64,000 bases of DNA from Kineosporiaceae bacterium (GTDB lineage Bacteria > Actinomycetota > Actinomycetes > Actinomycetales > Kineosporiaceae): assembly GCA_016794595.1 (NCBI GenBank), contig JAEUJN010000076.1, positions 158,749 to 222,748 of the forward strand. Reading direction: 5' to 3'. Under the pieces are notes generated by a model. That model did no database searches. It was not told the DNA's origin and saw only the letters and a list, made by a program, of their open reading frames with translations. Positions 1 to 64,000 of the stretch are shown piece by piece (the first letter of the stretch is position 1; each line of letters begins with the position of its first letter). The translations under genes and the position numbers were made by a program.

Positions 1-1217
1 ATCAAGATGCCCGGTTTGTACTGCAGCACCCGCGGGTCGAGCGTGGAGAAGATGGCCCAGACCCCGTTCTCGTAGAGGTGTTTCATCACGTACTTGGCGC
101 CCTGCGGATCGTCGAACTCCAGACCGAAGATCACACCGTTCTGCCGGATGCCGGTGAACCAATCCGGGCAGGTGTCCTGGATCCGGCGCAGGCCCGACCC
201 GATCACGTCGGCGAGGTAGTGCACCCGCGACCGGGTCTCCGGCCGGGAGGTGATCTCGAGCGCCTTCAGGGCGGCGATGCAGCCCAGCTCGGCGCCGCCG
301 AAGGTCGAGATGTGACCGAACCCGTCCTGCGTCAGCCAGCCGGCGCTGCGCTCGTTCACCAGCACGCAGGCGATCGGGTAGAGCCCGCCCGAGATGCCCT
401 TGCCGGTGACCATGATGTCGGGCTCGATGCCCTCTTTGGTGATGCCCCACAGCTCGCCGGTGCGCATCAGGCCGGTCTGCACCTCGTCGGCGATGTAGAG
501 CGCCCCGTAGCGCTCGCACAGCTGCTTGACCGCGCGCAGATAGCCCGGGTTTGGCAGCGGGAAGCCGTAGGTGGCCGGGATGGTCTCCATGATCACCGCG
601 GCGACGTCGCGGCCGGCGAGGGCCTGCTCCATGGCGTCCAGGTCGTTGAACGGCACGTGCGGGAAGTCCTCGGGGGCATCGGCGAGGAACAGCTGCGAGA
701 AGCGCTCGTCCCCGGTGCCGACGGCGAGCCCGGTGTGGCCGTGGTAGGCCTTCACGATCGAGACGATCTTGCGCTTCTGCGTGGTGTGGCGCGCGGTCTT
801 GAGCGCGATGTCGATCGCCTCGCCACCGCCCGAGCCGTAGATCACCTTGGTCAGGCCGCCCGGCGCCGAGGCGATCAGCGCCTCGGCCAGGGCCGTGCGG
901 GCCAGGGAGGGGAAGTGGTGGTTGCCGATGTCGAAGTGCTGCATGGCCGTCGAGACGGTGTGCACCACCTCGGGGTGGCGGTGGCCGAGGTTGTAGGTGC
1001 CGCCGTTCAGGTGGACGTCGATCAGGCGCTTGCCCGACATGTCGTAGAGGAAGTACCCCTCGCGCCGGTCGATGACCAGCGGCACCCCGGAGTCGATCCA
1101 GAACTGGGTCTTGCCCGGGTTCCAGAACTCCTGGGACTTGCGCAGCATCTCGTCCTTGGACGCGAACGAGAACAGGCCGTAGTCGAACCCGGCTCCGCTG
1201 GATGTGGTCCCCGTCAC
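1..1217 (-). CDS. Class III PLP-dependent aminotransferase (C-terminus outside window)
   Basis: 405 codons are visible, and the 3' end runs off the left edge. The fold-type I class III pattern is clear: a gly-rich phosphate-binding stretch YGSGGGEA near residues 127-134, the cofactor aspartate in IADEVQTG (about D244) and the Schiff-base lysine in VTGKGISGG (about K273). This family moves amino groups between amines or omega-amino acids and 2-oxo acids in the cytoplasm. The start is the GTG at 1217, just after the inverted repeat at 1224-1245; no strong Shine-Dalgarno is seen. It diverges from an APC permease and a diol dehydratase operon, so an amine or amino-alcohol substrate is plausible, but the exact substrate cannot be read from the sequence. 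Confidence 0.9.
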   Translation of the reverse strand, partial: MTGTTSSGAGFDYGLFSFASKDEMLRKSQEFWNPGKTQFWIDSGVPLVIDRREGYFLYDMSGKRLIDVHLNGGTYNLGHRHPEVVHTVSTAMQHFDIGNHHFPSLARTALAEALIASAPGGLTKVIYGSGGGEAIDIALKTARHTTQKRKIVSIVKAYHGHTGLAVGTGDERFSQLFLADAPEDFPHVPFNDLDAMEQALAGRDVAAVIMETIPATYGFPLPNPGYLRAVKQLCERYGALYIADEVQTGLMRTGELWGITKEGIEPDIMVTGKGISGGLYPIACVLVNERSAGWLTQDGFGHISTFGGAELGCIAALKALEITSRPETRSRVHYLADVIGSGLRRIQDTCPDWFTGIRQNGVIFGLEFDDPQGAKYVMKHLYENGVWAIFSTLDPRVLQYKPGIL

Positions 1218-1223
1218 GACGCC

Positions 1224-1245
1224 GGACTGTACCAAAGGGCAGTCC
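1224..1245. promoter_or_regulatory. Inverted repeat GGACTG-N10-CAGTCC, candidate operator
   Basis: A perfect 6-bp hyphenated palindrome lies 7-28 bases upstream of the aminotransferase GTG, in the 191-bp divergent region between it and the permease. Its position over the ribosome-binding and early transcript zone suits a repressor site. The regulator is not in the window, so the assignment is inference. Confidence 0.4.
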
Positions 1246-1261
1246 AATCGTGGGAGATGGT

Positions 1262-1282
1262 CTTTTTCAGTCAGGTAAAAAG
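1262..1282. promoter_or_regulatory. Inverted repeat CTTTTT-N9-AAAAAG in divergent promoter region
   Basis: This is the AT-richest stretch between the aminotransferase and permease genes. The arms CTTTTT (1262-1267) and AAAAAG (1277-1282) are exact complements. It could be part of the divergent promoters or a second operator half. The remaining bases up to 1408 show nothing else I recognise apart from a purine-rich ribosome site just before the permease ATG. Confidence 0.3.
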
Positions 1283-1408
1283 TTGAACCGAAGGCTTGTC
1301 GGCCTCCCGGACGGCCCCTCATACTCCTCGCCATTCCGGCTCGCGATCTCGTGGGCTCCCTCAGTGCCTGCGCCCGATCCTCGGCGCCCTCGGCCAGAAA
1401 GGTGCGTC

Positions 1409-3022
1409 ATGACCACCAGCCACCTCGGCGACGGGGCTCACCCGTCCCCTGGCGATCATCAACCGGTCGGCCAGGACAACGCCCGGCTCAAGGCGGGCGC
1501 CGTCGGTCTCGTCGGCGTCCTGTTCATGGCGGTCGCCAACGCGGCGCCGATCACCGCGATGAGCTTCAACGTGCCGATCGCCGTCGGCTACGGCAACGGC
1601 ATCGGGGTGTCCGGCGGCTACCTGTTCGCCACCATCGTGCTGACCATCTTCACCATCGGGTTCGTCGCGATGGCCCGCTACATCACCACCGCCGGCGCCT
1701 TCTACGGGTTCACCTCGCACGGCCTCGGCCAGGTCGCCGGTATGGCCACCGGCCTGCTGGCCACCGTCGCCTACGTGATCTTCGAGGCGTCGCTGATCGG
1801 CGGCTTCGCCTACTTCGCCTCGGAGTACGTGTTCAAGCCCGCCGGCATGGACGTGCACTGGATGGTGATCGCCCTGATCGGCATCGCGGTGATCGCCCTG
1901 ATGACCTACTACTCGATCACCCTGGCCGCCGGCGTGCTCGGGGTGACCCTGGTCGCCGAGGTGGTGCTGTTGCTCTCGCTCGGGCTGTCGGTGCTCTTCA
2001 AGGGCGGTCCCGACGGCTACCTGGTCGGCGAGACGGTGCTGCCCAACAACGCCTTCGAGAACCTGGGCGAGGGCGCCTTCGGCACCGGGGTCGCGGCCGG
2101 CACAGCAGCGATCGGCATCTTCTTCGCCTTCTGGTCCTGGGTCGGGTACGAGACCACCGCGGTCTACGGCGAGGAGTCCAAGAACCCCAAGCGCAACGTG
2201 CCGCTGGCCACCCTGATCGCCGTGATCGGCCTGGGCACGTTCTACACGTTCATGTCCTGGTTGGTCGTGGTCGGCAACGGCCCGGCGAAGGCGGTCGAGG
2301 TCTCCGCCGGGGCCGCACCGGTCGACCTGTGGCTGAACCTGGTGACCGACAACCTGGGCAGCTTCATGACCACGATCTACAAGGTGCTGCTGGTGATCGG
2401 CTCGTTCGCCTGCGCCATGGCCTTCCACAACGCGGCCGCCCGCTACCTGTACGCCATGGGCCGTGAGGGAGCCTGGTCCTGGTTGCGCACGACGCTGGGG
2501 GCGGTGAACGTCAAGCACGGCTCCCCCGCCGTCGCCTCGTTCGTGCAGTCCGCCATCACCCTGGCGCTCTGCCTGCTGTTCCTGCTGTTCACCGACGTCA
2601 AGGTCGCCGATGAGGCCGGAACCCTGGTCTCGACCCCCGAACTGGTTCCCTACGTCAACGTCTACGGCGTGCTCGCCCTGATCGGCACGGCGATGGTGTT
2701 GATCGTGCAGACCATCACCTCCGTCGCCGTCATCTGGTACTTCTGGGTGAAGAAGGTGCACCGCGGTAACCCGCTCACCACCCTCGTCGCGCCCGTGGTC
2801 GGTGCCGCCGGCATGCTCTACGCACTCAGCCTGCTCTGGTCGAACCGCAAGTTCGCCGCCGGCCTCGCCGCGGACAGCAAGGTGTTCCAGTTCATGCCGT
2901 ACTACGTGATCGGCCTGCTGGTGCTCGGGGTCGGCTATGCGCTCTACGTGCGCTCGGCCAAGCCCGCGATCTACGAGCTGATCGGCCGCACCACCATGGA
3001 AGAGGCGCACGAGCGCGCCTGA
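1409..3022 (+). CDS. APC-superfamily amino acid/amine permease
   Basis: A 537-aa polytopic membrane protein with about 12 hydrophobic segments beginning near residue 30 (GAVGLVGVLFMAVANAAPIT), typical of amino acid-polyamine-organocation symporters. The conserved FxFWSWVGYETTAVYGEE stretch in the middle is characteristic of the APC family. The ATG at 1409 is chosen because AGAAAGG precedes it and because the permease fold starts soon after; upstream in-frame sequence is not permease-like. It diverges from the aminotransferase and precedes the formamidase and diol dehydratase genes, so it probably imports the amine or amino acid used by this locus. A strong hairpin after the stop suggests partial termination before the downstream genes. 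Confidence 0.9.
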   Translation: MTTSHLGDGAHPSPGDHQPVGQDNARLKAGAVGLVGVLFMAVANAAPITAMSFNVPIAVGYGNGIGVSGGYLFATIVLTIFTIGFVAMARYITTAGAFYGFTSHGLGQVAGMATGLLATVAYVIFEASLIGGFAYFASEYVFKPAGMDVHWMVIALIGIAVIALMTYYSITLAAGVLGVTLVAEVVLLLSLGLSVLFKGGPDGYLVGETVLPNNAFENLGEGAFGTGVAAGTAAIGIFFAFWSWVGYETTAVYGEESKNPKRNVPLATLIAVIGLGTFYTFMSWLVVVGNGPAKAVEVSAGAAPVDLWLNLVTDNLGSFMTTIYKVLLVIGSFACAMAFHNAAARYLYAMGREGAWSWLRTTLGAVNVKHGSPAVASFVQSAITLALCLLFLLFTDVKVADEAGTLVSTPELVPYVNVYGVLALIGTAMVLIVQTITSVAVIWYFWVKKVHRGNPLTTLVAPVVGAAGMLYALSLLWSNRKFAAGLAADSKVFQFMPYYVIGLLVLGVGYALYVRSAKPAIYELIGRTTMEEAHERA

Positions 3023-3032
3023 CCTCACACGT

Positions 3033-3074
3033 CATGACGGGTGGTCCCCCTCCCCCCCGGGGCCACCCGTCATG
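3033..3074 (+). terminator. Strong stem-loop between permease and formamidase genes
   Basis: The arms at 3033-3044 and 3063-3074 are perfect 12-bp complements (CATGACGGGTGG / CCACCCGTCATG). The C-run at 3046-3050 can extend the stem against GGGG at 3059-3062. There is no U-tract, as is common in high-GC actinobacteria. It begins 11 bases after the permease stop, so it may end most permease transcripts or act as a processing or attenuation site inside the operon. Confidence 0.65.
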
Positions 3075-3150
3075 GCTCGGCCAGCCACGGCGCGCCACCT
3101 CGGCGAACCACCCTCGGCGAACCGGTGACCCACAGGAGAGGACGGGTGAC

Positions 3151-4188
3151 GTGCCCGAGCTGACGATGCGCTGGGAACCCGATCCGGACGCCGACCCGGC
3201 CGGCTACACCTATACCTTCGGCGGGGTGCCGGCCGTGGCCGAGATCGCTCCCGGCACGCTGCTGTCGACCTGGACCATGGACTGCTTCGGCGGCCGGGTC
3301 AGGGCTCCGACCGATCTGGCCAGCCAGGTCTGCGACCCGCGGATGCTCAACCCGCAGTCCGGCCCGTTCCACGTCACCGGGGCCAAACCCGGTGACACGC
3401 TGGCCGTTCACCTCGTCTCGATCACCCCCCGCGAGGCCTGGGGGGTCAGCAGCACGGTGCCGTTCTTCGGGTCGTTGACCGCCACCCCCACCACGGCGAT
3501 GCTCCACTCCGCGCTCACCGAGCGCACCTGGATCTACGAGATCGACACCCGCGAGCAGGTGGTGCGCTACCTCGCCGCGGACACCCCGTTCACTGCCACC
3601 CTGCCCCTGGACCCGATGCACGGAACCGTCGGTGTGGCCCCGGCTCTCGGTGAGGTGCGTTCCTCGCTCGCCCCGGGCGACTGGGGCGGCAACATGGACA
3701 CCCCCGAGATGCGCGCCGGGGTCACCTGCTACCTCGGCGTCAACGTCGAGGGCGCCATGGTCAGCCTCGGCGACGGGCACGCCCGCCAGGGCGAGGGCGA
3801 GACCTGCGGAGTGGCGGTCGAGTGCGCCATGGACACCCAGCTGATCCTCGACGTGCTGCCCGGGCGGGCCACGCCCTGGCCCCGGCTGGAGAGCGACGAC
3901 TTCTGGATGACCACCGGCTCGGCCCGCCCGCTGGAGGACGCCTTCCGGATCGCCCACCAGCAGATGGTCACCTGGGTCGCCGAACTCACCGGGCAGAGCA
4001 TCATCGACGCCTACCAATTCGTCTCCCAGACCGCGCTGACCCCGATCGCCAACGTGGTCGACACCAACTACACCGTGGTGTGCAAGGTGGCCAAGGCCCA
4101 CCTGCCCAGGGTGGTCGCCATGGACGGCGTGCACGCCCGGCTGCGTACCCTGGCCGCCGTGCACACCAGGCAGAGCGGGTCACGCTGA
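3151..4188 (+). CDS. Acetamidase/formamidase family protein
   Basis: 345 aa. The family hallmark is present near the centre: a glycine-rich GVNVEGA stretch followed by SLGDGHARQGEGE and GVAVECAMD, which match the FmdA/AmdA core. Members hydrolyse short-chain amides such as formamide or acetamide to ammonia and the acid in the cytoplasm. The GTG at 3151 is preferred because AGGAGA lies 11 bases upstream; an ATG at 3166 is a weaker alternative. One base separates the stop from the next GTG, so it is co-translated with the GlcG-like gene. Its link to a diol dehydratase suggests an amide or amine nitrogen source, but the substrate is not determinable here. Confidence 0.88.
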   Translation: MPELTMRWEPDPDADPAGYTYTFGGVPAVAEIAPGTLLSTWTMDCFGGRVRAPTDLASQVCDPRMLNPQSGPFHVTGAKPGDTLAVHLVSITPREAWGVSSTVPFFGSLTATPTTAMLHSALTERTWIYEIDTREQVVRYLAADTPFTATLPLDPMHGTVGVAPALGEVRSSLAPGDWGGNMDTPEMRAGVTCYLGVNVEGAMVSLGDGHARQGEGETCGVAVECAMDTQLILDVLPGRATPWPRLESDDFWMTTGSARPLEDAFRIAHQQMVTWVAELTGQSIIDAYQFVSQTALTPIANVVDTNYTVVCKVAKAHLPRVVAMDGVHARLRTLAAVHTRQSGSR

Positions 4189-4189
4189 C

Positions 4190-4633
4190 GTGGGACGGGT
4201 CAGCCGGTTCGAGCTGGATCTGACGCTGGCGCAGCGGATGTGCGCAGCCGCCCGCGCCGCAGCGTCGGACTGTGGCGCTCTGGTCTCGGTCGCCGTCGTG
4301 GACGGCGGCGGGCACCTGATCTGCTTCGAACGCATGGACGCCGCGGAGATCGCCGGCCCGGTTCTGGCCCGGGACAAGGCCCACACCGCCGTCGCCCACC
4401 GGATCGCCACGGCGGACCTGACCGCGCTGGTCGCCCCCGGCGCCGAGCTCGCCGGGATGAACAGCGCGGACGGCGGACGCTACGTCGCCTTCGCCGGAGG
4501 GCTGCCGTTGTGGGACGGTGACCGCGTGATCGGTGGCATCGGCGTCAGCGGAGGCACCGCGGCCCAGGACGCGGCGGCCGCCACGGCCGGTGCCGGGCAG
4601 TTCACCGCCGAACTCGCCCGGGTCGGGCCGTGA
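4190..4633 (+). CDS. GlcG/HbpS-type heme-binding family protein (PduO C-terminal-like)
   Basis: 147 aa forming one DUF336 domain: alternating helices with ALVSVAVVDGGGHL near residues 30-45, a KAHTAVAHR segment, and the closing GGIGVSGGTAAQDAAAA. The same fold occurs as the C-terminal half of PduO adenosyltransferases and as the heme- and cobalamin-associated HbpS/GlcG proteins. The adenosyltransferase half of PduO is absent, so this is a stand-alone domain. Its stop overlaps the GTG of the dehydratase gene by 4 bases. The close coupling suggests it helps the B12 enzyme, perhaps through corrinoid or heme handling, which is inference. Confidence 0.85.
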   Translation: MGRVSRFELDLTLAQRMCAAARAAASDCGALVSVAVVDGGGHLICFERMDAAEIAGPVLARDKAHTAVAHRIATADLTALVAPGAELAGMNSADGGRYVAFAGGLPLWDGDRVIGGIGVSGGTAAQDAAAATAGAGQFTAELARVGP

Positions 4634-6879
4634 TGAGCGACCACCCGATCGGGCGGTTCCGGTTCATGGACACCCAGAACGTCAACCTGGACGGGTTCGC
4701 GGTGCCCGACCCCACGCTCGGGCTGGTCGCCTTCGGTTCCGCCGGCGACCCCGAGCCCTCGCTGGTGGTCGAGGACGGCCGCGTGATCGAGTTGGACGGC
4801 CGCGCCGAGGCCGACTTCGACGTGATCGACGCCTTCGTCGCCGCCCACGGGCTCGACCTCGCAGCGGCCCCCGAGGCCATGGCGATCGATGAGGTGGCCT
4901 TCGCCCGCATGCTGGTCGACCCGGCCGTCCCCCGAACCGAGGTGGTGCGCCTGGCCGGCGGGATGACCCCGGCCAAACTCGCTCGCGCGCTGGCGGTTCT
5001 GCGCCCGGCCGAGCTGGTGATGGCGATGACCAAGTGCCGTGCCCGGCGGACCCCGAGCAACCAGGCCCACGTCACCAACCGCTCCGACGACCCGCTGCTG
5101 CTGGCCGCCGACGCCGCCACCGCGGCGGCCTTCGGCTTCCGCGAGATCGAGACCACGGTGCCGGTGCTGGGCGATGCGCCGTCCAACGCGGTGGCGGTGA
5201 GCATCGGCGCCGCAGTGGGCTCGCCCGGCGTCCTGGTGCAGTGCTCGGTCGAGGAGGCCCTCGAGCTCGAACTCGGCATGCGCGGCCTGGTCTCCTACGC
5301 CGAGACGGTCTCGCTGTACGGCACCGAGCAGATCTTCGTCGACGGCGACGACACCCCGTGGTCGAAGGCTTTCCTCACCTCGGCGTACGCCAGTCGGGGG
5401 GTGAAGATGCGGGTCACCTCCGGCGGCGGCGCCGAGGCACTCATGGGTGGGGCGCAGGGCTGCTCGATGTTCTACCTGGAGGCCCGCTGCGTCGCGCTCG
5501 CCCGGGCGATCGGGGCCCAGGGAGTGCAGAACGGCGGCATCGACTCGGCGGCCGTGGCGGGCGCCGTCCCGGGTGGCGTGCGATCGCTGATGGCCGAGAA
5601 CCTGATGGTGATGCTGCGCGGCCTCGAGGCGTGCACCGGCAACGACGCCCTGATGAGCGAGTCGGACGTGCGCCGCACCTCACGCACCCACCCCATCTTC
5701 ATCGCCGGCTCGGACTTCATCTGCAGCGGGTTCGGCTCGATCCAGCGCTACGACAACATGTTCGGGCCGAGTCAGTGGAACGCCGAGGACCTCGACGACT
5801 ACCTGGCCATGCAGCGCGACTGGGGTGTGGACGGCGGGCTGCGCACCGCCTCCGAGCCGGAGGTCGCCCGGCTGCGCGAGCGCGCCGTCGACGCTGTCCG
5901 GGCCGTCTACCGGCTGCTGGGCCTGGCCGACTTCGACGACATCTGGGCTGCCCAGGCGGTCGACGCCGCCGGGTCGAAGGATGTGCCGGCAGCCGACCTG
6001 ATGACCCCGCTGGCGGCGTCCCGGCTGATCCGGGACCTGCCGATCACCATGCTGGAGGTGATCGATGCCCTGGCCGAGACCGGGTTCGAGGTCGAGGCCG
6101 AGCGGATGCTCGCGATGCTGCGCGAGCGGGTTCGTGGTGACTACCTGCAGACGGCGGCGATCTTCGACGAGCAGCTGCGGGTGCTGTCGGCGGTCACCGA
6201 CCCCAACGACTACGCCGGGCCCGGCACCGGCTACTCCCCCACCCCGGCCCGCCAGGTTGAGATCGACGCCATCCGCCAGCAACGCTCGGTCGGCGACATC
6301 CAGCTCGAACAGGAGCGGTCACGCACCGAGGCGCTGCAGGTGTCGGCGCCGTCGGCCGAGGCCGGTCACGACCCTCGTGAGGTGGTGATCGGGCTGTCCC
6401 CGGCGGCCGGCCGCGCGATCTGGCGCACGCTGTGCGGGCTGACCGTCGTCGAGGCGCTGGACGAGCTGCTGGCCGGGCTGGAGGAGGAGGGCTGCACCGC
6501 CCGGGTGGTGCGGGTCAACGACAGTCTCGACCTGGGCCGGATCGGGCTGACCGCGGCCCGGCTGGCCGGCTCGGGGATCGGGATCGGGTTGCAGGCCAAG
6601 GGAACTGCCCTGATCCACCGCCGCGACCTGGCGCCGCTGGCCAATCTGGAGCTGTACAGCGTGGCGCCCACGCTGACCCGGGCTGCCTACCGGCGCCTGG
6701 GGATCAACGCCGGCCGGCACGCCAAGGGCGCCACCCCCGAACCGGAGCGAAACCCCTACAGCGACGAGGCGATCGAGGCGCGATACCACACCACCGTGGT
6801 CTCGCTGGTGGCGATCGAGCGCGGTTGCGTGGTGCCCGGCGCACCGGTGGAGACCATGACCCTGCAGCGGGAGGCGTGA
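4630..6879 (+). CDS. B12-dependent diol/glycerol dehydratase, fused large and medium subunits
   Basis: 749 aa. Residues 1 to about 555 match the PduC/DhaB large subunit: CRARRTPSNQAHVTN, LELELGMRGLVSYAET, TDGDD-type GDDTPWSKAFLTSAYASRG and the DYLQTAAIFD segment are all recognisable. From about residue 580 the sequence becomes a medium subunit (PduD-like): REVVIGLSPA, LEEEGCTARVVRV, GSGIGIGLQAKGT, LANLELYS. In enterobacteria these are separate polypeptides. The enzyme converts 1,2-diols or glycerol to aldehydes by an adenosylcobalamin radical mechanism. The start is GTG 4630 (ATG 4633 is possible), overlapping the upstream gene. The small subunit follows with a TGATG junction. I see no microcompartment-targeting extension or shell genes. 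Confidence 0.93.
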   Translation: MMSDHPIGRFRFMDTQNVNLDGFAVPDPTLGLVAFGSAGDPEPSLVVEDGRVIELDGRAEADFDVIDAFVAAHGLDLAAAPEAMAIDEVAFARMLVDPAVPRTEVVRLAGGMTPAKLARALAVLRPAELVMAMTKCRARRTPSNQAHVTNRSDDPLLLAADAATAAAFGFREIETTVPVLGDAPSNAVAVSIGAAVGSPGVLVQCSVEEALELELGMRGLVSYAETVSLYGTEQIFVDGDDTPWSKAFLTSAYASRGVKMRVTSGGGAEALMGGAQGCSMFYLEARCVALARAIGAQGVQNGGIDSAAVAGAVPGGVRSLMAENLMVMLRGLEACTGNDALMSESDVRRTSRTHPIFIAGSDFICSGFGSIQRYDNMFGPSQWNAEDLDDYLAMQRDWGVDGGLRTASEPEVARLRERAVDAVRAVYRLLGLADFDDIWAAQAVDAAGSKDVPAADLMTPLAASRLIRDLPITMLEVIDALAETGFEVEAERMLAMLRERVRGDYLQTAAIFDEQLRVLSAVTDPNDYAGPGTGYSPTPARQVEIDAIRQQRSVGDIQLEQERSRTEALQVSAPSAEAGHDPREVVIGLSPAAGRAIWRTLCGLTVVEALDELLAGLEEEGCTARVVRVNDSLDLGRIGLTAARLAGSGIGIGLQAKGTALIHRRDLAPLANLELYSVAPTLTRAAYRRLGINAGRHAKGATPEPERNPYSDEAIEARYHTTVVSLVAIERGCVVPGAPVETMTLQREA

Positions 6880-7268
6880 TGGACCCGGTGGGCGAGACGG
6901 GCGAGGTGAGTCGAGTGCGGGCACGATCGGGCACCCCGGTCGATCAGATCACCCTGGACGGCGTGCTGGCCGGTGAGGTGAGTCTGGACGACATCCGGAT
7001 CCACCCGGACACGCTGCTCGCCCAGGCCGAGGTCGCGACCCGCGCGGGCAATGCCCAACTGGGAGAGAACTTCCGCCGGGCCGCCGAGCTGACCGCACTC
7101 ACCGATGAGCGAGTGCTGGCCATCTACGAGGCCTTGCGCCCGCACCGGTCGAGCGCCGCGGACCTGGACCTGATCGCGGCCGAACTCGATGACCTCGGCG
7201 CCACCCGCAACGCCTCCCTGGTGCGCGAGGCGGCCCGGGTCTACGCAGCGCGTGGTCTGCTGCGCTGA
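6879..7268 (+). CDS. Diol/glycerol dehydratase small subunit
   Basis: 129 aa. The first 30 residues are variable, followed by a helical body with LDGVLAGEVSLDDIRIHPDTL, QAEVATRAGNAQLGENFRRA and a DERVLAIYEALRPHRS segment, matching the PduE/DhaE small subunit (LE.IT.DDLRISPETL, Q..IA...GR..LA.NF.RAAELT). The ATG shares its first base with the stop of the fused large-medium gene (TGATG), so translation is coupled, as expected for equal stoichiometry. A GTG three bases upstream is an alternative start. Confidence 0.9.
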   Translation: MDPVGETGEVSRVRARSGTPVDQITLDGVLAGEVSLDDIRIHPDTLLAQAEVATRAGNAQLGENFRRAAELTALTDERVLAIYEALRPHRSSAADLDLIAAELDDLGATRNASLVREAARVYAARGLLR

Positions 7269-7295
7269 GTCCCGCGGCCGTGCGAGGGTGAGGCC

Positions 7296-9098
7296 GTGCT
7301 GATCGCCGGGGTCGACATCGGCAACGCCACGACCGAGATCGTCATCGCCGAGACCTCCTCACCGGGCGGCGTCGGCGGTGAGCCACCGCAGCCGGTGGCC
7401 TGGGATCGTCGGCCGACCCGCGGGGTCAAGGGCTCGCCCCAGGCCGCCGAGGCCGCTGCACGACTGCTGGCCCGGATGGAGCGCAGCCTCGGTCGCCGCT
7501 GCGCACACGTGCTGATCACTCCGCAGTGCCCGGCCCACACCCTGACCGTGTCCATCGACCGGGCCGGCGAGCCCACCGGACGCCTGGTGCTGCTCGCCGC
7601 CGGATCGGTCACTCCCGCAGGGCAGGGCTACGTCAGCGGTCGCCCAGTCGATGTCGAGGAGGACCCCCACACGTTCGCCGCCCGGTTCGTCCCGTCCGAC
7701 CGGCCGGGGTTCGACCCGGCCGTGGTGCTCGTCGCGCGGGACCCGCTCGGCTTCCGCCGCACCGCGCATCGGGTGAGCTCGTGGCTGACGGCCGGGGTGG
7801 ACGTGGTGGGCGTCCTGCTGGCCGGTGACGAGGCGCGGCTGGTCGCCGCCCGCCTGCCGCAGTCGCCGGCCCGATCGGTTCCGATCGTCGACGGGGTCGA
7901 TGCCGAGGCGGCCCTGGCCTGCCTGCGGGTCGTGGTCGAGGTGGCCCCGCCCGGCGGGGTGGTGGCCACGGCGATCGACGGGGTCAGGCTGGTCCGCGAT
8001 CTGCAGTTGGACGAGGCCGAACACGTCCATGCCGCTGCCCTGGCCCGGCAGGTGCGTGGTCAGGGGGCGATCGCCGTCGGCGTCGCCCTCCCGTCGGCCG
8101 GCGCGGCGGCTGCCGGGTCGGAGCTCGGGGACGACGCCGAGCCGGCCCGCGACGCCCTCACCTTCGTCGATGGCACCACGGTGGCGTGGAACGGCGCGGT
8201 GGCTGCCCTGCGGGGCCGGCCGGTGGGATCGCTGCTCGCGGTCCGGTTGCCGGGTGGTGAGCCCTCGCCGACCCGGGACCTCTGGGTGGTCGATCCCGCC
8301 GGCGAACCTCTCGGCGGGGTGCTCTCGGGGATGCGCGAGGACGCCGCCGCGGCCCAGCAGGTGAGCCTGTCGCTGCTGTCCGGCGACGAGGCGCCACGGG
8401 CCTGGCCGGCGGCCTTCGAGGCACCGGGGCGCCGGGTCGAGGTGGTGGGCAGCGAGCCAGCGGCAGCCCGGGCCGGGGCGTTGACCACCCCGGGTGCCCG
8501 GGCTGACGCCCTGGTGTTGGACCTGGGCGGCGGCACGATCGATCTGGTCGCGACCGGTGCCTCCTCGGTGACCGCGGCCGGATCGGGCGAACTGCTCACC
8601 ACGGCCGTGGCCCGCACGCTCGGGCTGTCCTCGGGTGCCGCGGAATGGGTGAAACGCGGTGCGGCCGTGCGGGTCGAGTCGGCTCACGTCATCGCCGACG
8701 AGGCCGGCGGACGGCACTTCCGCGACCGGGCCGCAGCCGCTGGGACGATCAGTCGCCTGGTGGTTGCCGGGCCGGCGGGCGAGTTGCCGTTCGGCGGCGC
8801 GCTCACGCCGTCCCAGTGGCGGGCGATCCGGATCGCCCTGTTGCACGCGGTGTTCGGTGAGAACGTCCGCCGGGTCGTGGCCACGGTCGGAGGTCTCGGT
8901 GACCCGTCGACGCAGGATGGACAGCCCGGCGTCCTCGGGGATCGCGACGTGGTGCTGGTCGGCGGGCCGGCCGGCAGTGACGAGCTGCCGGCCGTCCTGG
9001 CGACGGCCCTGCGGGGCGCCACGCTCGGGCGGGCCGACGTCGCCGGTCGACTGGGTCACCGCTGGGCCGTTGCCTACGGGTTGCTGCTGTCGAGCTGA
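7296..9098 (+). CDS. Diol dehydratase reactivase, large (ATPase) subunit
   Basis: 600 aa, the usual length of DdrA/PduG/GdrA. It opens with LIAGVDIGNATTEIVIAE, the actin/Hsp70-like phosphate-1 motif, and a second nucleotide motif LVLDLGGGTIDLVATG lies around residues 405-420. The family exchanges damaged cobalamin out of the dehydratase with ATP. The GTG at 7296 is the only start that keeps the phosphate loop near the N-terminus. The gap of 27 bases to the small subunit indicates the same operon. The partner small reactivase subunit (PduH/DdrB) is not found next to it or elsewhere in the window, which is unusual. Confidence 0.93.
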   Translation: MLIAGVDIGNATTEIVIAETSSPGGVGGEPPQPVAWDRRPTRGVKGSPQAAEAAARLLARMERSLGRRCAHVLITPQCPAHTLTVSIDRAGEPTGRLVLLAAGSVTPAGQGYVSGRPVDVEEDPHTFAARFVPSDRPGFDPAVVLVARDPLGFRRTAHRVSSWLTAGVDVVGVLLAGDEARLVAARLPQSPARSVPIVDGVDAEAALACLRVVVEVAPPGGVVATAIDGVRLVRDLQLDEAEHVHAAALARQVRGQGAIAVGVALPSAGAAAAGSELGDDAEPARDALTFVDGTTVAWNGAVAALRGRPVGSLLAVRLPGGEPSPTRDLWVVDPAGEPLGGVLSGMREDAAAAQQVSLSLLSGDEAPRAWPAAFEAPGRRVEVVGSEPAAARAGALTTPGARADALVLDLGGGTIDLVATGASSVTAAGSGELLTTAVARTLGLSSGAAEWVKRGAAVRVESAHVIADEAGGRHFRDRAAAAGTISRLVVAGPAGELPFGGALTPSQWRAIRIALLHAVFGENVRRVVATVGGLGDPSTQDGQPGVLGDRDVVLVGGPAGSDELPAVLATALRGATLGRADVAGRLGHRWAVAYGLLLSS

Positions 9099-9105
9099 CC
9101 GGCGG

Positions 9106-10077
9106 CTACCGCACCGGCCCCGCCACGATGTTGACCAGGGGTTGCCCGGCGGCGAACCGCTCCAGCTGGTCGCGCAGCATGGCTCTGGCCCGGGGCGGGA
9201 AGGCAGTGGAGTCGCCGCCGACGTGCGGGCTGATCAGCGTGTTCGGGCTGCGCCACAACGGGTGGCCGGCCGGCAAGGGTTCGGGATCGGTGACGTCGAG
9301 CGCGGCGTGCAGCCGGCCACCGGCCAGGGCCGAGACGAGGTCGTCGGTCACCACCACCGGGCCGCGCGCCACGTTGACCAGCAGGGCGCCGTCCGGCATC
9401 GCCGCCAGGAAGGCCGCGTCCACCAATCCCCGGGTGGCCTCGGTGAGCGGGCACGCGAGCACCACCACCTGGTGGTCGGGCAGCAACCGGGCGACCTCGT
9501 CGATGCCGTGCACGTGCCCGCGCCCGTCGTCCCGGGCCCGGCTGCCCACCCGGGTCACCTCGACCTCGAACGGCAGCAGCCGCGCCTCGATCGCCTCGCC
9601 CACGTTGCCGACCCCGATCAGCAGCACCCGGCGGTCGGCCAGTGCGGGCCGGGTTCCCCCCAGCCACCGCCCCCGGGACTGTGCGCGAGCGAACTCCCCG
9701 ATCCCCCGCAGGGCCGAGACCGCCAGCGCCACAGCCAGTTCCGCGGTCGAGCTGTCGTGCACGCCCGCCGCATTGGTCAGCGTCACCCCCGGGGGCAGCA
9801 GGGGCAGCACGCTCTCGTAACCCGCCGAGAGCAACTGCACCACCTGCAGCGAGGGCAGGTCGGCCAGGTGGTGCATCACCGAGGCCTTGCCCATGTACGG
9901 CAGCACCACGAACGCCAGCCGCTCGGGGTCCCGGCCTGCGCTCGCGCCGCCCCTTGGCAGCGGAGCGGTCATGTCCCACAGGCTCAGCTCGACCGGTGAC
10001 TCGCCGTCCGGCCACAGCCCGAGCCACCGCGCGTCGGGGACGCTGACCAACGGACGCGAGGAGGGGACGACCACCAT
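9106..10077 (-). CDS. D-isomer-specific 2-hydroxyacid dehydrogenase
   Basis: 323 aa with the two-part Rossmann layout of this NAD(P)H family: RRVLLIGVGNVGEAIEARL is the nucleotide-binding GxGxxG near residues 150-170, followed by the catalytic arginine in NVARGPVV, a downstream DVTDPEPLP glutamate region and the histidine in ISPHVGG. It interconverts 2-oxo and 2-hydroxy acids in the cytoplasm. It is tail-to-tail with the reactivase gene (7 bases apart) and 40 bases downstream of an epimerase gene. A TAGGGT -10 box 7 bases before its ATG suggests separate, leaderless transcription, so I do not include it in the biosynthetic cluster. Substrate unknown. Confidence 0.87.
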   Translation of the reverse strand: MVVVPSSRPLVSVPDARWLGLWPDGESPVELSLWDMTAPLPRGGASAGRDPERLAFVVLPYMGKASVMHHLADLPSLQVVQLLSAGYESVLPLLPPGVTLTNAAGVHDSSTAELAVALAVSALRGIGEFARAQSRGRWLGGTRPALADRRVLLIGVGNVGEAIEARLLPFEVEVTRVGSRARDDGRGHVHGIDEVARLLPDHQVVVLACPLTEATRGLVDAAFLAAMPDGALLVNVARGPVVVTDDLVSALAGGRLHAALDVTDPEPLPAGHPLWRSPNTLISPHVGGDSTAFPPRARAMLRDQLERFAAGQPLVNIVAGPVR

Positions 10078-10084
10078 GCCGGTC

Positions 10085-10090
10085 ACCCTA
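10085..10090 (-). promoter_or_regulatory. TAGGGT -10 box, leaderless promoter of the hydroxyacid dehydrogenase
   Basis: Read on the minus strand, TAGGGT is followed by 7 bases and then the ATG at 10077. This spacing puts transcription start at the start codon, a pattern repeated at 51671 and 54169. No clear -35 is visible. Confidence 0.45.
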
Positions 10091-10117
10091 GGGGCACCCG
10101 CCGCAGGGCGCCCCGCC

Positions 10118-11122
10118 TCAGACCAGCTCTCGCCAGGAGGGGGGCATGTTCTCCACGACCTCGACCCCCTCGAACCGGGTCGGTTCCTGAGGTCCGCGCG
10201 CGCTCGCCCAGGCGGCCATCCGGGCCAGCCCCTCGGCCAGGCCGACGTGCTCACGATCGCCGAAGACCTTGCGCGCCTTCTCGTGCGAGGAGTAGGCGTG
10301 CACCACCTCGTTGCGGGCCGGCAGGTGCTGCACCTCGGGGGTGACGCCCATGGCCCGCCCCACCGCGCCCACCAGTTCGTTGAGGGTGTACGGGTGATCG
10401 CCGCCGATGTTGAAGGTCTCGTTGACCGCCTCCGGCACGCTGATCGAGCGCGCGATCGGGATCGCGACATCGTCGATGTAGCTGAACGCCCGCGACTGCT
10501 CGCCGTCGCCGAAGACGGTCAGCGGTTCACCGCGCATGATCTGGTTCATGAAGATCCCGATCACGTTGCGGTAGCGGTCGCCGATGTTCTGCCGCTCGCC
10601 GTACACGTTGTGCGGACGGAAGATCACGTACGGGAGGCCGAACATCTCGTGGCTGGCGCGCAGGTCCTGCTCCACCGCGTACTTGGCGATCCCGTACGGG
10701 TCCTCGGGGGCGGGGATCATGTCCTCGCGCATCGGCAGCTGACCGGCCCCGTAGACCGCGATCGAGGAGGTGAACACGAAGCGGCGCACGGAACCGCTGG
10801 TGACCGAGGCGTTGATCAGGTTCACGCTGCCGATCACGTTGTTGGTGTAGTTGAACCGCCGGATGAAGTGGCTCAGGCCCTCGGCGGCGTACGCGGCCAG
10901 GTGGAACACGTGGTCGATCCGGCCCTGCGCGAACAGCCGGTTGACCAGGTCGTGGTCGCAGACGCTGCCCTCGACGAACCGCGCGCCGTCCGGCACGTTC
11001 TCCCGCACGCCCCCGGACAGGTCGTCCAGGACGACGACCTCGTGGCCGTCCGCGAGCAGGGTCGCAGCGACGTGCGAGCCGATGAACCCGGCACCGCCGG
11101 TGACGAGTGAGGTGGTGGTCAT
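10118..11122 (-). CDS. NAD-dependent epimerase/dehydratase (extended SDR)
   Basis: 334 aa. The N-terminal SLVTGGAGFIGSHVAATLL is the extended-SDR GxxGxxG NAD site, FTSSIAVYG carries the catalytic serine and YGIAK (YxxxK) the catalytic tyrosine and lysine. The C-terminal half (RPHNVYGERQN, AFSYIDDVA, NIGGDHPYTLNELV) is typical of nucleotide-sugar 4-epimerases and dehydratases. It likely modifies a UDP- or dTDP-sugar. The ATG at 11122 has AGGAAGG upstream; an in-frame GTG at 11131 is less likely. It is the last gene of the minus-strand cluster, 73 bases after the antiporter gene, and complements the decarboxylase-like SDR at the cluster's start. Confidence 0.88.
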   Translation of the reverse strand: MTTTSLVTGGAGFIGSHVAATLLADGHEVVVLDDLSGGVRENVPDGARFVEGSVCDHDLVNRLFAQGRIDHVFHLAAYAAEGLSHFIRRFNYTNNVIGSVNLINASVTSGSVRRFVFTSSIAVYGAGQLPMREDMIPAPEDPYGIAKYAVEQDLRASHEMFGLPYVIFRPHNVYGERQNIGDRYRNVIGIFMNQIMRGEPLTVFGDGEQSRAFSYIDDVAIPIARSISVPEAVNETFNIGGDHPYTLNELVGAVGRAMGVTPEVQHLPARNEVVHAYSSHEKARKVFGDREHVGLAEGLARMAAWASARGPQEPTRFEGVEVVENMPPSWRELV

Positions 11123-11195
11123 GAGGTGCACCTTCCTGACGGGGGGACGGGACTGGGCTCGGGCTGACCGGGCTCGGACGGCGTTCGGGCGGCGA

Positions 11196-12689
11196 TCAGG
11201 CGGTGGTCATCGTGTGGTCGCCCGGTAGCACGTTGGACGGCGTGGTGATCCGGGGCTCCACCCGGTGACCGGGCGACGGGCCACGCCCGATCCGCAGCAG
11301 GTGCAGCAGCGGGGCGACGGCCACAGTGGTCACCACCGCCATGACCACCATCACGGTGAATGCCTGCTGGTTGATCAGCCCGACCCCGAGGCCGGCACCC
11401 AGGACGACGATCTCGGTCACTCCCCGGGCGTTCATCAGCACCCCGAAACCCGTTGCCTCGCGCAGGGTCAGGCCACCGGCCCAGCCCACTCCCAGGCATG
11501 CGACCACCTTGCCGGCCACCGCGGCTGCCAGCACCAGGGCGCCGACCCCGAGGATCGCGCTGCTGCCGATCACCTCGACGGCGTTGACCTGCAGGCCGAC
11601 CGAGGCGAAGTAGACCGGCAGCAGCAGCGACCGGTTGAGGGAGTCCATGCGTTCGGGAATGTCGCTGACGTGCACCGGGTCCCGGGGAATGACCAGTCCG
11701 GCGACGAAGGCCCCCAGGATCGCGTGCACCCCGAGCCGGTGGGTGATGGCGGCCAAGGCGAGCACGGTGCCCAGCACGACGGCGATCGTGGGCGCCACGA
11801 ACGGCTGGACACCGCCCAGCCGCACCACCCAGCGCTGGGCAGCCGGGCGCACGATGCCCACCGCCACCGCCACCACGACCGCAGTCCCACCCAGCGAGGC
11901 GGCCACACTGCCCGCCGACCCGTTGGTGGCGACCGCCATGGTGAAGGCGAGTGCGGCCCAGGCCAGGACGTCGGTGCCCGCCGCACAGGTCAGCGCGAGG
12001 TTGCCCAGCCGCTGCCCTGCCAGGCCGGTCTCGGCGACCAGCCGGGCGAGCACCGGGAACGCGGTGACACTCATGGCAGTGCCGATGAACAGGGCGTAGG
12101 CCAGCGTGCTCACGTCCGGGCCGGCCAGCAGCTCCTCGGCCCCCAGCGCCACCCCCACCCCGAGCGCGAACGGCAGGGCCACCAGGGCGAGCGCGGCGGC
12201 GCCGAGAGCGGCGCCGTCCACCCGGAACCACCGGGCGTCGACCTCGCGGCCCACGGCGAACATGTAGAGCACCAGGCTCACCGTGCCCACCAGGTTGACC
12301 AGCGTGACCACCTGCGGGGGCAGCAGCCAGCCGACCACGCCGGGGGCGAGCGAGCCCAGGGCCGAGGGGCCGAGCACCAGCCCGGCGAGCAGTTCCCCGA
12401 TGATGCGCGGCTGCGCCAGGGCGGCCGCGATCCGGGCCCCGATGGCCGCCAGTACCCCGATCACGGCCAGGGCCAGGAACAGCCGCCAGACCAGGGCGAA
12501 CGGGCCGGCGTGCCCGGCCGGCGCCAGCCGCGTGCCGACACTCACCCCCTGGTGGGTGGCCAGGGCGGTCGCGGCACCGCCGAGGGCGAGCAGCCCGATG
12601 GCGATGGCGACCACCGTGGCGCGACCCGGTCGGTGCAGCAGCCGGTCCGATTGCGCAGGCTCGGGGGATGGCGAGGGGGGTGTGGTCAC
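11196..12689 (-). CDS. CPA2-family cation/proton antiporter
   Basis: 497 aa with a first hydrophobic segment near residue 25 and then a KefB/NapA-like 12-helix core: PRIIGELLAGLVLGPSALG is the conserved TM entry of CPA2 exchangers, and CAAGTDVLAWAALAF contains the transport-site aspartate region. There is no TrkA-N domain at the C-terminus, which ends soon after the last helix. The family exchanges Na+ or K+ for H+ across the plasma membrane. Its GTG overlaps the flippase stop by 4 bases (GTGA), so it belongs to the cluster operon. Its job there (ion homeostasis, or export of a charged product) is unclear. Confidence 0.88.
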   Translation of the reverse strand: MTTPPSPSPEPAQSDRLLHRPGRATVVAIAIGLLALGGAATALATHQGVSVGTRLAPAGHAGPFALVWRLFLALAVIGVLAAIGARIAAALAQPRIIGELLAGLVLGPSALGSLAPGVVGWLLPPQVVTLVNLVGTVSLVLYMFAVGREVDARWFRVDGAALGAAALALVALPFALGVGVALGAEELLAGPDVSTLAYALFIGTAMSVTAFPVLARLVAETGLAGQRLGNLALTCAAGTDVLAWAALAFTMAVATNGSAGSVAASLGGTAVVVAVAVGIVRPAAQRWVVRLGGVQPFVAPTIAVVLGTVLALAAITHRLGVHAILGAFVAGLVIPRDPVHVSDIPERMDSLNRSLLLPVYFASVGLQVNAVEVIGSSAILGVGALVLAAAVAGKVVACLGVGWAGGLTLREATGFGVLMNARGVTEIVVLGAGLGVGLINQQAFTVMVVMAVVTTVAVAPLLHLLRIGRGPSPGHRVEPRITTPSNVLPGDHTMTTA

Positions 12690-13984
12690 GGCAGGTCCTT
12701 CCCGGCGGACACGGTCGAGGGGTCTCGGGCCGTGGCGGTTCGCTCGGCGAGCGCGAGGTACATCAGCGCGGCGTGGGTGATCTCCACGGTGGCCAGGACG
12801 GCGATCGCGCCCACGCCCCCGAGCCGATCGATGATCACCGCCGAGGGCGCCACGGCGATCAGCAGGGCCGCGGCCGAGGTGGTGGCGGCCAGCCTCAACG
12901 GTCGCGGACCGGAGTTCTCCAGGGCGTAGTTCACCGTGGCCACCAGCACGAAGATCGGCACCAGCAGGCAGAAGGCGAGGAACGGGCCGAACCGGGCGGC
13001 GTCCTGGTCGGACACCATGCCTGTGACCGGGCCGACGACCAGCGCCACCACCACGACGGTCCAGACCGATCCCCCCAGGCTGCACCGAGCCAGCCAGCGC
13101 CGGGCCCGCGGACGGAGCGAGTCCCAGGCCTGCTCCCCGGCCAGGGCCAGCGACACCCGGGGCTGCAGGATCCGCAACAGGTAGGCGAACGCGGCCATCA
13201 CCAGGGTCGCCGCGGTGATGGTCAGGTAGAGCGCACCGCTGTCCTGCCGGCGTCCGGTCATCGACAGCGCGATGAAGATCAGGCTCAGGGTGATGCCGGG
13301 CACCAGATCACCGACCGCCATCCAGCCGGCGGTGGCCACGTGGTGACCGAGCCGGGCACCGGGGTGCCCCCTGACCGAGCGCAGCAGCGGCCACGCCAGC
13401 ACGGCGTCGGCCGCCGCCAGCCCCAGGCACAGCCCGAGCAGCCAGGCCAGCGGACCGGCCCCGCCGATCACGACCGCGGCGCACCACGCCAGCACCCACA
13501 CGCTCGTGGCGGCGTAGGCCCGGTAGTCGGCCGCGACGTTGCCGCGCGCGCGGTGCAGCCCGACCAGCAGCTGGTTCTGGCCCAGCAGCACCGAGTACAT
13601 CCCGGCCGCGGCCGCCAGGGCGTCGCCGCCGGGCACCACCTGCCGGACGCCGATCACCACCGCACAGATCACCGCCAGGGCGCCGGCCAGGGTGAGCACC
13701 GTCCGGATCACCTCCGGGCCACGCTCCCCCGCCCGGGGCACCAGGGTGAGCGCGGTCTTCTCCAGGCCGACCGCGGCCAGCGAGATCAGCACCGTCGAGG
13801 CGCCCAGCGCCGCCGCGCACGCGGCGTACTCCGCACTGCCCCAGACCCCGGCCAGCACCGCGTTCGCGAGCAGCAATGCGCCCCGAAAGCCGAACCTGCC
13901 ACCCAGCAGGGTCAGCACCGTCCGGGCGGGGACATGGTGGGCCCCACCGGGTTCCGTCGCCCGTTCAGTCGCCCGGCTCATCAT
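12686..13984 (-). CDS. Flippase-like polysaccharide export membrane protein
   Basis: 432 aa with about 12-14 hydrophobic helices evenly spread, beginning LLGGRFGFRGALLLANAVLAG and including a central SGALYLTITAATLVMAAFAYLL and RILQPRVSLA pattern that resembles the Wzx/MATE (MVF) fold of O-antigen and teichoic acid flippases. No catalytic motif is expected. In a cluster with a GT2 enzyme, sugar SDRs and CapK-like ligases it would translocate a lipid-linked intermediate. The start is ATG 13984 (the adjacent ATG 13981 is also possible). It lies 62 bases after the PaaK-like gene and overlaps the antiporter gene. Similarity is at the level of topology, so a different transporter role is possible. 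Confidence 0.7.
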   Translation of the reverse strand: MMSRATERATEPGGAHHVPARTVLTLLGGRFGFRGALLLANAVLAGVWGSAEYAACAAALGASTVLISLAAVGLEKTALTLVPRAGERGPEVIRTVLTLAGALAVICAVVIGVRQVVPGGDALAAAAGMYSVLLGQNQLLVGLHRARGNVAADYRAYAATSVWVLAWCAAVVIGGAGPLAWLLGLCLGLAAADAVLAWPLLRSVRGHPGARLGHHVATAGWMAVGDLVPGITLSLIFIALSMTGRRQDSGALYLTITAATLVMAAFAYLLRILQPRVSLALAGEQAWDSLRPRARRWLARCSLGGSVWTVVVVALVVGPVTGMVSDQDAARFGPFLAFCLLVPIFVLVATVNYALENSGPRPLRLAATTSAAALLIAVAPSAVIIDRLGGVGAIAVLATVEITHAALMYLALAERTATARDPSTVSAGKDLP

Positions 13985-14046
13985 CGGCCCCTGCGCAGGC
14001 TCATTGCCGGCTCATCGTCTGCCGCATCGCCGGACTCATCGCCGGC

Positions 14047-15309
14047 TCAGCCCTGCACCAGCTCGGAGGCGACGAACTTGCCCTTGCCGCCGACGGTGAG
14101 CGGGGTGCTGGTCGCCGCCTCGATCTCGAGCGGGAACGCCTCGCCGGCGATCCGGGTCAGGCTCTCGCGCACCGCCACCTCCGACGGCCCCTGGCCACCC
14201 ACCGGGACGACGAACAGCCGCACCACGCCGCGCGCGTCCTGGCGGACGAAGCACTCCGAGATGCCCGGGTGGGTGGCGGCCAGGTGCAGGAAGGTGTCCG
14301 GGTAGAGGCGCCGCCCGCTGGGCAGCACGACGTAGTCGTTGGTGCGGCCCACGGTCAGCTCCAGGGTGCGGAAGGTCCGCCCGCAGGGGCAGGGCTGCGG
14401 CGCGATCCGGCCCCGGTCGCCGAGGTCGTAGCGCAGCAACGGCATCGCCCGCTCCATGAAGGGGGTGATCACCAGCCGGCCCTCCACGCCGTCCGGCACC
14501 GGGCGGCCCCGGTCGTCGAGCACCTCGACCACCAGCCGGTCCTCGCTCAGGTGAGCCCGGCCGCGGGCGCAGTCGTAGGAGATGTTCAGCGTCTCGAAGG
14601 CGGAGTACTCGTCGAACACCGGCACCCCGAAGGCCTCGGCGAGGTCGGCCCGGGCCTGCGGGACCAGCAGTTCGGACTCGGTCATCACCATCCGCAGGCT
14701 CGACCGCAGGGCCGCCAACTGGTCGGCGTCCAGCTCACGCAACAGCGCGCGCAGGTGCACCGGGTAGCCGATCACCACGTGGGGCCGGTTGGCCAGCAGC
14801 TCCTGCGTGATGGCCTCCAGGCCGCGCTCGGTGAGCAGCACGTGCCGGCGGAACAGCCCGAACCGTTCGAACCGGCGAGCGGGCGGGGCGAACGGGCGGA
14901 TGTGGCTGAGCCGGTACCACGGCAGGTAGCGCCCGGTGGCCGCGAACCGGCGGACCAGGGCCGCGGAGTGGTAGTCGTGGCTGAACCGGTCGTGGCGGAT
15001 CTCGACCCGGGCGCCGGTCGACCCGCTGGTGCGAAAGACCAGGCAGTCGGTCGCCGCGACGTCCTCGGCGTGAAAGGACGCCGGGTCAGCGCGCAGCCAG
15101 GACTTGTCGATCACCGGTAGCTCGGCCAGGTCGGCCAGGGTCCGCAGCCGGCGGTGGTAGTCGGGGCGGTCGCGGTAGTGCGGCACGTGGGCGATCGCCC
15201 GGTCGAGCATGGTGCGACACCCGGCCAGCTGGCGTTCGGTGATCCGGGAACGGTCGTGGTACTGGCGGCGCAGGGCGATCGGGATCCCGGCGACCTCACG
15301 CAGGAACAT
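14047..15309 (-). CDS. PaaK/CapK-like adenylate-forming enzyme (cluster copy 3)
   Basis: 420 aa. It shows the phenylacetate-CoA ligase-family plan: an N-terminal HVPHYRDRPDY segment, the P-loop FRTSGSTGARVEI (SGSTG at residues 95-99), YSAFETLN, then RYDLGDRG and a Cys-rich CPCG turn before the C-terminal subdomain ending in a GGKGKFV lysine loop. Such enzymes adenylate a carboxylate; CapK relatives occur in capsule clusters with unknown substrates. It overlaps the membrane protein gene by 14 bases. The retained P-loop and C-terminal lysine suggest it is active. The acceptor, whether CoA, carrier or sugar, cannot be inferred. Confidence 0.85.
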   Translation of the reverse strand: MFLREVAGIPIALRRQYHDRSRITERQLAGCRTMLDRAIAHVPHYRDRPDYHRRLRTLADLAELPVIDKSWLRADPASFHAEDVAATDCLVFRTSGSTGARVEIRHDRFSHDYHSAALVRRFAATGRYLPWYRLSHIRPFAPPARRFERFGLFRRHVLLTERGLEAITQELLANRPHVVIGYPVHLRALLRELDADQLAALRSSLRMVMTESELLVPQARADLAEAFGVPVFDEYSAFETLNISYDCARGRAHLSEDRLVVEVLDDRGRPVPDGVEGRLVITPFMERAMPLLRYDLGDRGRIAPQPCPCGRTFRTLELTVGRTNDYVVLPSGRRLYPDTFLHLAATHPGISECFVRQDARGVVRLFVVPVGGQGPSEVAVRESLTRIAGEAFPLEIEAATSTPLTVGGKGKFVASELVQG

Positions 15310-15997
15310 CGCTGTCCTGCGGCAGGTCGACCCGGCGCGCCCCCGGGCGCCGCGCCCACACCCGGTCGACCACCCGGTCCGGCGTGGCCAGCACCACCAG
15401 GGCCAGGGTCAGGTGGACGCCGATGAACGCGAAGGCCTCCTCCTTGGAGGGCCAGTGCCCGAGACGGACCTTCATGTGCGAGGGCCAGGTCCAGGTCTGC
15501 GGGATCGGGTCGAACGGCGTCCCGCTGAGGTCGTTCACGGTCAGGAAGGCCAGGTCCTCGATCCCCGAGACCATGATCAGCAGCATGCCGTAGGCGAGCC
15601 GCCGGACGACGCGTGGCGATCCGCCGCCGAGCCGGTAGGCCAGGGTCAGGGCAAGGATCATGAACGGGACCAGCAGCAGCACCGTGTAGTAGAGCGAGCC
15701 GAAGGCGTCCTCGTCCTCCGTGCGCACCCCGCCCCAGTAGAAGATCCGCGGGACGAAGTAGGCGAAGAAGACCAGGAAGCAGACCGGGATCAGCAGCCGG
15801 ACGGCGCCCAGGCGCCGGAACGCCTCGACGTCGAGGCGGGCGATGGTCTCGGCGGCCAGGATGAACGGGATCAGCTTGAGCACGAACTCGGCCAGCGAGC
15901 CGACCTCGCGGTTGTGCGGCAGGCCGAAGGCCACCCCGGCCGCACTGAGCACGGTCAGAACGGCGAAGATCCAGAAGTGGGTGCGGCGCGCGGTCAT
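15296..15997 (-). CDS. Uncharacterised six-helix membrane protein
   Basis: 233 aa with about six hydrophobic segments (for example FWIFAVLTVLSAAGVAFGL at the start and FIGVHLTLALVVLAT near the end). Polar loops carry FYWGGVRTEDEDAFGSLYY and TWTWPSHMKVRLGHWPSKEEA, which are rich in aromatic and charged residues and might form an active site. I do not recognise the family. Its ATG overlaps the stop of the GT2-ATP-grasp gene by 4 bases (ATGA), and its end overlaps the PaaK-like gene, so it is a core part of the cluster and likely acts on the membrane-bound intermediate made by the glycosyltransferase. Confidence 0.75.
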   Translation of the reverse strand: MTARRTHFWIFAVLTVLSAAGVAFGLPHNREVGSLAEFVLKLIPFILAAETIARLDVEAFRRLGAVRLLIPVCFLVFFAYFVPRIFYWGGVRTEDEDAFGSLYYTVLLLVPFMILALTLAYRLGGGSPRVVRRLAYGMLLIMVSGIEDLAFLTVNDLSGTPFDPIPQTWTWPSHMKVRLGHWPSKEEAFAFIGVHLTLALVVLATPDRVVDRVWARRPGARRVDLPQDSDVPA

Positions 15998-18264
15998 GCG
16001 GGGATGCCGCCTCTCGTGGGGTGGGTGGGCAGGGCGGCGGCGTCAGCAGGGCCAGGGTCGGCTTCGCCGACCTCATCGGCGTCGGCCAGGTCGATCAGGT
16101 CCGGCGCGATCTGCCACCGCAGGGTGGCCAGCACCTCGTCGCGGACCCGCCGGAGTTCGTCATGGGTGGGGGCGACGATCACCAGGTAGCCCAGCTTCTC
16201 GTTCGCCTGGGTGTAGGGCCGTACGCGCTCCCCCGGCCGCTTGAACAGCTCGAGCAGCCTGACCTCCGGCCGCGCCCGGACCTCCTGCTCACCGTCCACG
16301 CCGATCAGGGTGCCCTCGCGATCGACGTGCAGGATGTGCAGCATCGCCACCTGCTGCCGGGTGGCGCGCAGGTCGGGGGTCTGGCCCAGGGCCAGGCGCA
16401 GCGCCGCCTCGACGGTGTTCAGCCCGAACGCCTCCCGGGACAGCAACGGCATCCCGTTGCCGCCGAGCCGGGCCCCCATCTCGATCAGCACGATGTCCGC
16501 CTGCGGGGTGACCACGAAGTCCACGTTCAGCGGCCCGTCGGTCAGGCCCAGGTGGGCGGTCACCTCGGCGATCATCTCGCGCACCCGGACCACGATCGGC
16601 TCGGGCAGGGCGGCCGGCACCACGTGCGAGATGCTGTTCAGGTGGGGCACCCCGGTCAGGGTGCGTTCGGTGATCGCCGCGTGGGCCAGCTCGCCGCCGA
16701 CGATGAAGCACTCGGCCGTGTGATGGCTCCCCGCGACCAGCCGCTCGATCACCACGGTCCGCGACGGTGAGCCGTCCAGCGCCCGTACGATCGCCGCGTC
16801 CAGCTCGGCGGCGTCGGTGACACAGGTCAGGCCCTTGCTGCCGGAGGAGTCCGTCGGCTTGACCACCACCGGCAGCCCCAGTCGCCCGGCGTCGCGGCGC
16901 AGGGTCTCGCGGTCGCTGCCGTGCACCGCCGGGTAGGTCGCAAAGCCCAACGCGCGCAACACCTCGTGGAAGGCCGTCTTGTCGACGGAGGCCCGGACGG
17001 CGCCCTCCGGCACGCGGTGCGCCGTGCCGAGCTTGTCGCACAGGGCGGCGACCGCCTCCTGTGCGGCATCGCTGGCCGGCGAGATCACCGCAGCCACCCT
17101 GTGGTGGTCCAACCGACCGGCGATCCGGTCGGGGTCGCGGGTGGTGATCGCCAGGAACTCGTCCGCCAGCTGAGCCCCCAGGCAGTCCGGGCGCAGGTCC
17201 ACCCCGACCACGCGGTAGCCGAGGCGGCGCGCCTCCCGGTAGGCGGGGATCTGGTCCTCTCCCCCGCCCAGGACGACCACGGTGTCACGTGCGTGTGTAC
17301 TCATTTGCTCCTGCATCTCGTATCCGTAGAGGTGCTCCTCGGGACGCACCGGGATGTTGCTCTCGCGGACCTGGAACCCCGGGAAGGTGCGGGCCTGCAC
17401 TCGCATCACCCGGATCAGGTACCGGGCGGTCATCGCCTGCAACCCCAGCAGGCCGGCCAGGGCCGCCGCCCCGAGCACCTGCACCGGCCCCGACCCGACC
17501 CACAGGGAGGCCAGCAGGGCCAGCACCAAAGCCAGCGACAGGGTGGCCGCGGTGACCTCCAGGGCCATCAGCGGGCGGTAGGAGAACCCGACGAACAACT
17601 CGACGGCGTGCATCACCAGGTGGTGCAGCCGCCACTTGCCCGAGCCCCCCTGCCGGGGACTGTGGTCGGTGGGTTCCACCGCGTACCTCGCGCCCAGCAG
17701 TGGTGCCGTGGCCAGGAAGTACGGCGTGGACATCCGGGTCTCGACGATCTTGTGGGCGACCGAGGTCCGCACCACCCGGAACACCGAGGCACCCAGCGGG
17801 ATCTCGATGCCCAGCAGGTGCGCCGCGATCACCTGGTGGGCATGGGTTCCGGCGCGCCGCCACCAGGCGTCGGAGCGGTCGCGGCGGATGGCGAAGACGA
17901 CGTCGTAGCCCTCCCGGGCCCGTTCCACGAGCCGGTGCATCTCGGCGGGTGGCGACTGCAGGTCCGCGTCGAGCTGGACCGTCCAGCCCTTGGAGGCGTA
18001 CTTGAAGCCGGCCGTGAACGCCGCCTCCAGCCCGAAGTTGCGGCTGAAGGAGAGGTACTTGACCCGATCGTCCTGGGCCGCGAAGGCCTTGATCCGCTCC
18101 AACGTGCCATCGGAGCTGCCGTCGTCGACGAAGAGGATCTCCACGTCGTCGTACCGGTCGACCTCACGGGCGATCTCGGTGTAGCAGCGGTCGATGCAGT
18201 CGATCTCGTTGTAGCAGGGAACCATCGCGGTCAGGCCGGAGGGGCCCGGGAGGTGCCACGTCAT
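15994..18264 (-). CDS. GT2 glycosyltransferase fused to an ATP-grasp ligase
   Basis: 756 aa in one uninterrupted frame. Residues 1-320 are a DPM1/GtrB-like GT2: MVPCYNE, FVDDGSSDGT and QLDADLQSPP (DxD near 99-101), then two TM helices around 240-300, so it should transfer a sugar from a nucleotide donor to a polyprenyl phosphate. From residue 321 an ATP-grasp ligase starts with VVVLGGGEDQIPAYREA, followed by VVKPTDSSGSKG (ATP lid), FIVGGE, and the metal-binding IEMGARLGGNG. ATP-grasp enzymes couple a carboxylate to an amine via acyl phosphate. AGGAG sits just before an internal ATG at 17304, suggesting a recent gene fusion or a second translation start. It lies 32 bases after the halogenase gene. 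Confidence 0.88.
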   Translation of the reverse strand: MTWHLPGPSGLTAMVPCYNEIDCIDRCYTEIAREVDRYDDVEILFVDDGSSDGTLERIKAFAAQDDRVKYLSFSRNFGLEAAFTAGFKYASKGWTVQLDADLQSPPAEMHRLVERAREGYDVVFAIRRDRSDAWWRRAGTHAHQVIAAHLLGIEIPLGASVFRVVRTSVAHKIVETRMSTPYFLATAPLLGARYAVEPTDHSPRQGGSGKWRLHHLVMHAVELFVGFSYRPLMALEVTAATLSLALVLALLASLWVGSGPVQVLGAAALAGLLGLQAMTARYLIRVMRVQARTFPGFQVRESNIPVRPEEHLYGYEMQEQMSTHARDTVVVLGGGEDQIPAYREARRLGYRVVGVDLRPDCLGAQLADEFLAITTRDPDRIAGRLDHHRVAAVISPASDAAQEAVAALCDKLGTAHRVPEGAVRASVDKTAFHEVLRALGFATYPAVHGSDRETLRRDAGRLGLPVVVKPTDSSGSKGLTCVTDAAELDAAIVRALDGSPSRTVVIERLVAGSHHTAECFIVGGELAHAAITERTLTGVPHLNSISHVVPAALPEPIVVRVREMIAEVTAHLGLTDGPLNVDFVVTPQADIVLIEMGARLGGNGMPLLSREAFGLNTVEAALRLALGQTPDLRATRQQVAMLHILHVDREGTLIGVDGEQEVRARPEVRLLELFKRPGERVRPYTQANEKLGYLVIVAPTHDELRRVRDEVLATLRWQIAPDLIDLADADEVGEADPGPADAAALPTHPTRGGIPA

Positions 18265-18296
18265 CGCAGTCGTTGTCTCGTGTCTCGATGCGGGTC

Positions 18297-19061
18297 TCAG
18301 TCGAACATGGCGTGCATGGTCTCGTGCGTGGCCGCGCGGGCGATGTCCTTCGGGCTCGCCCAGCACGTGTTGAGGATGATCCGGGTGCGGTCGGCGGACA
18401 GCGGGATCGTGCGGTGCAGGGTGGTGTCCGAGCGCAGGAAGTAGGTGTCCCCGGTGACGTGCGGCCAGGTGCGGATGGGCAGCATCTCCAGGTGCTCGGT
18501 GGTGCGCGGGTCCTCCTTGTCCCACACCGTGTGCGGCACGGTCTGCAACTGGCCGCCGAACTCCCCGCTGGGGGCCTCGATGATCCAGATGAGGGTGAAG
18601 GAGAAGTCGCCCCAGTGCCACCCGTGGGTGTCGCCCTGCTTGTGCTGGCGAATGGCGATGTACTTCTCGCCCTCCCAGGGGCAGTCCAGCACCTCGTCAC
18701 CGGCCAGCCGTCCCAGAAAGGCCTTCAGCGCCGCGGACTCGTAGACCGCCGGGATCAGCTCGCTGTTCTCGGCGATCGCTGCCTGGGAGAGCGTGCTCAT
18801 GTAGCGAGGGGTGTTGCCCGTCTCCTTGAGCTTGATGTCGATCCGCTTCTCGTGGGCGTCGAGCAGCCGGATCGTCTCGACCCGGACGCGCTCGATCAGG
18901 TCCGCGGAGACCAGGCCGGAGAGCTTGACGTAGCCCTCGCGGCGGTAGTGGTAGGCGAGCTTTCGCAGCTCCCAGTCGTCGGTGTACCGCTCGGCGATGT
19001 GCGCGGCGATCTCGCGATCGATCTCGGCGGCCAGCTGAGAACGGGTGTCGATGGTGGTCAT
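18297..19061 (-). CDS. BesD/HalD-type Fe(II)/2-oxoglutarate-dependent amino-acid halogenase
   Basis: 254 aa, the length of the BesD family. The iron site reads DTHGWHWGDF: H149-W150-G151, where glycine replaces the aspartate or glutamate of ordinary dioxygenases and so leaves room for chloride, with the distal histidine H216 in RSDTTLHRTIP. The H-to-H spacing of 67 equals that I recall for BesD (H137/G139/H204). With the same +12 offset, R86, E132, H146, D152 and N231 coincide with residues I recall as lining the BesD lysine pocket. Family members chlorinate free amino acids such as lysine. AGGAGG lies 5 bases before the ATG, which overlaps the upstream PaaK-like stop (ATGA). A hydroxylase function is less likely given the HxG motif. 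Confidence 0.88.
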   Translation of the reverse strand: MTTIDTRSQLAAEIDREIAAHIAERYTDDWELRKLAYHYRREGYVKLSGLVSADLIERVRVETIRLLDAHEKRIDIKLKETGNTPRYMSTLSQAAIAENSELIPAVYESAALKAFLGRLAGDEVLDCPWEGEKYIAIRQHKQGDTHGWHWGDFSFTLIWIIEAPSGEFGGQLQTVPHTVWDKEDPRTTEHLEMLPIRTWPHVTGDTYFLRSDTTLHRTIPLSADRTRIILNTCWASPKDIARAATHETMHAMFD

Positions 19062-20422
19062 GGTGTCCTCCTGGTGATGCGGTCGCTGGTCAGGGAGGGC
19101 CCCTGCCGCGATGGTGCAGCCGGCTCGGTGCCGGGCTCCCACCCGGACGCCGAGCGGACGACCTGGATCTTGCCGTTGGGTCCGGGCTCGATCGCCTCGA
19201 CCCGGACGACGGTGGTCCGGAAGGCGGGAAGTGCCTGCGCGACAACGTGTCCCATTCGCGCCAGCACGTCCTGCGGTGCCTGCGGGGCGAGGACGGCGCG
19301 CACCTCGACCACCCCCGGGGCCTCCTGGACGACCTGCACCCGGCTCAGCTCCGGGAAGGCCAGCAGCGGCATGTTGATCACGTCGATGCAGGCGCCGCGT
19401 CCGTCCGGCCCGTAGAGCAGGTCCTGCGCTCGGCCCAGGACCTCCTCGACCACCGGGGCCGTCGACGTCCCGCACTCACACGTGCTGGGCGCGATCCGCA
19501 CCCGGTCGCCGAGCCGGTAGCGCAGCAACGGCATGGCCTGCGAGCGCAACCGGGTCAGCAGGATCTCGCCCTCGCCGTCGGCCACCGAGACGCTGCCGTC
19601 GTCGTGCTCCACCTCGACCACGACGTCCGCCGGGCGCAGGTGCATCCGGCCGAGGGGACACGTGCGGGCGATGGTGAACACCTCGACCGCGGAGTACACC
19701 TCGAGGCACCGGGCCCCGAACACCTCGCTCACCCGCCGGCGCAGGTGGGGCGTGAGCCGCTCACCACCGAACACGATCCGGCGCACGCGGTCGTAGCGCA
19801 GCCCGCGACGATCGATCTCCTCGGCGATGCTCGCAATGGTGTTCGGGAAGCCGGTCAGGAACGTCGGCCGCCCGGCCAGGAACGCATCGACCTGCTCGTC
19901 GATCCCCTGGCGGGTGTCGACGTGGATCATCGGCAGCAGCCCGAGTCGCTCCAGGGGATGGTGCAGGAACGTCCCCGGGCGGAAGTAGGCCATCCGGTCG
20001 GTGGGGCGCAGGCCGGTGGCCAGCATGTCGTTGAGGTAGGTGGCCCTCAGGTAGCCCAGATCGCGTTCGGAGTTGTGCATCACGATCGGCACCCCGGAGG
20101 AGCCGCTGGTGGTGTGGCTGCGGGTGTTGTGCGGGCCGAAACCCTCGGCGAACAACCAGTTCTCGTGGCGATTGGCCCGCACGCTCTCCCGGTCGAGCAC
20201 CGGCAGGCCGGCCAGGTCGCCCGGGCCCCGGACGGCGCGCGCTTGCTGCGCCGTCAGCCGTTCGCGGTACCAGGGGACCGAGTCGGCGGCATGCCGGACG
20301 ACGCGGCGCAGCAGGGCAGCCTGGCGGTCGAGCTGCCGGGCCAAAGGCATGGCGTCGACCCGGCGGATCTCGACCAGGTGACGGGCGACCGGCAGCGGGT
20401 TGATCGTGCCCAGGAGTCTCAT
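19058..20422 (-). CDS. PaaK/CapK-like adenylate-forming enzyme (cluster copy 2)
   Basis: 454 aa. The N-terminal helix ends in ADSVPWYRERL as in PaaK-like proteins. The P-loop is HTTSGSSGVPIVMH (SGSSG at residues 106-110), then YSAVEVFTIART, MPLLRYRLGDRVRIAP, a CECG turn and a C-terminal loop with PGPNGKIQVVR that supplies the catalytic lysine. It should activate a carboxylate as an adenylate. Its ATG shares a base with the stop of the degenerate paralogue upstream (TGATG), and its stop overlaps the halogenase ATG, so the product is probably made in step with the halogenase and may act on the same amino-acid intermediate (inference). Confidence 0.86.
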   Translation of the reverse strand: MRLLGTINPLPVARHLVEIRRVDAMPLARQLDRQAALLRRVVRHAADSVPWYRERLTAQQARAVRGPGDLAGLPVLDRESVRANRHENWLFAEGFGPHNTRSHTTSGSSGVPIVMHNSERDLGYLRATYLNDMLATGLRPTDRMAYFRPGTFLHHPLERLGLLPMIHVDTRQGIDEQVDAFLAGRPTFLTGFPNTIASIAEEIDRRGLRYDRVRRIVFGGERLTPHLRRRVSEVFGARCLEVYSAVEVFTIARTCPLGRMHLRPADVVVEVEHDDGSVSVADGEGEILLTRLRSQAMPLLRYRLGDRVRIAPSTCECGTSTAPVVEEVLGRAQDLLYGPDGRGACIDVINMPLLAFPELSRVQVVQEAPGVVEVRAVLAPQAPQDVLARMGHVVAQALPAFRTTVVRVEAIEPGPNGKIQVVRSASGWEPGTEPAAPSRQGPSLTSDRITRRTP

Positions 20423-21324
20423 CAGCCCTCCCTGGCCAGCAGGGCCGGGCGGTCGTGCACCGGGCAACTGCCGGCCCGCCAGCCCTCGATACCCTCGGGC
20501 CGTAACCGGATCAACACGGGGCCGTGCCGGCGCAACACCGTGAACTCGGGGCAACCGTCCTGCCCGACGGTCAGGGTGAGCGGTCCGGGCACCAGGTGCC
20601 AGGCGCTGCACCCGGCGGGACGGGCGGCGAACGGGCCGAGGTGACGGTCGACCAGTACCGCAGGAACGCTCTCCCCCACCGCATCCGGCCCCCGGTCTCG
20701 TCCGGCCCCCTCGGCTGGCCAGGCCAGGAGACTGGACCGCAGGCACCGTCGCGCCGGCGCCGCCTGCCCGGGACCGCTGCCGGCCAGCTCGGCGTCCAGG
20801 GCCCGCAGGTCCTCGGCCGAGCCGTACAGCAGTGCGTCCGGCCCGAGCTCGCGGCGCAGCCTGCGCTGGTCGGCGGCCACGGCCGGCGCCGCATGATCGA
20901 GGCAGATCAGGACCGACACGTAGCGCAGGCCGGCCACCCGGTCCCAGTCGCGCAGCGCCGTCCCCACCTCGGCGAGCACGCCCTCCGGTGTTCCCGGCGG
21001 CGCATCGGTCACGGCTGCGGCCTCGCGCAGGGCCGCGCCCAGTCCGGAGGCGGTGGTGGCCGGCGGGACGTCGTCCGGCATCGGCCGCTCGAACGGGAAC
21101 AGGGCGGGCAGCACCGCGTCGGCCTCGGCGGCGGACAGGGGCGGCGGCTCCCCCAGCACGCATCCCGCGCGTGCCCAGTGGTCGCGGTAGTGCGGCACGG
21201 CGGCGAAGGCGTACCGGACGACGTCGCGGTAGCCGGGGTAGGTGGGGTGGGCGGGAGGCGCCGGGCGCGCGGGACGGCGCAGGCCGCGGACGAGACCCGG
21301 GCCGAGGAGGCGGCGATCGCTCAT
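20422..21324 (-). CDS. Degenerate PaaK-like protein, function unknown
   Basis: 300 aa. The N-terminus keeps the family entry pattern (YPGYRDVVRYAFAAVPHYRDHWA), but no SGSTG-type P-loop, YSAxE or RYxLGD motif follows; the rest is Ala/Gly/Arg-rich with short motifs such as YVSVLICLDHAAP and a Cys-containing C-terminus. The gene is intact, with an ATGA overlap upstream and TGATG downstream, so it is unlikely to be simple decay. It may be a structural or carrier partner of the neighbouring ligases. The ATG at 21324 is chosen for its overlap with the transferase stop; a GTG at 21333 is an alternative. Confidence 0.6.
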   Translation of the reverse strand: MSDRRLLGPGLVRGLRRPARPAPPAHPTYPGYRDVVRYAFAAVPHYRDHWARAGCVLGEPPPLSAAEADAVLPALFPFERPMPDDVPPATTASGLGAALREAAAVTDAPPGTPEGVLAEVGTALRDWDRVAGLRYVSVLICLDHAAPAVAADQRRLRRELGPDALLYGSAEDLRALDAELAGSGPGQAAPARRCLRSSLLAWPAEGAGRDRGPDAVGESVPAVLVDRHLGPFAARPAGCSAWHLVPGPLTLTVGQDGCPEFTVLRRHGPVLIRLRPEGIEGWRAGSCPVHDRPALLAREG

Positions 21325-22340
21325 GCGGCCCACCCCCGCCGTCGTCCGGGCAGGATCGCCCGCAGCACCGCCTGTCGCGGCACCAACCGGGCTCCGAAGG
21401 CGGTCTTGACCTCGGGCATCCCCGGCCCGAACTCGATCGAGTCCAGCCCCGAGGCGATCAGGTGCTCGATCTCGCGCAGGTACAGGTCGAAGTAGAGATT
21501 GCGCACCCCCGACTGCGGGCTGTCCAGCCCCCCGTGCACCAGGGTCAGCAGGTCCTTGCCCCAGCCGATCATCAGGTCGAAGGCGAGCAGGCGCTCACCG
21601 TCGGCGTACCCGAGGAAGCAGACCCCCGGACGCCGGGCCAGCTGCTCGAGGTAGACCGGCGACAGTGGCGGGACAGCGCGTCCCCCGGCGTGCCGTGCCC
21701 GGGTGAGCGAGTCCAGCCGGCTGGCCTGCCGGGCATCGATCGTCTCCGCCGTGAAGGGCTGCACCCGGACGGCGGCGGCCACCTCGCGCCGCAGGCGCAC
21801 CAGCCGTCGACGGCGCCGGGCGGGCAACCAGGCCAGGTAGGCGTCCAGGTCGTCCCACGCGTTGTGCAGCACGGTGCTCGGCGAGGTGCCCCGCAGGACG
21901 GCCGGGCCGAACAGCAGGTCCTCGGCGTCCTCGACCTTCTCGTACAGGCAGCCGAGCAACCCCGGCCCGAGGTCGGCCCGCAGGGCCGACTCGAACGCCC
22001 GGATCGCCTGCCGCCGCTCGGGCCGCGGCAGACAGTCGGCGAAGTGCACCCCGCGCGAGAAGCTGACCGGCATCCGGCAGCTGAACACCCCGGCGACCCT
22101 CCGGCGGGCGGGCGCGGAGTACTGCCGGGCCGCCCGGCCGGTGAGCACGTCCCCGGTCAGGACGGCGACCACGTCCCCGCCCTCACGCACGATCCCCACC
22201 CGGACGGCGCGGGTCGAGGTCCAGGCGAGCGCGGTGAGCACGTCCGCGTGCATCGAGGCCGGCAGGGAGCGGGCCAGGCGGAAGGCCTCCCAGTCCGCCG
22301 GGATCGGCCGCGCCGTCGGGTCGATGATCTCAGCCTGCAT
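21321..22340 (-). CDS. FemAB/GNAT-like acyl- or aminoacyltransferase
   Basis: 339 aa. The layout resembles FemAB/BioF2-like double-GNAT proteins: an N-terminal half with PVSFSRGVHFADCLP and an acceptor-side region, the basic helix WDDLDAYLAWLPARRRRRLVR, and a second GNAT core with GYADGERLLAFDLMIGW and LYFDLYLREIEHLIASGL. Such proteins transfer an acyl group, and FemX-type members use aminoacyl-tRNA. The gene starts inside the end of the lysyl-tRNA synthetase gene (11-base overlap), which makes a lysyl-tRNA-dependent transfer the attractive hypothesis. A CoA-dependent N-acyltransferase is the alternative. The acceptor is unknown. Confidence 0.68.
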   Translation of the reverse strand: MQAEIIDPTARPIPADWEAFRLARSLPASMHADVLTALAWTSTRAVRVGIVREGGDVVAVLTGDVLTGRAARQYSAPARRRVAGVFSCRMPVSFSRGVHFADCLPRPERRQAIRAFESALRADLGPGLLGCLYEKVEDAEDLLFGPAVLRGTSPSTVLHNAWDDLDAYLAWLPARRRRRLVRLRREVAAAVRVQPFTAETIDARQASRLDSLTRARHAGGRAVPPLSPVYLEQLARRPGVCFLGYADGERLLAFDLMIGWGKDLLTLVHGGLDSPQSGVRNLYFDLYLREIEHLIASGLDSIEFGPGMPEVKTAFGARLVPRQAVLRAILPGRRRGWAA

Positions 22341-24033
22341 CGGGCACCTGCGCCTGCGGGACCGCCAGGCGGGCCAGCACCACCGACCGCCAGACCCCCG
22401 GCTCGTGCGGCCGGTCGCCTGCTCCCTCGGAGGCCGCGGCCAGCGCCGTGGCCACCTGGGCGGCACCGAACTGCTCGCGCACCCGGCGCAGCGGGGGCCC
22501 GCACCGGGTACCGAACAGTGCCCGGTAGATCTGTTCCGGCGACACCTGCGGGGCCAGCTCCGCCGGCCCTCCCGGGAACAGCTCCGACGACGGTCCCGGC
22601 GGACGGTGCCCGGACGGCCCGGACGGCTCGGGCGGAACCCCTGCGGCGGTGGGGATCTCGGGCCCCGCCGGCCGGTCCGCCGCGACGTCCCGCACGATCC
22701 AGCAGCGATCGCGACCGTGCCGGGCGAGCCAGGCGCGGGCATGCTCGACCCGTTCGGCGACCAGCGCGCGCAGCGGGGAATCGGCCGGCACCAGGTGCTC
22801 GCAGGCCGCGGCCGGGTCGTAGCTGCTCGCGTGCAACGCCCCCAGGACGCTGCGCCAGCGCGGCAGCCGGGCGTGCGGGGGGTCATCGGTGACCAGCTCG
22901 TGCAGGGCAGCAGCGCGGCCGCCGTGCGCCGCGGCGTCCACGAACGCGTCGAAGGCCGCGTAGGCCGCGTGCATCGTGGCCCAGTCCAGGCCGATCCGGA
23001 TGTCGGAGCGGGCCGGTGCCCGGCCGTACAGCCAGAGCACCATCCGCGCCGGCATGACGTCCAGCAGGTCGCCGAGCCGCAGTCCACCGCCGGTCGACCC
23101 GGAGATCTTGCGATGCTGCCCCGGCTCGCGGACCAGGCCGTAGGGGATGATCACCGGCTGCGGGCGGTGCAGGTAGTCGCTGAAGACGGGCCGGGTGCGG
23201 TCCATGGTGCTGCCCGCGGTGCAGTGGTCCTGGCCGGCGGGCTCGCAGTCGATGCCCTCGTGCGCCACCCGCAGGGTCCAGTCCACCGCCCAGATCGGCT
23301 TGACCGGCCCGGGATCGGTGGTGGCGCGGGCGGTTCCGCACGAGCGGCAGCGGTAGCCGACCCGCTCGCTGCCCAGGACCTCGATCGTCGTGGTGTTCCG
23401 CCCGCAGGCCTCGCAGTAGACGGCGAACAACCGCTCCGGGCGGGATCCGTTGAGCAGGGCCGTCAGCCGCGCCGCGTCGCGCTGGTAGGTCCGCTGGAGC
23501 GTGGCGTACTCCCCCGCGAGGTAGCGCTGGTGCTGGTAGTGCGTCTGCCACTGCGCGTGCGCTCCCCGGCCGTCGGCGTCCAGGTCGGGCGGGCAGATCC
23601 CGGCCCGGGTGAGCTCGGCCAGGTACTGCCGGCACAGGCGCCGAGACCGCTCGCCGAGGGCACCCAGGCAGCGACCGTCCTGCCCGGGGACGCTGCCGGG
23701 ACGGACGGGGTCGTAGTCGTCGAAGGACAGCAGGATCTGTGACCGCCGGCCCATCCGCAGCAGCGCCCGGTGCACCAGATGCGCGCAGGCGGTGTCCCGG
23801 AAGTTGCCGACGTGGAACGGTCCGGTGGGCGACATGCTGGTCTGGATCACGATGACGTGCGAGGCCGGGTGCCGCTCGGCCAGGCGTCGGGCGTAGTCGA
23901 CCGCCCAGTGGGGTGCCGAGCGGTCGCCGGCGAACAGGGAGGCATACCCCTCACGGTCGTGCGCCGCCGGGCGGGGACGTGATGTGGCCGGACGGGACAC
24001 CAGGCGCCGCACCCGGCTGATCCCCGCCGTCAT
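22330..24033 (-). CDS. Class I lysyl-tRNA synthetase homologue within a biosynthetic cluster
   Basis: 567 aa, near the normal class I LysRS length. The HIGH motif is SPTGPFHVGNF (H74-N77), the Zn knuckle is CEAC (207/210) with CRSC (229/232), AVDWTLRVAHEGIDCEPAGQDH matches the VDW...EP.G.DH active-site block, and the KMSKS loop is RKISGSTGG (K309-S313), where the usual downstream Lys is Thr. The C-terminal third should be the helical anticodon-binding cage, with a Pro/Ser-rich insert around residues 450-490. It normally charges tRNA-Lys. Overlaps with a PaaK-like gene (ATGA) and the FemAB-like gene argue for a specialised copy serving the pathway. Whether another LysRS exists in the genome cannot be seen here. 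Confidence 0.87.
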   Translation of the reverse strand: MTAGISRVRRLVSRPATSRPRPAAHDREGYASLFAGDRSAPHWAVDYARRLAERHPASHVIVIQTSMSPTGPFHVGNFRDTACAHLVHRALLRMGRRSQILLSFDDYDPVRPGSVPGQDGRCLGALGERSRRLCRQYLAELTRAGICPPDLDADGRGAHAQWQTHYQHQRYLAGEYATLQRTYQRDAARLTALLNGSRPERLFAVYCEACGRNTTTIEVLGSERVGYRCRSCGTARATTDPGPVKPIWAVDWTLRVAHEGIDCEPAGQDHCTAGSTMDRTRPVFSDYLHRPQPVIIPYGLVREPGQHRKISGSTGGGLRLGDLLDVMPARMVLWLYGRAPARSDIRIGLDWATMHAAYAAFDAFVDAAAHGGRAAALHELVTDDPPHARLPRWRSVLGALHASSYDPAAACEHLVPADSPLRALVAERVEHARAWLARHGRDRCWIVRDVAADRPAGPEIPTAAGVPPEPSGPSGHRPPGPSSELFPGGPAELAPQVSPEQIYRALFGTRCGPPLRRVREQFGAAQVATALAAASEGAGDRPHEPGVWRSVVLARLAVPQAQVPDAG

Positions 24034-25325
24034 GACGGCATCGGGATGATGTCGGGGACCTTGCCGCCGGCGGTGCGCTCGATCCGCTCGACCAGGTCGA
24101 TCTCGATCGAGACCTCCGAGCCGAACTGGCGCCGGACGGCCTCGCGCACGGCCTGGGCGGTCGCCTGGTCGGTGCCCGGGTCCGGGATGATCCGCACCAC
24201 CAGGTCGGTCAGCGAGGTCTGGGCCACCTGGTAGCGCCGCAGGGTCGGGATCTCGCGCAGGTGCGCACACAATCGGGCACCGGTGATCCGCTGGCCGCCG
24301 GTGGTCAGCACGGCCGAGGCGCCACGCCCCTCCAGCGAGGTCATCCGGCGCAACGGCCGGCCGCAGCCGCAGGGACGGCTGTCCACCGTGCCGCGGTCCC
24401 CGATCCGGTACCGCACGAACGGCATGGCCGCGCCGTACAGCCCGGTGACGACCAGCTCGCCCGGGCTCCCCTCGGGCACCGGCCGGCCGTCGTCGTCCAG
24501 CACCTCGACCAGGACCGCGTCGTCGTTGAGGTGCCGGGTGCCCAGGGCGCACTCGAAGGCGATGCAGCCGAACTCGATCGTGCCGTAGAGATCCACCACC
24601 CGGGCACCGACGCCGTCGGCGATCTCGCGTCGCGCGTCCTCGGTCAGGGTCTCGGCCCCGGTGGTCACCCACCGGATCCCCAGGCCGCTCACGCGATCCG
24701 GGCCGAGTCGGTCGAGCAGTTCGAGGATGTGGCTGGGGTACCCGCCGAGCACGTGCGGGCGGAGCTCGCGCAATCTCGCGGCGAGTCGGGCATCGGGGGC
24801 GTCGATGTCCAGGTGCTCGGCCCGGAAGATCCCCAGGCGCTCGGTCAGGGTCGGGGACGACGGCAGGTTGCGGAAGTAGGCGGTCCGGTGGTGCGGCCGA
24901 AGACCGTAGGCCAGGTGCGAGCGGGCCCAGACGGCGTCCAGCACTGCCGCCGAGGCGGGATCGTGCGGGACCACCAGCGGCTCACCGGTGCTGCCCGACG
25001 TGGGGGCCGAGCGGACCCCGCGGGCCCGCGCCGCCGGGGTGAGGATCTGCTCCACGTCGGCTCGCACCATGGTCTTGCTGACCAGCGGGAAACCGGCCAG
25101 GTCCCCGGCCGTACGCACCGAGGAGGGCTCGCATCCCGCCTCCTGCCAGAGCCTGCGGTACCAGGGCGAGTGAGCCGCCGTGTGGCGGACCACCTCGACC
25201 AGCCGCGCATCCCTGGCCCGGACCAGCCGGTCGCGGTCCCGACGGCCGGAGGCGGTCACCCTGGCCAGGGCGGAGAGCCGGGCGGCGGCCGCCGGGACCG
25301 CGGCCGGCATCGATGGCGTCCTCAC
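24030..25325 (-). CDS. PaaK/CapK-like adenylate-forming enzyme (cluster copy 1)
   Basis: 431 aa. Family marks in order: HTAAHSPWYRRLWQEAGC, P-loop APTSGSTGEPLVVPHD (SGSTG at 110-114), VVDLYGTIEFG in place of YSAxE, MPFVRYRIGDRG, CGCG turn, and a C-terminal ERTAGGKVPDI lysine loop. It should form an acyl adenylate and possibly a thioester. The GTG start overlaps the stop of the 67-aa gene (GTGA), and its stop overlaps the LysRS ATG. Three intact and one degenerate copy in one operon imply several distinct carboxylate activations or sequential acceptor steps. Confidence 0.86.
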   Translation of the reverse strand: MRTPSMPAAVPAAAARLSALARVTASGRRDRDRLVRARDARLVEVVRHTAAHSPWYRRLWQEAGCEPSSVRTAGDLAGFPLVSKTMVRADVEQILTPAARARGVRSAPTSGSTGEPLVVPHDPASAAVLDAVWARSHLAYGLRPHHRTAYFRNLPSSPTLTERLGIFRAEHLDIDAPDARLAARLRELRPHVLGGYPSHILELLDRLGPDRVSGLGIRWVTTGAETLTEDARREIADGVGARVVDLYGTIEFGCIAFECALGTRHLNDDAVLVEVLDDDGRPVPEGSPGELVVTGLYGAAMPFVRYRIGDRGTVDSRPCGCGRPLRRMTSLEGRGASAVLTTGGQRITGARLCAHLREIPTLRRYQVAQTSLTDLVVRIIPDPGTDQATAQAVREAVRRQFGSEVSIEIDLVERIERTAGGKVPDIIPMPS

Positions 25326-25525
25326 GGCCGCCCCGGGGTGCGCTCGTTGCCGCGCCGGTAGTTCCCGGTCGCCCGCGCCAGCACCTGCTGGTCGCTGTCC
25401 TCGTCCCGGCCGAGCAGGGCGATCACCCGGGCGGCCTTGGCCCCGGCGAGGGTCACCACCAGCCGTCCCCCGCGCGAGATCAGCACCTTGCCGTCCTTGG
25501 TGATCCGGTGGTCAAACGGTTCCAC
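25322..25525 (-). CDS. Small conserved protein, 67 aa
   Basis: A basic 67-residue protein starting EPFDHRITKDGKVLISRGGR and ending in a GNYRRGNERTPG tail. I recall similar short actinobacterial hypotheticals with the ITKDGKVLIS and RATGNxxRGNER signatures, but no known function. The GTG at 25525 overlaps the end of the SDR gene by 14 bases, and the stop overlaps the start of the PaaK-like gene, so it is clearly translated with the cluster. It might be an adaptor or nucleic-acid-binding partner, given its charge and the next-but-one LysRS gene; this is speculation. Earlier in-frame sequence belongs to the SDR reading overlap. Confidence 0.7.
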   Translation of the reverse strand: MEPFDHRITKDGKVLISRGGRLVVTLAGAKAARVIALLGRDEDSDQQVLARATGNYRRGNERTPGRP

Positions 25526-26531
25526 CGACAACCTCCCCCGGCTGGGTGCGGCGAAGGTCGACCTCCGGCCCACCGACGGCGACGGCCGGAGGTTCGGCCA
25601 GGGCGCGGAACCAGTCCACGGTGCGGGCCAGGCCTTCCTCCAGCGTGGTCACCGGCTCCCACCCCAGCAGGGACCGGGCAAGGTCCAGATCCGGACGCCG
25701 CACGCTCGGGTCCTCGGCCGGGCGGGGCACGTAGCGGATCGGCGCGGCGGAACCGGCCACCGACCGGATGCGCCGGGCCAGCTCCTCGATGGTGATCTCC
25801 TCGGTGGCCCCGAGGTTCACCGGACCCCGGTGAGAGCTGGCGGACAGCCGGATCAGCCCGTCCACGATGTCGTCGACGTAGCAGACCGACCGGGTCTGGC
25901 TGCCGTCCCCGGCGACCGTGAGCGGTTGCCCGTGCAGCGCCTGCCAGATGAAGGTCGGCACCGCGCGGCCGTCGTCGGGGCGAAGGCCCGGACCGTAGCA
26001 GTTGAACAACCGGGCGATGCCCACGCTCAGGCCGGTGCGGCCGGCGAAGGCGACCGTGAGCGCCTCGGCGAACCGCTTGGCCTCGTCGTACATGCTCCGA
26101 GGACCGACGGGGTTCACGTTGCCCCGGTAGGACTCCCTCTGAGGGTGTTCGAGCGGGTCCCCGTACACCTCCGAGGTGGAGGCGAGGACGAACCGGGCCG
26201 AGGTGCGCTGGGCCAGGTTCAGCAGGTGGTGGGTCCCCAGCGAGCCGGTCAACAGGGTCTCGACCGGCAGTCGGGCGTAGTCGTGCGGAGAGGCCGGCGA
26301 GGCGAGGTTGACCACCAGGTCCACCGGGCCGTCGAGGTCGACCGGCCGGCAGATGTCCCCCTCGACCAGGGTGAAGCCCGCCCGGGTCAGCAGGGAGCGG
26401 ATCCCGGAGCGAGGCGCGGTGGCGAAGTTGTCGACACAGACCACCTGCGCACCGTCGTCGAGCAGACGACGGCACAGGTGTGTGCCGATGAACCCCGCGC
26501 CTCCGGCCACTACGACGCGTTCGAAACCCAC
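25512..26531 (-). CDS. UDP-glucuronate decarboxylase-like extended SDR (UDP-xylose synthase type)
   Basis: 339 aa. VVVAGGAGFIGTHLC is the NAD site. LASPASPHDYARLP, FVLASTSEVYGDP, NVNPVGPRSMYDEAKR (YxxxK) and ARLFNCYGPGL follow the UXS family closely, which makes UDP-xylose from UDP-glucuronate. CoA or lipid substrates are not indicated. The GTG at 26531 gives the usual short N-terminus before the Rossmann strand; the frame stays open upstream to a GTG at 26633, but that part is not SDR-like. No good Shine-Dalgarno is visible. As first gene of the cluster operon, it implies a pentose or 4-keto sugar in the product. Confidence 0.85.
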   Translation of the reverse strand: MGFERVVVAGGAGFIGTHLCRRLLDDGAQVVCVDNFATAPRSGIRSLLTRAGFTLVEGDICRPVDLDGPVDLVVNLASPASPHDYARLPVETLLTGSLGTHHLLNLAQRTSARFVLASTSEVYGDPLEHPQRESYRGNVNPVGPRSMYDEAKRFAEALTVAFAGRTGLSVGIARLFNCYGPGLRPDDGRAVPTFIWQALHGQPLTVAGDGSQTRSVCYVDDIVDGLIRLSASSHRGPVNLGATEEITIEELARRIRSVAGSAAPIRYVPRPAEDPSVRRPDLDLARSLLGWEPVTTLEEGLARTVDWFRALAEPPAVAVGGPEVDLRRTQPGEVVGGTV

Positions 26532-26849
26532 ATGGCCCCCAATGAACCCAGCAGTCACCGAAGAGGGAGTCAGGGCGAAATGGTCTGATACACGCCCTGT
26601 TTCGGCTTTGTCGGTCTCGCGGACCTCGTGCACAGTAGCCGGACGTGTCAGAAACCGGCAAGACGCACTTACGGCACGGAAAGGGGGACAAGACCCATGA
26701 GCGACAAGGCTTGCAAATCACCCATCGATCATGATATCCGGGTCACTACTGATCACCGTGAGTTATCAACAACGGGTACTCTCGCCCGCCACGGCCCGCT
26801 CGAGAGTGACCCCACGTGAGCATCCGGCCCTGTGGTCCGGCCCTGCGCG
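26532..26849. other. Intergenic region upstream of the cluster; AT-rich, likely holds its promoter
   Basis: These 318 bases separate gatB from the cluster's first gene. The centre (about 26730-26790) is markedly AT-richer than its surroundings and contains minus-strand TATCAT and TTGATA hexamers that could be promoter parts. I could not define a convincing -35/-10 pair. The only open frame with a plausible ribosome site is the 40-codon one at 26697-26819. Confidence 0.4.
26697..26819 (+). CDS. Possible 40-aa small peptide, uncertain
   Basis: An ATG at 26697 follows GGAAAGGGGG with 9-base spacing and opens a 40-codon frame beginning MSDKACKSPIDHDIR and ending ESDPT. It is hydrophilic with one cysteine and no signal or membrane segment. 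Codon use is unlike the neighbours: third positions are not GC-rich, and it contains TTA and AAA codons. That fits either a recently acquired or poorly expressed peptide or chance reading through AT-rich promoter DNA. It is divergent from the cluster; a carrier or precursor peptide for the LysRS-containing pathway is only a thought. Confidence 0.2.
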   Translation: MSDKACKSPIDHDIRVTTDHRELSTTGTLARHGPLESDPT

Positions 26850-28409
26850 TCAGGGTGTGAGCCGCTCCATCAGCAGCTCGCGGACCCGGGCGGCGTCCGC
26901 CTTGCCCCGCATCTGCTTCATCACAGCCCCCACCAGGGCGCCGACCGCGGCCACCTTGCCCCCGCGAACCTTGTCGGCCACGTCGGCGTGGGCGGCGATC
27001 GCGGCCTCCACCGCGTCGATCAGCGGCCCGTCGTCCGAGACCAGCTCCAGCCCGCGGGCGGCGACCACCTCCGCCGGCCCCCCCTCACCGGCCAGGACGC
27101 CCTCGACCACCTGGCGGGCCAGGGCGTCGTTCAGCGTCCCGGCGTCCACCAAGGCCTGCAGCTCGGCCACCTGCGCCGGCGTGATCGCCAACGCGGACAG
27201 CTCCAGCCCTCGGGTGTTCGCCTGCCGGGCCAGCTCGCCCATCCACCACTTGCGCGCGGTGGCAGGGCTGGCTCCCGCGACCACCGTGGCCTCGATGGCC
27301 TCGGTGGCGCCGGCGTTCACCACGTCGCGCATCTCCAGGTCGCCGAAGCCCCACTCGGTCTGCAGCCGGCGCCGCCGCTGGGCGGGCGGCTCGGGCAGCG
27401 TGGTCCGCAGCTGCTCGACCCAGGCCGCCTCCGGCGCGATCGGCACCAGATCGGGCTCGGGGAAGTAGCGGTAATCCTCGGCGTCGGACTTCTCCCGCCC
27501 GGCGGTGGTCACCCCGGTGTCCTCGTGCCAGTGCCGGGTCTCCTGGACGACGCGCCGGCCCGCGGCCAGTCGTGCCGCCTGCCGGGTGATCTCGTACCGG
27601 ACGGCGCGCTCGATGCTGCGCAGCGAGTTGACGTTCTTGGTCTCGCTGCGAATGCCGAACGGCACTGCTTTCTGCTCGGAGCTGGTGGCGTCGTCCGAGA
27701 CCCGTTTCCGCAGCGACACATTGGCGTCGCAGCGCAGCGAGCCCTGCTCCATCTTGACGTCGCTGACCCCCAGCGCCCGCAACAGGTCCCGCAGCGCGGA
27801 AACGTACGCGCGTGCCACTTCTGGCGCCCGATCACCAGCTCCCACAAGGGGTTTGGTGACGATCTCGATCAGCGGGATGCCGGCCCGGTTGTAGTCCACC
27901 AGGGAGTACTCGGCCCCGTGGATCCGCCCGGTCGCCCCACCCACGTGCGAGGACTTGCCGGTGTCCTCCTCCATGTGGGCCCGCTCGATCTCGACCCGGA
28001 AGGTCGTGCCGTCGTCCAGTTCGACGTCCAGATGGCCGTCGAAGGCGATCGGCTCGTCGTACTGGGACGTCTGGAAGTTCTTCGGCATGTCCGGGTAGAA
28101 GTAGTTCTTGCGGGCGAACCGGCACCAGCTCGCGATCGTGCAGTTCAGCGCCAGGCCGATCCGCACCGCTCCCTCGAGGCCCTTGGCGTTCAGCACCGGC
28201 AGCGCTCCGGGCAGGCCCAGGCACACCGGGCACACCTGGCTGTTCGGCTCGGCACCGAAGGTGGTCGGGCAGCCGCAGAACATCTTGGTCGCGGTGTTGA
28301 GCTCGACGTGCACCTCGAGCCCCATCACCGGGTCGTAGGCGGCCATCGCTTCGTCGTAGGCCAGCACGGTCTCGCCCGTGCCGCTGGCTCCCATGGTCGT
28401 CAGGCTCAC
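26850..28409 (-). CDS. gatB: Aspartyl/glutamyl-tRNA amidotransferase subunit B
   Basis: 519 aa. [20 protein letters not shown] at the N-terminus, [15 protein letters not shown] with the zinc-site cysteines, [17 protein letters not shown] and [16 protein letters not shown] are diagnostic of GatB. The C-terminal YqeY-like tail ends with [17 protein letters not shown]. It phosphorylates misacylated Glu-tRNA-Gln or Asp-tRNA-Asn in the GatCAB complex. GTG 28409 (4 bases after gatA's stop) is used; ATG 28394 is also possible. A short hairpin, CCCTG/CAGGG, overlaps the stop codon. Confidence 0.97.
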
Positions 28410-28413
28410 GGGA

Positions 28414-29940
28414 TCACACCGCCTCTCGGTCCAGGGACGGCGCCCGGTCGAGCAGCGCGCCACCCCAGCGGGAGGTCAGCGCGGCCTCCACCGCAGCGCC
28501 GACCAGGTACAACCGGTCATCGCACCGGGCGGGCGCCAGGATCTGCAGGCCCACCGGCAGCCCGTCCTCCTCGGCCAGACCGGCGGGTAGCGACATCCCC
28601 GGCACCCCGGCCAGGTTCGCCGGGATGGTGGCGACGTCCTGCAGGTACATGGACAACGGGTCGTCCAGCTTGTCGCCCAGCGGGAAGGCCGTCGTCGGCG
28701 AGGTCGGGGAGATCAGCACGTCGGCCACCTCGAAGGCGGCGGCGAAGTCCCGCTGGATCAGCGTGCGCACCTTCTGGGCGCTGCCGTAGTAGGCGTCGTA
28801 GTACCCCGAGGACAGCGCGTAGGTACCCAGGATGATCCGCCGCTTGACCTCGGCGCCGAACCCGACCTCCCTGGTGGCTGCCATGACCTGCTCGGCGGTC
28901 GGGTCGTCGACCCCCTTGGGGTAGACCCGGATGCCGTAGCGCATGGCGTCGAACTTGGCCAGGTTGCTGCTGGCCTCGCTCGGCAGGATCAGGTAGTACG
29001 CCCCGAGCGCCGCCGTGAAGCTCGGGCAGCTCACCTCGACCACCTTGGCGCCGGCCGCCGTGAGCAGGTCGACCGCCTCGTCGAAGCGCTGCCGCACCCC
29101 GGCCTGGTAGCCGTCACCGCCGAGTTCGCGGACGACGCCCACGGTCACCCCGCCCAGGTCGCCGAGCGCCCCGCGCCGGGCCGCGGCCACGACGTCCGGG
29201 TACTGGCCGGTCAGGCTGGTGGAGTCCATCGGGTCGTGCCCGGCCATCACCTCGTGCAGCAGCGCGGCGTCCAGCACGGTCCGGGCACACGGCCCGGCCT
29301 GGTCCAGGCTGGAGGCGAGCGCCACCAGGCCGTAGCGGCTGACCGCACCGTAGGTCGGCTTGACCCCGACCGTGCCGGTGACCGCGGCAGGCTGCCGGAT
29401 CGACCCACCGGTGTCGGTGCCGGTGGCCAGCGGGGCGGTGAACGAGGCCAGCGTGGCGGCCGAGCCACCGCCCGACCCGCCCGGGATGCGGGTCAGGTCC
29501 CACGGGTTGCGGGTCGGGCCGTAGGCCGAGTGCTCGGTGCTCGAGCCCATGGCGAACTCGTCCATGTTGGTCTTGCCCAGGATCGGCATCCGGGCGTCCT
29601 TGATCCGCCGGATCACGCTCGCGTCGTAGGGCGGCACCCAGCCCTTCAGGATCGCGCTGCCGCAGGTGGTGGGCACCCCCTGGGTGGCCATCACGTCCTT
29701 GACCGCGATCGGCACCCCGGCGAGGGCCGGCAGCTGCTCACCGGCGGCCAGCGCGGCGTCCACCGAGCGGGCGGTGGCCAGGGCCGTGTTGCCGGCGATG
29801 TGCAGGTAGGCGTGGACGTCGCCGTCCACCTCGGCGATCCGGTTCAGGTGTGCCCGGGTCACCTCGACCGCGCTGAACTGCTGGGCGCGCAGGCCCTCGG
29901 CGAGCTGGGCCGCCGTGTGGTGGGTGAGCTCGGTCGCCAT
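28414..29940 (-). CDS. gatA: Aspartyl/glutamyl-tRNA amidotransferase subunit A
   Basis: 508 aa of the amidase-signature family: the catalytic lysine in [13 protein letters not shown], the cis-Ser and nucleophile Ser in GGSGGGSAA and [10 protein letters not shown], and the [13 protein letters not shown] glutaminase segment. It releases ammonia from glutamine for GatB. The ATG is 2 bases from the gatC stop, so the three subunits are co-translated. Confidence 0.97.
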
Positions 29941-29942
29941 GG

Positions 29943-30239
29943 TCAGTCCTCCTCCAGGATCCGCGGCACCCGGAAGCGCTGCTGCTCCGACTCGGGTGCG
30001 CCGGAGAGGGCCTGCTCGGGGGTCAGGCTCGGGCGCACCTCGTCGGGGCGGGTCACGTTGGTCAGCGGCATCGGGTGGCTGGTCGCCGGGACGTCGTCAC
30101 CGGCCACCTCGCGCACGGTGGCCACCGCGTCGAGGATGACGTCGAGCTGGCCGGCCATGCGGTCCAGCTCGTCGGGGGTGAGGTCGATCCGGGCGAGCAT
30201 CGCGAGGTGGGAGACCTCCTCGCGGGAGATCGCGGACAT
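29943..30239 (-). CDS. gatC: Aspartyl/glutamyl-tRNA amidotransferase subunit C
   Basis: 98 aa. [20 protein letters not shown] and [10 protein letters not shown] followed by the FRVPRILE C-terminal motif are typical of GatC, which clamps GatA and GatB together. AGGAG lies 8 bases before the ATG. About 150 bases upstream separate it from the ABC transporter operon, holding probably its promoter and the transporter's terminator; I see no clear boxes. Confidence 0.95.
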
Positions 30240-30387
30240 GCACCGGCTCCTGGGGTTGGCAACGGGTCGTAACGGACGGTAAAGGGCAGTTCGAGACGAC
30301 GTGATGCCCGAGCACTCCTCGGGCACGCGCGCCGACCCTGCCGGGAGTCTAGGCCGACCGGGTGACGGTGGTGTCACACAGCCGTGA

Positions 30388-31275
30388 TCAGCCCTTCAGG
30401 CCACTGAAGGTCATGGTGGCGATGAAGTGCTTCTGAGCCAGGACGAAGAAGACGATCAGCGGCATCGTGGCCACCACGTTGCCGGCCATCAGCATCTGCC
30501 ACTCGGTGCGCCGGGTGCCCTGGAAGTTGGCCAACCCGAGCTGCAGGGTGAACCAGCGATCGTCCGAGATCGAGATCAGCGGCCAGATCAGATCGTTCCA
30601 CGATCCGAGCAGGGTGAAGATCGCCAGCGTGGCCAGGGCCGGTTTGGCCAGCGGCAGGATGATCCTCCAGAACACCCCGAAGGCACTGCAGCCGTCCAGC
30701 CGGGCCGCCTCCTCGAGTTCGGCCGGCAGGGACAGGAAGAACTGGCGCATCAGGAACACCCCGAACGCCGAGGTCAGCCAGGGAACGATGATCGAGGGCA
30801 GGGTGTTCACGATGCCGACCCGGCTGAACATCACGTACGTCGGGATCATCAGCAACTGGGTCGGGATCATCATGGTGGCGATGATCAGCACGAAGGCCCC
30901 GGTGCGGCCCAGGAAGCGCATCCGCGAGAAGCCGTACCCGGCCATCGAGCACAGCAGCACCTGAGCCAGCACCGCGCAACTGGCCACCAGCACGGAGTTG
31001 GCGATCCAGCGCAGCACATCGGATTCGGTGAACAGCTGCACGAACCCGCTCAGCGTCGGGTCACGCGGCAGCAGGGTGGGCGGAAACCGGCGGATCTCGG
31101 CGTTGGTCTTCAGCGAGCTGAGCACCATCTGCACCAGGGGCGTGGCGAACAGCAGTGCGAGCGGCATCAGCACCAGGTGCCACCCGCTGAACGGCAGGCG
31201 CCAGCGCCGCGGCGCGCGCGCCGTCCTGGGCGCGCGCGAGGCGGCCGGCGGGCTGGTCTGCCTCGTCGCCCCCAT
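30388..31275 (-). CDS. Carbohydrate ABC transporter permease (MalG type)
   Basis: 295 aa, six TM helices after a basic Pro/Arg-rich N-terminus. The EAA loop that docks to the ATPase reads [25 protein letters not shown]. The C-terminus ends [12 protein letters not shown], typical of MalG/UgpE-like subunits. Its ATG overlaps the previous permease stop (TGATG). No ATP-binding subunit is encoded in this operon, so it probably shares a multitask MsiK-like ATPase encoded elsewhere, as is common in actinobacteria. Confidence 0.93.
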
Positions 31276-32150
31276 CAGAACGCCCTCACCTTCGCCAGCC
31301 GCGAGTACCCGAGCATCACCAGCGTGATCGCCAGCGTGAGGGCGAACAGCCCGTAGGCCACCGCCGAGCCGTACCCGAACCGGAGCTGCTTGAACGCCTG
31401 CTCCCACAGGAAGTAGACGATGGTCTGGGTGGCGTCCAGCGGCCCACCGCGCGTGGTGGTGTAGACCACGTCGAACAGTTGCAGCGCGCCGATCAGCTGC
31501 CAGATCCCGCTGAACACGGTCACCGGGGTGAGCTGGGGCCAGACCACGTACCGGAACGCCTGCAGCCTCGAGGCGCCGTCCACCGTCGCCGCCTCGACCA
31601 GATCGGCCGGAATGTCCTGCAGCGCAGCCAGATACACCACGACGGTGAAGGCCAGCCCCGACCACAGGGTCATCACCGCGATCACCACCATCGCCTGGCG
31701 CGGATCCTCCAGGAACTTCTGCGCCGGCAACCCGAGCGTGCGGATCACCGAGTTGGCGAACCCGAACTGCGGGTCGAACAGGTAGTTCGACAGGATCCCG
31801 ACCGCGGTGGCCGAGGCGACGAACGGCACGAAGATGCACGTGCGGTAGAAGCCGATGAAGCGGATCCGTCGGTTCAGCGCCACCGCGATGAACAGGCCGC
31901 CGAGCACCGAGGCCGGCACGAACAGCGCGGTGTAGAAGGCGGTGTGCAGGACGGCGGCGCGCAACGCCTCGTCGTCCGCCATCGCCCGGTAGTTCGCCCA
32001 GCCGATGTTGCGGGGCCGACTGAACCCGTTCCAGCGCTGCTGCGACAGGATCCAGGCCCAGCCGGCCGGGAACACCGACAATCCCAGGATGATCAGGCTG
32101 GACGGCCCGATGAACGCCCACCCCGTCCCGGCACGGCGCAGGCCGTTCAC
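31275..32150 (-). CDS. Carbohydrate ABC transporter permease (MalF type)
   Basis: 291 aa with six TM helices and the EAA loop LVEAATVDGASRLQAFRYVVWPQLTP. FVPFVASATAVGILSNYLFDPQFGFANSVI is typical of sugar MalF/LacF-like permeases. The GTG start overlaps the stop of the binding-protein gene by 4 bases. It forms a heterodimer with the next permease and receives sugar from the lipoprotein. Confidence 0.93.
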   Translation of the reverse strand: MNGLRRAGTGWAFIGPSSLIILGLSVFPAGWAWILSQQRWNGFSRPRNIGWANYRAMADDEALRAAVLHTAFYTALFVPASVLGGLFIAVALNRRIRFIGFYRTCIFVPFVASATAVGILSNYLFDPQFGFANSVIRTLGLPAQKFLEDPRQAMVVIAVMTLWSGLAFTVVVYLAALQDIPADLVEAATVDGASRLQAFRYVVWPQLTPVTVFSGIWQLIGALQLFDVVYTTTRGGPLDATQTIVYFLWEQAFKQLRFGYGSAVAYGLFALTLAITLVMLGYSRLAKVRAF

Positions 32151-33529
32151 GACCCGGCGAGCGCCGTGTCGGCCGCCGCCGCGGCCTTGTCGAGTTCGGC
32201 CTTCACCTCACCCTGGCCCTGGAGCAGCCGCGAGACGGCCGTCCCGTAGGCCTCGGACAAGCCGATGTACCCCGGGACCGTCGGGCGCTTGTTCGTCGCG
32301 TTGGTGAGGTTGTCGGCGAACACCTCGTACCCCGGGTACTCGGCGACGGCCTTGGCGAAGGCGGGAGTGGACGTGGCCGCCGACCGCAGGGGCAGGTTGC
32401 CGATCGCCATGCTCCAGCGCTCGTCCTGCTCGGCCGCGGTCAGCCAGAGGCCGAACTGGTAGGCCCAGTAGGCGCGATTGGCGTCCTGGTGGTCGAACAG
32501 CACCCACAGATCAGGGCCGGAGACGGTGGCGTGGTTGCCGTTGGTACCGGGCAGCCGGGTCACCCCGTACTTCGTGCCGGCCTGCTTGACGTCGTACAGG
32601 TGCCAGGGGCCGCTGATCATCATGCCGATGTTGTCCGAGGCGAACAGGGGGGCGTACTTCTCGCCGGTCTGGTCGAGGTAGACCGACTTGTCGGTGACCG
32701 CCAGGTCGCGCCAGAAGCTCACCGCCTTCACGCCGGCCTCGGAGTTGAACGCCGCCTTCTTCTCGTCGGGCGTCAGGATCGCCCCACCGTTCTGCCACAG
32801 CTGCGGCCACATGTGCCAGGTGGTGTCCTCACCACCGTTGACCGCCATCGCGGTGCCGTAGATGTTCTTCGCCGGGTTGGTCAGCTTCTTCGCCGCTGCC
32901 CGGAAGTCGTCCCAGGTCCAGTCGTTCGTCGGGTACGCCACCCCGGCGGCGTCGAAGACGGTCTTGTTGTAGAACAGCCCGAGATTGTCCACCACGGCGG
33001 GGAATCCGATGGTCCGCTCGCCGGGAGCGGCGGTCTTGCGCGCCGCCTCGGGGAACTCCTCCCACTTCGCCGCCGGCTGCGCGACGTCCGCGGTGATGTC
33101 GAGGGTGCGTTCGGACTGCGCCAGCTGGCTCGCCCACGACCCGAACGCGTAGGAGATGTCCGGGTAGGTCTTGGCGGTGAAGCCGGCGAGCAGCTTCTGC
33201 AGCAGCTCATCGGTGGTCGATGCCCCCGGGGCTGCCTTGATGGTCACGTTGGGGTGCGCCGTGGTGAAGTCGGCGGCCAGGCCGTCGAGGATCTTCTGCG
33301 CCTCGGCCTCCTGCCCGGTCCACCAGGTCAGCGTCACCGGGGCTGCCGGATCGGACGGCGCGAGCGTGGTCGCGGCCGAGCCCCCCGCCGTCGCGGGCGT
33401 GCCACCCGGCGGAGCGGCCTGCTCGGGGCCTGATTCGACGCCCACGCAACCGGCCAGCGCCAGGGGCAGGACGGCGAGCGCCACCACCCCGAGCCGCAAC
33501 CCACGGACAGTGAGGGTGAATCGGGACAT
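32147..33529 (-). CDS. Sugar ABC transporter substrate-binding lipoprotein
   Basis: 460 aa. A twin-basic-free signal peptide with hydrophobic core LGVVALAVLPLALAGC ends in a lipobox with C28, so it is membrane-anchored outside the cell. The mature part is a class II family 1 (MalE-like) binding protein: VTLTWWTGQEAEAQKILDGL at the start, then YPDISYAFGSWASQLA and a tryptophan-rich hinge. AAGGAG is 7 bases before the ATG. Ligand unknown; the linked GH4 glycosidase and SIS protein point to an oligosaccharide or amino sugar. Confidence 0.93.
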   Translation of the reverse strand: MSRFTLTVRGLRLGVVALAVLPLALAGCVGVESGPEQAAPPGGTPATAGGSAATTLAPSDPAAPVTLTWWTGQEAEAQKILDGLAADFTTAHPNVTIKAAPGASTTDELLQKLLAGFTAKTYPDISYAFGSWASQLAQSERTLDITADVAQPAAKWEEFPEAARKTAAPGERTIGFPAVVDNLGLFYNKTVFDAAGVAYPTNDWTWDDFRAAAKKLTNPAKNIYGTAMAVNGGEDTTWHMWPQLWQNGGAILTPDEKKAAFNSEAGVKAVSFWRDLAVTDKSVYLDQTGEKYAPLFASDNIGMMISGPWHLYDVKQAGTKYGVTRLPGTNGNHATVSGPDLWVLFDHQDANRAYWAYQFGLWLTAAEQDERWSMAIGNLPLRSAATSTPAFAKAVAEYPGYEVFADNLTNATNKRPTVPGYIGLSEAYGTAVSRLLQGQGEVKAELDKAAAAADTALAGS

Positions 33530-33572
33530 TGTGGGGCTCCTTCCAGGTCGGCCCGCGCGGGTCGGGACCGGG

Positions 33573-34529
33573 TCAGGCACCGCCGGTGAGCACCACCGAA
33601 CGGGTCAGGTGTCGGGGATGGTCCGGGTCGAGCCCGCGGGCGCGGGCCAGCCCGAGGGCCAAGCGGTGGATCGAGACCAGGTCGACGAGGGGATCGGCCC
33701 GGGTCGAGATCGTGGTGGCTCCGGTGGCCTCGATCTGGGCGATCAGTCCCGGCGGCGGGGTGCCCATGATCCAGACCAGGCTGTCGGCCGAGGCCACGGC
33801 GATCGGGCCGTGCCGGTAGTCGAGTGCCGGGTAGGCCTCCGACCATGCCTGGGCAGACTCGCGCAGTTTCAGCGCCGCCTCGTCGGCCAACCCCACCGCC
33901 CACCCCCGGCCCAGGAAAGCGAACTGCCGAAAGCGGCTGGGATCGGCCACCACGGCGGCGGCCTGCAGGGTGGCCGCCGTCTCCTCGATCACCGGGAGCA
34001 CGTCCTCCCCGAGCGCGGCTCGGGCCAGCAGCAGCGTGGTGGTCGGGAACCGGGTCTGCACCACCGAGGCCTCGTCGGCCACGTCGATCACCAGGGTGTC
34101 CTCGACCAGCGGCTCGACCGGCGATCCGTGGACCGCGCTCAACGCCACCCGCCGGGTCGCGGACGGCACGGCGGCCAACGCCTGCAGCACCTCGGTGGTC
34201 GTGCCCGACCGGGTCAGGGCGACGACCCGGTCGTAGTCCCGCGCGCCGGCCCCGCGCAGGGGCGGCAACTCCGAGGCGTAGGCCCAGTGGCTCTCCCCCA
34301 TGCCGGCCTGTTCGCGCAGTGCCGCCAGCGCCCTGGCGACGAACGCCGAGGTGCCACAGCCGAGGAAGAGCACCCGTTCGCCGGGCGCAACCAGGAGCCG
34401 GCGCGCGGCGTCCCGGTGGGCCTCGACCGCCTGCTGCCACACCCGGGGCTGGCTGAGGATCTCGGCCTCGGTCACCGCTCCCGGCTGGGCACCGGGGGTG
34501 GCCACCGGGGGCTCGGGATTCACCGACAT
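33573..34529 (-). CDS. SIS-domain sugar isomerase/deaminase-like protein
   Basis: 318 aa with two SIS domains: VLFLGCGTSAFVARA and ALTRSGTTTEVLQAL in the first, AFLGRGWAVGLADEAALKLRE and DYRHGPIAVAS in the second, as in AgaS/FrlB/GlmS isomerase modules. It lacks a glutaminase domain. It likely acts on a phosphorylated (amino)sugar imported by the ABC system. The ATG at 34529 is preferred, with no clear Shine-Dalgarno; a TTG at 34565 would extend it by 12 residues. It shares a 119-base divergent promoter region with the amidohydrolase gene, where two CTGCGCA elements occur. Confidence 0.85.
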   Translation of the reverse strand: MSVNPEPPVATPGAQPGAVTEAEILSQPRVWQQAVEAHRDAARRLLVAPGERVLFLGCGTSAFVARALAALREQAGMGESHWAYASELPPLRGAGARDYDRVVALTRSGTTTEVLQALAAVPSATRRVALSAVHGSPVEPLVEDTLVIDVADEASVVQTRFPTTTLLLARAALGEDVLPVIEETAATLQAAAVVADPSRFRQFAFLGRGWAVGLADEAALKLRESAQAWSEAYPALDYRHGPIAVASADSLVWIMGTPPPGLIAQIEATGATTISTRADPLVDLVSIHRLALGLARARGLDPDHPRHLTRSVVLTGGA

Positions 34530-34550
34530 GCAGGGAAGGTCGCGCGAGAC

Positions 34551-34599
34551 CTGCGCACCTGACAAGACGATCGCTCGAAACGCTCACCTGAGCTGCGCA
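34551..34599. promoter_or_regulatory. Two CTGCGCA elements 42 bases apart, candidate DeoR operators
   Basis: CTGCGCA occurs at 34551-34557 (context GACCTGCGCACCTG) and 34593-34599 (context GAGCTGCGCAGATG). The 42-base phase is four DNA turns, on the same face. Related copies lie in the GH4/DeoR divergent region at 37110-37190. The DeoR protein encoded next door is the obvious candidate to bind them. Confidence 0.4.
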
Positions 34600-34648
34600 G
34601 ATGGCCGCCCCGTACGCGCTGCCCACCCCGGTCGGTCACGATCGGGTC

Positions 34649-35725
34649 ATGGCAGCCGACCCCTGGCAGCGCGTGCGCGACCTCCCGCTGCGTTCCTACC
34701 GTCCCCGGCCGCGCGTCGTCCTGCCCGAGCACGTCCCGCAGCGGGGGTGTGTGCCGGTGGTGGACGCCCACAACCACCTCGGCCGCTGGCTCAGCCCCGG
34801 CTGGATGACCCCGGACCTGCCGGAACTGCTCGCGCTGATGGACGACTGCGGGGTCGAGCACGTCGTCAACCTGGACGGCCTGTGGGCCGAGCAGCTCGAG
34901 GCCAACCTGGCCCGCTACGACCGGGCCCATCCCCGGCGGTTCAGCACGTTCTGCCACGTCGAGTGGGCCCGCCTCGGTCAGGGCGAGGCCGACGAGTCGG
35001 TGCCGGCCCTGATCGCCCAGCTGGAGGATTCCGCTCGGCGCGGTGCCCGCGGGGTGAAGGTGTGGAAGGACCTGGGCCTGCACGTGCGCGATCAGCGCGG
35101 CCAGCTGGTGCTGCCGGACGACGAGCGCGTCGCCACGGTGCTGCGCCGGGCCGGTGAGCTGGGCCTGGTGGTGCTGATCCACACCGCCGATCCGGTGGCC
35201 TTCTTCGACCCGCTGGACGAGAGCAACGAACGCCTCGACGAACTCGCCGGCATGCCCGAGTGGTGGTTCGGGGACACCGAGAGGTTCCCGAGTTTCGAGA
35301 CCCTCATGGGCTCACTCGACCGGCTGCTGGCCCAGATCCCCCGGACCACGGTGATCGGCGCCCACGTCGGCTGCCACGCCGAGAACCTGTCGGCGGTCTC
35401 GGCGATGCTGCGGCGACACCCGCACTTCCACGTCGACCTCGGCGGGCGATTCGCCGAGATCGGCCGCCAGCCGAGGGCTTTCGCCGCCCTGGTGGCCGAG
35501 CACCCCACCCGGGTGCTGTTCGGCACCGATGCCTTCCCGGCGACCGCGTCGGCCTACCGCACCGCCTACCGCTTCCTCGAGACCACCGACGAGCACTTCG
35601 CCTACTCCCCCGAGGACGACATCCCGCCCCAGGGTCGGTGGGCGATCAGCGGTGCCGGGCTGCCCCGAGACCTGCTCGAGGCCCTCTATCGCGGCAACGC
35701 CGTCCGGGTCCTGGGCCTGACATGA
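34649..35725 (+). CDS. Amidohydrolase 2 family protein (metal-dependent hydrolase/decarboxylase)
   Basis: 358 aa. VPVVDAHNHLGRWLSPG carries the metal-binding HxH-like N-terminal motif, GVKVWKDLGLHVRD and LVVLIHTADPVAFFDP supply barrel strands, GAHVGCHAENLSAV holds the metal histidine, and RVLFGTDAFPA the catalytic aspartate, all as in PF04909. These enzymes hydrolyse lactones or decarboxylate small acids. ATG 34649 is chosen; an in-frame ATG at 34601 directly abuts the CTGCGCA element and would give a 16-residue longer, leaderless product. It sits in the sugar regulon, so a sugar lactone is a reasonable but unproven substrate. Confidence 0.82.
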   Translation: MAADPWQRVRDLPLRSYRPRPRVVLPEHVPQRGCVPVVDAHNHLGRWLSPGWMTPDLPELLALMDDCGVEHVVNLDGLWAEQLEANLARYDRAHPRRFSTFCHVEWARLGQGEADESVPALIAQLEDSARRGARGVKVWKDLGLHVRDQRGQLVLPDDERVATVLRRAGELGLVVLIHTADPVAFFDPLDESNERLDELAGMPEWWFGDTERFPSFETLMGSLDRLLAQIPRTTVIGAHVGCHAENLSAVSAMLRRHPHFHVDLGGRFAEIGRQPRAFAALVAEHPTRVLFGTDAFPATASAYRTAYRFLETTDEHFAYSPEDDIPPQGRWAISGAGLPRDLLEALYRGNAVRVLGLT

Positions 35726-35755
35726 CAATGGCCTGACTCTGGGTTCCCCGTGCGT

Positions 35756-35772
35756 CGGCCGATCGTCGGCCG
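35756..35772. terminator. Short bidirectional hairpin between convergent genes
   Basis: CGGCCGA (35756-35762) and TCGGCCG (35766-35772) form a 7-bp stem around a TCG loop, between the convergent ends of the amidohydrolase and GH4 genes. No U-run follows. Confidence 0.4.
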
Positions 35773-35773
35773 G

Positions 35774-37099
35774 TCAGCGGACCCAGGCGGGCAGCAGATC
35801 ACCGTGCGCGGCGGCCAGCTCGTCGCACAGCGCCACGATCTGCGGCAGCGGGAGGGTGGCCGCCGTGTTCGGGTCGAGCATCACGGCCTGGCGCACGAGG
35901 TCACGGTTCTCGGTCACCGCAGCCCGCACGGTCAGCTCGGCCACGGTCAGGAAGGCGCGATTGAGCGCGGCGCACTGCGGGGGCAGCGATCCCATCGCCT
36001 GGGGGTGGACCCCGAGCCGGTCGACCGTGGCGGGCACCTCGACCGCCGCGCCCTCCGGCAGGTTGGAGATCAGACCGCGGTTGGCCACGTTGGCGTGCAC
36101 GGTGACCGGGCGGCCGGTGGTCATGGCGTGGATGATCTGCGGCGCGTACTCGGCGACCTCCTCGTCCTCGCCGAGGTCCAGCGGCCTGCCCGCGGCCAGG
36201 TCGGCGCGTGCCTGCTCGTACTCGGCGACGTTCTGCTCGCTGATCCCGACGTAGTCCCCCACCGGGATCCGCAACCGCTCGACCTCGCCGTCGTGGTGCA
36301 GGAAGTAGGGCACGTACTCGCTCGAGTGCTCGCTGGTCTCGGTCGGGTAGTAGCCGAACCGGGTGAACAGCTCCACTCGCACCCGGCGCCGGAGTTCCGG
36401 ATCCTGCGCGATCCGTTGCCGCAGAAGGGGATACAGGTCCTCACCGCGGTGCTGCCAGTGCAACAGCCACGCCTGGTGGTTGACCCCCGCGGCGCGGTAG
36501 TCGACCTCGGCCAAGGGCACCCCGACCAGTTCGCAGAGGTCGTGCACGGTCCAGAACACGCTGTGACACAACCCCACCGAGCGGACGGCGGGTGCCACCT
36601 CGGCGAGCCACCAGACGTTCATCGCCATCGGATTGGTGTAGTTCAGCAGCCAGGCGTCCGGGGCGAGCTCGGCGATGTCGCCGGCCAGGTCGCGCAACAG
36701 CCCGAAAGTGCGCAATGCCCGGAACACCCCGCCCACTCCGAGGGTGTCGGCAATCGTCTGCCGCACCCCGTACCGGGCGGGGATGTCGAAGTCGCGCCGC
36801 GTGGCCTCCAGCCCGCCGACCTGCACCATGTTGACCACGAAGTCCGAGCCGGCCACCGCGCTGCGCCGATCGGGTGAATCGCTGATCCGCACCCGCCCGG
36901 ACGCCGCGGCGTCCGGGGCGAGGCGGGTGACCACCTGCTCGGCGGTGGCCCGCGCCACCGCCAGCCGCTGCGGATCGATGTCGTGCAGGGCGATCTCGAG
37001 CACGCCGGCCTCGAGCAGCTCGGGCATCCGCATCAGGTCGCGCAGCAACTGCCGGGTGAAGACCACGCTGCCGGCACCGACGAAACAGATCCTGGGCAT
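35774..37099 (-). CDS. GH4-family alpha-glycosidase (alpha-galactosidase/6-phospho-glycosidase type)
   Basis: 441 aa. RICFVGAGSVVFTRQLLRDL is the NAD-binding start of glycoside hydrolase family 4; NYTNPMAMNVWWLAEV, VGLCHSVFW (catalytic Cys and His) and AAGVNHQAWLLHW match the MelA/LplD branch. GH4 enzymes need NAD+ and Mn2+ and cleave by oxidation-elimination in the cytoplasm. The ATG at 37099 has AGGA upstream; ATG 37108 is an alternative. It diverges from the deoR gene and should process the sugar imported by the ABC system. Confidence 0.92.
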   Translation of the reverse strand: MPRICFVGAGSVVFTRQLLRDLMRMPELLEAGVLEIALHDIDPQRLAVARATAEQVVTRLAPDAAASGRVRISDSPDRRSAVAGSDFVVNMVQVGGLEATRRDFDIPARYGVRQTIADTLGVGGVFRALRTFGLLRDLAGDIAELAPDAWLLNYTNPMAMNVWWLAEVAPAVRSVGLCHSVFWTVHDLCELVGVPLAEVDYRAAGVNHQAWLLHWQHRGEDLYPLLRQRIAQDPELRRRVRVELFTRFGYYPTETSEHSSEYVPYFLHHDGEVERLRIPVGDYVGISEQNVAEYEQARADLAAGRPLDLGEDEEVAEYAPQIIHAMTTGRPVTVHANVANRGLISNLPEGAAVEVPATVDRLGVHPQAMGSLPPQCAALNRAFLTVAELTVRAAVTENRDLVRQAVMLDPNTAATLPLPQIVALCDELAAAHGDLLPAWVR

Positions 37100-37109
37100 G
37101 CGCGTCATC

Positions 37110-37190
37110 CTGCGCAGCTGCGCGGTACGCGGCAAGGAAAGCGGGGCAACCACGCACTCCAGCTGCGCGAACACGCGACATCGTGCGCAG
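37110..37190. promoter_or_regulatory. Cluster of TGCGC elements in the GH4/deoR divergent region
   Basis: CTGCGCA at 37110-37116, CTGCGCG at 37118-37124 and 37163-37169, and TGCGCAG at 37184-37190 crowd the 111-base region between the GH4 and DeoR-family genes. They resemble the elements before the SIS and amidohydrolase genes, which suggests a common regulon autocontrolled by the DeoR protein. Confidence 0.4.
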
Positions 37191-37210
37191 GGTGCGGGCA
37201 CCATCGACGG

Positions 37211-38047
37211 GTGCACCTGGACCCGGACGCGCCGCGAACCTCCTCGCGCCGCACCGTGCGGCTGAGCCGGATTCTCGACCTGTTGTCCGAGGGCGGCCCG
37301 GCGAGAGTGACGGGCCTGGCCGAGCAGCTGGGGATCTCCCAGGCCACGCTGCGGCGCGACCTGGCCCTGCTCGAGGCCCAGAATCTGCTCGCCCGCACGC
37401 ACGGCGGCGCCCAGCCGACGGACTTCTCCCCCGAGCTGCCCGTGCACCTGCGCGAGCTGCCGGTGCGCTTTCGCGATGCCCGGCACCGCCAGGCCAAGCA
37501 ACGCATCGCTCTGGCGGCCGCCCTGACGATCGCCCGCCGTCCCCAGGCGATCGCCCTGTCCGGGGGCACCACCACCACCGAGGTCGCCCGCTACCTGGCC
37601 GACCGATCCGAACTGACGATCATCACCAACGCGATCAACATCGCCATGGAACTCACCATGCGGCCCCGGCTGCGGGTCTTCGTCACCGGCGGCATGATGC
37701 GCTCGGAGTCCTACGAGCTGGTCGGGGCCTGGAGCGAGCGGTTCCTGGAATCGCTCAACATCGCGGTGGCCATCATGGGCGTGGACGGCATCTCGGCCCA
37801 GGGCGGGCTCACCACGCACGACGTCATCGAGGCGCGCACGAACCAGCGCATGATCGAGCGTGCCCAACGGGTGGTGGTGGTCGCCGACTCCAGCAAGCTC
37901 GGCCAGGTGAACCTGGCCAAGATCGCCGACCTGCGCGACGTCCAGCTTCTCATCACCGACTCGGACGCCCCGCCCGACCAGGTGCAGGCGCTGCGGGCGG
38001 CCGGGCTCGACGTCCAGCTGGTGCAGGTCGGCGGAGGAGTGCGCTGA
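37211..38047 (+). CDS. DeoR-family transcriptional regulator
   Basis: 278 aa. The N-terminal winged HTH reads RLSRILDLLSEGGPARVTGLAEQL with a recognition helix in SQATLRRDLALLE and the HGGAQ turn. The C-terminal DeoRC sugar-phosphate sensor has ALSGGTTTTEVARYL, IITNAINIA and GVDGISAQGGLTTHD, ending VVADSSKLG. It should repress the neighbouring sugar genes until a phosphorylated sugar binds. GTG 37211 is the natural start; one base separates its stop from the kinase ATG. Confidence 0.93.
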   Translation: MHLDPDAPRTSSRRTVRLSRILDLLSEGGPARVTGLAEQLGISQATLRRDLALLEAQNLLARTHGGAQPTDFSPELPVHLRELPVRFRDARHRQAKQRIALAAALTIARRPQAIALSGGTTTTEVARYLADRSELTIITNAINIAMELTMRPRLRVFVTGGMMRSESYELVGAWSERFLESLNIAVAIMGVDGISAQGGLTTHDVIEARTNQRMIERAQRVVVVADSSKLGQVNLAKIADLRDVQLLITDSDAPPDQVQALRAAGLDVQLVQVGGGVR

Positions 38048-38048
38048 G

Positions 38049-39008
38049 ATGACGCTCGACGTGTTGGTGCTGGGCGATCTCAATCCCGACCTGGTGCTCA
38101 CCGGCGACGTGGTGCCACGGTTCGGTCAGGCGGAGCAACTGCTCACCGGGGCCGACCTGCTGATCGGTGGATCGGGCGCCATCGCCGCGCACGGGCTGGC
38201 CCGGTTGGGCGTGGCCGTCGCCCTGGTCGCCGAGGTGGGTGAGGACGGGTTCGGGCGCGACATGCTGGCCCGGATCGCGGGCGCGGGCGTCGACGTCTCG
38301 CGGGTGCGCCGCAGTGCGGATCGGACCACCGGGCTGTCGGTGGTGCTCTCGGACGGCGCGGCCCGCAGCACGTTGACCTACCTCGGCACCATCGACGCCG
38401 ACCCGCCCGCCTGGACCCGCCCCGACGACATCCCCCCGGCCCGGTGGCTGCATGTCAGCTCGGTCTACCTGCAACCTCGCCTGGCCGCCGAGCTGCCCCG
38501 GCTGCTGGGCCTGGCCCGCGCCGCCGGGCTGCGGATCTCGATGGACACCAACCTCGACCCGGCCGGCCGCTTCGCCGGGCTGGCCGAGCTGCTGCCGCTG
38601 CTCGACCTGCTGCTGCCCAACGCCGGCGAGGCTCTGGCCATGGCCGCCTCGCTGGGCGCGCTCACCGACGACCTGGCGCAGGCCGCCCTCGGCCTGGCGG
38701 CGCACGGCCCGGTCGTGGTGGTCAAGAACGGCGCGGACGGCGCGCTGCTGGCCCGCGCCGACGGGTCGGTGGTGGTGCACGGCGGCCGGGCGATCGAGCC
38801 GGTCGACACCACCGGCGCCGGCGACAGCTTCGACGCCGGCTACCTCGCCGCCGTCCTCGCCGGGCATCCGGAGGTCACCGCCCTGGCCTGGGCCGACGCG
38901 GCCGGGAGGCTGGCCACCCGCGCCCTCGGCGGGACTGCGGCCCAGCCCACCCGCGAGGAGTTGCTCGCCGAGCTGACGGACCACGCCGCCCGCAGTGGCC
39001 GAGCGTGA
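38049..39008 (+). CDS. PfkB-family carbohydrate kinase
   Basis: 319 aa of the ribokinase fold. An N-terminal LVLGDLNPDLVLTG replaces the usual opening, GGSGAIAAHGLARLG is the first PfkB signature, and DTTGAGDSFDAGYLAAVLAG is the second signature, with the anion hole and catalytic Asp. It phosphorylates a sugar or nucleoside-like substrate with ATP. It is co-transcribed with the DeoR gene, so its product may be the inducer. It ends directly against the convergent epoxide hydrolase gene with no spacer. Confidence 0.92.
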   Translation: MTLDVLVLGDLNPDLVLTGDVVPRFGQAEQLLTGADLLIGGSGAIAAHGLARLGVAVALVAEVGEDGFGRDMLARIAGAGVDVSRVRRSADRTTGLSVVLSDGAARSTLTYLGTIDADPPAWTRPDDIPPARWLHVSSVYLQPRLAAELPRLLGLARAAGLRISMDTNLDPAGRFAGLAELLPLLDLLLPNAGEALAMAASLGALTDDLAQAALGLAAHGPVVVVKNGADGALLARADGSVVVHGGRAIEPVDTTGAGDSFDAGYLAAVLAGHPEVTALAWADAAGRLATRALGGTAAQPTREELLAELTDHAARSGRA

Positions 39009-40187
39009 CTACCCGTCCCGAGCCGTCGACCCGGGCGAGGCGGCGGTGGCCAGCTCGCGGGCGAACGATCGCAGATCCTCGATCAGCTGGTCGGGCTGTT
39101 CCAGGGCGGCGAAGTGCCCACCGGACTCGACGTCCGTCCACCGCATGATGGTGTTGGAGCCCTCGGCGAACCGCCGGATGGACGGATCCTCCGCGAAGGC
39201 GATCACGGCCGTCGGGACCCCCGAGTTCGTGAAGGCGTTCGGGTCGGCGAACATCTCGCCGTACTCGGCGTACACGTTGTTGGCGGCCGACGTCGCCGTC
39301 CGGGTCAGCCAGTACAGCAACACGTTGCCCAGGTGCCGGTCCCGGTAGTGCCGGTCGTTCAAGGCCGCCGGGTCGTGGGTCCACGCCTGGGCCTTCTCCA
39401 CGATCCAGGTCAACAGGGCGGCAGGTGAGTCCTCGAGCCCGTACCCGATCGTCTGGGGGCGGGTCGACTGGATGACGCTGTAGCCGTTGCCATCGGTCAT
39501 GAAGGCGCCGATCGCGGCCAGTCGACGCTGCTCGACCGGGGTCAGCTCGGCCATGGTCCGCTCGTCGGGGGGACCCATCGGGATGAACCCGATCGTCGCG
39601 GCGTTGACGTGGATCCCCCGGACGTGGTCGGGGTCGACCCGGCCGAGGTGAGGCGCCAGGACTGCCCCGTGATCGCCGCCCTGCACCAGATACCCGGTGT
39701 AGCCGAGTTCGTCCATCACCGTGGCGTACGCGCGGGCGGTGCGATCGACGCCCCAGCCCGGCTGGGTGGTCGGCCCCGACAGGCCCACCCCCGGGTGCGA
39801 CGGGATCACGACGTGGAACGCCGGGTCGCGCTCGGACTGCGGCGCGCTCAACGGCACGATCAGGTCGATCAGCTCGAGGACGGTCCCGGGCCAACCGTGC
39901 AGCAGGAGCAACGGGACGGCGTCCGCGCGGCCCGACCGTACATGGATCACGTGGATCGACTCCCCGTCGATCCGGGCGAGGAACTGCGGGAACGCGTTCA
40001 GCTCTTCCTGCAATGACCGCCAGTCGAGGTCGCACAGCTCCTGAGCCCAGACCCGTGCCTGGTCGACGGGAACTCCCTTCGACCAGTCGGAAACCCCCGG
40101 CAGCGGTTCCGGCCAGCGGGTCATCGCGAGCCGGCGCTGCAGCTCCTGGATGTCGGCCTCGTCGACGGTGAAGGTGTACGGCTGCAT
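39009..40187 (-). CDS. Epoxide hydrolase (EHN-type alpha/beta hydrolase)
   Basis: 392 aa. The N-terminal EHN domain (YTFTVDEADIQELQRRLAMT, LPGVSDWSKGV) precedes an alpha/beta-hydrolase core with LLLLHGWPGTVLE (oxyanion HGWPG), the nucleophile Asp in VQGGDHGA, and the catalytic His in GGHFAALEQPD. It opens epoxides by water addition, probably for detoxification or xenobiotic use. The ATG at 40187 follows GAGGGAGCC; an in-frame GTG at 40223 is less likely. It belongs to no obvious operon here. Confidence 0.9.
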   Translation of the reverse strand: MQPYTFTVDEADIQELQRRLAMTRWPEPLPGVSDWSKGVPVDQARVWAQELCDLDWRSLQEELNAFPQFLARIDGESIHVIHVRSGRADAVPLLLLHGWPGTVLELIDLIVPLSAPQSERDPAFHVVIPSHPGVGLSGPTTQPGWGVDRTARAYATVMDELGYTGYLVQGGDHGAVLAPHLGRVDPDHVRGIHVNAATIGFIPMGPPDERTMAELTPVEQRRLAAIGAFMTDGNGYSVIQSTRPQTIGYGLEDSPAALLTWIVEKAQAWTHDPAALNDRHYRDRHLGNVLLYWLTRTATSAANNVYAEYGEMFADPNAFTNSGVPTAVIAFAEDPSIRRFAEGSNTIMRWTDVESGGHFAALEQPDQLIEDLRSFARELATAASPGSTARDG

Positions 40188-40273
40188 GGCTCCCTCGCAA
40201 GTGCTCGGCTTCGTGACAGCCACCTACCCACGACCCGCCACCTCGAACCCGGCCGGCTCCGAGCCGGTGCCGC

Positions 40274-40303
40274 GGGCTCACCATGGGCTCACCATGGGCT
40301 CAC
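40274..40303. repeat. Tandem 11-bp repeat GGGCTCACCAT, about 2.7 copies
   Basis: Two full units (40274-40284 and 40285-40295) and a partial third lie between the epoxide hydrolase and the lipoprotein gene. Unit identity is exact. No function is apparent. Confidence 0.7.
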
Positions 40304-40353
40304 GAAGGGCTCATCCTGTCGACGAGGAGTCCTCCGCGGCGCCCTCACGGACC

Positions 40354-42138
40354 TCAGCCTGCTGTCGTCCTCACCACCCGGACGAACCACACCGTGACGT
40401 CCTGGCGCCCCGCGGCCTGCACCGCCAGGTCCGTCCCCCCGGCCAGGGAGTCGCGCAGTGCATCCGCCCGGACCCGGAAGATCGCCGTCCGCCAGCGCCG
40501 GGTACCGCCCGGGGTCACGGTCGCGCTCGATCCCGCCCCCGTGACCACGCGGAACGCGCCCCCGGCGTCCCAGTAGGTGATCTGAACCTGCACCGGGGAG
40601 TCCGGCCGAGCGGCAACCGCCGCCGCGAACCGGTCGTCGACATCCAGGTGGATCGCCGTGTCGCCGGCGGCCACCCGGGTCGAGAGCCCCTCGTGGGCGG
40701 TGCCGTTCTCGGGTGCCAGCACCCCCCGACGGACGTCGACGCTCGCCCGGTGCGCCCGGCCGCCGGGCACGTCGCGCTGCACCAGCCACCGTTCGAGGTT
40801 GCGCACCCAGGGCTTGCCGGGCCAGGAGGCCGGGGTGGTGAAGGGGGCCTCGTCGTTGTCCCGCCAGTACTCGTCGGACGCCTCGCGCAACTGCGCCCAG
40901 ACATCGGGGGTGGTCGACGCGGTGCGTCCCAGCGACAGGCGCACCCAGTGCCAGTGCTCGGGCAGCGCCTCCAGCCCGGAGTCGCCCGGCACCACGTAGA
41001 TCCAGTTGGCCCGCAGCTGCAGGCTCTTCAGGTTGGTCTGGGTCACGGCGTAGGCCAGGTCGTCGGTGCGGAACCCGCAGGAGGTGAAGCACTCGTTCTC
41101 CATGCCGATCACGTGCCGGCCGTCGTGGATCGCCAGCGACTCGTCGATCGTCAGGTGGCCGTCGACCCCGATCCGGCTGCCGTACGCCGGAGCCTGCGAC
41201 AGGTGGAAGTTGGACAGCTCGGGGATGCCGTTGCGGATGCCCATTCCGGCCGCCGTGACCTGCCGCGCCAGCTGGCCCCGTTGGCCCTCGGCCAGGTCGG
41301 TGAACGGGTGGTCCTCGCCGGTGAAGACCAGCTTCGTGGCATACGGCCCGAAGATCTCGACCAGGTCCTTCCAGGCGTGCGCGTGCCAGGCCAGGTAGCG
41401 GCGGGAGTCGAGGTCACCCACCTCAGCGGCGGCGTTCATGGTCTCGAAGTCGTACTCGGCCCAGGTGTAGCCACCGGGCACGTAGACGAACCGCAGCCGC
41501 GGATCGGCCCGTAACCCCTTGTCCACGAACAGGTCTCGATACGTGTCGAGCAGGTGGGACCAGACGCACTCGTTCCACAGCGGAAGGTGCCGCATGCCGT
41601 CGTCGTCCGGGCCGTGGTCGCGCACCCGGCAGTCAGCGGCCACCCAGGTCGGGGCCCAGTCGCGACCGCTGGCGAAGATGCGCATCCAGAACGGGCCGTC
41701 GTCGAGCAGCTGGGTGTCGAGCGGATCGAAGCTCAGGCCCTGCGCCGAACCGGTCTCGTGCGCGGTGTCCAGCACGCCGGCTCGCGGGGCGAGCTGCCGC
41801 CAGGTCAGGTCGACCGAACGCACCAGGATCTTCTCGGCGGGCGCGGCGTCCTCGGAGTAGAACCCCGAGTTCGGCGCCGGGTCGAGGCCGTCGGGCAGCG
41901 ACCAGTCGATGCCGTCCACCTGACGCACCAGGCGGGGCGGGCCGACCTGGCCAGAGGTCACGGCCGCAGCGGACCCCGACGGGGGGTCGGTGCAGCCGGC
42001 GAGCAGCACCAGACAGATCAGGGCGGGCCAGATCAGGGCCGACCGGATCAGGACCGGCCGGAACAGGGGCAGGCTCGCGGCGGTGGACGAGGCGGTGCGC
42101 CACGAACCCCGCCGCCTCGACATCGACCAGCCCGCCAT
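40354..42138 (-). CDS. Lipoprotein with glycoside-hydrolase-like TIM barrel
   Basis: 594 aa with ATG at 42138 (ATG 42123 and GTG 42147 are alternatives). A hydrophobic stretch ending LICLVLLAGC marks lipidation at about C49, so it is tethered outside the membrane. The mature part contains VRSVDLTWRQLAPRAGVLD, a LVFTGEDHPFTDLA strand and a TNLKSLQLRANWIYVVPGD strand, with an apparent beta-galactosidase-like (GH42/GH-A) barrel, then a beta-rich C-terminal domain resembling a carbohydrate-binding jelly roll. I cannot assign a family number. It diverges from an exopolysaccharide operon over 165 bases and may cut or recognise that polymer. Confidence 0.7.
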   Translation of the reverse strand: MAGWSMSRRRGSWRTASSTAASLPLFRPVLIRSALIWPALICLVLLAGCTDPPSGSAAAVTSGQVGPPRLVRQVDGIDWSLPDGLDPAPNSGFYSEDAAPAEKILVRSVDLTWRQLAPRAGVLDTAHETGSAQGLSFDPLDTQLLDDGPFWMRIFASGRDWAPTWVAADCRVRDHGPDDDGMRHLPLWNECVWSHLLDTYRDLFVDKGLRADPRLRFVYVPGGYTWAEYDFETMNAAAEVGDLDSRRYLAWHAHAWKDLVEIFGPYATKLVFTGEDHPFTDLAEGQRGQLARQVTAAGMGIRNGIPELSNFHLSQAPAYGSRIGVDGHLTIDESLAIHDGRHVIGMENECFTSCGFRTDDLAYAVTQTNLKSLQLRANWIYVVPGDSGLEALPEHWHWVRLSLGRTASTTPDVWAQLREASDEYWRDNDEAPFTTPASWPGKPWVRNLERWLVQRDVPGGRAHRASVDVRRGVLAPENGTAHEGLSTRVAAGDTAIHLDVDDRFAAAVAARPDSPVQVQITYWDAGGAFRVVTGAGSSATVTPGGTRRWRTAIFRVRADALRDSLAGGTDLAVQAAGRQDVTVWFVRVVRTTAG

Positions 42139-42303
42139 GACCGTCACGACCGTCAGTCTGGAGGCCAGCTGCCGGTTCCCCGAACACCTCGCGGGGATCG
42201 ACGATCCGGTACGACCAAACGCTCGAGCCAACTGCTCGAATGCCCGGGTTCTAGATCCTCCGTTCGATGGAGAGCAGAACCAGTGGCGCTCGACCGTGGT
42301 GGC

Positions 42304-44349
42304 ATGAACTCGCCACGCAGGGTCCTCGGCGGCGCCGTGATGGCGGCCGGCCTCCTGGCCACCTTCCTGGTCACCGCCGGGCGGATGGCCCCGGCGTCCT
42401 CCCTCGCCCCGGCCGGGCAACCGGCGCGCGCAGCGGCCGGTGCCGACCGAACCGGTGCCGAGGGGGCCGGCGCCGACGCGCCGTCCGGGTACGTCATCCG
42501 GACCGCTCCCCTCCTGGACACCCCGGCCACCGGAGCGCCGTCCGGGCCCGCGCGGGGCTCGGTCGACGAACTGGCCGGGCTGCTCGCCGCCCGGGGAGCC
42601 GACCGGGCCTGGGTGCAGGTCAAGCAGGACGAGAACGAGGAGCACCCCTCCGGAACCCTGTTCTTCCCCTCCGCCCTCGCTCCGGTGGCCCCGGGCTACG
42701 CCGACGGCCGCCTCTCCGGGCTGGTCGACGCCCTCACCGCACGCGGCGTCCGGCCGATCGGCTGGATGCCGGTGCTGCACGACGCCCGCGCCGCCGCCGC
42801 CCACCCGCAGTGGAGCTCGCAGCGGATCACCGAGACCGGAACGCTCGAGCGTGACCCGAACTGGCTGTGCCCGTTCGAGCCCGCCGTGCGCGCCCACCAG
42901 GCCTCGATCGCCGCCGAGGCGGTGCGCACCCTGCCCGGCTTGCGGGGGCTGTACCTGGACTTCGTCCGCTACGACGACGACTTCTCCTGCGCGAGCCCGG
43001 CCGCACTGGCCGAACTCGACCGGCGCACCGGGTGGCGCCGCACCACCGGCGTGCCGCTCTCCCCCGCCGATGTCCGCCGGGCCGCGAGCGCCTCCGGCGC
43101 CACCGGTCGCACCCTGTGGCGCCAGTGGCACCAGCTGCGGGCCGAGCAGATCTCGGCCACCGTCACCGAGATCCGTTCCGCGGTGCAGGCCGTGCGCCCG
43201 GGGCTGCCGGTGGGCGCGTTCGTGCTGCCGTTCTCGGCCGGTGACTACCTGCGCAACACCCAGTCGGGTCAGGATCTGGACGCCCTGGCCGGGACCGGCC
43301 TGGCCGAGATCGCGCTGATGGCCTACTGGGACGACTGGGACCAGTCGCCCGCGTGGGTGGCCGAGCGGTTGCGATCCGCGACCGATCAGGTCGCCGGCCG
43401 GGTGCCGGTGAGCGTCGTGCTGGACGGCGACATGGGCGTGCGCAGCACCCGGCTCACCCTCGAGGCGCTGGACGGCGCGCCGTCCGCTGCCGTCAGCTGG
43501 TTCCTGTTCGACCCGTGGACCGAGCCCGACCTGTCCCGGCTGGCGCGGGCCGTGGTCGGCCATCGCCGCGAGGGGCCGATGCCCCGGCCCGACCGGGTCT
43601 CGGTGGTGATCCGGATCGACACCGAGCCCGACGACACTCCGAGCTACGCCGCCGTCCGGCCGGAGATGATCGACACCCTGGTGGACCTGTTCGCCCGCAA
43701 GGGGGTGCCGGCGACGTTCCTGACCGTGGGCCGCCTGGCCGAGCTCCAGCCGGACGCCGTCCGGCGCGCGGCCGCCGCCGGGCACGAGATCGGCTCGCAC
43801 TCCTACGACCACGAGCAGATCGACTCCCTGCCCGTGCCGGAGCAACTGGTCTCGGTCAACCGCGGACTGAGCAGCCTGCGCGCCCTGGGTTTGTCGGTGC
43901 ACGGGTTCGGCGCTCCGCGCAACAGCATCACCCCGCAGGCCCGGGACGCGCTGATCGCCGCCGGACTGGAGTACGACGGCTCGGCGGCCTACGACCCGCT
44001 CACCTCGCTGATCGACGTCCGTTACGCCGAACGCTCGGACCGCGGGCCGGGCCGCATCGTGGTCGTCCCGTTCGTGATCCCCAACGACTGGGACGCCCGC
44101 GTGGTCGAGGGGCTGAGCGCGGACGAGATGGCCACGGCCTGGATCGAGCGCCTGGACGCCGTCGTCGCCTCCGGCGAGCCGGTGTTCGTCCTCGACGTCC
44201 ACCAGTGGTCGGCCAGCCGGCCGGACGACCTGGCCGCCCTGAGCCGGTTCATCGATCACGCCCAGGCCTGCCGGACCTGCCGGATCGAGACCCTGCGGGA
44301 CGCCGCCGCGCACGCCCGCTCGGTGCTGGACCGCTACGAGACGCCCTGA
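42304..44349 (+). CDS. Exopolysaccharide-modifying protein: glycosidase-like domain plus CE4 deacetylase
   Basis: 681 aa. A signal anchor (GAVMAAGLLATFLVTAGRMA) leads an extracellular part. Residues about 60-420 form a PgaB hydrolase-like TIM barrel: GVRPIGWMPVLHDAR, LRGLYLDFVRYDDDF, LAEIALMAYWDDWDQS. The C-terminal 250 residues are a CE4 polysaccharide deacetylase with VIRIDTEPDDTP, GSHSYDHEQ (metal HxxxH) and HGFGAPRN. PgaB has the same two functions in the opposite order. With the next two genes it predicts secretion and trimming of an N-acetylated exopolysaccharide. ATG 42304 is used, with only a weak purine stretch before it. Confidence 0.85.
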   Translation: MNSPRRVLGGAVMAAGLLATFLVTAGRMAPASSLAPAGQPARAAAGADRTGAEGAGADAPSGYVIRTAPLLDTPATGAPSGPARGSVDELAGLLAARGADRAWVQVKQDENEEHPSGTLFFPSALAPVAPGYADGRLSGLVDALTARGVRPIGWMPVLHDARAAAAHPQWSSQRITETGTLERDPNWLCPFEPAVRAHQASIAAEAVRTLPGLRGLYLDFVRYDDDFSCASPAALAELDRRTGWRRTTGVPLSPADVRRAASASGATGRTLWRQWHQLRAEQISATVTEIRSAVQAVRPGLPVGAFVLPFSAGDYLRNTQSGQDLDALAGTGLAEIALMAYWDDWDQSPAWVAERLRSATDQVAGRVPVSVVLDGDMGVRSTRLTLEALDGAPSAAVSWFLFDPWTEPDLSRLARAVVGHRREGPMPRPDRVSVVIRIDTEPDDTPSYAAVRPEMIDTLVDLFARKGVPATFLTVGRLAELQPDAVRRAAAAGHEIGSHSYDHEQIDSLPVPEQLVSVNRGLSSLRALGLSVHGFGAPRNSITPQARDALIAAGLEYDGSAAYDPLTSLIDVRYAERSDRGPGRIVVVPFVIPNDWDARVVEGLSADEMATAWIERLDAVVASGEPVFVLDVHQWSASRPDDLAALSRFIDHAQACRTCRIETLRDAAAHARSVLDRYETP

Positions 44350-44380
44350 GCAACCCCGAGCCCGCACCGTTCGCCCACCA

Positions 44381-44400
44381 GGCCAGTCCAGGCCAGTCCA
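44381..44400. repeat. Tandem 10-bp repeat GGCCAGTCCA, two copies
   Basis: Two exact units lie in the 73-base gap between the deacetylase and the small membrane protein gene. The same GGCCAGTCC core recurs in the intergenic region at 53850-53930. Confidence 0.6.
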
Positions 44401-44422
44401 CCCGAGAACCGCAGGAGACGTC

Positions 44423-44689
44423 ATGACCACCGCACCCGTCAGCCCGCCGCGCACGGCATCCCTCACCCCGCCGATCACCTCACCGGTGAGCCGCACCGCC
44501 GTCGCCACCGCTCGCCTGATCGCGGTGAACACGCTGTACACGGTCGCGTTCCTGCTCGGCACCTACTGGGTCTGGAGCGCCCTGGCCGCCCTGGTGCTCG
44601 GGCACGAGCGCACCTGGCCGGCACTGTGGTGCCTGGCGATGGGCGTCGGCACCTGGACCCTGCTGGCGATCGGCGGGCGGCAGTCGTGA
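44423..44689 (+). CDS. Small two-helix membrane protein, PgaD/IcaD-like partner
   Basis: 88 aa with a Pro/Thr-rich cytoplasmic N-terminus and two TM helices (TLYTVAFLLGTYWVWSALAAL and the following segment to the C-terminus). Size and position next to a processive GT2 gene resemble PgaD or IcaD, which activate the synthase. GCAGGAG precedes the ATG. Its stop overlaps the GT2 start (GTGA). Sequence similarity itself is too weak to prove the assignment. Confidence 0.7.
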   Translation: MTTAPVSPPRTASLTPPITSPVSRTAVATARLIAVNTLYTVAFLLGTYWVWSALAALVLGHERTWPALWCLAMGVGTWTLLAIGGRQS

Positions 44690-45919
44690 ACACGCCGTCG
44701 ATCGACGCGCTCGACCTGATCGTGCTCGAGTACGTGACCCTGTTCCCGGCCGTGCTGGCCATCGCCTGGAGCGTGCTCGGCCTGGTGGAGGTGGCCCGCC
44801 GGGAGTGGCGCCTGCCCACGGACGCCGGTTGGCTGCCCACGGTGGCGGTGGTGATGCCCGCCCACAACGAGGAGCTGGTGATCGGGGCGGCGATCGAGGC
44901 CCTGCTGGCCCAGAACCACCCGGCCATGGAGCTGCACGTGGTCTGTGACGGGTGCACCGATGCCACCGCCGCCATCGCGTCGAGCTACCGCGACCGAGGG
45001 GTCGTCGTGCACGAGCTGATCACCAACGTGGGCAAGAGTGCCGCCCTGCAGTACGTGCTCGACCGGGTGGACACCGACCTGTTCCTGGTCGTGGACGCCG
45101 ACACCACCTGCCGGCCGGGGGCCCTTCGCTCCATGGTGCACCAGTTCGTCGACCCCATGGTCGGGGCCGTCACCGGTCATGCCCGGGTGGCCAACGTGAC
45201 CAACCTGCTGACCGCCATCCAGGCCATGGAGTACGCGGTGATCGTGGGCATGGCCAAGCGCGCCGAGCAGTTCTGGGGTGGGCTGTACACGGTCAGCGGG
45301 GCCGCGGCCTGCCTGCGCACCTCGGCCCTGCGGGCGGTCGGCGGCTGGACCGTGGCCACTGCCACCGAGGACATCGAGGTGAGCTGGCGGCTGCAACGCG
45401 CCGGCTGGCGGCTGCGGTACGAACCGCGCGCGGTGTTCGACGTGCAGTGCCCCGACCGGTTGCGCCCGCTGTGGCGCCAGCGCCGGCGCTGGGCCAGGGG
45501 AATGGTCGAGGTGATGGTGCTGCACGCCCGCTTCGCCACCTCCTCCAACCTGGCACTGATCCCGATCGGGGCCCAGGTGGTCGGCGCCGCGCTGTGGATG
45601 ATGCTGGCCACCGGCATGGTGCTGCGCGCGGGGCTCGAGCTGATCACCGGGTCGGCGCCGCAGGACCTGCTGGGCGGCGCCCCGGCGGCCGCCGTGAGCT
45701 GGGCACCGGTCCTGCTCTGGACGCTCGGCCTGTTCGGCGTCCAGACCGTCATCGCGACCGTGCTGGACGGCGCGCACGCCGAGGGCGGCTGGCGCACGGT
45801 GCCGCTGTTCGTGCTCTTCCCGATCTACTTCTGGGTGGTCAGCTATCCGAGCTTCCTGGCCGGGGCCTGGCAGGCCGTCTCGTCCTCGCGCAGCCAGGTC
45901 TGGGAGCGCACCGACCGGG

Positions 45920-46870
<951 letters not shown>

Positions 46871-46985
46871 CGCTGACCTCCGATCACAGCAGACCTCCGA
46901 TCGCCACAGACCACCGCCCGCGACAACTCACCGCAGGCCTCCGAGGTGACTGCTCATCCGACCACACAGCGGGGCCGACCTGGAC

Positions 46986-49198
<2,213 letters not shown>

Positions 49199-49215
49199 TC
49201 ACCTGGAGGGTCCCG

Positions 49216-49839
49216 ATGAACAGCTCCCGCCCCGACCGGCCCGACCGCCCCGACCGGCTCGCCTTCGACCGCACGGATCGCGTGGGCCTGGCCGTGACAC
49301 TGGGCCTGATCGCCCTGGCGACGACCGTCGTCACCCTCGTCCGACCCCTGATCGCCTGGGCGCAGGGCGAGCAGCTCACGGTCCCCTACGTCAGCCCGAT
49401 CACGGTGCCCCCATTGGATGCCGTCAACACCACCTACAGCGCGGGCCACTACGACGTGATCGTGAGCGACCCCACGACCGCCCAGCGGCTGTTCGACCTG
49501 ATCCCCGGTCTGATCACCCTGCCCCTGGTGCTCGCGGGGTGCTGGTTGGTGCTGCGCCTGATGCAGGACATCGGGCGCGGTGAGGCCTTCCGGACCCGCA
49601 ACGTGATCCGGCTGCGGCTGCTCGCCGCGATCCTCGCCATCGGGCTGCCGGTCGTCTTCTTCGCCGACCTGTCCTTCACCGGCGCGCTGCTGTCGGGCGT
49701 CGAGCTGGGCACCCTGCCCCCGGCCGCCTGGATCGAACTGCCCTGGGCCGCCTTCGTGGCCGGCATGTGCCTGGCCCTGCTGGCCGAGGCGTTCAAGGCC
49801 GGATCGCAGCTGCGCGAGGACGTCGAGGGGCTGATCTGA
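49216..49839 (+). CDS. DUF2975 family membrane protein
   Basis: 207 aa with four hydrophobic helices (VGLAVTLGLIALATTVVTLV, LITLPLVLAGCWLVLRL, LLAAILAIGLPVVFFADLS, and WAAFVAGMCLALLAEAF). DUF2975 proteins are typically encoded immediately before a YozG-like HTH regulator, as here (TGATG overlap). A TGGAGGG ribosome site lies 6 bases before the ATG. The N-terminus has a PDRP repeat (RPDRPDRPDR). Function is unknown; it may sense a membrane signal that controls the regulator. Confidence 0.87.
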   Translation: MNSSRPDRPDRPDRLAFDRTDRVGLAVTLGLIALATTVVTLVRPLIAWAQGEQLTVPYVSPITVPPLDAVNTTYSAGHYDVIVSDPTTAQRLFDLIPGLITLPLVLAGCWLVLRLMQDIGRGEAFRTRNVIRLRLLAAILAIGLPVVFFADLSFTGALLSGVELGTLPPAAWIELPWAAFVAGMCLALLAEAFKAGSQLREDVEGLI

Positions 49840-50114
49840 TGCCGGTCGAGGAACCCCACCGGGTGCTCTGCCACCTCGACCGGCTGCTCGACGAGCGCGG
49901 GTTGACGCTCTCCGCGCTGGCCGAGACCGTCGGGGTCAGCGTGGTCAACCTGTCCATCCTGAAGAACAACCGCGCCAGGGCCGTCCGGTTCAGCACCCTG
50001 ACCGCGATCTGCGAGGCCCTCGGGTGCCAGGTCGGTGACCTGTTCACCCTGGCACCCCCCACCGCCGAGGACGGCCCGGACGCTCAGCTCGCCGCGCGCG
50101 GCTCACCCCGGTAG
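49839..50114 (+). CDS. Xre/YozG-type helix-turn-helix regulator
   Basis: 91 aa. LTLSALAETVGVSVVNLSILKNNRARAVR is an HTH with the conserved NLSILK pattern, and LTAICEALGCQVGDLF closes the domain, as in YozG-like Cro/CI proteins. It overlaps the DUF2975 gene by one base, so it probably autoregulates through the repeats at 49149-49198. Its last 31 bases overlap the convergent VOC gene. Confidence 0.9.
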   Translation: MPVEEPHRVLCHLDRLLDERGLTLSALAETVGVSVVNLSILKNNRARAVRFSTLTAICEALGCQVGDLFTLAPPTAEDGPDAQLAARGSPR

Positions 50115-50554
50115 GTGCCGAAGTGCCAGGCGTTGCCCTCCGGGTCGAGCAGGGTCACGTCGCGAGAGCCGTAGTCGGTGTCGAACGGCTCGGAGGCCAC
50201 CTCGGCCCCCGCGGCGACCGCCCGGTGGAACAACCGGTCCACGTCATCGCAGACGACATAGCAGCTGAAGCGACCCGGTTCGGTCACCCGGGCCCCGTCC
50301 TCGCGCTGGGACCCCAGCATCACCCCTCCGCCGGGCGGCCAGGCGAGTTGCGCATGGTCGACCCGATCCCCCTCCCCGTGGGTGACCACCTCGACGAACC
50401 CGAAGGCCTCGACCAGGAAGGCGATCAGAGCGCGCGCGTCCCGGGCCCGGAAGGTGGGCCACACGGCCGGCGGCGGTGCCGCGCCGGGCGCTCCGGCGGC
50501 TGGAGGAGTCTGCGGGTCCCGGCCGGTCGGTGACGTGGTGAGGCTGTCAGTCAT
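50084..50554 (-). CDS. VOC (glyoxalase/bleomycin resistance) family protein
   Basis: 156 aa. After a Pro/Ala-rich N-terminus the single VOC fold shows FRARDARALIAFLVEAFGF, MLGSQREDG, and a C-terminal DYGSRDVTLLDPEGNAWHFGTY with the metal-binding Glu region. It is of the YhnB/PhnB-like type, where exact function varies. It lies 5 bases after the AraC gene on the same strand, so it is likely controlled by or co-transcribed with that regulator. AGGGGG precedes the ATG. Confidence 0.87.
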   Translation of the reverse strand: MTDSLTTSPTGRDPQTPPAAGAPGAAPPPAVWPTFRARDARALIAFLVEAFGFVEVVTHGEGDRVDHAQLAWPPGGGVMLGSQREDGARVTEPGRFSCYVVCDDVDRLFHRAVAAGAEVASEPFDTDYGSRDVTLLDPEGNAWHFGTYRGEPRAAS

Positions 50555-50559
50555 GATCG

Positions 50560-51480
50560 CTACCCCCTGGGGTGGACGTGGTGCGTCGGGTTCGTCGTCC
50601 GCGATCCTCCCGTCACCGAGCCGGCGGTGGCTTGGACGTTTCGGAGCCCGCCGGCAGCCTCGGCGCTCCACCAGGCCCGGGGCGCGAGGCCGGCGAACTG
50701 TCGGAAGTCCCGGTTCAGGTGCGCCTGATCGGCGTAGCCCCGGGCGCTGGCCAGGTCGGCCACCCGTCCTCTGGCCAGCGCGGCCGGCAGCCGGCGGCGG
50801 GTCGCGTCGAAGCGGGCCACCCGGGCCGCGGTCTTGGGCGACAGTCCCACCTCTCGCCGGAACACCTCGCCCAGGTGCCTGCCACTCCATCCGCATCCCC
50901 GGGCGAGGTCGTCGATCCGGACCCGTCCGGCACGGCTGAGGAGCTGCTCCCACGCGCCGCGCACCTGCCGTCCGGGGTCGGCGGACAGGCCCGCGCGAGC
51001 GCCGTCCGCCAGGCGTCCGGTCAGGAATCGCTCGACCAGGGCGAAGCGGGAGGGCCAGTCCGGTGCCGCTCCCACCTGCTCGTGCAGGCGGCGCGCCTCC
51101 GGGCCCAGCACCTGGTCCAGGTGCAGGTCGGTCATCACGAGCTCGCCGGCGGGCAATCCGAGGACGGCGCGCGCCGCGAGCGGGTCGAGGGCCACCTGGA
51201 CGCCGGACTGCTCCCCGTCGTGGGCGATCAGGGCCGGGCTGACGTGCAGGCCACCGATCAGGGCGGGGTACTCCTGCGCGGGCTGGCTCGGATCGGGCTG
51301 GGCGACGACCCGACACGGGGAGTCCACGGTGATGATGACGGTCAGCCAGGGGGAGGGCAGCCCACGGTGGACGGCGGGAGCCAGGCCCCGATCCAGGTAA
51401 CCGGTCATGGACGGCGCCACCACGGCCAGGGGCCCGGCCGGCCGGTGCACCGCCAGCTGCTGTTCCGGGGCCTGCCTCAT
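50560..51480 (-). CDS. AraC-family transcriptional regulator
   Basis: 306 aa. The N-terminal half is an effector-binding region of the cupin-like type, and the C-terminal part has the two HTHs: RIDDLARGCGWSGRHLGEVFRREVG and a second with VADLASARGYADQAHLNRDFRQFAG, the AraC signature. It likely activates the adjacent VOC gene. The 202-base region upstream, shared with the kinase gene, contains GGCTCGG (51594-51600) and CCGAGCC (51611-51617), a possible stem or operator. Confidence 0.9.
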   Translation of the reverse strand: MRQAPEQQLAVHRPAGPLAVVAPSMTGYLDRGLAPAVHRGLPSPWLTVIITVDSPCRVVAQPDPSQPAQEYPALIGGLHVSPALIAHDGEQSGVQVALDPLAARAVLGLPAGELVMTDLHLDQVLGPEARRLHEQVGAAPDWPSRFALVERFLTGRLADGARAGLSADPGRQVRGAWEQLLSRAGRVRIDDLARGCGWSGRHLGEVFRREVGLSPKTAARVARFDATRRRLPAALARGRVADLASARGYADQAHLNRDFRQFAGLAPRAWWSAEAAGGLRNVQATAGSVTGGSRTTNPTHHVHPRG

Positions 51481-51670
51481 GGGTCGATGCTGCCGGACCG
51501 GCCGGACCGCGTCACCTGTGAGTGGCTTGCTCGTGACCGGTGCCCGCCACGGCCGAGCCGGCGGAGCCCTGGGCCCCTCCCCCGCAGGGCGGAGGCTCGG
51601 GGACCCCTGGCCGAGCCACCGTGGGTGAGGACCCGTCCCACGACGGAGGACAACCCGGCTCGGCCGCTCC

Positions 51671-51676
51671 TAGGGT
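51671..51676 (+). promoter_or_regulatory. TAGGGT -10 box, leaderless promoter of the histidine kinase
   Basis: CCTAGGGTGGGTCG precedes the GTG at 51683, with 6 bases between the box and the start codon. The same word CCTAGGGTGGG occurs before the ABC gene at 54182, suggesting both operons use similar promoters. Confidence 0.5.
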
Positions 51677-51682
51677 GGGTCG

Positions 51683-53143
51683 GTGTCCGGTCAGCCGATC
51701 CCCGCCGAGCGCCCCGCGGCCGTGGTGCCTGCTCGGGGCGCCGTCCGGCGGTTCTTCGCCCTCGACGAGGACTGGGAGCGTGCCGGCCGGCTCGACCGGG
51801 CGGACGCGGTCGTGGGGCTGGTGACCCTCGCGTTCTCGGGACTGACCCTCGAACTCGGCCGCAGCGCCGGGTTCCTGCAGGACCTGACCACCCCGCAGTG
51901 GGTGCAGTGGCTGGTGGTGGTCACCGGGTCGGTGATCCTCGTCGGGCGCCGCCGCTGGCCGCTGACGGTCACCGTGCTGGCCGCGGCACACATGTTCGTC
52001 GTGGGCATCACCATGCCCCAGGTGATGGCCATGGTGACCCTGCAGATCGTGTACTTCACCGCCATCCTGTCCGGGGTGGCCTGGGCCCGGAGCCGGCGCG
52101 AGATGGCGCTGGTGGTGGGCGGGGTGATCACGTTCATGTTCGGGTGGCTCGCGTGGCAGTTCGCCCTCGGCAGCGGGGTGGACCACATTCGCGCGGACCT
52201 GGCCACGGACGCCGTCCGCGAGGTCGGGCTCGTCTCGCCCGTCGCGGCAACCGTGCTGCTGACCGGGCTGGTGAACGTGCTCTACTTCGGCGGCGCGGTG
52301 ATCGCCGGGCAGCTCTCGTGGCGGACCGCCCGGCAGCAGGCCCGGCTGGCCGAGCAGGCCGACCTGCTGGCCGATCAGAGCGCCGAGCTGCGGCGCCGGG
52401 CCGTGGTGGGCGAGCGGCTGCGCATCGCCCGCGAACTGCACGACGTGGTCGCCCACCATGTCTCGGTGATCGGCGTCCAGGCAGGTGCCGCCCGCCGGGT
52501 GCTGGACCGCACCCCCGACCGGGTGGACGACGCGCGGACCGCCCTCGGGGCGATCGAGCAGTCCTCGCGCGAGGCGGTGGGACAGATGCGCGGGCTGGTC
52601 GGTACCCTGCGCACGGACGGCGAGCACCAGCCCGGCGCCGCGCCGCCGGCGCCCCCCACGGACGCCGATCGGACGGCAGCCCCGGGGGTGGAGGGACTGC
52701 CGGCGCTGGCCGAGACCGTGAGCGCCGCCGGGCTGCAGGTGTCCTACTCCCGGGTGGAGAGCCCCTCCGGCGCAGACCCTGCCGCCAGTGTGCCGGTGCC
52801 GGAGACGATCTCGCGCTCGCTGTACCGGATCGCGCAGGAGGCGCTGGCCAACGTGCGCCGTCACTCCACCGCCTCCCAGGTCACGGTGGTGCTGCGGATC
52901 GACCACCGAGGCGCCGACTCCTTCGCCGAGCTCGAGGTGACCGACAACGGGCGCCCCCGGCACGGCACCTCGGGAAGTGGCCTGGGGCAGGTGGGGATTC
53001 GCGAGCGCGCCGCCCTGCACCAGGGTGTGGCCGACCTCGGCCCGCGCGTCGGCGGCGGGTACCGGGTGCGGGTCCGGCTGCCGCTGGCCAGGCCCGATCA
53101 CGCCGACCCGGTGGTGCACCGGAACCGGATGGCCGGCCTGTGA
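51683..53143 (+). CDS. NarL-type two-component sensor histidine kinase
   Basis: 486 aa. Five or six TM helices (residues about 40-210) precede a coiled helix and the HisKA_3 dimerisation box ERLRIARELHDVVAHH with phospho-histidine H253. The ATPase domain has YRIAQEALANVRRHS (N box), VTDNGRP and GSGLGQVGIRERA. It phosphorylates the response regulator encoded 4 bases into its stop. No extracellular sensor domain is obvious, so it may sense through the membrane. The GTG start is leaderless-like. Confidence 0.93.
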   Translation: MSGQPIPAERPAAVVPARGAVRRFFALDEDWERAGRLDRADAVVGLVTLAFSGLTLELGRSAGFLQDLTTPQWVQWLVVVTGSVILVGRRRWPLTVTVLAAAHMFVVGITMPQVMAMVTLQIVYFTAILSGVAWARSRREMALVVGGVITFMFGWLAWQFALGSGVDHIRADLATDAVREVGLVSPVAATVLLTGLVNVLYFGGAVIAGQLSWRTARQQARLAEQADLLADQSAELRRRAVVGERLRIARELHDVVAHHVSVIGVQAGAARRVLDRTPDRVDDARTALGAIEQSSREAVGQMRGLVGTLRTDGEHQPGAAPPAPPTDADRTAAPGVEGLPALAETVSAAGLQVSYSRVESPSGADPAASVPVPETISRSLYRIAQEALANVRRHSTASQVTVVLRIDHRGADSFAELEVTDNGRPRHGTSGSGLGQVGIRERAALHQGVADLGPRVGGGYRVRVRLPLARPDHADPVVHRNRMAGL

Positions 53144-53835
53144 CCGACCCCCGGGTGCGCGTACTGCTGGTGGACGATCAGCGGCTGGTCCGAGCCGGTT
53201 TCGCGTTGATGCTGTCCACCGAACCCGACCTGCACGTGGTCGGTGAGGCGGGTGACGGGGCCGCCGCCGTCGACCTGGCCCGCGAGTTGCGCCCTGACGT
53301 CACCTTGATGGACGTGCAGATGCCGGTGATGGACGGCATCGAGGCGACCCGCCGGATCGTCGCCGAGGGGCTGGGGCGGGTGGTCATCCTGACCACCTTC
53401 GACCGCGACGACTACCTGTTCGATGCCCTGGACGCCGGCGCGACCGGCTTCCTGCTGAAGAACGCCGAACCGGACGACGTGGTGGCCGCGGTGCACGCTG
53501 CGGCGCACGGTCAGGCGTTGCTCGCGCCCGAGGTCACCCTGCGGGTGATCCAGCGGATGACCCGCAGCGAGGAAACCCCGTCGAGGCAACGCCCCTCGAG
53601 GGAACGCCCGGTGATCCCCCACCCCGAGGTCGATCGGCTCACCGATCGGGAGCGTGAGGTCTTCCTGCTGATCGGTCGCGGCCTGTCCAACGCCGAGATC
53701 GCCGCTCGGCTCTACCTGGGCGAGGCGACGGTCAAGACCCATGTGTCCAACCTGCTGGCCAAACTCGGGGTGCGAGACCGGATCCAGGCCGTGGTGGTGG
53801 CGCACGAGGCCGGACTCCTCCCCGCGGCGGAGTAG
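53140..53835 (+). CDS. LuxR/NarL-family response regulator
   Basis: 231 aa. The receiver domain has VLLVDDQRLVRAG, phospho-acceptor D58 in DVTLMDVQMPVMDG, and LTTFDRDDYL and FLLKNAEP with the conserved lysine. The C-terminal LuxR HTH reads LTDREREVFLLIGRGLSNAEIA followed by GEATVKTHVSNLLAKL. GTG 53140 overlaps the kinase stop, confirming the pair. The downstream ABC exporter genes are a probable target. Confidence 0.95.
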   Translation: MTDPRVRVLLVDDQRLVRAGFALMLSTEPDLHVVGEAGDGAAAVDLARELRPDVTLMDVQMPVMDGIEATRRIVAEGLGRVVILTTFDRDDYLFDALDAGATGFLLKNAEPDDVVAAVHAAAHGQALLAPEVTLRVIQRMTRSEETPSRQRPSRERPVIPHPEVDRLTDREREVFLLIGRGLSNAEIAARLYLGEATVKTHVSNLLAKLGVRDRIQAVVVAHEAGLLPAAE

Positions 53836-53849
53836 CCCGCCCAGCCCCC

Positions 53850-53930
53850 GACCGGTCCGGCCAGTCCGGCCGGTCCCCCAGCCCACCCAGCCCGACCGGT
53901 CCGGCCAGTCCGGCCAGTTCGGCCAGTCCG
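53850..53930. repeat. Direct repeats of a GGTCCGGCCAGTCCGG-type unit
   Basis: A 22-bp unit starting GACCGGTCCGGCCAG appears at 53850-53871 and again at 53894-53915, followed by further GGCCAGT(T/C)C copies to about 53928. It sits between the response regulator stop and the terminator hairpin. Confidence 0.65.
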
Positions 53931-53955
53931 CGGGCACGGCACCATCGCGCCCGTT

Positions 53956-53993
53956 GCGTGTGCGCTGCTCCACCACTGGAGCAGCGCACACGC
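53956..53993 (+). terminator. Perfect 17-bp stem-loop terminator
   Basis: The arms 53956-53972 and 53977-53993 pair along all 17 bases around a CCAC loop (core GTGTGCGCTGCTCCA / TGGAGCAGCGCACAC). There is no U-tract. It follows the two-component genes by 120 bases, and the ABC operon has its own -10 box further on. The rest of this 346-base gap (53994-54168) is GC-rich with nothing I recognise. Confidence 0.75.
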
Positions 53994-54168
53994 CGACGAC
54001 AGCACCACCCCGCCTGCCCAGGCCAACCGGCCCCGGAGCCACCACCGGACCCGCCTCCCGCCCCCGGAGTCGTCGCCCGGAGTCCGCCGCCCGGAGTCCG
54101 TCGACCGGACGGGCCCGCCGTCCTCGCCCCTCCGTCGCGCGGCTGATCCGCTCACCCGGGCCCGTTCC

Positions 54169-54174
54169 TAGGGT
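54169..54174 (+). promoter_or_regulatory. TAGGGT -10 box, leaderless promoter of the ABC exporter operon
   Basis: TAGGGT ends 7 bases before the ATG at 54182, within the same CCTAGGGTGGG word as the kinase promoter. No Shine-Dalgarno is present, which fits a leaderless mRNA. Confidence 0.5.
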
Positions 54175-54181
54175 GGGACGC

Positions 54182-55063
54182 ATGTTGCAGACCATCGACC
54201 TGACCCGGCGTTTCGGTGACCTCTCCGCGGTCGACCAGGTGAGCCTGGACGTCCCCGGCGGGTTGTTGACCGGGTTCGTCGGGGCGAACGGTGCCGGCAA
54301 GACCACGACCATGCGCATGATCACCGGAGTCCTGGCCGTCCACGGCGGGAGCGTGCTCTGGCAGGGCCGTCCGATCACCGCGCAGGACCGTCGGCGGTTC
54401 GGCTACATGCCCGAGGAACGGGGCCTCTACCCCAAGCAACCCGTACTCGACCAACTCGTCTACCTCGGCCGGCTCACCGGGCTGAGCTCCGCCGACGCCC
54501 GCCGCCGCGCGGGGGTGCTGCTGGAGCGTTTCGGGCTGGGCGCCCGTGCGCGGGACCGGGTGGAGAAGCTCTCGCTGGGCAACCAGCAGCGCGTGCAGAT
54601 CGTGGCTGCCGTGCTGGCCTCCCCGGTGGCACTGATCCTGGACGAGCCCTTCTCCGGTCTCGATCCGGTGGCCGTCGAGCAGATGGCCGGCGTCGTGCGC
54701 GAGCACGCGGCGTCCGGGCTCCCGGTGCTGTTCTCCTCTCACCAGCTCGACCTGGTCGAGCGCCTGTGCGACCGGGTGGCCATCATGTCCGCAGGCCGCC
54801 TGGTCACCCAGGGGCGGGTCGACGACCTGCGCCGGACGCCGACCGCGCGGTACCGGCTGGTGCTGACCGGCGACGCCGGCTGGGTGCGAGGCGCGGCCGG
54901 AGTGCGAGCCCTGGACGTGGACGGGGTCTCGGCCCTGGTCGAGTTCGAGGACGCCGCCGCCGGCCGGAACCTCTTGAGCCAGGCCCTCGATCGCGGCGAC
55001 GTCCGCGAGTTCTCGCCCGTGATCCCGTCCCTGACCGAGCTCTACAAGGAGGTGGCGGCATGA
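54182..55063 (+). CDS. ABC transporter ATP-binding protein (NatA-like)
   Basis: 293 aa. Walker A GANGAGKTT, Q-loop region GYMPEERGLY, signature LSLGNQQ, Walker B VALILDEPFSGLDP and the H-switch SSHQ are all intact. The C-terminal DUF4162-like extension (TARYRLVLTGDAGWVRG onward) is typical of NatA/drug-export ATPases. It energises the permease encoded with a 4-base overlap. Likely substrates are Na+ or drugs. Confidence 0.94.
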   Translation: MLQTIDLTRRFGDLSAVDQVSLDVPGGLLTGFVGANGAGKTTTMRMITGVLAVHGGSVLWQGRPITAQDRRRFGYMPEERGLYPKQPVLDQLVYLGRLTGLSSADARRRAGVLLERFGLGARARDRVEKLSLGNQQRVQIVAAVLASPVALILDEPFSGLDPVAVEQMAGVVREHAASGLPVLFSSHQLDLVERLCDRVAIMSAGRLVTQGRVDDLRRTPTARYRLVLTGDAGWVRGAAGVRALDVDGVSALVEFEDAAAGRNLLSQALDRGDVREFSPVIPSLTELYKEVAA

Positions 55064-56295
55064 CCGCGCCCACCCGCATCTCCGGCACCACGGCTCCCCC
55101 CGTGTCCCCGGCCGAGGGCACCGAGCCCGCCCGGCAGGCCTGGCGCGTGGTCGCCCTGCGCGAGGTGATGGTCAAGCTCACCGACAAGTCCTTCGTGATC
55201 AGCACCCTGGCCACGGTGGCGCTGATCACCGGGTTGACCGTGCTACAGGCCTTCCTGGCCACCCGCACCGAGACCTACACCGTGGTGGCCACCTCGTCGG
55301 CGAGCACCATGCTGGACGCCGTCCGTGCCGGCGCCAGCACCCTGGACGACACCGTGGTCGTCGAGCCCCGCACGGTGCCGGACGACGCCGCCGCCCGGGC
55401 CGCCGTCCTGGACGGCAGCGCCGATGCCTGGCTCGCACGCGCCGACGACGGGTGGGTGCTCACCACCGACTCGGAGCCTCACCAGGACCTGGAGAGCATC
55501 GTGCAACAGGTCGTGAGCGACACCACGGTGCAGGAGAACGCCGCCCGGACGGGGGTGTCGGTCGCCGACCTCGAACGCGGTTCGCAGGTGCGGGCCGCCC
55601 TGCTGCAGGGCGACGTCGACCACGCCATGGCCGGCGAGGTGGTCGGCTTCGCCTTCGCGTTCCTGTTCTACATGGCCTCGCTGGTCTTCGGGTACACCCT
55701 GGCCGGCAGCGTGATCGAGGAGAAGCAGTCCCGCATCGTCGAGATCATCGCAACCAAGATCCCCACCCGGCAGCTGCTCGCCGGCAAGGTGATCGGCAAC
55801 ACCGCCCTGGCCATGAGCCAGCTCGTGCTCTACCTGGCCGTCGGGCTGATCGCGGTGAGCTTCACCGAGTTCAGCTCCCTGATCCCCTCCCTGACCGGCC
55901 CGATCGTGTGGTTCGTCGCCTTCTTCCTGGCCGGGTTCGTCATGCTGGCCTGCCTGTGGGCCGTGGCCGGGTCACTGGCCAGCCGCAACGAGGATCTGCA
56001 GTCGACCTCGGGGCCGCTGACCATCGTGGTGCTCGCCGTGTTCTTCGGCGGCCTGCTCTTCGAGGGCAGCTGGCAGGTGGTGGCCTCGTTCGTGCCCCCG
56101 TTCTCGTGTGTCGTGATGCCGATCCGGCTGGTCCAGCAGGACGTCCCGTGGTGGCAGATCGGGCTGTCGCTGGCAGGGCTGGTGGTGACCGCGGCCCTGA
56201 CCATTCGCCTCGGTGAGCGGCTCTACCGGCGCTCCCTGCTGCAGACCGGCGGGGGCCGGCTCAGCATGCGCCAGGCCTGGGGCGCCGACACCTGA
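55060..56295 (+). CDS. ABC-2 family exporter permease (NatB-like)
   Basis: 411 aa. An N-terminal TM helix (FVISTLATVALITGLTVLQAFL) is followed by a 150-residue extracytoplasmic loop and five more helices in the C-terminal half, e.g. VVGFAFAFLFYMASLVFGYTL and SVIEEKQSRIVEIIATKIPTRQLLAGK, the NatB/ABC2_membrane_3 pattern. ATGA overlap with the ATPase gene. With the neighbouring two-component system it may be a stress- or antibiotic-induced exporter. Confidence 0.92.
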   Translation: MTAPTRISGTTAPPVSPAEGTEPARQAWRVVALREVMVKLTDKSFVISTLATVALITGLTVLQAFLATRTETYTVVATSSASTMLDAVRAGASTLDDTVVVEPRTVPDDAAARAAVLDGSADAWLARADDGWVLTTDSEPHQDLESIVQQVVSDTTVQENAARTGVSVADLERGSQVRAALLQGDVDHAMAGEVVGFAFAFLFYMASLVFGYTLAGSVIEEKQSRIVEIIATKIPTRQLLAGKVIGNTALAMSQLVLYLAVGLIAVSFTEFSSLIPSLTGPIVWFVAFFLAGFVMLACLWAVAGSLASRNEDLQSTSGPLTIVVLAVFFGGLLFEGSWQVVASFVPPFSCVVMPIRLVQQDVPWWQIGLSLAGLVVTAALTIRLGERLYRRSLLQTGGGRLSMRQAWGADT

Positions 56296-56352
56296 GCTGC
56301 GCGACCCGCGCGGCCCCCGGGCGGATCGACCGGCGCCCGGAGGGCCACGCGG

Positions 56353-56358
56353 TATAAC
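56353..56358 (+). promoter_or_regulatory. TATAAC -10 box before arginase, probably leaderless
   Basis: TATAAC is followed by 7 bases (AAGCGCC) and then the ATG at 56366; no ribosome site can fit between. This is the only near-consensus -10 in the right third. Confidence 0.55.
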
Positions 56359-56365
56359 AAGCGCC

Positions 56366-57358
56366 ATGACCGCAGCCTCAGCGCCCGAGCCGGCACCCGA
56401 TGCGCGGACCGAGGTGAGGGCCGTGTCGCTGATCGGGGTTCCCACCGACGTCGGGGCCGGCGCCCGGGGTGCCTCCATGGGACCGGAAGCCATGCGGGTG
56501 GCCGGCCTCGTCGGCGCCCTGACCCGCCGGGGGCTGACCGTGCAGGATCGCGGCAACCTGGCCGGCCCGCCCAACCCGTGGCTGCCCCCGGTGGACGGCT
56601 ACCGCCACCTGGCCGAGGTGCTGGAGTGGAACAGCGCACTGCACGAGGCGATGTACACCGCGCTGGTCGAGGGCACCCTGCCGATCATGCTGGGCGGGGA
56701 CCACTGCCTGTCCATCGGGTCGGTCAGCGCCGCCGCCCGGTTCTGCCGTGAGACCGGCAGGCAGCTGCGGGTGATCTGGCTGGACGCGCACGCCGACTTC
56801 AACACCGCCGACGTCACCCCCAGCGGCAACATCCACGGCATGCCGGTCTCGACCCTGTGTGGCATCGGGCACCCCCAGCTCGCGGCCATCGGGGGCACCA
56901 CGCCGGCGATCCAACCCTCATGGGTGCGTCAGATCGGCATCCGCAGCGTGGACGACGCGGAGAAGCACCTGCTGCACGATCAGGAGCTGCCGGTGTTCGA
57001 CATGCGCTCCATCGACGAGAACGGCATGCGGGCCACGATGGAGGCCGTGCTCGACGGAGTGGACGAGAACACCCACCTGCACGTGAGTTTCGACGTGGAC
57101 TTCCTCGACCCCGAGATCGCGCCGGGGGTCGGGACGACGGTGCGCGGGGGTCCGACCTATCGCGAGGCCCAGCTGTGCATGGAGATGATCGCCGACACCG
57201 GGCGGCTGGGCTCGATCGACGTCACCGAACTCAACCCCGCCCTCGACCACCGCAACCTGACCGCCGAGGTGGCCGTCGACCTGGTGGAGTCGTTGTTCGG
57301 CAAGTCGACCCTGGTCCGCCGCCCGGTCACCAACGCACCTCTGCCCCACCTGCTCTGA
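56366..57358 (+). CDS. Arginase/agmatinase family ureohydrolase, likely arginase
   Basis: 330 aa. VSLIGVPTDVGAGARGASMGP, GGDHCLSIGS, WLDAHADFNT and HVSFDVDFLDPEIAPGVGT give the Mn2-binding His and Asp ligands of ureohydrolases. The VDFLDP wording and the PTDVGAGARG start favour arginase (arginine to ornithine and urea) over agmatinase. It is monocistronic, convergent with the methionine synthase gene. Confidence 0.92.
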   Translation: MTAASAPEPAPDARTEVRAVSLIGVPTDVGAGARGASMGPEAMRVAGLVGALTRRGLTVQDRGNLAGPPNPWLPPVDGYRHLAEVLEWNSALHEAMYTALVEGTLPIMLGGDHCLSIGSVSAAARFCRETGRQLRVIWLDAHADFNTADVTPSGNIHGMPVSTLCGIGHPQLAAIGGTTPAIQPSWVRQIGIRSVDDAEKHLLHDQELPVFDMRSIDENGMRATMEAVLDGVDENTHLHVSFDVDFLDPEIAPGVGTTVRGGPTYREAQLCMEMIADTGRLGSIDVTELNPALDHRNLTAEVAVDLVESLFGKSTLVRRPVTNAPLPHLL

Positions 57359-57403
57359 GGACCGTCACCCGCCGTCACCCGCCCGGCGCCTCCTCCCGAG
57401 CGG

Positions 57404-58438
57404 TCAGCGCGCCTCGGCGGCCCGTTCGGCCAGCCCGGCGGCCGCCTCCCGAACCCGGCTCAGGCGGGCCCGGGCGTCCGCCGGGGACGGCGAGCCGGCC
57501 AGCCCGCAGGCGGGGGTGAGCACCACCGAGGCCAGCAGGCCGGCGTCCAGGCCGAGGGCACGCCAGCGCCGCCACACGGCGTCCACCGTCGGGCCGGTCG
57601 CCCGGATCTCCCCGCGCGTCGGCACCACGCCGGCCCACAGCTCGAGCCCGTTCTCGATCGGGGCGGCCAGCGCCTCCCACCCCGCGCGCCCGATCGCGTC
57701 GGCGTCCAGCGACACCCCGGTGGCCCCGGTGCGCACCAGCGCGTCGACCGGCACGTCGGCCGCGCAGCAGTGCACGGTGCGCCCGACCGCGCCCGCCTCG
57801 GCGGCGGCGTCCAGGACGATCGAGAGCCCTTCAACCACAACGGGTTCGGCCACCGCGCGAATCCGGCCGAAGCCACTCGAGGTGGGCAGCCCGCCGGCCA
57901 GCACCGCGGGCAACGACGGCTCGTCCAGTTGCAGGACGACGTCCGCTGCCGGCACCAGCCGGCGCACCTGCTCCACGTGCCGGCGCACGCCCTCGGCCAG
58001 CGAGGCGACCAGGTCGCGACAGGCGCCGCGGTCGACCACCGCCCGCTCCAGGCGGGGCAGCTGGATCGAGGCCGCCAGGGTCCACGGCCCGCACACCTGC
58101 ACCTTGAGCGGGCCGGAGTACCCGTCGGCCACCTCGGCCAGCACCTCCAGGTCGGTGCGCAGGAACGAGGTCGCACGGTTCAGGTCACGTCCCGGGCGAT
58201 CGACCAGGCGCCACCCCGAGGGCTGCAGGTCCACCGGCAGCTCGACCAGGAACGCCGCTCCCCGGCCGATCAGCTCCGACCCCGGACCGCGAGCGGGCAG
58301 CTCGGGCAGGTGCGGCAGGTGCGGCTCGGGCAGCTCCCCGAACACGGTCCGCGCGCCGTCCAGCACATCGCCGCCGGGCCAGCTGCCGATTCCGCTGGCG
58401 CGTCCCGGCACGGGCAGGACGGGTGCGTCGGCGCTCAC
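57404..58438 (-). CDS. Short cobalamin-independent methionine synthase-like protein
   Basis: 344 aa. It is only the C-terminal (MetE-C/UROD-like barrel) half: GIGSWPGGDVLDGARTV, VQVCGPWTLAASIQLPR, VVLQLDEPSLPAVLAGG, VHCCAADVP with the Zn-binding His/Cys, and a late CGLAG cysteine. Such short proteins sit near mnmA, ligA and gatCAB in actinobacteria; their exact methyl donor is uncertain. GTG 58438 is used, 6 bases after a minus-strand TACGGT box, so it may be leaderless. Confidence 0.85.
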   Translation of the reverse strand: MSADAPVLPVPGRASGIGSWPGGDVLDGARTVFGELPEPHLPHLPELPARGPGSELIGRGAAFLVELPVDLQPSGWRLVDRPGRDLNRATSFLRTDLEVLAEVADGYSGPLKVQVCGPWTLAASIQLPRLERAVVDRGACRDLVASLAEGVRRHVEQVRRLVPAADVVLQLDEPSLPAVLAGGLPTSSGFGRIRAVAEPVVVEGLSIVLDAAAEAGAVGRTVHCCAADVPVDALVRTGATGVSLDADAIGRAGWEALAAPIENGLELWAGVVPTRGEIRATGPTVDAVWRRWRALGLDAGLLASVVLTPACGLAGSPSPADARARLSRVREAAAGLAERAAEAR

Positions 58439-58444
58439 GCCCCC

Positions 58445-58450
58445 ACCGTA
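58445..58450 (-). promoter_or_regulatory. TACGGT -10 box before methionine synthase gene
   Basis: On the minus strand, TACGGT is followed by GGGGGC and the GTG at 58438. The spacing matches the other leaderless promoters in this window. Confidence 0.4.
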
Positions 58451-58513
58451 GGGCGTGGCGACACCAGCGAGAACCTGGTGGCATCCGGCGCCGATCCGTT
58501 CCACGCTGGGCCC

Positions 58514-59512
58514 ATGCACCCCCAGCGACTGCCCGAGGGCCTGCGTGGACGCCCGGTGCGCCTGCCGGACGACCTGCCCGCCGTCGTCGAGTTGGTCCGC
58601 GCCTACGACGCGCACCACCTCGACCGGCCCACCGAGCCTCCTGAGTCCACCGTTGCCCAGCTCGAACAGCTGGACCACCCCGACGAGGATGTGCTGGTGG
58701 TCGAGGACGCCGCCGGGTCCCTGATCGGGCTGGCGATCTTCGAGCCGGCCGACCCGCCGGCCCACCCGGGGCCGGCGCCCGAGCACTGGTTCGACCAGTA
58801 CGTGCTGCCGGGGTACCCGGCTGCGGCCGACCTCACCTCGGCCCTGACCGGGGCGGCGCTGGCCCACACCCAGGTGGTGCTCGCGCGGGAGGGCGTGGCC
58901 AGCGCACGCCTGGAGACCGGTGCCGCCCGGGCGGACACCATCAGCGCCGAGGTGTTCGGCGCGCACGGGTTCACCCTGGAGCGCACTTTCTGGGAGATGG
59001 CCCGCCAGCTCGGCCCGGACGTCGCCGAGCCCGGCGCCGCCCCGCCCGGGGTGGTGATCCGGCAGGGCCGGCAGGAACCGGGTGACCGCGAACTCATCCA
59101 CCGCCTGGTGGACACCGCGTTCCGGGACCACTGGGGCCACGTCTCCCGGGACACTGCCACCTGGTGGACCCGGTTCGAGGCCCTGGTCGGCATCGACCCT
59201 GAGCAGTGGTGGCTGGCCGAACTGGACGGCGTGCCGGTCGGGGTGTGCCTGGGCGATGCCAGCCGGGCGGGTGAGAACGGTGGCTACGTGCGCACCCTGG
59301 GCGTGGTGCGCGAGGCGCGTGGTCGCGGCATCGCCAAGCACCTGCTGCGGGTGGCCTTCGCCGACCACCGACGGCGGGGCTGGGCCTTCAGTGCGCTGCG
59401 GGTGGACTCCACCAGCCCGACCGGGGCGCCGGCCCTCTACCGGTCGGTGGGCATGACCCCGACCGACATCCTGGACCTGTACGCGCGCACGGTGGACGCC
59501 GAGCCGTCCTGA
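58514..59512 (+). CDS. Tandem GNAT-domain acetyltransferase
   Basis: 332 aa with two GNAT domains. The first is degenerate (VRLPDDLPAVVELVRAYD through GLAIFEPAD); the second has the acetyl-CoA loop VRTLGVVREARGRGIAKHLL and SALRVDSTSPTGAPALYRSVGM, resembling mycothiol-synthase-like proteins. Substrate unknown. It starts at ATG 58514 divergently from the methionine synthase gene, with 75 bases between them. Confidence 0.87.
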   Translation: MHPQRLPEGLRGRPVRLPDDLPAVVELVRAYDAHHLDRPTEPPESTVAQLEQLDHPDEDVLVVEDAAGSLIGLAIFEPADPPAHPGPAPEHWFDQYVLPGYPAAADLTSALTGAALAHTQVVLAREGVASARLETGAARADTISAEVFGAHGFTLERTFWEMARQLGPDVAEPGAAPPGVVIRQGRQEPGDRELIHRLVDTAFRDHWGHVSRDTATWWTRFEALVGIDPEQWWLAELDGVPVGVCLGDASRAGENGGYVRTLGVVREARGRGIAKHLLRVAFADHRRRGWAFSALRVDSTSPTGAPALYRSVGMTPTDILDLYARTVDAEPS

Positions 59513-59572
59513 CCCGACCGGCGCGCACCTGCCGTCCTGACCCCGACCGGCCAGGGCCCGCACCGGAACGCG

Positions 59573-59612
59573 CTGTGGTGTCGTGCTGCTGTGGTGTTGT
59601 GCTGCTGTGGTT
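59573..59612. repeat. Tandem 16-bp repeat, about 2.5 copies
   Basis: Units CTGTGGTGTCGTGCTG (59573-59588) and CTGTGGTGTTGTGCTG (59589-59604), then a partial third copy, lie between the convergent GNAT and iolD genes. One base differs between units. It might be a slippage hotspot or part of a terminator; no stem is evident. Confidence 0.7.
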
Positions 59613-59631
59613 CCCGCGGGTCGGCTGCCCT

Positions 59632-61536
59632 TCAGACCCCGCGGCGCTGGCCGGCCATCCCCGCCTCGTGGGCCGTGCGCGCGGCCCTCACTTCGGCCCG
59701 CTCGCTGACCTCTGGCACCCCGACCTGCCAGAACGCCGAGCCCTCGGTCCAGTCGTCGGCTCGCACGCGCGTGACGACGACGGTGGTCCGGTCGGCCGCC
59801 CGCGCCACCCGCAGCGCGGCGTCCAGGTCGGCCATCGAGGCGACCTCGATCGCCTGCGCCCCCAGAGCGCGGGCGTGGGCGGCGAAGTCGACCCGCACGT
59901 TCGCCCCCGGGCCGCGCGAGTCGGCGAGCATGTTGTTGTAGGACTGGCCGCCCTGGTTGCGCTGCAACCGTTCGATCACCGCGAACCCGCCGTTGTCGCA
60001 CACCACGAGCACGAACTTTCGGCCCGAGAGCACCGAGGAGTAGATCTCGGAGTTCAGCATCAGGTACGAGCCGTCGCCGACCAGGCTGAACACCACGTCC
60101 TCCGGCCGGGCGAACGCCGCGCCCCAGGCGCCGGCGGTCTCGTACCCCATGCACGAGAAGCCGTACTCGCAGTCGAAAGTCGCGATTCCCGTACTGCGCC
60201 AGGTGATGTTGAGCTCCCCCGGCAGCCCACCGGCCGCGGTCATCACGTAGTCGTCCGGTTCGGCGACCTCGCGGACGGCGCCGACCACCTGGGCGTAGCT
60301 CGGCGGCCACACGCCGTCCGGGGTGGTGCGCGCGGTGATCAGGGCACGCAGTTCGGTGGCCGCCCGGGCCGCGCGGCCGGCCCAGTCCGGAGCCACCGAC
60401 CAGGCGTGCGGCGGTTCGCTCAGCAGCGCGTCGAGTGCGGTCAGCGACTCCCGGGCGTCCCCGACCACGGGGACGCTGTGGTGCTTGAGCGCGTCGAACC
60501 GGGCCGCGTTCAGGGTGACGATGCGCGCCTGGGGGGCGAAGCCGGTCCACGAACTCGTGGTGAAGTCCTGCAGCCGGGTGCCCACCGCCAGCACCAGATC
60601 GGCCTGCGTCACCACGTCATTGGCCGCATCGGCACCGGTCACCCCGATCGCACCGGCGTGACACGGGTGCTCGGCCAGCAGGCTCGACCGGCCGGCGACG
60701 GTCTCGACCACGGGGATCGAGTACCGCTCGGCCAGCGCCGCCAGTTCGGCCTCGGCCAGGGAGTAGTGCACCCCGCCGCCGGCGATGATCACCGGACGGC
60801 GCGCGGCACGGATCGCCTCCGCCGCGCGGGCGAGCTGGCCGAGATCCGGTCGGGGACGGGCGATCTCGTGACGGCGGGGCTCGAAGAAGGACACCGGGTA
60901 GTCGTAGGCGGTGGCCGCGACGTCCTGCGGCAGCCCGAGGAAGGCGGGCCCGCAGTCGGCCGGGTCGAGCAACGTGCCGACCAGCTGGGGCAGGCTGCCC
61001 AGCAGCTGGGCGGGGTGGTCAATCCGGTCCCAGTACTGCACCACCGGGACGAAGGTGTCATTCACGGTCAGGCCGGGGGCGCCGCGGTGCTCGACCTGCT
61101 GCAGCACCGGATCGGGCAGCCGCGAGGTGAAGGTGTCGCCGCTGATGAACAGCACCGGCAACCGGTTCGACATCGCCACGGCGGCCGCGGTGACCATGTT
61201 GGTCGCGCCGGGTCCGATCGAGGAGGTCGCCACCATCACCTGGCGGCGGCGCCGGGCCTTGGCGAACGCGGCCGCGGCCAGGCCCATGCCCTGCTCGTTC
61301 TGGGCCCGCCAGACCGGGATCTCGTCGCGGTGCACCTGCAGGCTGTGCCCCAGGCTGGTCACGTTGCCGTGCCCGAAGATCGCCAGGACGCCCGGGAACA
61401 GTGGCCCCACAGGGGATCCGGGCAGGTCGTCCTGCACGATCTGCTGGGCGATCAGGTAGCGCACCAGGGCCTCGGCGGTGGTGAGCCGGACGGTCTGCTG
61501 GATGGTCTGGACCGTCTGCTGGGTGGGCTGGTTCAT
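59632..61536 (-). CDS. iolD: 3D-(3,5/4)-trihydroxycyclohexane-1,2-dione acylhydrolase
   Basis: 634 aa of the thiamine-diphosphate enzyme family: LFPGVLAIFGHGNVTSLGHSL near the N-terminus, RAQNEQGMGLAAAAFAKA with the catalytic Glu, GPGATNMVTAAA, and the ThDP motif VGDGSYLMLNSEI (GDG...N). It cleaves the inositol-derived diketone ring. The ATG overlaps the stop of the Gfo/Idh gene (ATGA). The inositol operon ends here at the tandem repeat. Confidence 0.94.
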   Translation of the reverse strand: MNQPTQQTVQTIQQTVRLTTAEALVRYLIAQQIVQDDLPGSPVGPLFPGVLAIFGHGNVTSLGHSLQVHRDEIPVWRAQNEQGMGLAAAAFAKARRRRQVMVATSSIGPGATNMVTAAAVAMSNRLPVLFISGDTFTSRLPDPVLQQVEHRGAPGLTVNDTFVPVVQYWDRIDHPAQLLGSLPQLVGTLLDPADCGPAFLGLPQDVAATAYDYPVSFFEPRRHEIARPRPDLGQLARAAEAIRAARRPVIIAGGGVHYSLAEAELAALAERYSIPVVETVAGRSSLLAEHPCHAGAIGVTGADAANDVVTQADLVLAVGTRLQDFTTSSWTGFAPQARIVTLNAARFDALKHHSVPVVGDARESLTALDALLSEPPHAWSVAPDWAGRAARAATELRALITARTTPDGVWPPSYAQVVGAVREVAEPDDYVMTAAGGLPGELNITWRSTGIATFDCEYGFSCMGYETAGAWGAAFARPEDVVFSLVGDGSYLMLNSEIYSSVLSGRKFVLVVCDNGGFAVIERLQRNQGGQSYNNMLADSRGPGANVRVDFAAHARALGAQAIEVASMADLDAALRVARAADRTTVVVTRVRADDWTEGSAFWQVGVPEVSERAEVRAARTAHEAGMAGQRRGV

Positions 61537-62723
61537 GCCCGGTTCCCCTCACGCCAGGCCGGCACCGGTTGCCAGGTGCGGCTGTCCCAGGAATCGATCA
61601 GTGCCTGCTGCACCGCGACCACGTCGACCGCCTCGGCGAAGCCCGGCGAGAACGGCTCGCCGGTGGCCAGGGACTGCAGGAACGCGTAGTCCTCGATCGC
61701 GACCAGGTCCTCGAACCCGATCGCGTTGGCCTGCCCCGGGACGAACGCGCCGTGGAACGGGAACCGGTCCCCGCCGAACACGGTGGTGTAGCCGGTCTCG
61801 GCGTGGGTGCCGCGGCGGTAGTACTGCAACTCGTTGATCCGCTCCAGGTTCCAGGCCAGCGACCCCTCGGTGCCGTAGACCTCGAAGGCGTTCTGGCTCT
61901 CCGGGCCGACCATGGTGCGGCTGCACTCGAAGGTGCCCGTCGCCCCGCCGGCGAAGCGGCACAGCATCGAGGCGAAGTCCTCGTTCTCCACCTCGCCGTG
62001 CGGGTCCTCCGGGCGGCCACGTCCGTAGTGCGAGGCGGTGCCCTGCGGCAGGGGCCGCCGGCGGATGGTGGTCTCGCGCATGCCGATCACCTCCTCGATC
62101 GGGCCGAGCAGGAACATGGCCTGGGCGACGCTGTGGCTGAGGATGTCGCTGGTCACGCCGTAGCCGGCCTGGTCGAGCTGGAACCGCCAGCTGAGCAGTC
62201 CCAGTTCGTCGCTGCCGTACATCGACAGGAACCGCCCGCGGTAGTGGGTGATCCGGCCCAGCTGCCCCGAGGCGATCAGCTGCCGGGCGTGCAGCACCAG
62301 CGGCGCCCACAGGTAGTTGTAGCCGACCCCGGTGGCCACGCCCGCGGCCGCGGCGGCGCGGTGGGCGGCCACGGCGTGCTCGGGCTTGCCGCCGATCGGT
62401 TTCTCGCAGAACACCGCCTTCCCGGCGGCACAGGCGGCCTCGATCATCGGGATGTGCACCATGTTCGGCGCGGTCACCCAGACCGCGTCGACGTCCGGCG
62501 CGCCGACCGCCTCGGTCCAGTCCGCCACGGCCCGGGCGAACCCGAAATCGCGGACGGCGCGCTCGCGCCGCTCCGGGTCGGTGTCGGCGCAGACCACGAG
62601 CTCGGGGTCGACGGCGCGCTCGGGGAACAGCGAGGGGATGCGCAGCGCCGAACGCGAGTGCGCCTGGCCCATCCAGCCGAGCCCGAGCACGGCGATCCCG
62701 ACCCGCTGCCGTCCGCCGCTCAT
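61533..62723 (-). CDS. Gfo/Idh/MocA-family oxidoreductase in inositol operon
   Basis: 396 aa. VGIAVLGLGWMGQAHSRSAL is the NAD-binding Rossmann start, VFCEKPIGG the family EKP motif with the catalytic lysine, and a C-terminal domain with TGTFECSRTMVGPESQNAFE. It probably oxidises inositol or an inositol isomer, but I do not call it IolG since close paralogues act on scyllo-inositol or other sugars. It is coupled to iolB (ATGA) and iolD. Confidence 0.88.
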   Translation of the reverse strand: MSGGRQRVGIAVLGLGWMGQAHSRSALRIPSLFPERAVDPELVVCADTDPERRERAVRDFGFARAVADWTEAVGAPDVDAVWVTAPNMVHIPMIEAACAAGKAVFCEKPIGGKPEHAVAAHRAAAAAGVATGVGYNYLWAPLVLHARQLIASGQLGRITHYRGRFLSMYGSDELGLLSWRFQLDQAGYGVTSDILSHSVAQAMFLLGPIEEVIGMRETTIRRRPLPQGTASHYGRGRPEDPHGEVENEDFASMLCRFAGGATGTFECSRTMVGPESQNAFEVYGTEGSLAWNLERINELQYYRRGTHAETGYTTVFGGDRFPFHGAFVPGQANAIGFEDLVAIEDYAFLQSLATGEPFSPGFAEAVDVVAVQQALIDSWDSRTWQPVPAWREGNRA

Positions 62724-63646
62724 CGCGCGCTCCGAACGATGGGGCCGGCCGCACGGGTCATCGGGAGCCGGTCATCGGGCTGCTGGTCGGCCCAGCTGCC
62801 CCGGATCCAGGCGTGGGCCGGGTCGTCGCAGAACGCCATGGTGCGTTCGGGCCCGGGCCCGGCCAGCACGTTGAGGAAGTACATCGGGTACTCCGGCGGG
62901 GCCACCGACGGGCCGTGGTAGCCGTGCGGCACCAGGTACACGTCGCCGTCGTGCACGGTGACGGTCTCGTCGATGCCGCCACCGGCCCCCGTGTCCACCG
63001 TGTCCACCGAGTAGACGTGGAACAGGCCCTGCCCGTCCGGGTGGCCGTGCACCGATGCACCGCGACCGATCCGGAAGTAGTAGATCTCCTCGTTGGTCAC
63101 CGGGCAGCCGGCCAGTCCGTCGTGGCGATGCGGCGGCCAGGAGGACAGGTTGCCCCCGGGCGTGATCACCTCGCAGACGATGACCTTGTCGGCACCGGCG
63201 AAGGAGTCGGGGGTGGCGATGTTGGTCACCTGCCGGGTGGCCCGCCCGGCGCCGCGCACCTCGACCGGAACCTCATGCGCGCCAACGTGTCCCATCGGCA
63301 GGCGGCGGGTGGCCCGGGCGGTGCAGATGGCCACCTCTCCCCCGGCACCGGCCAGTTCCAGCCGCGAGCCCAGCGGCACGTACAGCCAGTCGCTGACCGC
63401 GGCGAACACGCCGTCCCGCCCGCTCAGCTGGACGGTCTCGCCGTCCACCACCGCCCGGACGTCGCGCGCCGACAGCGGGACGACGACCGCCTCCTCGCCG
63501 TCCAGCTCCCGCAGTAGCGGGCCTGCGGCGAGGTCGTGCACGCTGAGCCCGCTGTAGCGCCAACCGGCGCTCTCCGGCGTGATCCGGCAGCGCAGGCCGG
63601 GGTCCGAGGTCGACCGCAGTGTGGCCGAGGGCAGGTGCCAGGTCAT
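62720..63646 (-). CDS. iolB: 5-deoxy-glucuronate isomerase
   Basis: 308 aa bicupin: SWPPHRHDGLAG with metal-binding histidines, NEEIYYFRIGRGASVHG, and VYLVPHGYHGPSVAPPEYPMYFLNV match IolB. It opens 5-deoxyglucuronate to 2-deoxy-5-keto-gluconate after the IolD step. It overlaps both neighbours by 4 bases. Confidence 0.94.
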   Translation of the reverse strand: MTWHLPSATLRSTSDPGLRCRITPESAGWRYSGLSVHDLAAGPLLRELDGEEAVVVPLSARDVRAVVDGETVQLSGRDGVFAAVSDWLYVPLGSRLELAGAGGEVAICTARATRRLPMGHVGAHEVPVEVRGAGRATRQVTNIATPDSFAGADKVIVCEVITPGGNLSSWPPHRHDGLAGCPVTNEEIYYFRIGRGASVHGHPDGQGLFHVYSVDTVDTGAGGGIDETVTVHDGDVYLVPHGYHGPSVAPPEYPMYFLNVLAGPGPERTMAFCDDPAHAWIRGSWADQQPDDRLPMTRAAGPIVRSAR

Positions 63647-64000
63647 CGTTCCTCCGGAAAGGTCTGCGGCACAGGGGAATTCTCGAGCGCACGGGGGTGA
63701 ACCAACCCCGCGGCCCTGCGCATCACGGCCGGCACGTCACCGTCGTGGGGGTAGAGCAGGGTCCGGCCCGGGATCAGCCCACGGACGGTGGGTTCACGCA
63801 GGCCGGCGGCCCAGGTGGCGAACAGGGAATCCACGCCCGATCCCGGATCGCCGCCGAGCATCAGGATGGGCAGGGTCGTCGCAGCGGCCACCTCACCCAT
63901 CCGCTCCGACGCCGGGATCTTCAACCAGGTGTGCACCGAGCTGGAGCCGAGCCCCGACCCGACCGCGACCGCCTGCACCAGCCGATCGTGCGAGGGGTCC
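63643..64000 (-). CDS. Aldolase-like (beta/alpha)8 protein, 5' end outside window
   Basis: Only the C-terminal ~115 residues are visible. VQAVAVGSGLGSSSVHTWLKIP, LPILMLGGDPGSGVD and PTVRGLIPGRTLLYPHDG resemble the DeoC/Cgl0159-type barrel proteins that occur in actinobacterial iol operons beside iolB. Its stop overlaps the iolB ATG. A role as the deoxy-keto-gluconate-phosphate aldolase is plausible but not shown. Confidence 0.75.
   Translation of the reverse strand, partial: DPSHDRLVQAVAVGSGLGSSSVHTWLKIPASERMGEVAAATTLPILMLGGDPGSGVDSLFATWAAGLREPTVRGLIPGRTLLYPHDGDVPAVMRRAAGLVHPRALENSPVPQTFPEER

Follow-up and report, generated by a model that had tools for sequence, protein, structure and literature searches.

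Do the genes around a free-amino-acid halogenase in a Kineosporiaceae genome form a single biosynthetic cluster, and if so, what might that cluster make? We addressed this question in a 64,000-nucleotide stretch of contig JAEUJN010000076.1 (the window), in which 14 genes, all present, occupy positions 10118–26531 (~16 kb) of the minus strand with ends that mostly overlap. The genes named in the original prediction, their shared strand, and their overlapping junctions were borne out. ATGA overlaps join PAAK1 to LYSRS, FEM to DEG, PAAK2 to HAL, and GT-AG to MEM; TGATG joins DEG to PAAK2, and GTGA joins FLIP to NHA. Overlaps of 11 bases (LYSRS/FEM) and 14 bases (MEM/PAAK3) also occur, and the longer intergenic gaps are 32, 62, and 73 bases. 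The genes are as follows.

25512–26531, minus strand: UXS, an SDR resembling UDP-glucuronate decarboxylase/UDP-xylose synthase (frame open as far as 26633; start codon uncertain)
25322–25525, minus strand: a small conserved ORF of 67 aa between UXS and PAAK1
24030–25310, minus strand: PAAK1, an accessory PaaK/CapK-like adenylate-forming ligase (AMP-binding, 43.4 bits)
22330–24033, minus strand: LYSRS, a lysyl-tRNA synthetase paralogue of class I that belongs to a subfamily of its own (tRNA-synt_1f, 145.7 bits)
21321–22340, minus strand: FEM, a GNAT/FemAB-like transferase overlapping LYSRS (Acetyltransf_6, 22.4 bits, cut-off 22)
20422–21324, minus strand: DEG, PaaK-related, with no visible P-loop (a GTG start at 21333 is also possible)
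19058–20422, minus strand: PAAK2, a core PaaK/CapK-like adenylate-forming ligase (AMP-binding, 25.6 bits, below the cut-off of 29.9)
18297–19061, minus strand: HAL, a HalB-type Fe/2OG free-amino-acid halogenase with an HWG motif (PF23169 HalD, 307.8 bits)
15994–18264, minus strand: GT-AG, a polyprenyl-phosphate-type GT2 fused to an ATP-grasp/L-amino-acid-ligase-like domain
15296–15997, minus strand: MEM, a protein of ~6 TM segments with invariant His/Asp/Glu
14047–15309, minus strand: PAAK3, a core PaaK/CapK-like adenylate-forming ligase (AMP-binding, 34.5 bits)
12686–13984, minus strand: FLIP, a polysaccharide-flippase-like membrane protein (family-level Polysacc_synt match)
11196–12689, minus strand: NHA, a CPA2-type cation/proton antiporter (Na_H_Exchanger, 150.7 bits)
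10118–11122, minus strand: SDR2, a nucleotide-sugar epimerase/dehydratase-type SDR (Epimerase, 190.6 bits)

The distance from gatB to UXS, the first cluster gene, is 216 bases, or 318 if UXS starts at 26531. Inclusion of GatCAB (26850–30239) in the cluster was unsupported, its products being ordinary GatA, GatB, and GatC proteins that score above the NCBIfam cut-offs, as was inclusion of the D-2-hydroxyacid dehydrogenase gene at 9106–10086, which was found in 0 of 12 cluster loci.

This gene set is a real, conserved biosynthetic cluster common to several actinomycete genera. The same cluster was present at 12 of 80 halogenase loci, a lower bound, as the scan covered the best 80 of 202 relatives; the carriers are Streptomyces, Streptosporangium, Sphaerisporangium, Actinoplanes, and a Stackebrandtia MAG. 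The suggestion of one co-inherited cluster withstood a search for scattered homologues: HAL, GT, AG, MEM, PAAK2, PAAK3, FLIP, and SDR2 occurred together in all 12 loci (UXS in 10), and no scattered homologues were found by tblastn in the 68 other halogenase loci. At a threshold of E ≤ 1e-5, those 68 loci gave no matches to LYSRS, FEM, DEG, GT, MEM, PAAK2, PAAK3, FLIP, or a SnoaL-like protein that the relatives additionally encode, and matches to genes of common families at 9 (AG), 2 (UXS), 2 (SDR2), and 19 (antiporter) loci; these loci extend at most 10 kb to each side, some on short contigs, so that a cut-off cluster (e.g., at L058) could escape. LYSRS and FEM lie beside the cluster in 10 of 10 loci with a readable flank, a count that spans 10 of the 12 cluster loci and leaves out L015 and L016; the two genes overlap in nine of these relatives and are adjacent in the tenth (L019). 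FEM was present in 10/10 cluster genomes versus 0/10 halogenase genomes without the cluster, although these genomes are related and do not amount to 20 independent cases. The gene combination is not a product of chance. Some relatives also encode a UDP-glucose dehydrogenase and regulators. The 67-aa ORF has 38–45% matches in 7 of the 12 loci, not always within the cluster, and no match in Pfam or NCBIfam; it is probably not specific to the cluster.

The halogenase offers the most direct route to function. Locus L017, from Streptomyces wuyuanensis, encodes SwHalB itself, with 247 of 247 aligned residues identical to PDB 7u6i, and the window HAL, which shares the gene neighbourhood of SwHalB, is 65% identical to this structure (158/244 residues). 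HAL scored 307.8 bits against PF23169, the model for BesD/HalD free-amino-acid halogenases (cut-off 26), and 236.9 bits against the BesD equivalog NF042920 (L-lysine 4-chlorinase), below the cut-off of 450. The sequence HGWHWGD occurs in all 13 cluster halogenases, the window copy included, and in 76 of 79 aligned proteins, with HGWHWDD in the other three; we take the HxG within it to be the Gly that replaces an Asp of the iron triad. In a midpoint-rooted tree of 79 halogenases (the window and 78 of the 80 loci; two segments of ≤180 aa were dropped), the cluster copies formed no exclusive clade, their common ancestor spanning 13 cluster and 6 other copies with a support of 0.287. SwHalB is reported, in the accessible text of PMC8407142, to chlorinate free lysine. 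Because the L017 cluster encodes this published free-lysine chlorinase, we predict lysine chlorination by the window HAL as well; the earlier proposal of lysine as the halogenase substrate thus gains support from a characterized orthologue, at the level of sequence similarity.

Taken with the neighbouring genes, this assignment leads to our preferred reading, which we consider about as likely to be right as wrong: the cluster, as the native setting of SwHalB, would make a probably exported, sugar-containing chlorolysine compound, whose chlorolysine would be loaded onto tRNA via LYSRS and transferred by FEM. Chlorine may nevertheless be cryptic, with chlorolysine serving as a leaving-group intermediate that is cyclized or eliminated to give a chlorine-free final product. 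We regard this as possible but on the doubtful side: BesD is a cryptic halogenase in β-ethynylserine biosynthesis, according to the accessible text of PMC8407142, but the cluster holds no obvious dehalogenating or alkyne-forming enzyme, with MEM and the SnoaL-like protein as possible candidates. A cryptic chlorine would be compatible with the preferred pathway.

The loading step in the preferred reading depends on LYSRS, which had been called a class I LysRS; it is one, but proved to belong to a distinct subfamily by residue comparison rather than to be a plain second copy. LYSRS matches 1irx at E 4e-30, exceeds the tRNA-synt_1f cut-off of 27 bits, and keeps HIGH- and KMSKS-type motifs, whereas its score against TIGR00467, the equivalog for the translation lysine–tRNA ligase, was 118.6 bits against a cut-off of 147.55. 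The C-terminal domain is retained and can be aligned with that of other class I LysRS enzymes (local E 2.6e-13; 48 of 50 cluster-type and 5 of 7 other sequences, the remainder dropped where the KMSKS-type motif was not located). A role as the sole housekeeping LysRS is ruled out, as a full LysRS-I (368.9 bits) lies on another contig of the window's genome; LYSRS is ~25% identical to it, and a second, separate LysRS turned up in 9 of 10 relatives. In addition to the window copy, the cluster type comprises at least 49 database proteins, one of which (P0142) is 99% identical to that copy; the search scored 7,995 candidates sharing most words, which accounts in part for the gap between this subfamily and the next match.

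To define subfamily-specific residues, we took positions invariant in 8 reference enzymes (7 class I genes from the same genomes and the 1irx segment) that carry a different residue in ≥95% of the cluster type, with P0170 (22% identity) excluded as a non-member. Fourteen positions qualified, including G27S (49/49), W226V (50/50), and F233C (50/50), where counts of 49 reflect the missing N-terminal part of P0168; several changes, such as E41D, V231I, M224L, and S246T, are conservative. Any two subfamilies that have diverged would be expected to show fixed differences of this kind. W218, H240, and Y268 (1irx numbering), which are presumably lysine contacts, are kept in 50 of 50 cluster-type enzymes.

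Retention of these three residues speaks for a rival scheme, in which LYSRS would supply ordinary lysyl-tRNA to FEM and chlorolysine would enter separately via the ATP-grasp or PaaK-like enzymes. Such a division of labour has a parallel in valanimycin biosynthesis, where SerRS supplies VlmA. According to the accessible text of PMC12945691, GNAT-fold transferases that use ordinary aminoacyl-tRNAs are established. We nonetheless judge this scheme unlikely, as it gives no obvious need for the fixed substitutions in LYSRS when a housekeeping enzyme could do the same. Self-resistance, in which the product would inhibit LysRS and an altered LYSRS would sustain translation, is less probable still: subfamily-specific residues alongside intact catalytic motifs, the additional LysRS in relatives and in the window's genome, and the precedent of SbzA, described in the accessible text of PMC12945691 as the self-resistance copy of the sbz cluster, would suit it, but LYSRS is far diverged from the other LysRS of its genome, the overlap or adjacency with FEM suits a donor–transferase pair, and, should chlorolysine act as a substrate and not as an inhibitor, a second enzyme would not keep the housekeeping LysRS from charging it.

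On the transferase side of that pair, a database search with FEM found at least 26 proteins, one of them the window's own. The label 'FemAB-like' has weak backing from sequence: 13 of 28 family members matched Acetyltransf_6, and 1 of 28 matched FemAB_like (Pfam, E ≤ 0.1). A comparison of the FEM profile with the PDB gave no FemX match and an unrelated weak match at E 0.24. The family has an invariant lysine, K312, within G.G(M/L)..(L/V)K..FG; the catalytic lysine of FemX is K305. Because FEM partners LYSRS, we predict that its activity depends on tRNA.

Three intact PaaK-like genes and a degenerate copy had been proposed. All three intact genes are present in the window and carry the TSGS(T/S)G loop, but they are not equally part of the cluster: PAAK2 (48–59% identity) and PAAK3 (55–63%) are core genes found in 12 of 12 loci, and PAAK1 has a likely orthologue in one (L019; 39%, 285 bits, compared with 152–178 bits elsewhere). 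PaaK-type NCBIfam models match all three below their curated cut-offs. The fourth gene, DEG, shows no such loop in its family alignment, and an hhalign comparison with the PaaK family (probability 71, E 3.7e-5, two shallow alignments) supports a distant relationship at the sequence level. It is not degenerate, however: decay to a pseudogene is ruled out by its conservation as a family in 10 of 10 loci with a readable flank, where it adjoins PAAK2 in nine and lies one gene away in L019.

The remaining genes point to lipid-linked sugar chemistry at the membrane. GT-AG, a single 756-codon frame in the window, matches Glycos_transf_2 (110.1 bits), LAL_C2 (62.6 bits), and ATP-grasp; the predicted fusion is thus real here, but 11 of 12 relatives have two adjacent genes (the gene caller left L019 unresolved). 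The GT part matches the sll0501 (5ekp) and ArnC structures at E 3e-31 to 3e-26 and, in a simple hydropathy scan, has two C-terminal TM segments; its GT2 domain and TM pair place it in the polyprenyl-phosphate type, as had been suggested, with scores below the ArnC and PgfS equivalog cut-offs (PgfS, 136.6 against 500). A polyprenyl acceptor is therefore a prediction from family resemblance. UXS matches Epimerase (165.9 bits) and has orthologues of 54–61% identity (≥346 bits) in 10 of 12 loci, with none in L014 or L019; it had no match above cut-off among the 25 NCBIfam matches listed. We take its TSEVYGDP...NPVGPR..YDE.KR region to be a UXS-type motif. In 4 of 12 cluster loci, a gene for UDP-glucose dehydrogenase is found no more than 8 kb from HAL, which fits the need of a route from UDP-GlcA to UDP-xylose. 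SDR2 is the most conserved gene of the cluster (67–73% in 12/12 loci). MEM (48–57% in 12/12) gave an AF2 model of modest quality (mean pLDDT 71.6), whose fold matched nothing in the PDB at E ≤ 0.001. The flippase-like assignment of FLIP (31–39% in 12/12) held at the family level, as Polysacc_synt matches came from 5 of 11 members (best 2.4e-5), the window copy not among them. The antiporter NHA is present in nine loci and missing from three.

From these assignments, we infer the product, the LYSRS substrate, the acceptor, and the order of steps in the following pathway. HAL would chlorinate free L-lysine, as reported for the orthologue SwHalB (PMC8407142, accessible text), and LYSRS, whose subfamily-specific residues lie in the catalytic domain, would attach this product, or else unmodified lysine, to tRNA. 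FEM would then pass the residue on to an acceptor with an amine or hydroxyl group. The ATP-grasp domain and the adenylating PAAK2 and PAAK3 could form additional amide or ester bonds, joining the residue to a lipid-linked scaffold that bears a pentose, with DEG a likely partner of PAAK2. UXS and SDR2 would supply a UDP-pentose-type sugar, which GT would load onto polyprenyl phosphate, and MEM, FLIP, and the antiporter may complete and export the product. In a stronger version, which we put forward tentatively and with some doubt, LYSRS would be a natural chlorolysyl-tRNA synthetase, evolved to load tRNA with a halogenated, non-protein amino acid and feeding a transferase that builds this residue into a lipid-carried glycan antibiotic.

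The cluster provides SwHalB, whose natural purpose is unstated in the accessible text of PMC8407142, with a conserved home and a testable pathway. A LysRS subfamily that accompanies a lysine chlorinase makes a natural candidate enzyme to charge halogenated lysine, which, if true, would bear on the cellular handling of non-protein amino acids and on genetic-code engineering. Two families without assigned function, MEM and DEG, are also part of the cluster, and strains known by name, S. wuyuanensis among them, should give access to its product. For this cluster, we are aware of SwHalB but of no other enzyme and of no transcript or product. A literature search, whose reach excluded the primary SwHalB paper, found no description of the cluster and no tRNA-dependent pathway of the chlorolysyl-tRNA kind. 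In term searches, names of lysine-site residues were absent from PMC10187165, and HalB, BesD, and lysine were absent from PMC12871659.

Among known systems, the closest is SwHalB (PDB 7u6i/7u6j), the same gene in the same cluster at L017. To our knowledge, GT, LysRS, and PaaK genes are no part of the bes pathway of S. cattleya, whose BesD belongs to the same halogenase family and acts on free lysine. The accessible text of PMC8407142 treats SwHalB as an isolated enzyme and mentions neither cluster nor product. Models for the bagremycin/ferroverdin synthetases BagE/FevW and for DVU_1553/PaaK ligases are matched by PAAK1–3, all below cut-off. ArnC, sll0501 (which we take to be GtrB), and PgfS share the GT2 domain and two C-terminal TM segments; unlike them, GT is fused to or lies beside an L-amino-acid-ligase-like ATP-grasp domain. 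The main text of a review of tRNA-dependent pathways (PMC12945691) contains no mention of lysyl, lysine, halogenase, or glycosyl. Valanimycin VlmA, BD-12 Orf11, pacidamycin PacB, and dehydrophos DhpH/DhpK are tRNA-dependent GNAT-fold enzymes that share the GNAT-like transferase with the cluster described here, which couples it to an aminoacyl-tRNA synthetase gene.

All 14 minus-strand genes of the original prediction were found, and stop–start overlaps occur at the majority of their junctions, as had been claimed; because of these overlaps, a single transcript across the cluster is likely. The window has a GC content of ~0.72 and comes from an assembly of 4.95 Mb in 123 contigs that is 99.4% complete.

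10118–26531, minus strand: 14 genes encoding a UXS-like nucleotide-sugar SDR (UXS), a small ORF, a PaaK/CapK-like ligase (PAAK1), a class I lysyl-tRNA synthetase paralogue (LYSRS), a GNAT/FemAB-like transferase (FEM), a PaaK-related protein (DEG), PAAK2, a HalB-type halogenase (HAL), a GT2–ATP-grasp protein (GT, AG), a ~6-TM protein (MEM), PAAK3, a flippase-like protein (FLIP), a CPA2 antiporter and a second SDR (SDR2)
25322–25525, minus strand: the small ORF, conserved and overlapping the end of UXS

Immediately upstream lie gatCAB genes of ordinary type. The first gene downstream encodes a D-2-hydroxyacid dehydrogenase and is not part of the conserved set, being matched in 0 of 12 cluster loci. 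Homologues of the small ORF lie near the cluster in some relatives and outside it in others. A region at 52418–53820 resembles (29–33%) the paired histidine kinase and response regulator found beside LYSRS in some Streptomyces clusters; lying ~26 kb from the cluster, it is probably unrelated to it.

To assess conservation, we used a halogenase alignment as the query against GTDB genome contigs. Among the best 80 of 202 loci, at least 12 carry the cluster (L009–L019 and L031; six Streptomyces, two Streptosporangium, two Sphaerisporangium, one Actinoplanes and one Stackebrandtia MAG), and HAL, GT, AG, MEM, PAAK2, PAAK3, FLIP and SDR2 are each present in all 12. UXS orthologues (≥346 bits) occur in 10 of 12 and the antiporter in nine, the L019 copy some distance off. 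Extension of six cluster loci gave 10 with readable flanks (L015 and L016 not among these), each with LYSRS, FEM, DEG (by blastp in L031) and, between FEM and DEG, a 120-residue SnoaL-like protein (e.g. L009:7513–7875) that has no significant match anywhere in the 64-kb window. Particular to the window is the GT–AG fusion, and its PAAK1 has a likely orthologue only in L019 among the 12 relatives. In the 68 other halogenase loci, LYSRS, FEM, SnoaL, DEG, GT, MEM, PAAK2, PAAK3 and FLIP had no matches at E ≤ 1e-5, whereas AG had 9, UXS 2, SDR2 2 and the antiporter 19. The predicted co-occurrence was upheld, with a gene set shared by 12 loci and nine cluster genes unmatched in those other loci. FEM was likewise present in 10/10 cluster genomes versus 0/10 genomes with a HalB-like halogenase outside such a cluster. 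Among 198 genomes searched around and including the window's own, HalD-family matches came from three: this genome itself, one of the same family (39.6 bits) and one at order level (278 bits); on the short loci fetched from the latter two (L008 in G002 and L007 in G022, respectively), other cluster genes were not found. This sporadic presence suggests horizontal spread.

HAL scored 307.8 bits, over the PF23169 cut-off, and fell below the BesD equivalog cut-off (236.9 versus 450 bits); of the solved structures, Halogenase B is closest to it in sequence. In S. wuyuanensis, cluster locus L017 encodes this very protein, SwHalB (identical across 247 aligned residues), to which the window HAL is identical at 158 of 244 positions. 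All 13 cluster halogenases carry an HGWHWGD motif, and they do not form an exclusive clade, as six stand-alone copies fall within their common ancestor (weak support). By analogy to BesD, position 4 would be the SwHalB chlorination site. According to passages of PMC8407142, SwHalB acts on free lysine, and the resulting chlorolysine can be incorporated into a peptide through in vitro translation. That chlorination is cryptic in the cluster pathway seems to us somewhat unlikely. The antiporter may be tied to lysine halogenation as such, since some match to it occurs in 19 of the 68 other loci. In five Pseudomonas loci without this cluster (L048, L049, L055, L059 and L060), CPA2-type antiporter genes similar to the window's (33–38%) start ~1.2–1.4 kb upstream of BesD-type halogenases. 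Several Legionella genomes also encode BesD-type halogenases (42–44% identity; L069, L073, L075 and L084), with no match to other cluster genes within 10 kb.

LYSRS aligns with class I LysRS across the catalytic domain and scores under the TIGR00467 equivalog cut-off. Profile search gave at least 49 close relatives, from sources including S. wuyuanensis, S. griseoflavus (P0131), S. jumonjinensis, Nonomuraea and Streptosporangium. Compared with eight class I references (seven genes of the genomes analysed, plus the 1irx segment, which sets the numbering), cluster-type enzymes keep H35, N38, W218, H240, Y268, S281 and S283, and all but one keep K279. They differ at 14 positions invariant in the references, including G27S and E41D (49/49 each) and W226V and F233C (50/50 each), although any diverged subfamily carries such fixed differences. 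The equivalents of G27, W218, H240 and Y268 presumably line the lysine site. The C-terminal part, which we take to bind tRNA, is kept (E 2.6e-13 local, 1.2e-16 global). A separate LysRS is encoded in 9 of 10 cluster genomes (class I in six, class II over cut-off in four, one with both); the search of the G206 MAG yielded none. LYSRS could instead supply plain lysyl-tRNA, a role we regard as unlikely; that it is a resistance LysRS is more improbable still.

Among the remaining enzymes, PAAK1–3 retain both a TSGS(T/S)G loop and a C-terminal GK, making adenylation plausible, and DEG is, by sequence, a shortened PaaK relative. FEM has a weak GNAT/FemAB match and an invariant Lys; MEM has no recognised fold and invariant His, Asp and Glu residues. 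GT resembles sll0501 and ArnC, with two TM segments by hydropathy, AG has an L-amino-acid-ligase C-terminal domain, and the FLIP family falls near Polysacc_synt. A UDP-glucose dehydrogenase (4/12 cluster loci) and a SARP-type regulator (6/12) fit a regulated UDP-glucuronate-using pathway.

We give even chances to a chlorolysine-using, tRNA-dependent pathway, of which lysine chlorination by the orthologue SwHalB is the sole step known from the literature (passages of PMC8407142). Chlorolysine would then be used in a tRNA-dependent manner to decorate a pentose-bearing, likely lipid-carried scaffold, and the decorated scaffold would be exported. Counting against this pathway are the weak FEM assignment, the two cluster loci lacking UXS, a LYSRS substrate that we infer, and LYSRS residue changes expected of any diverged subfamily.

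Our literature search returned no paper describing the cluster; most subscription papers lay outside it, so earlier notice of the SwHalB neighbourhood is possible. In PMC12945691, neither a term search nor the outline with sections 6 and 7 yielded a lysine case. A bolder reading, possible but doubtful, makes LYSRS a natural chlorolysyl-tRNA synthetase. What we rate as new is the combination of tRNA-dependent natural-product assembly, itself of a known kind, with halogenation of a free amino acid.
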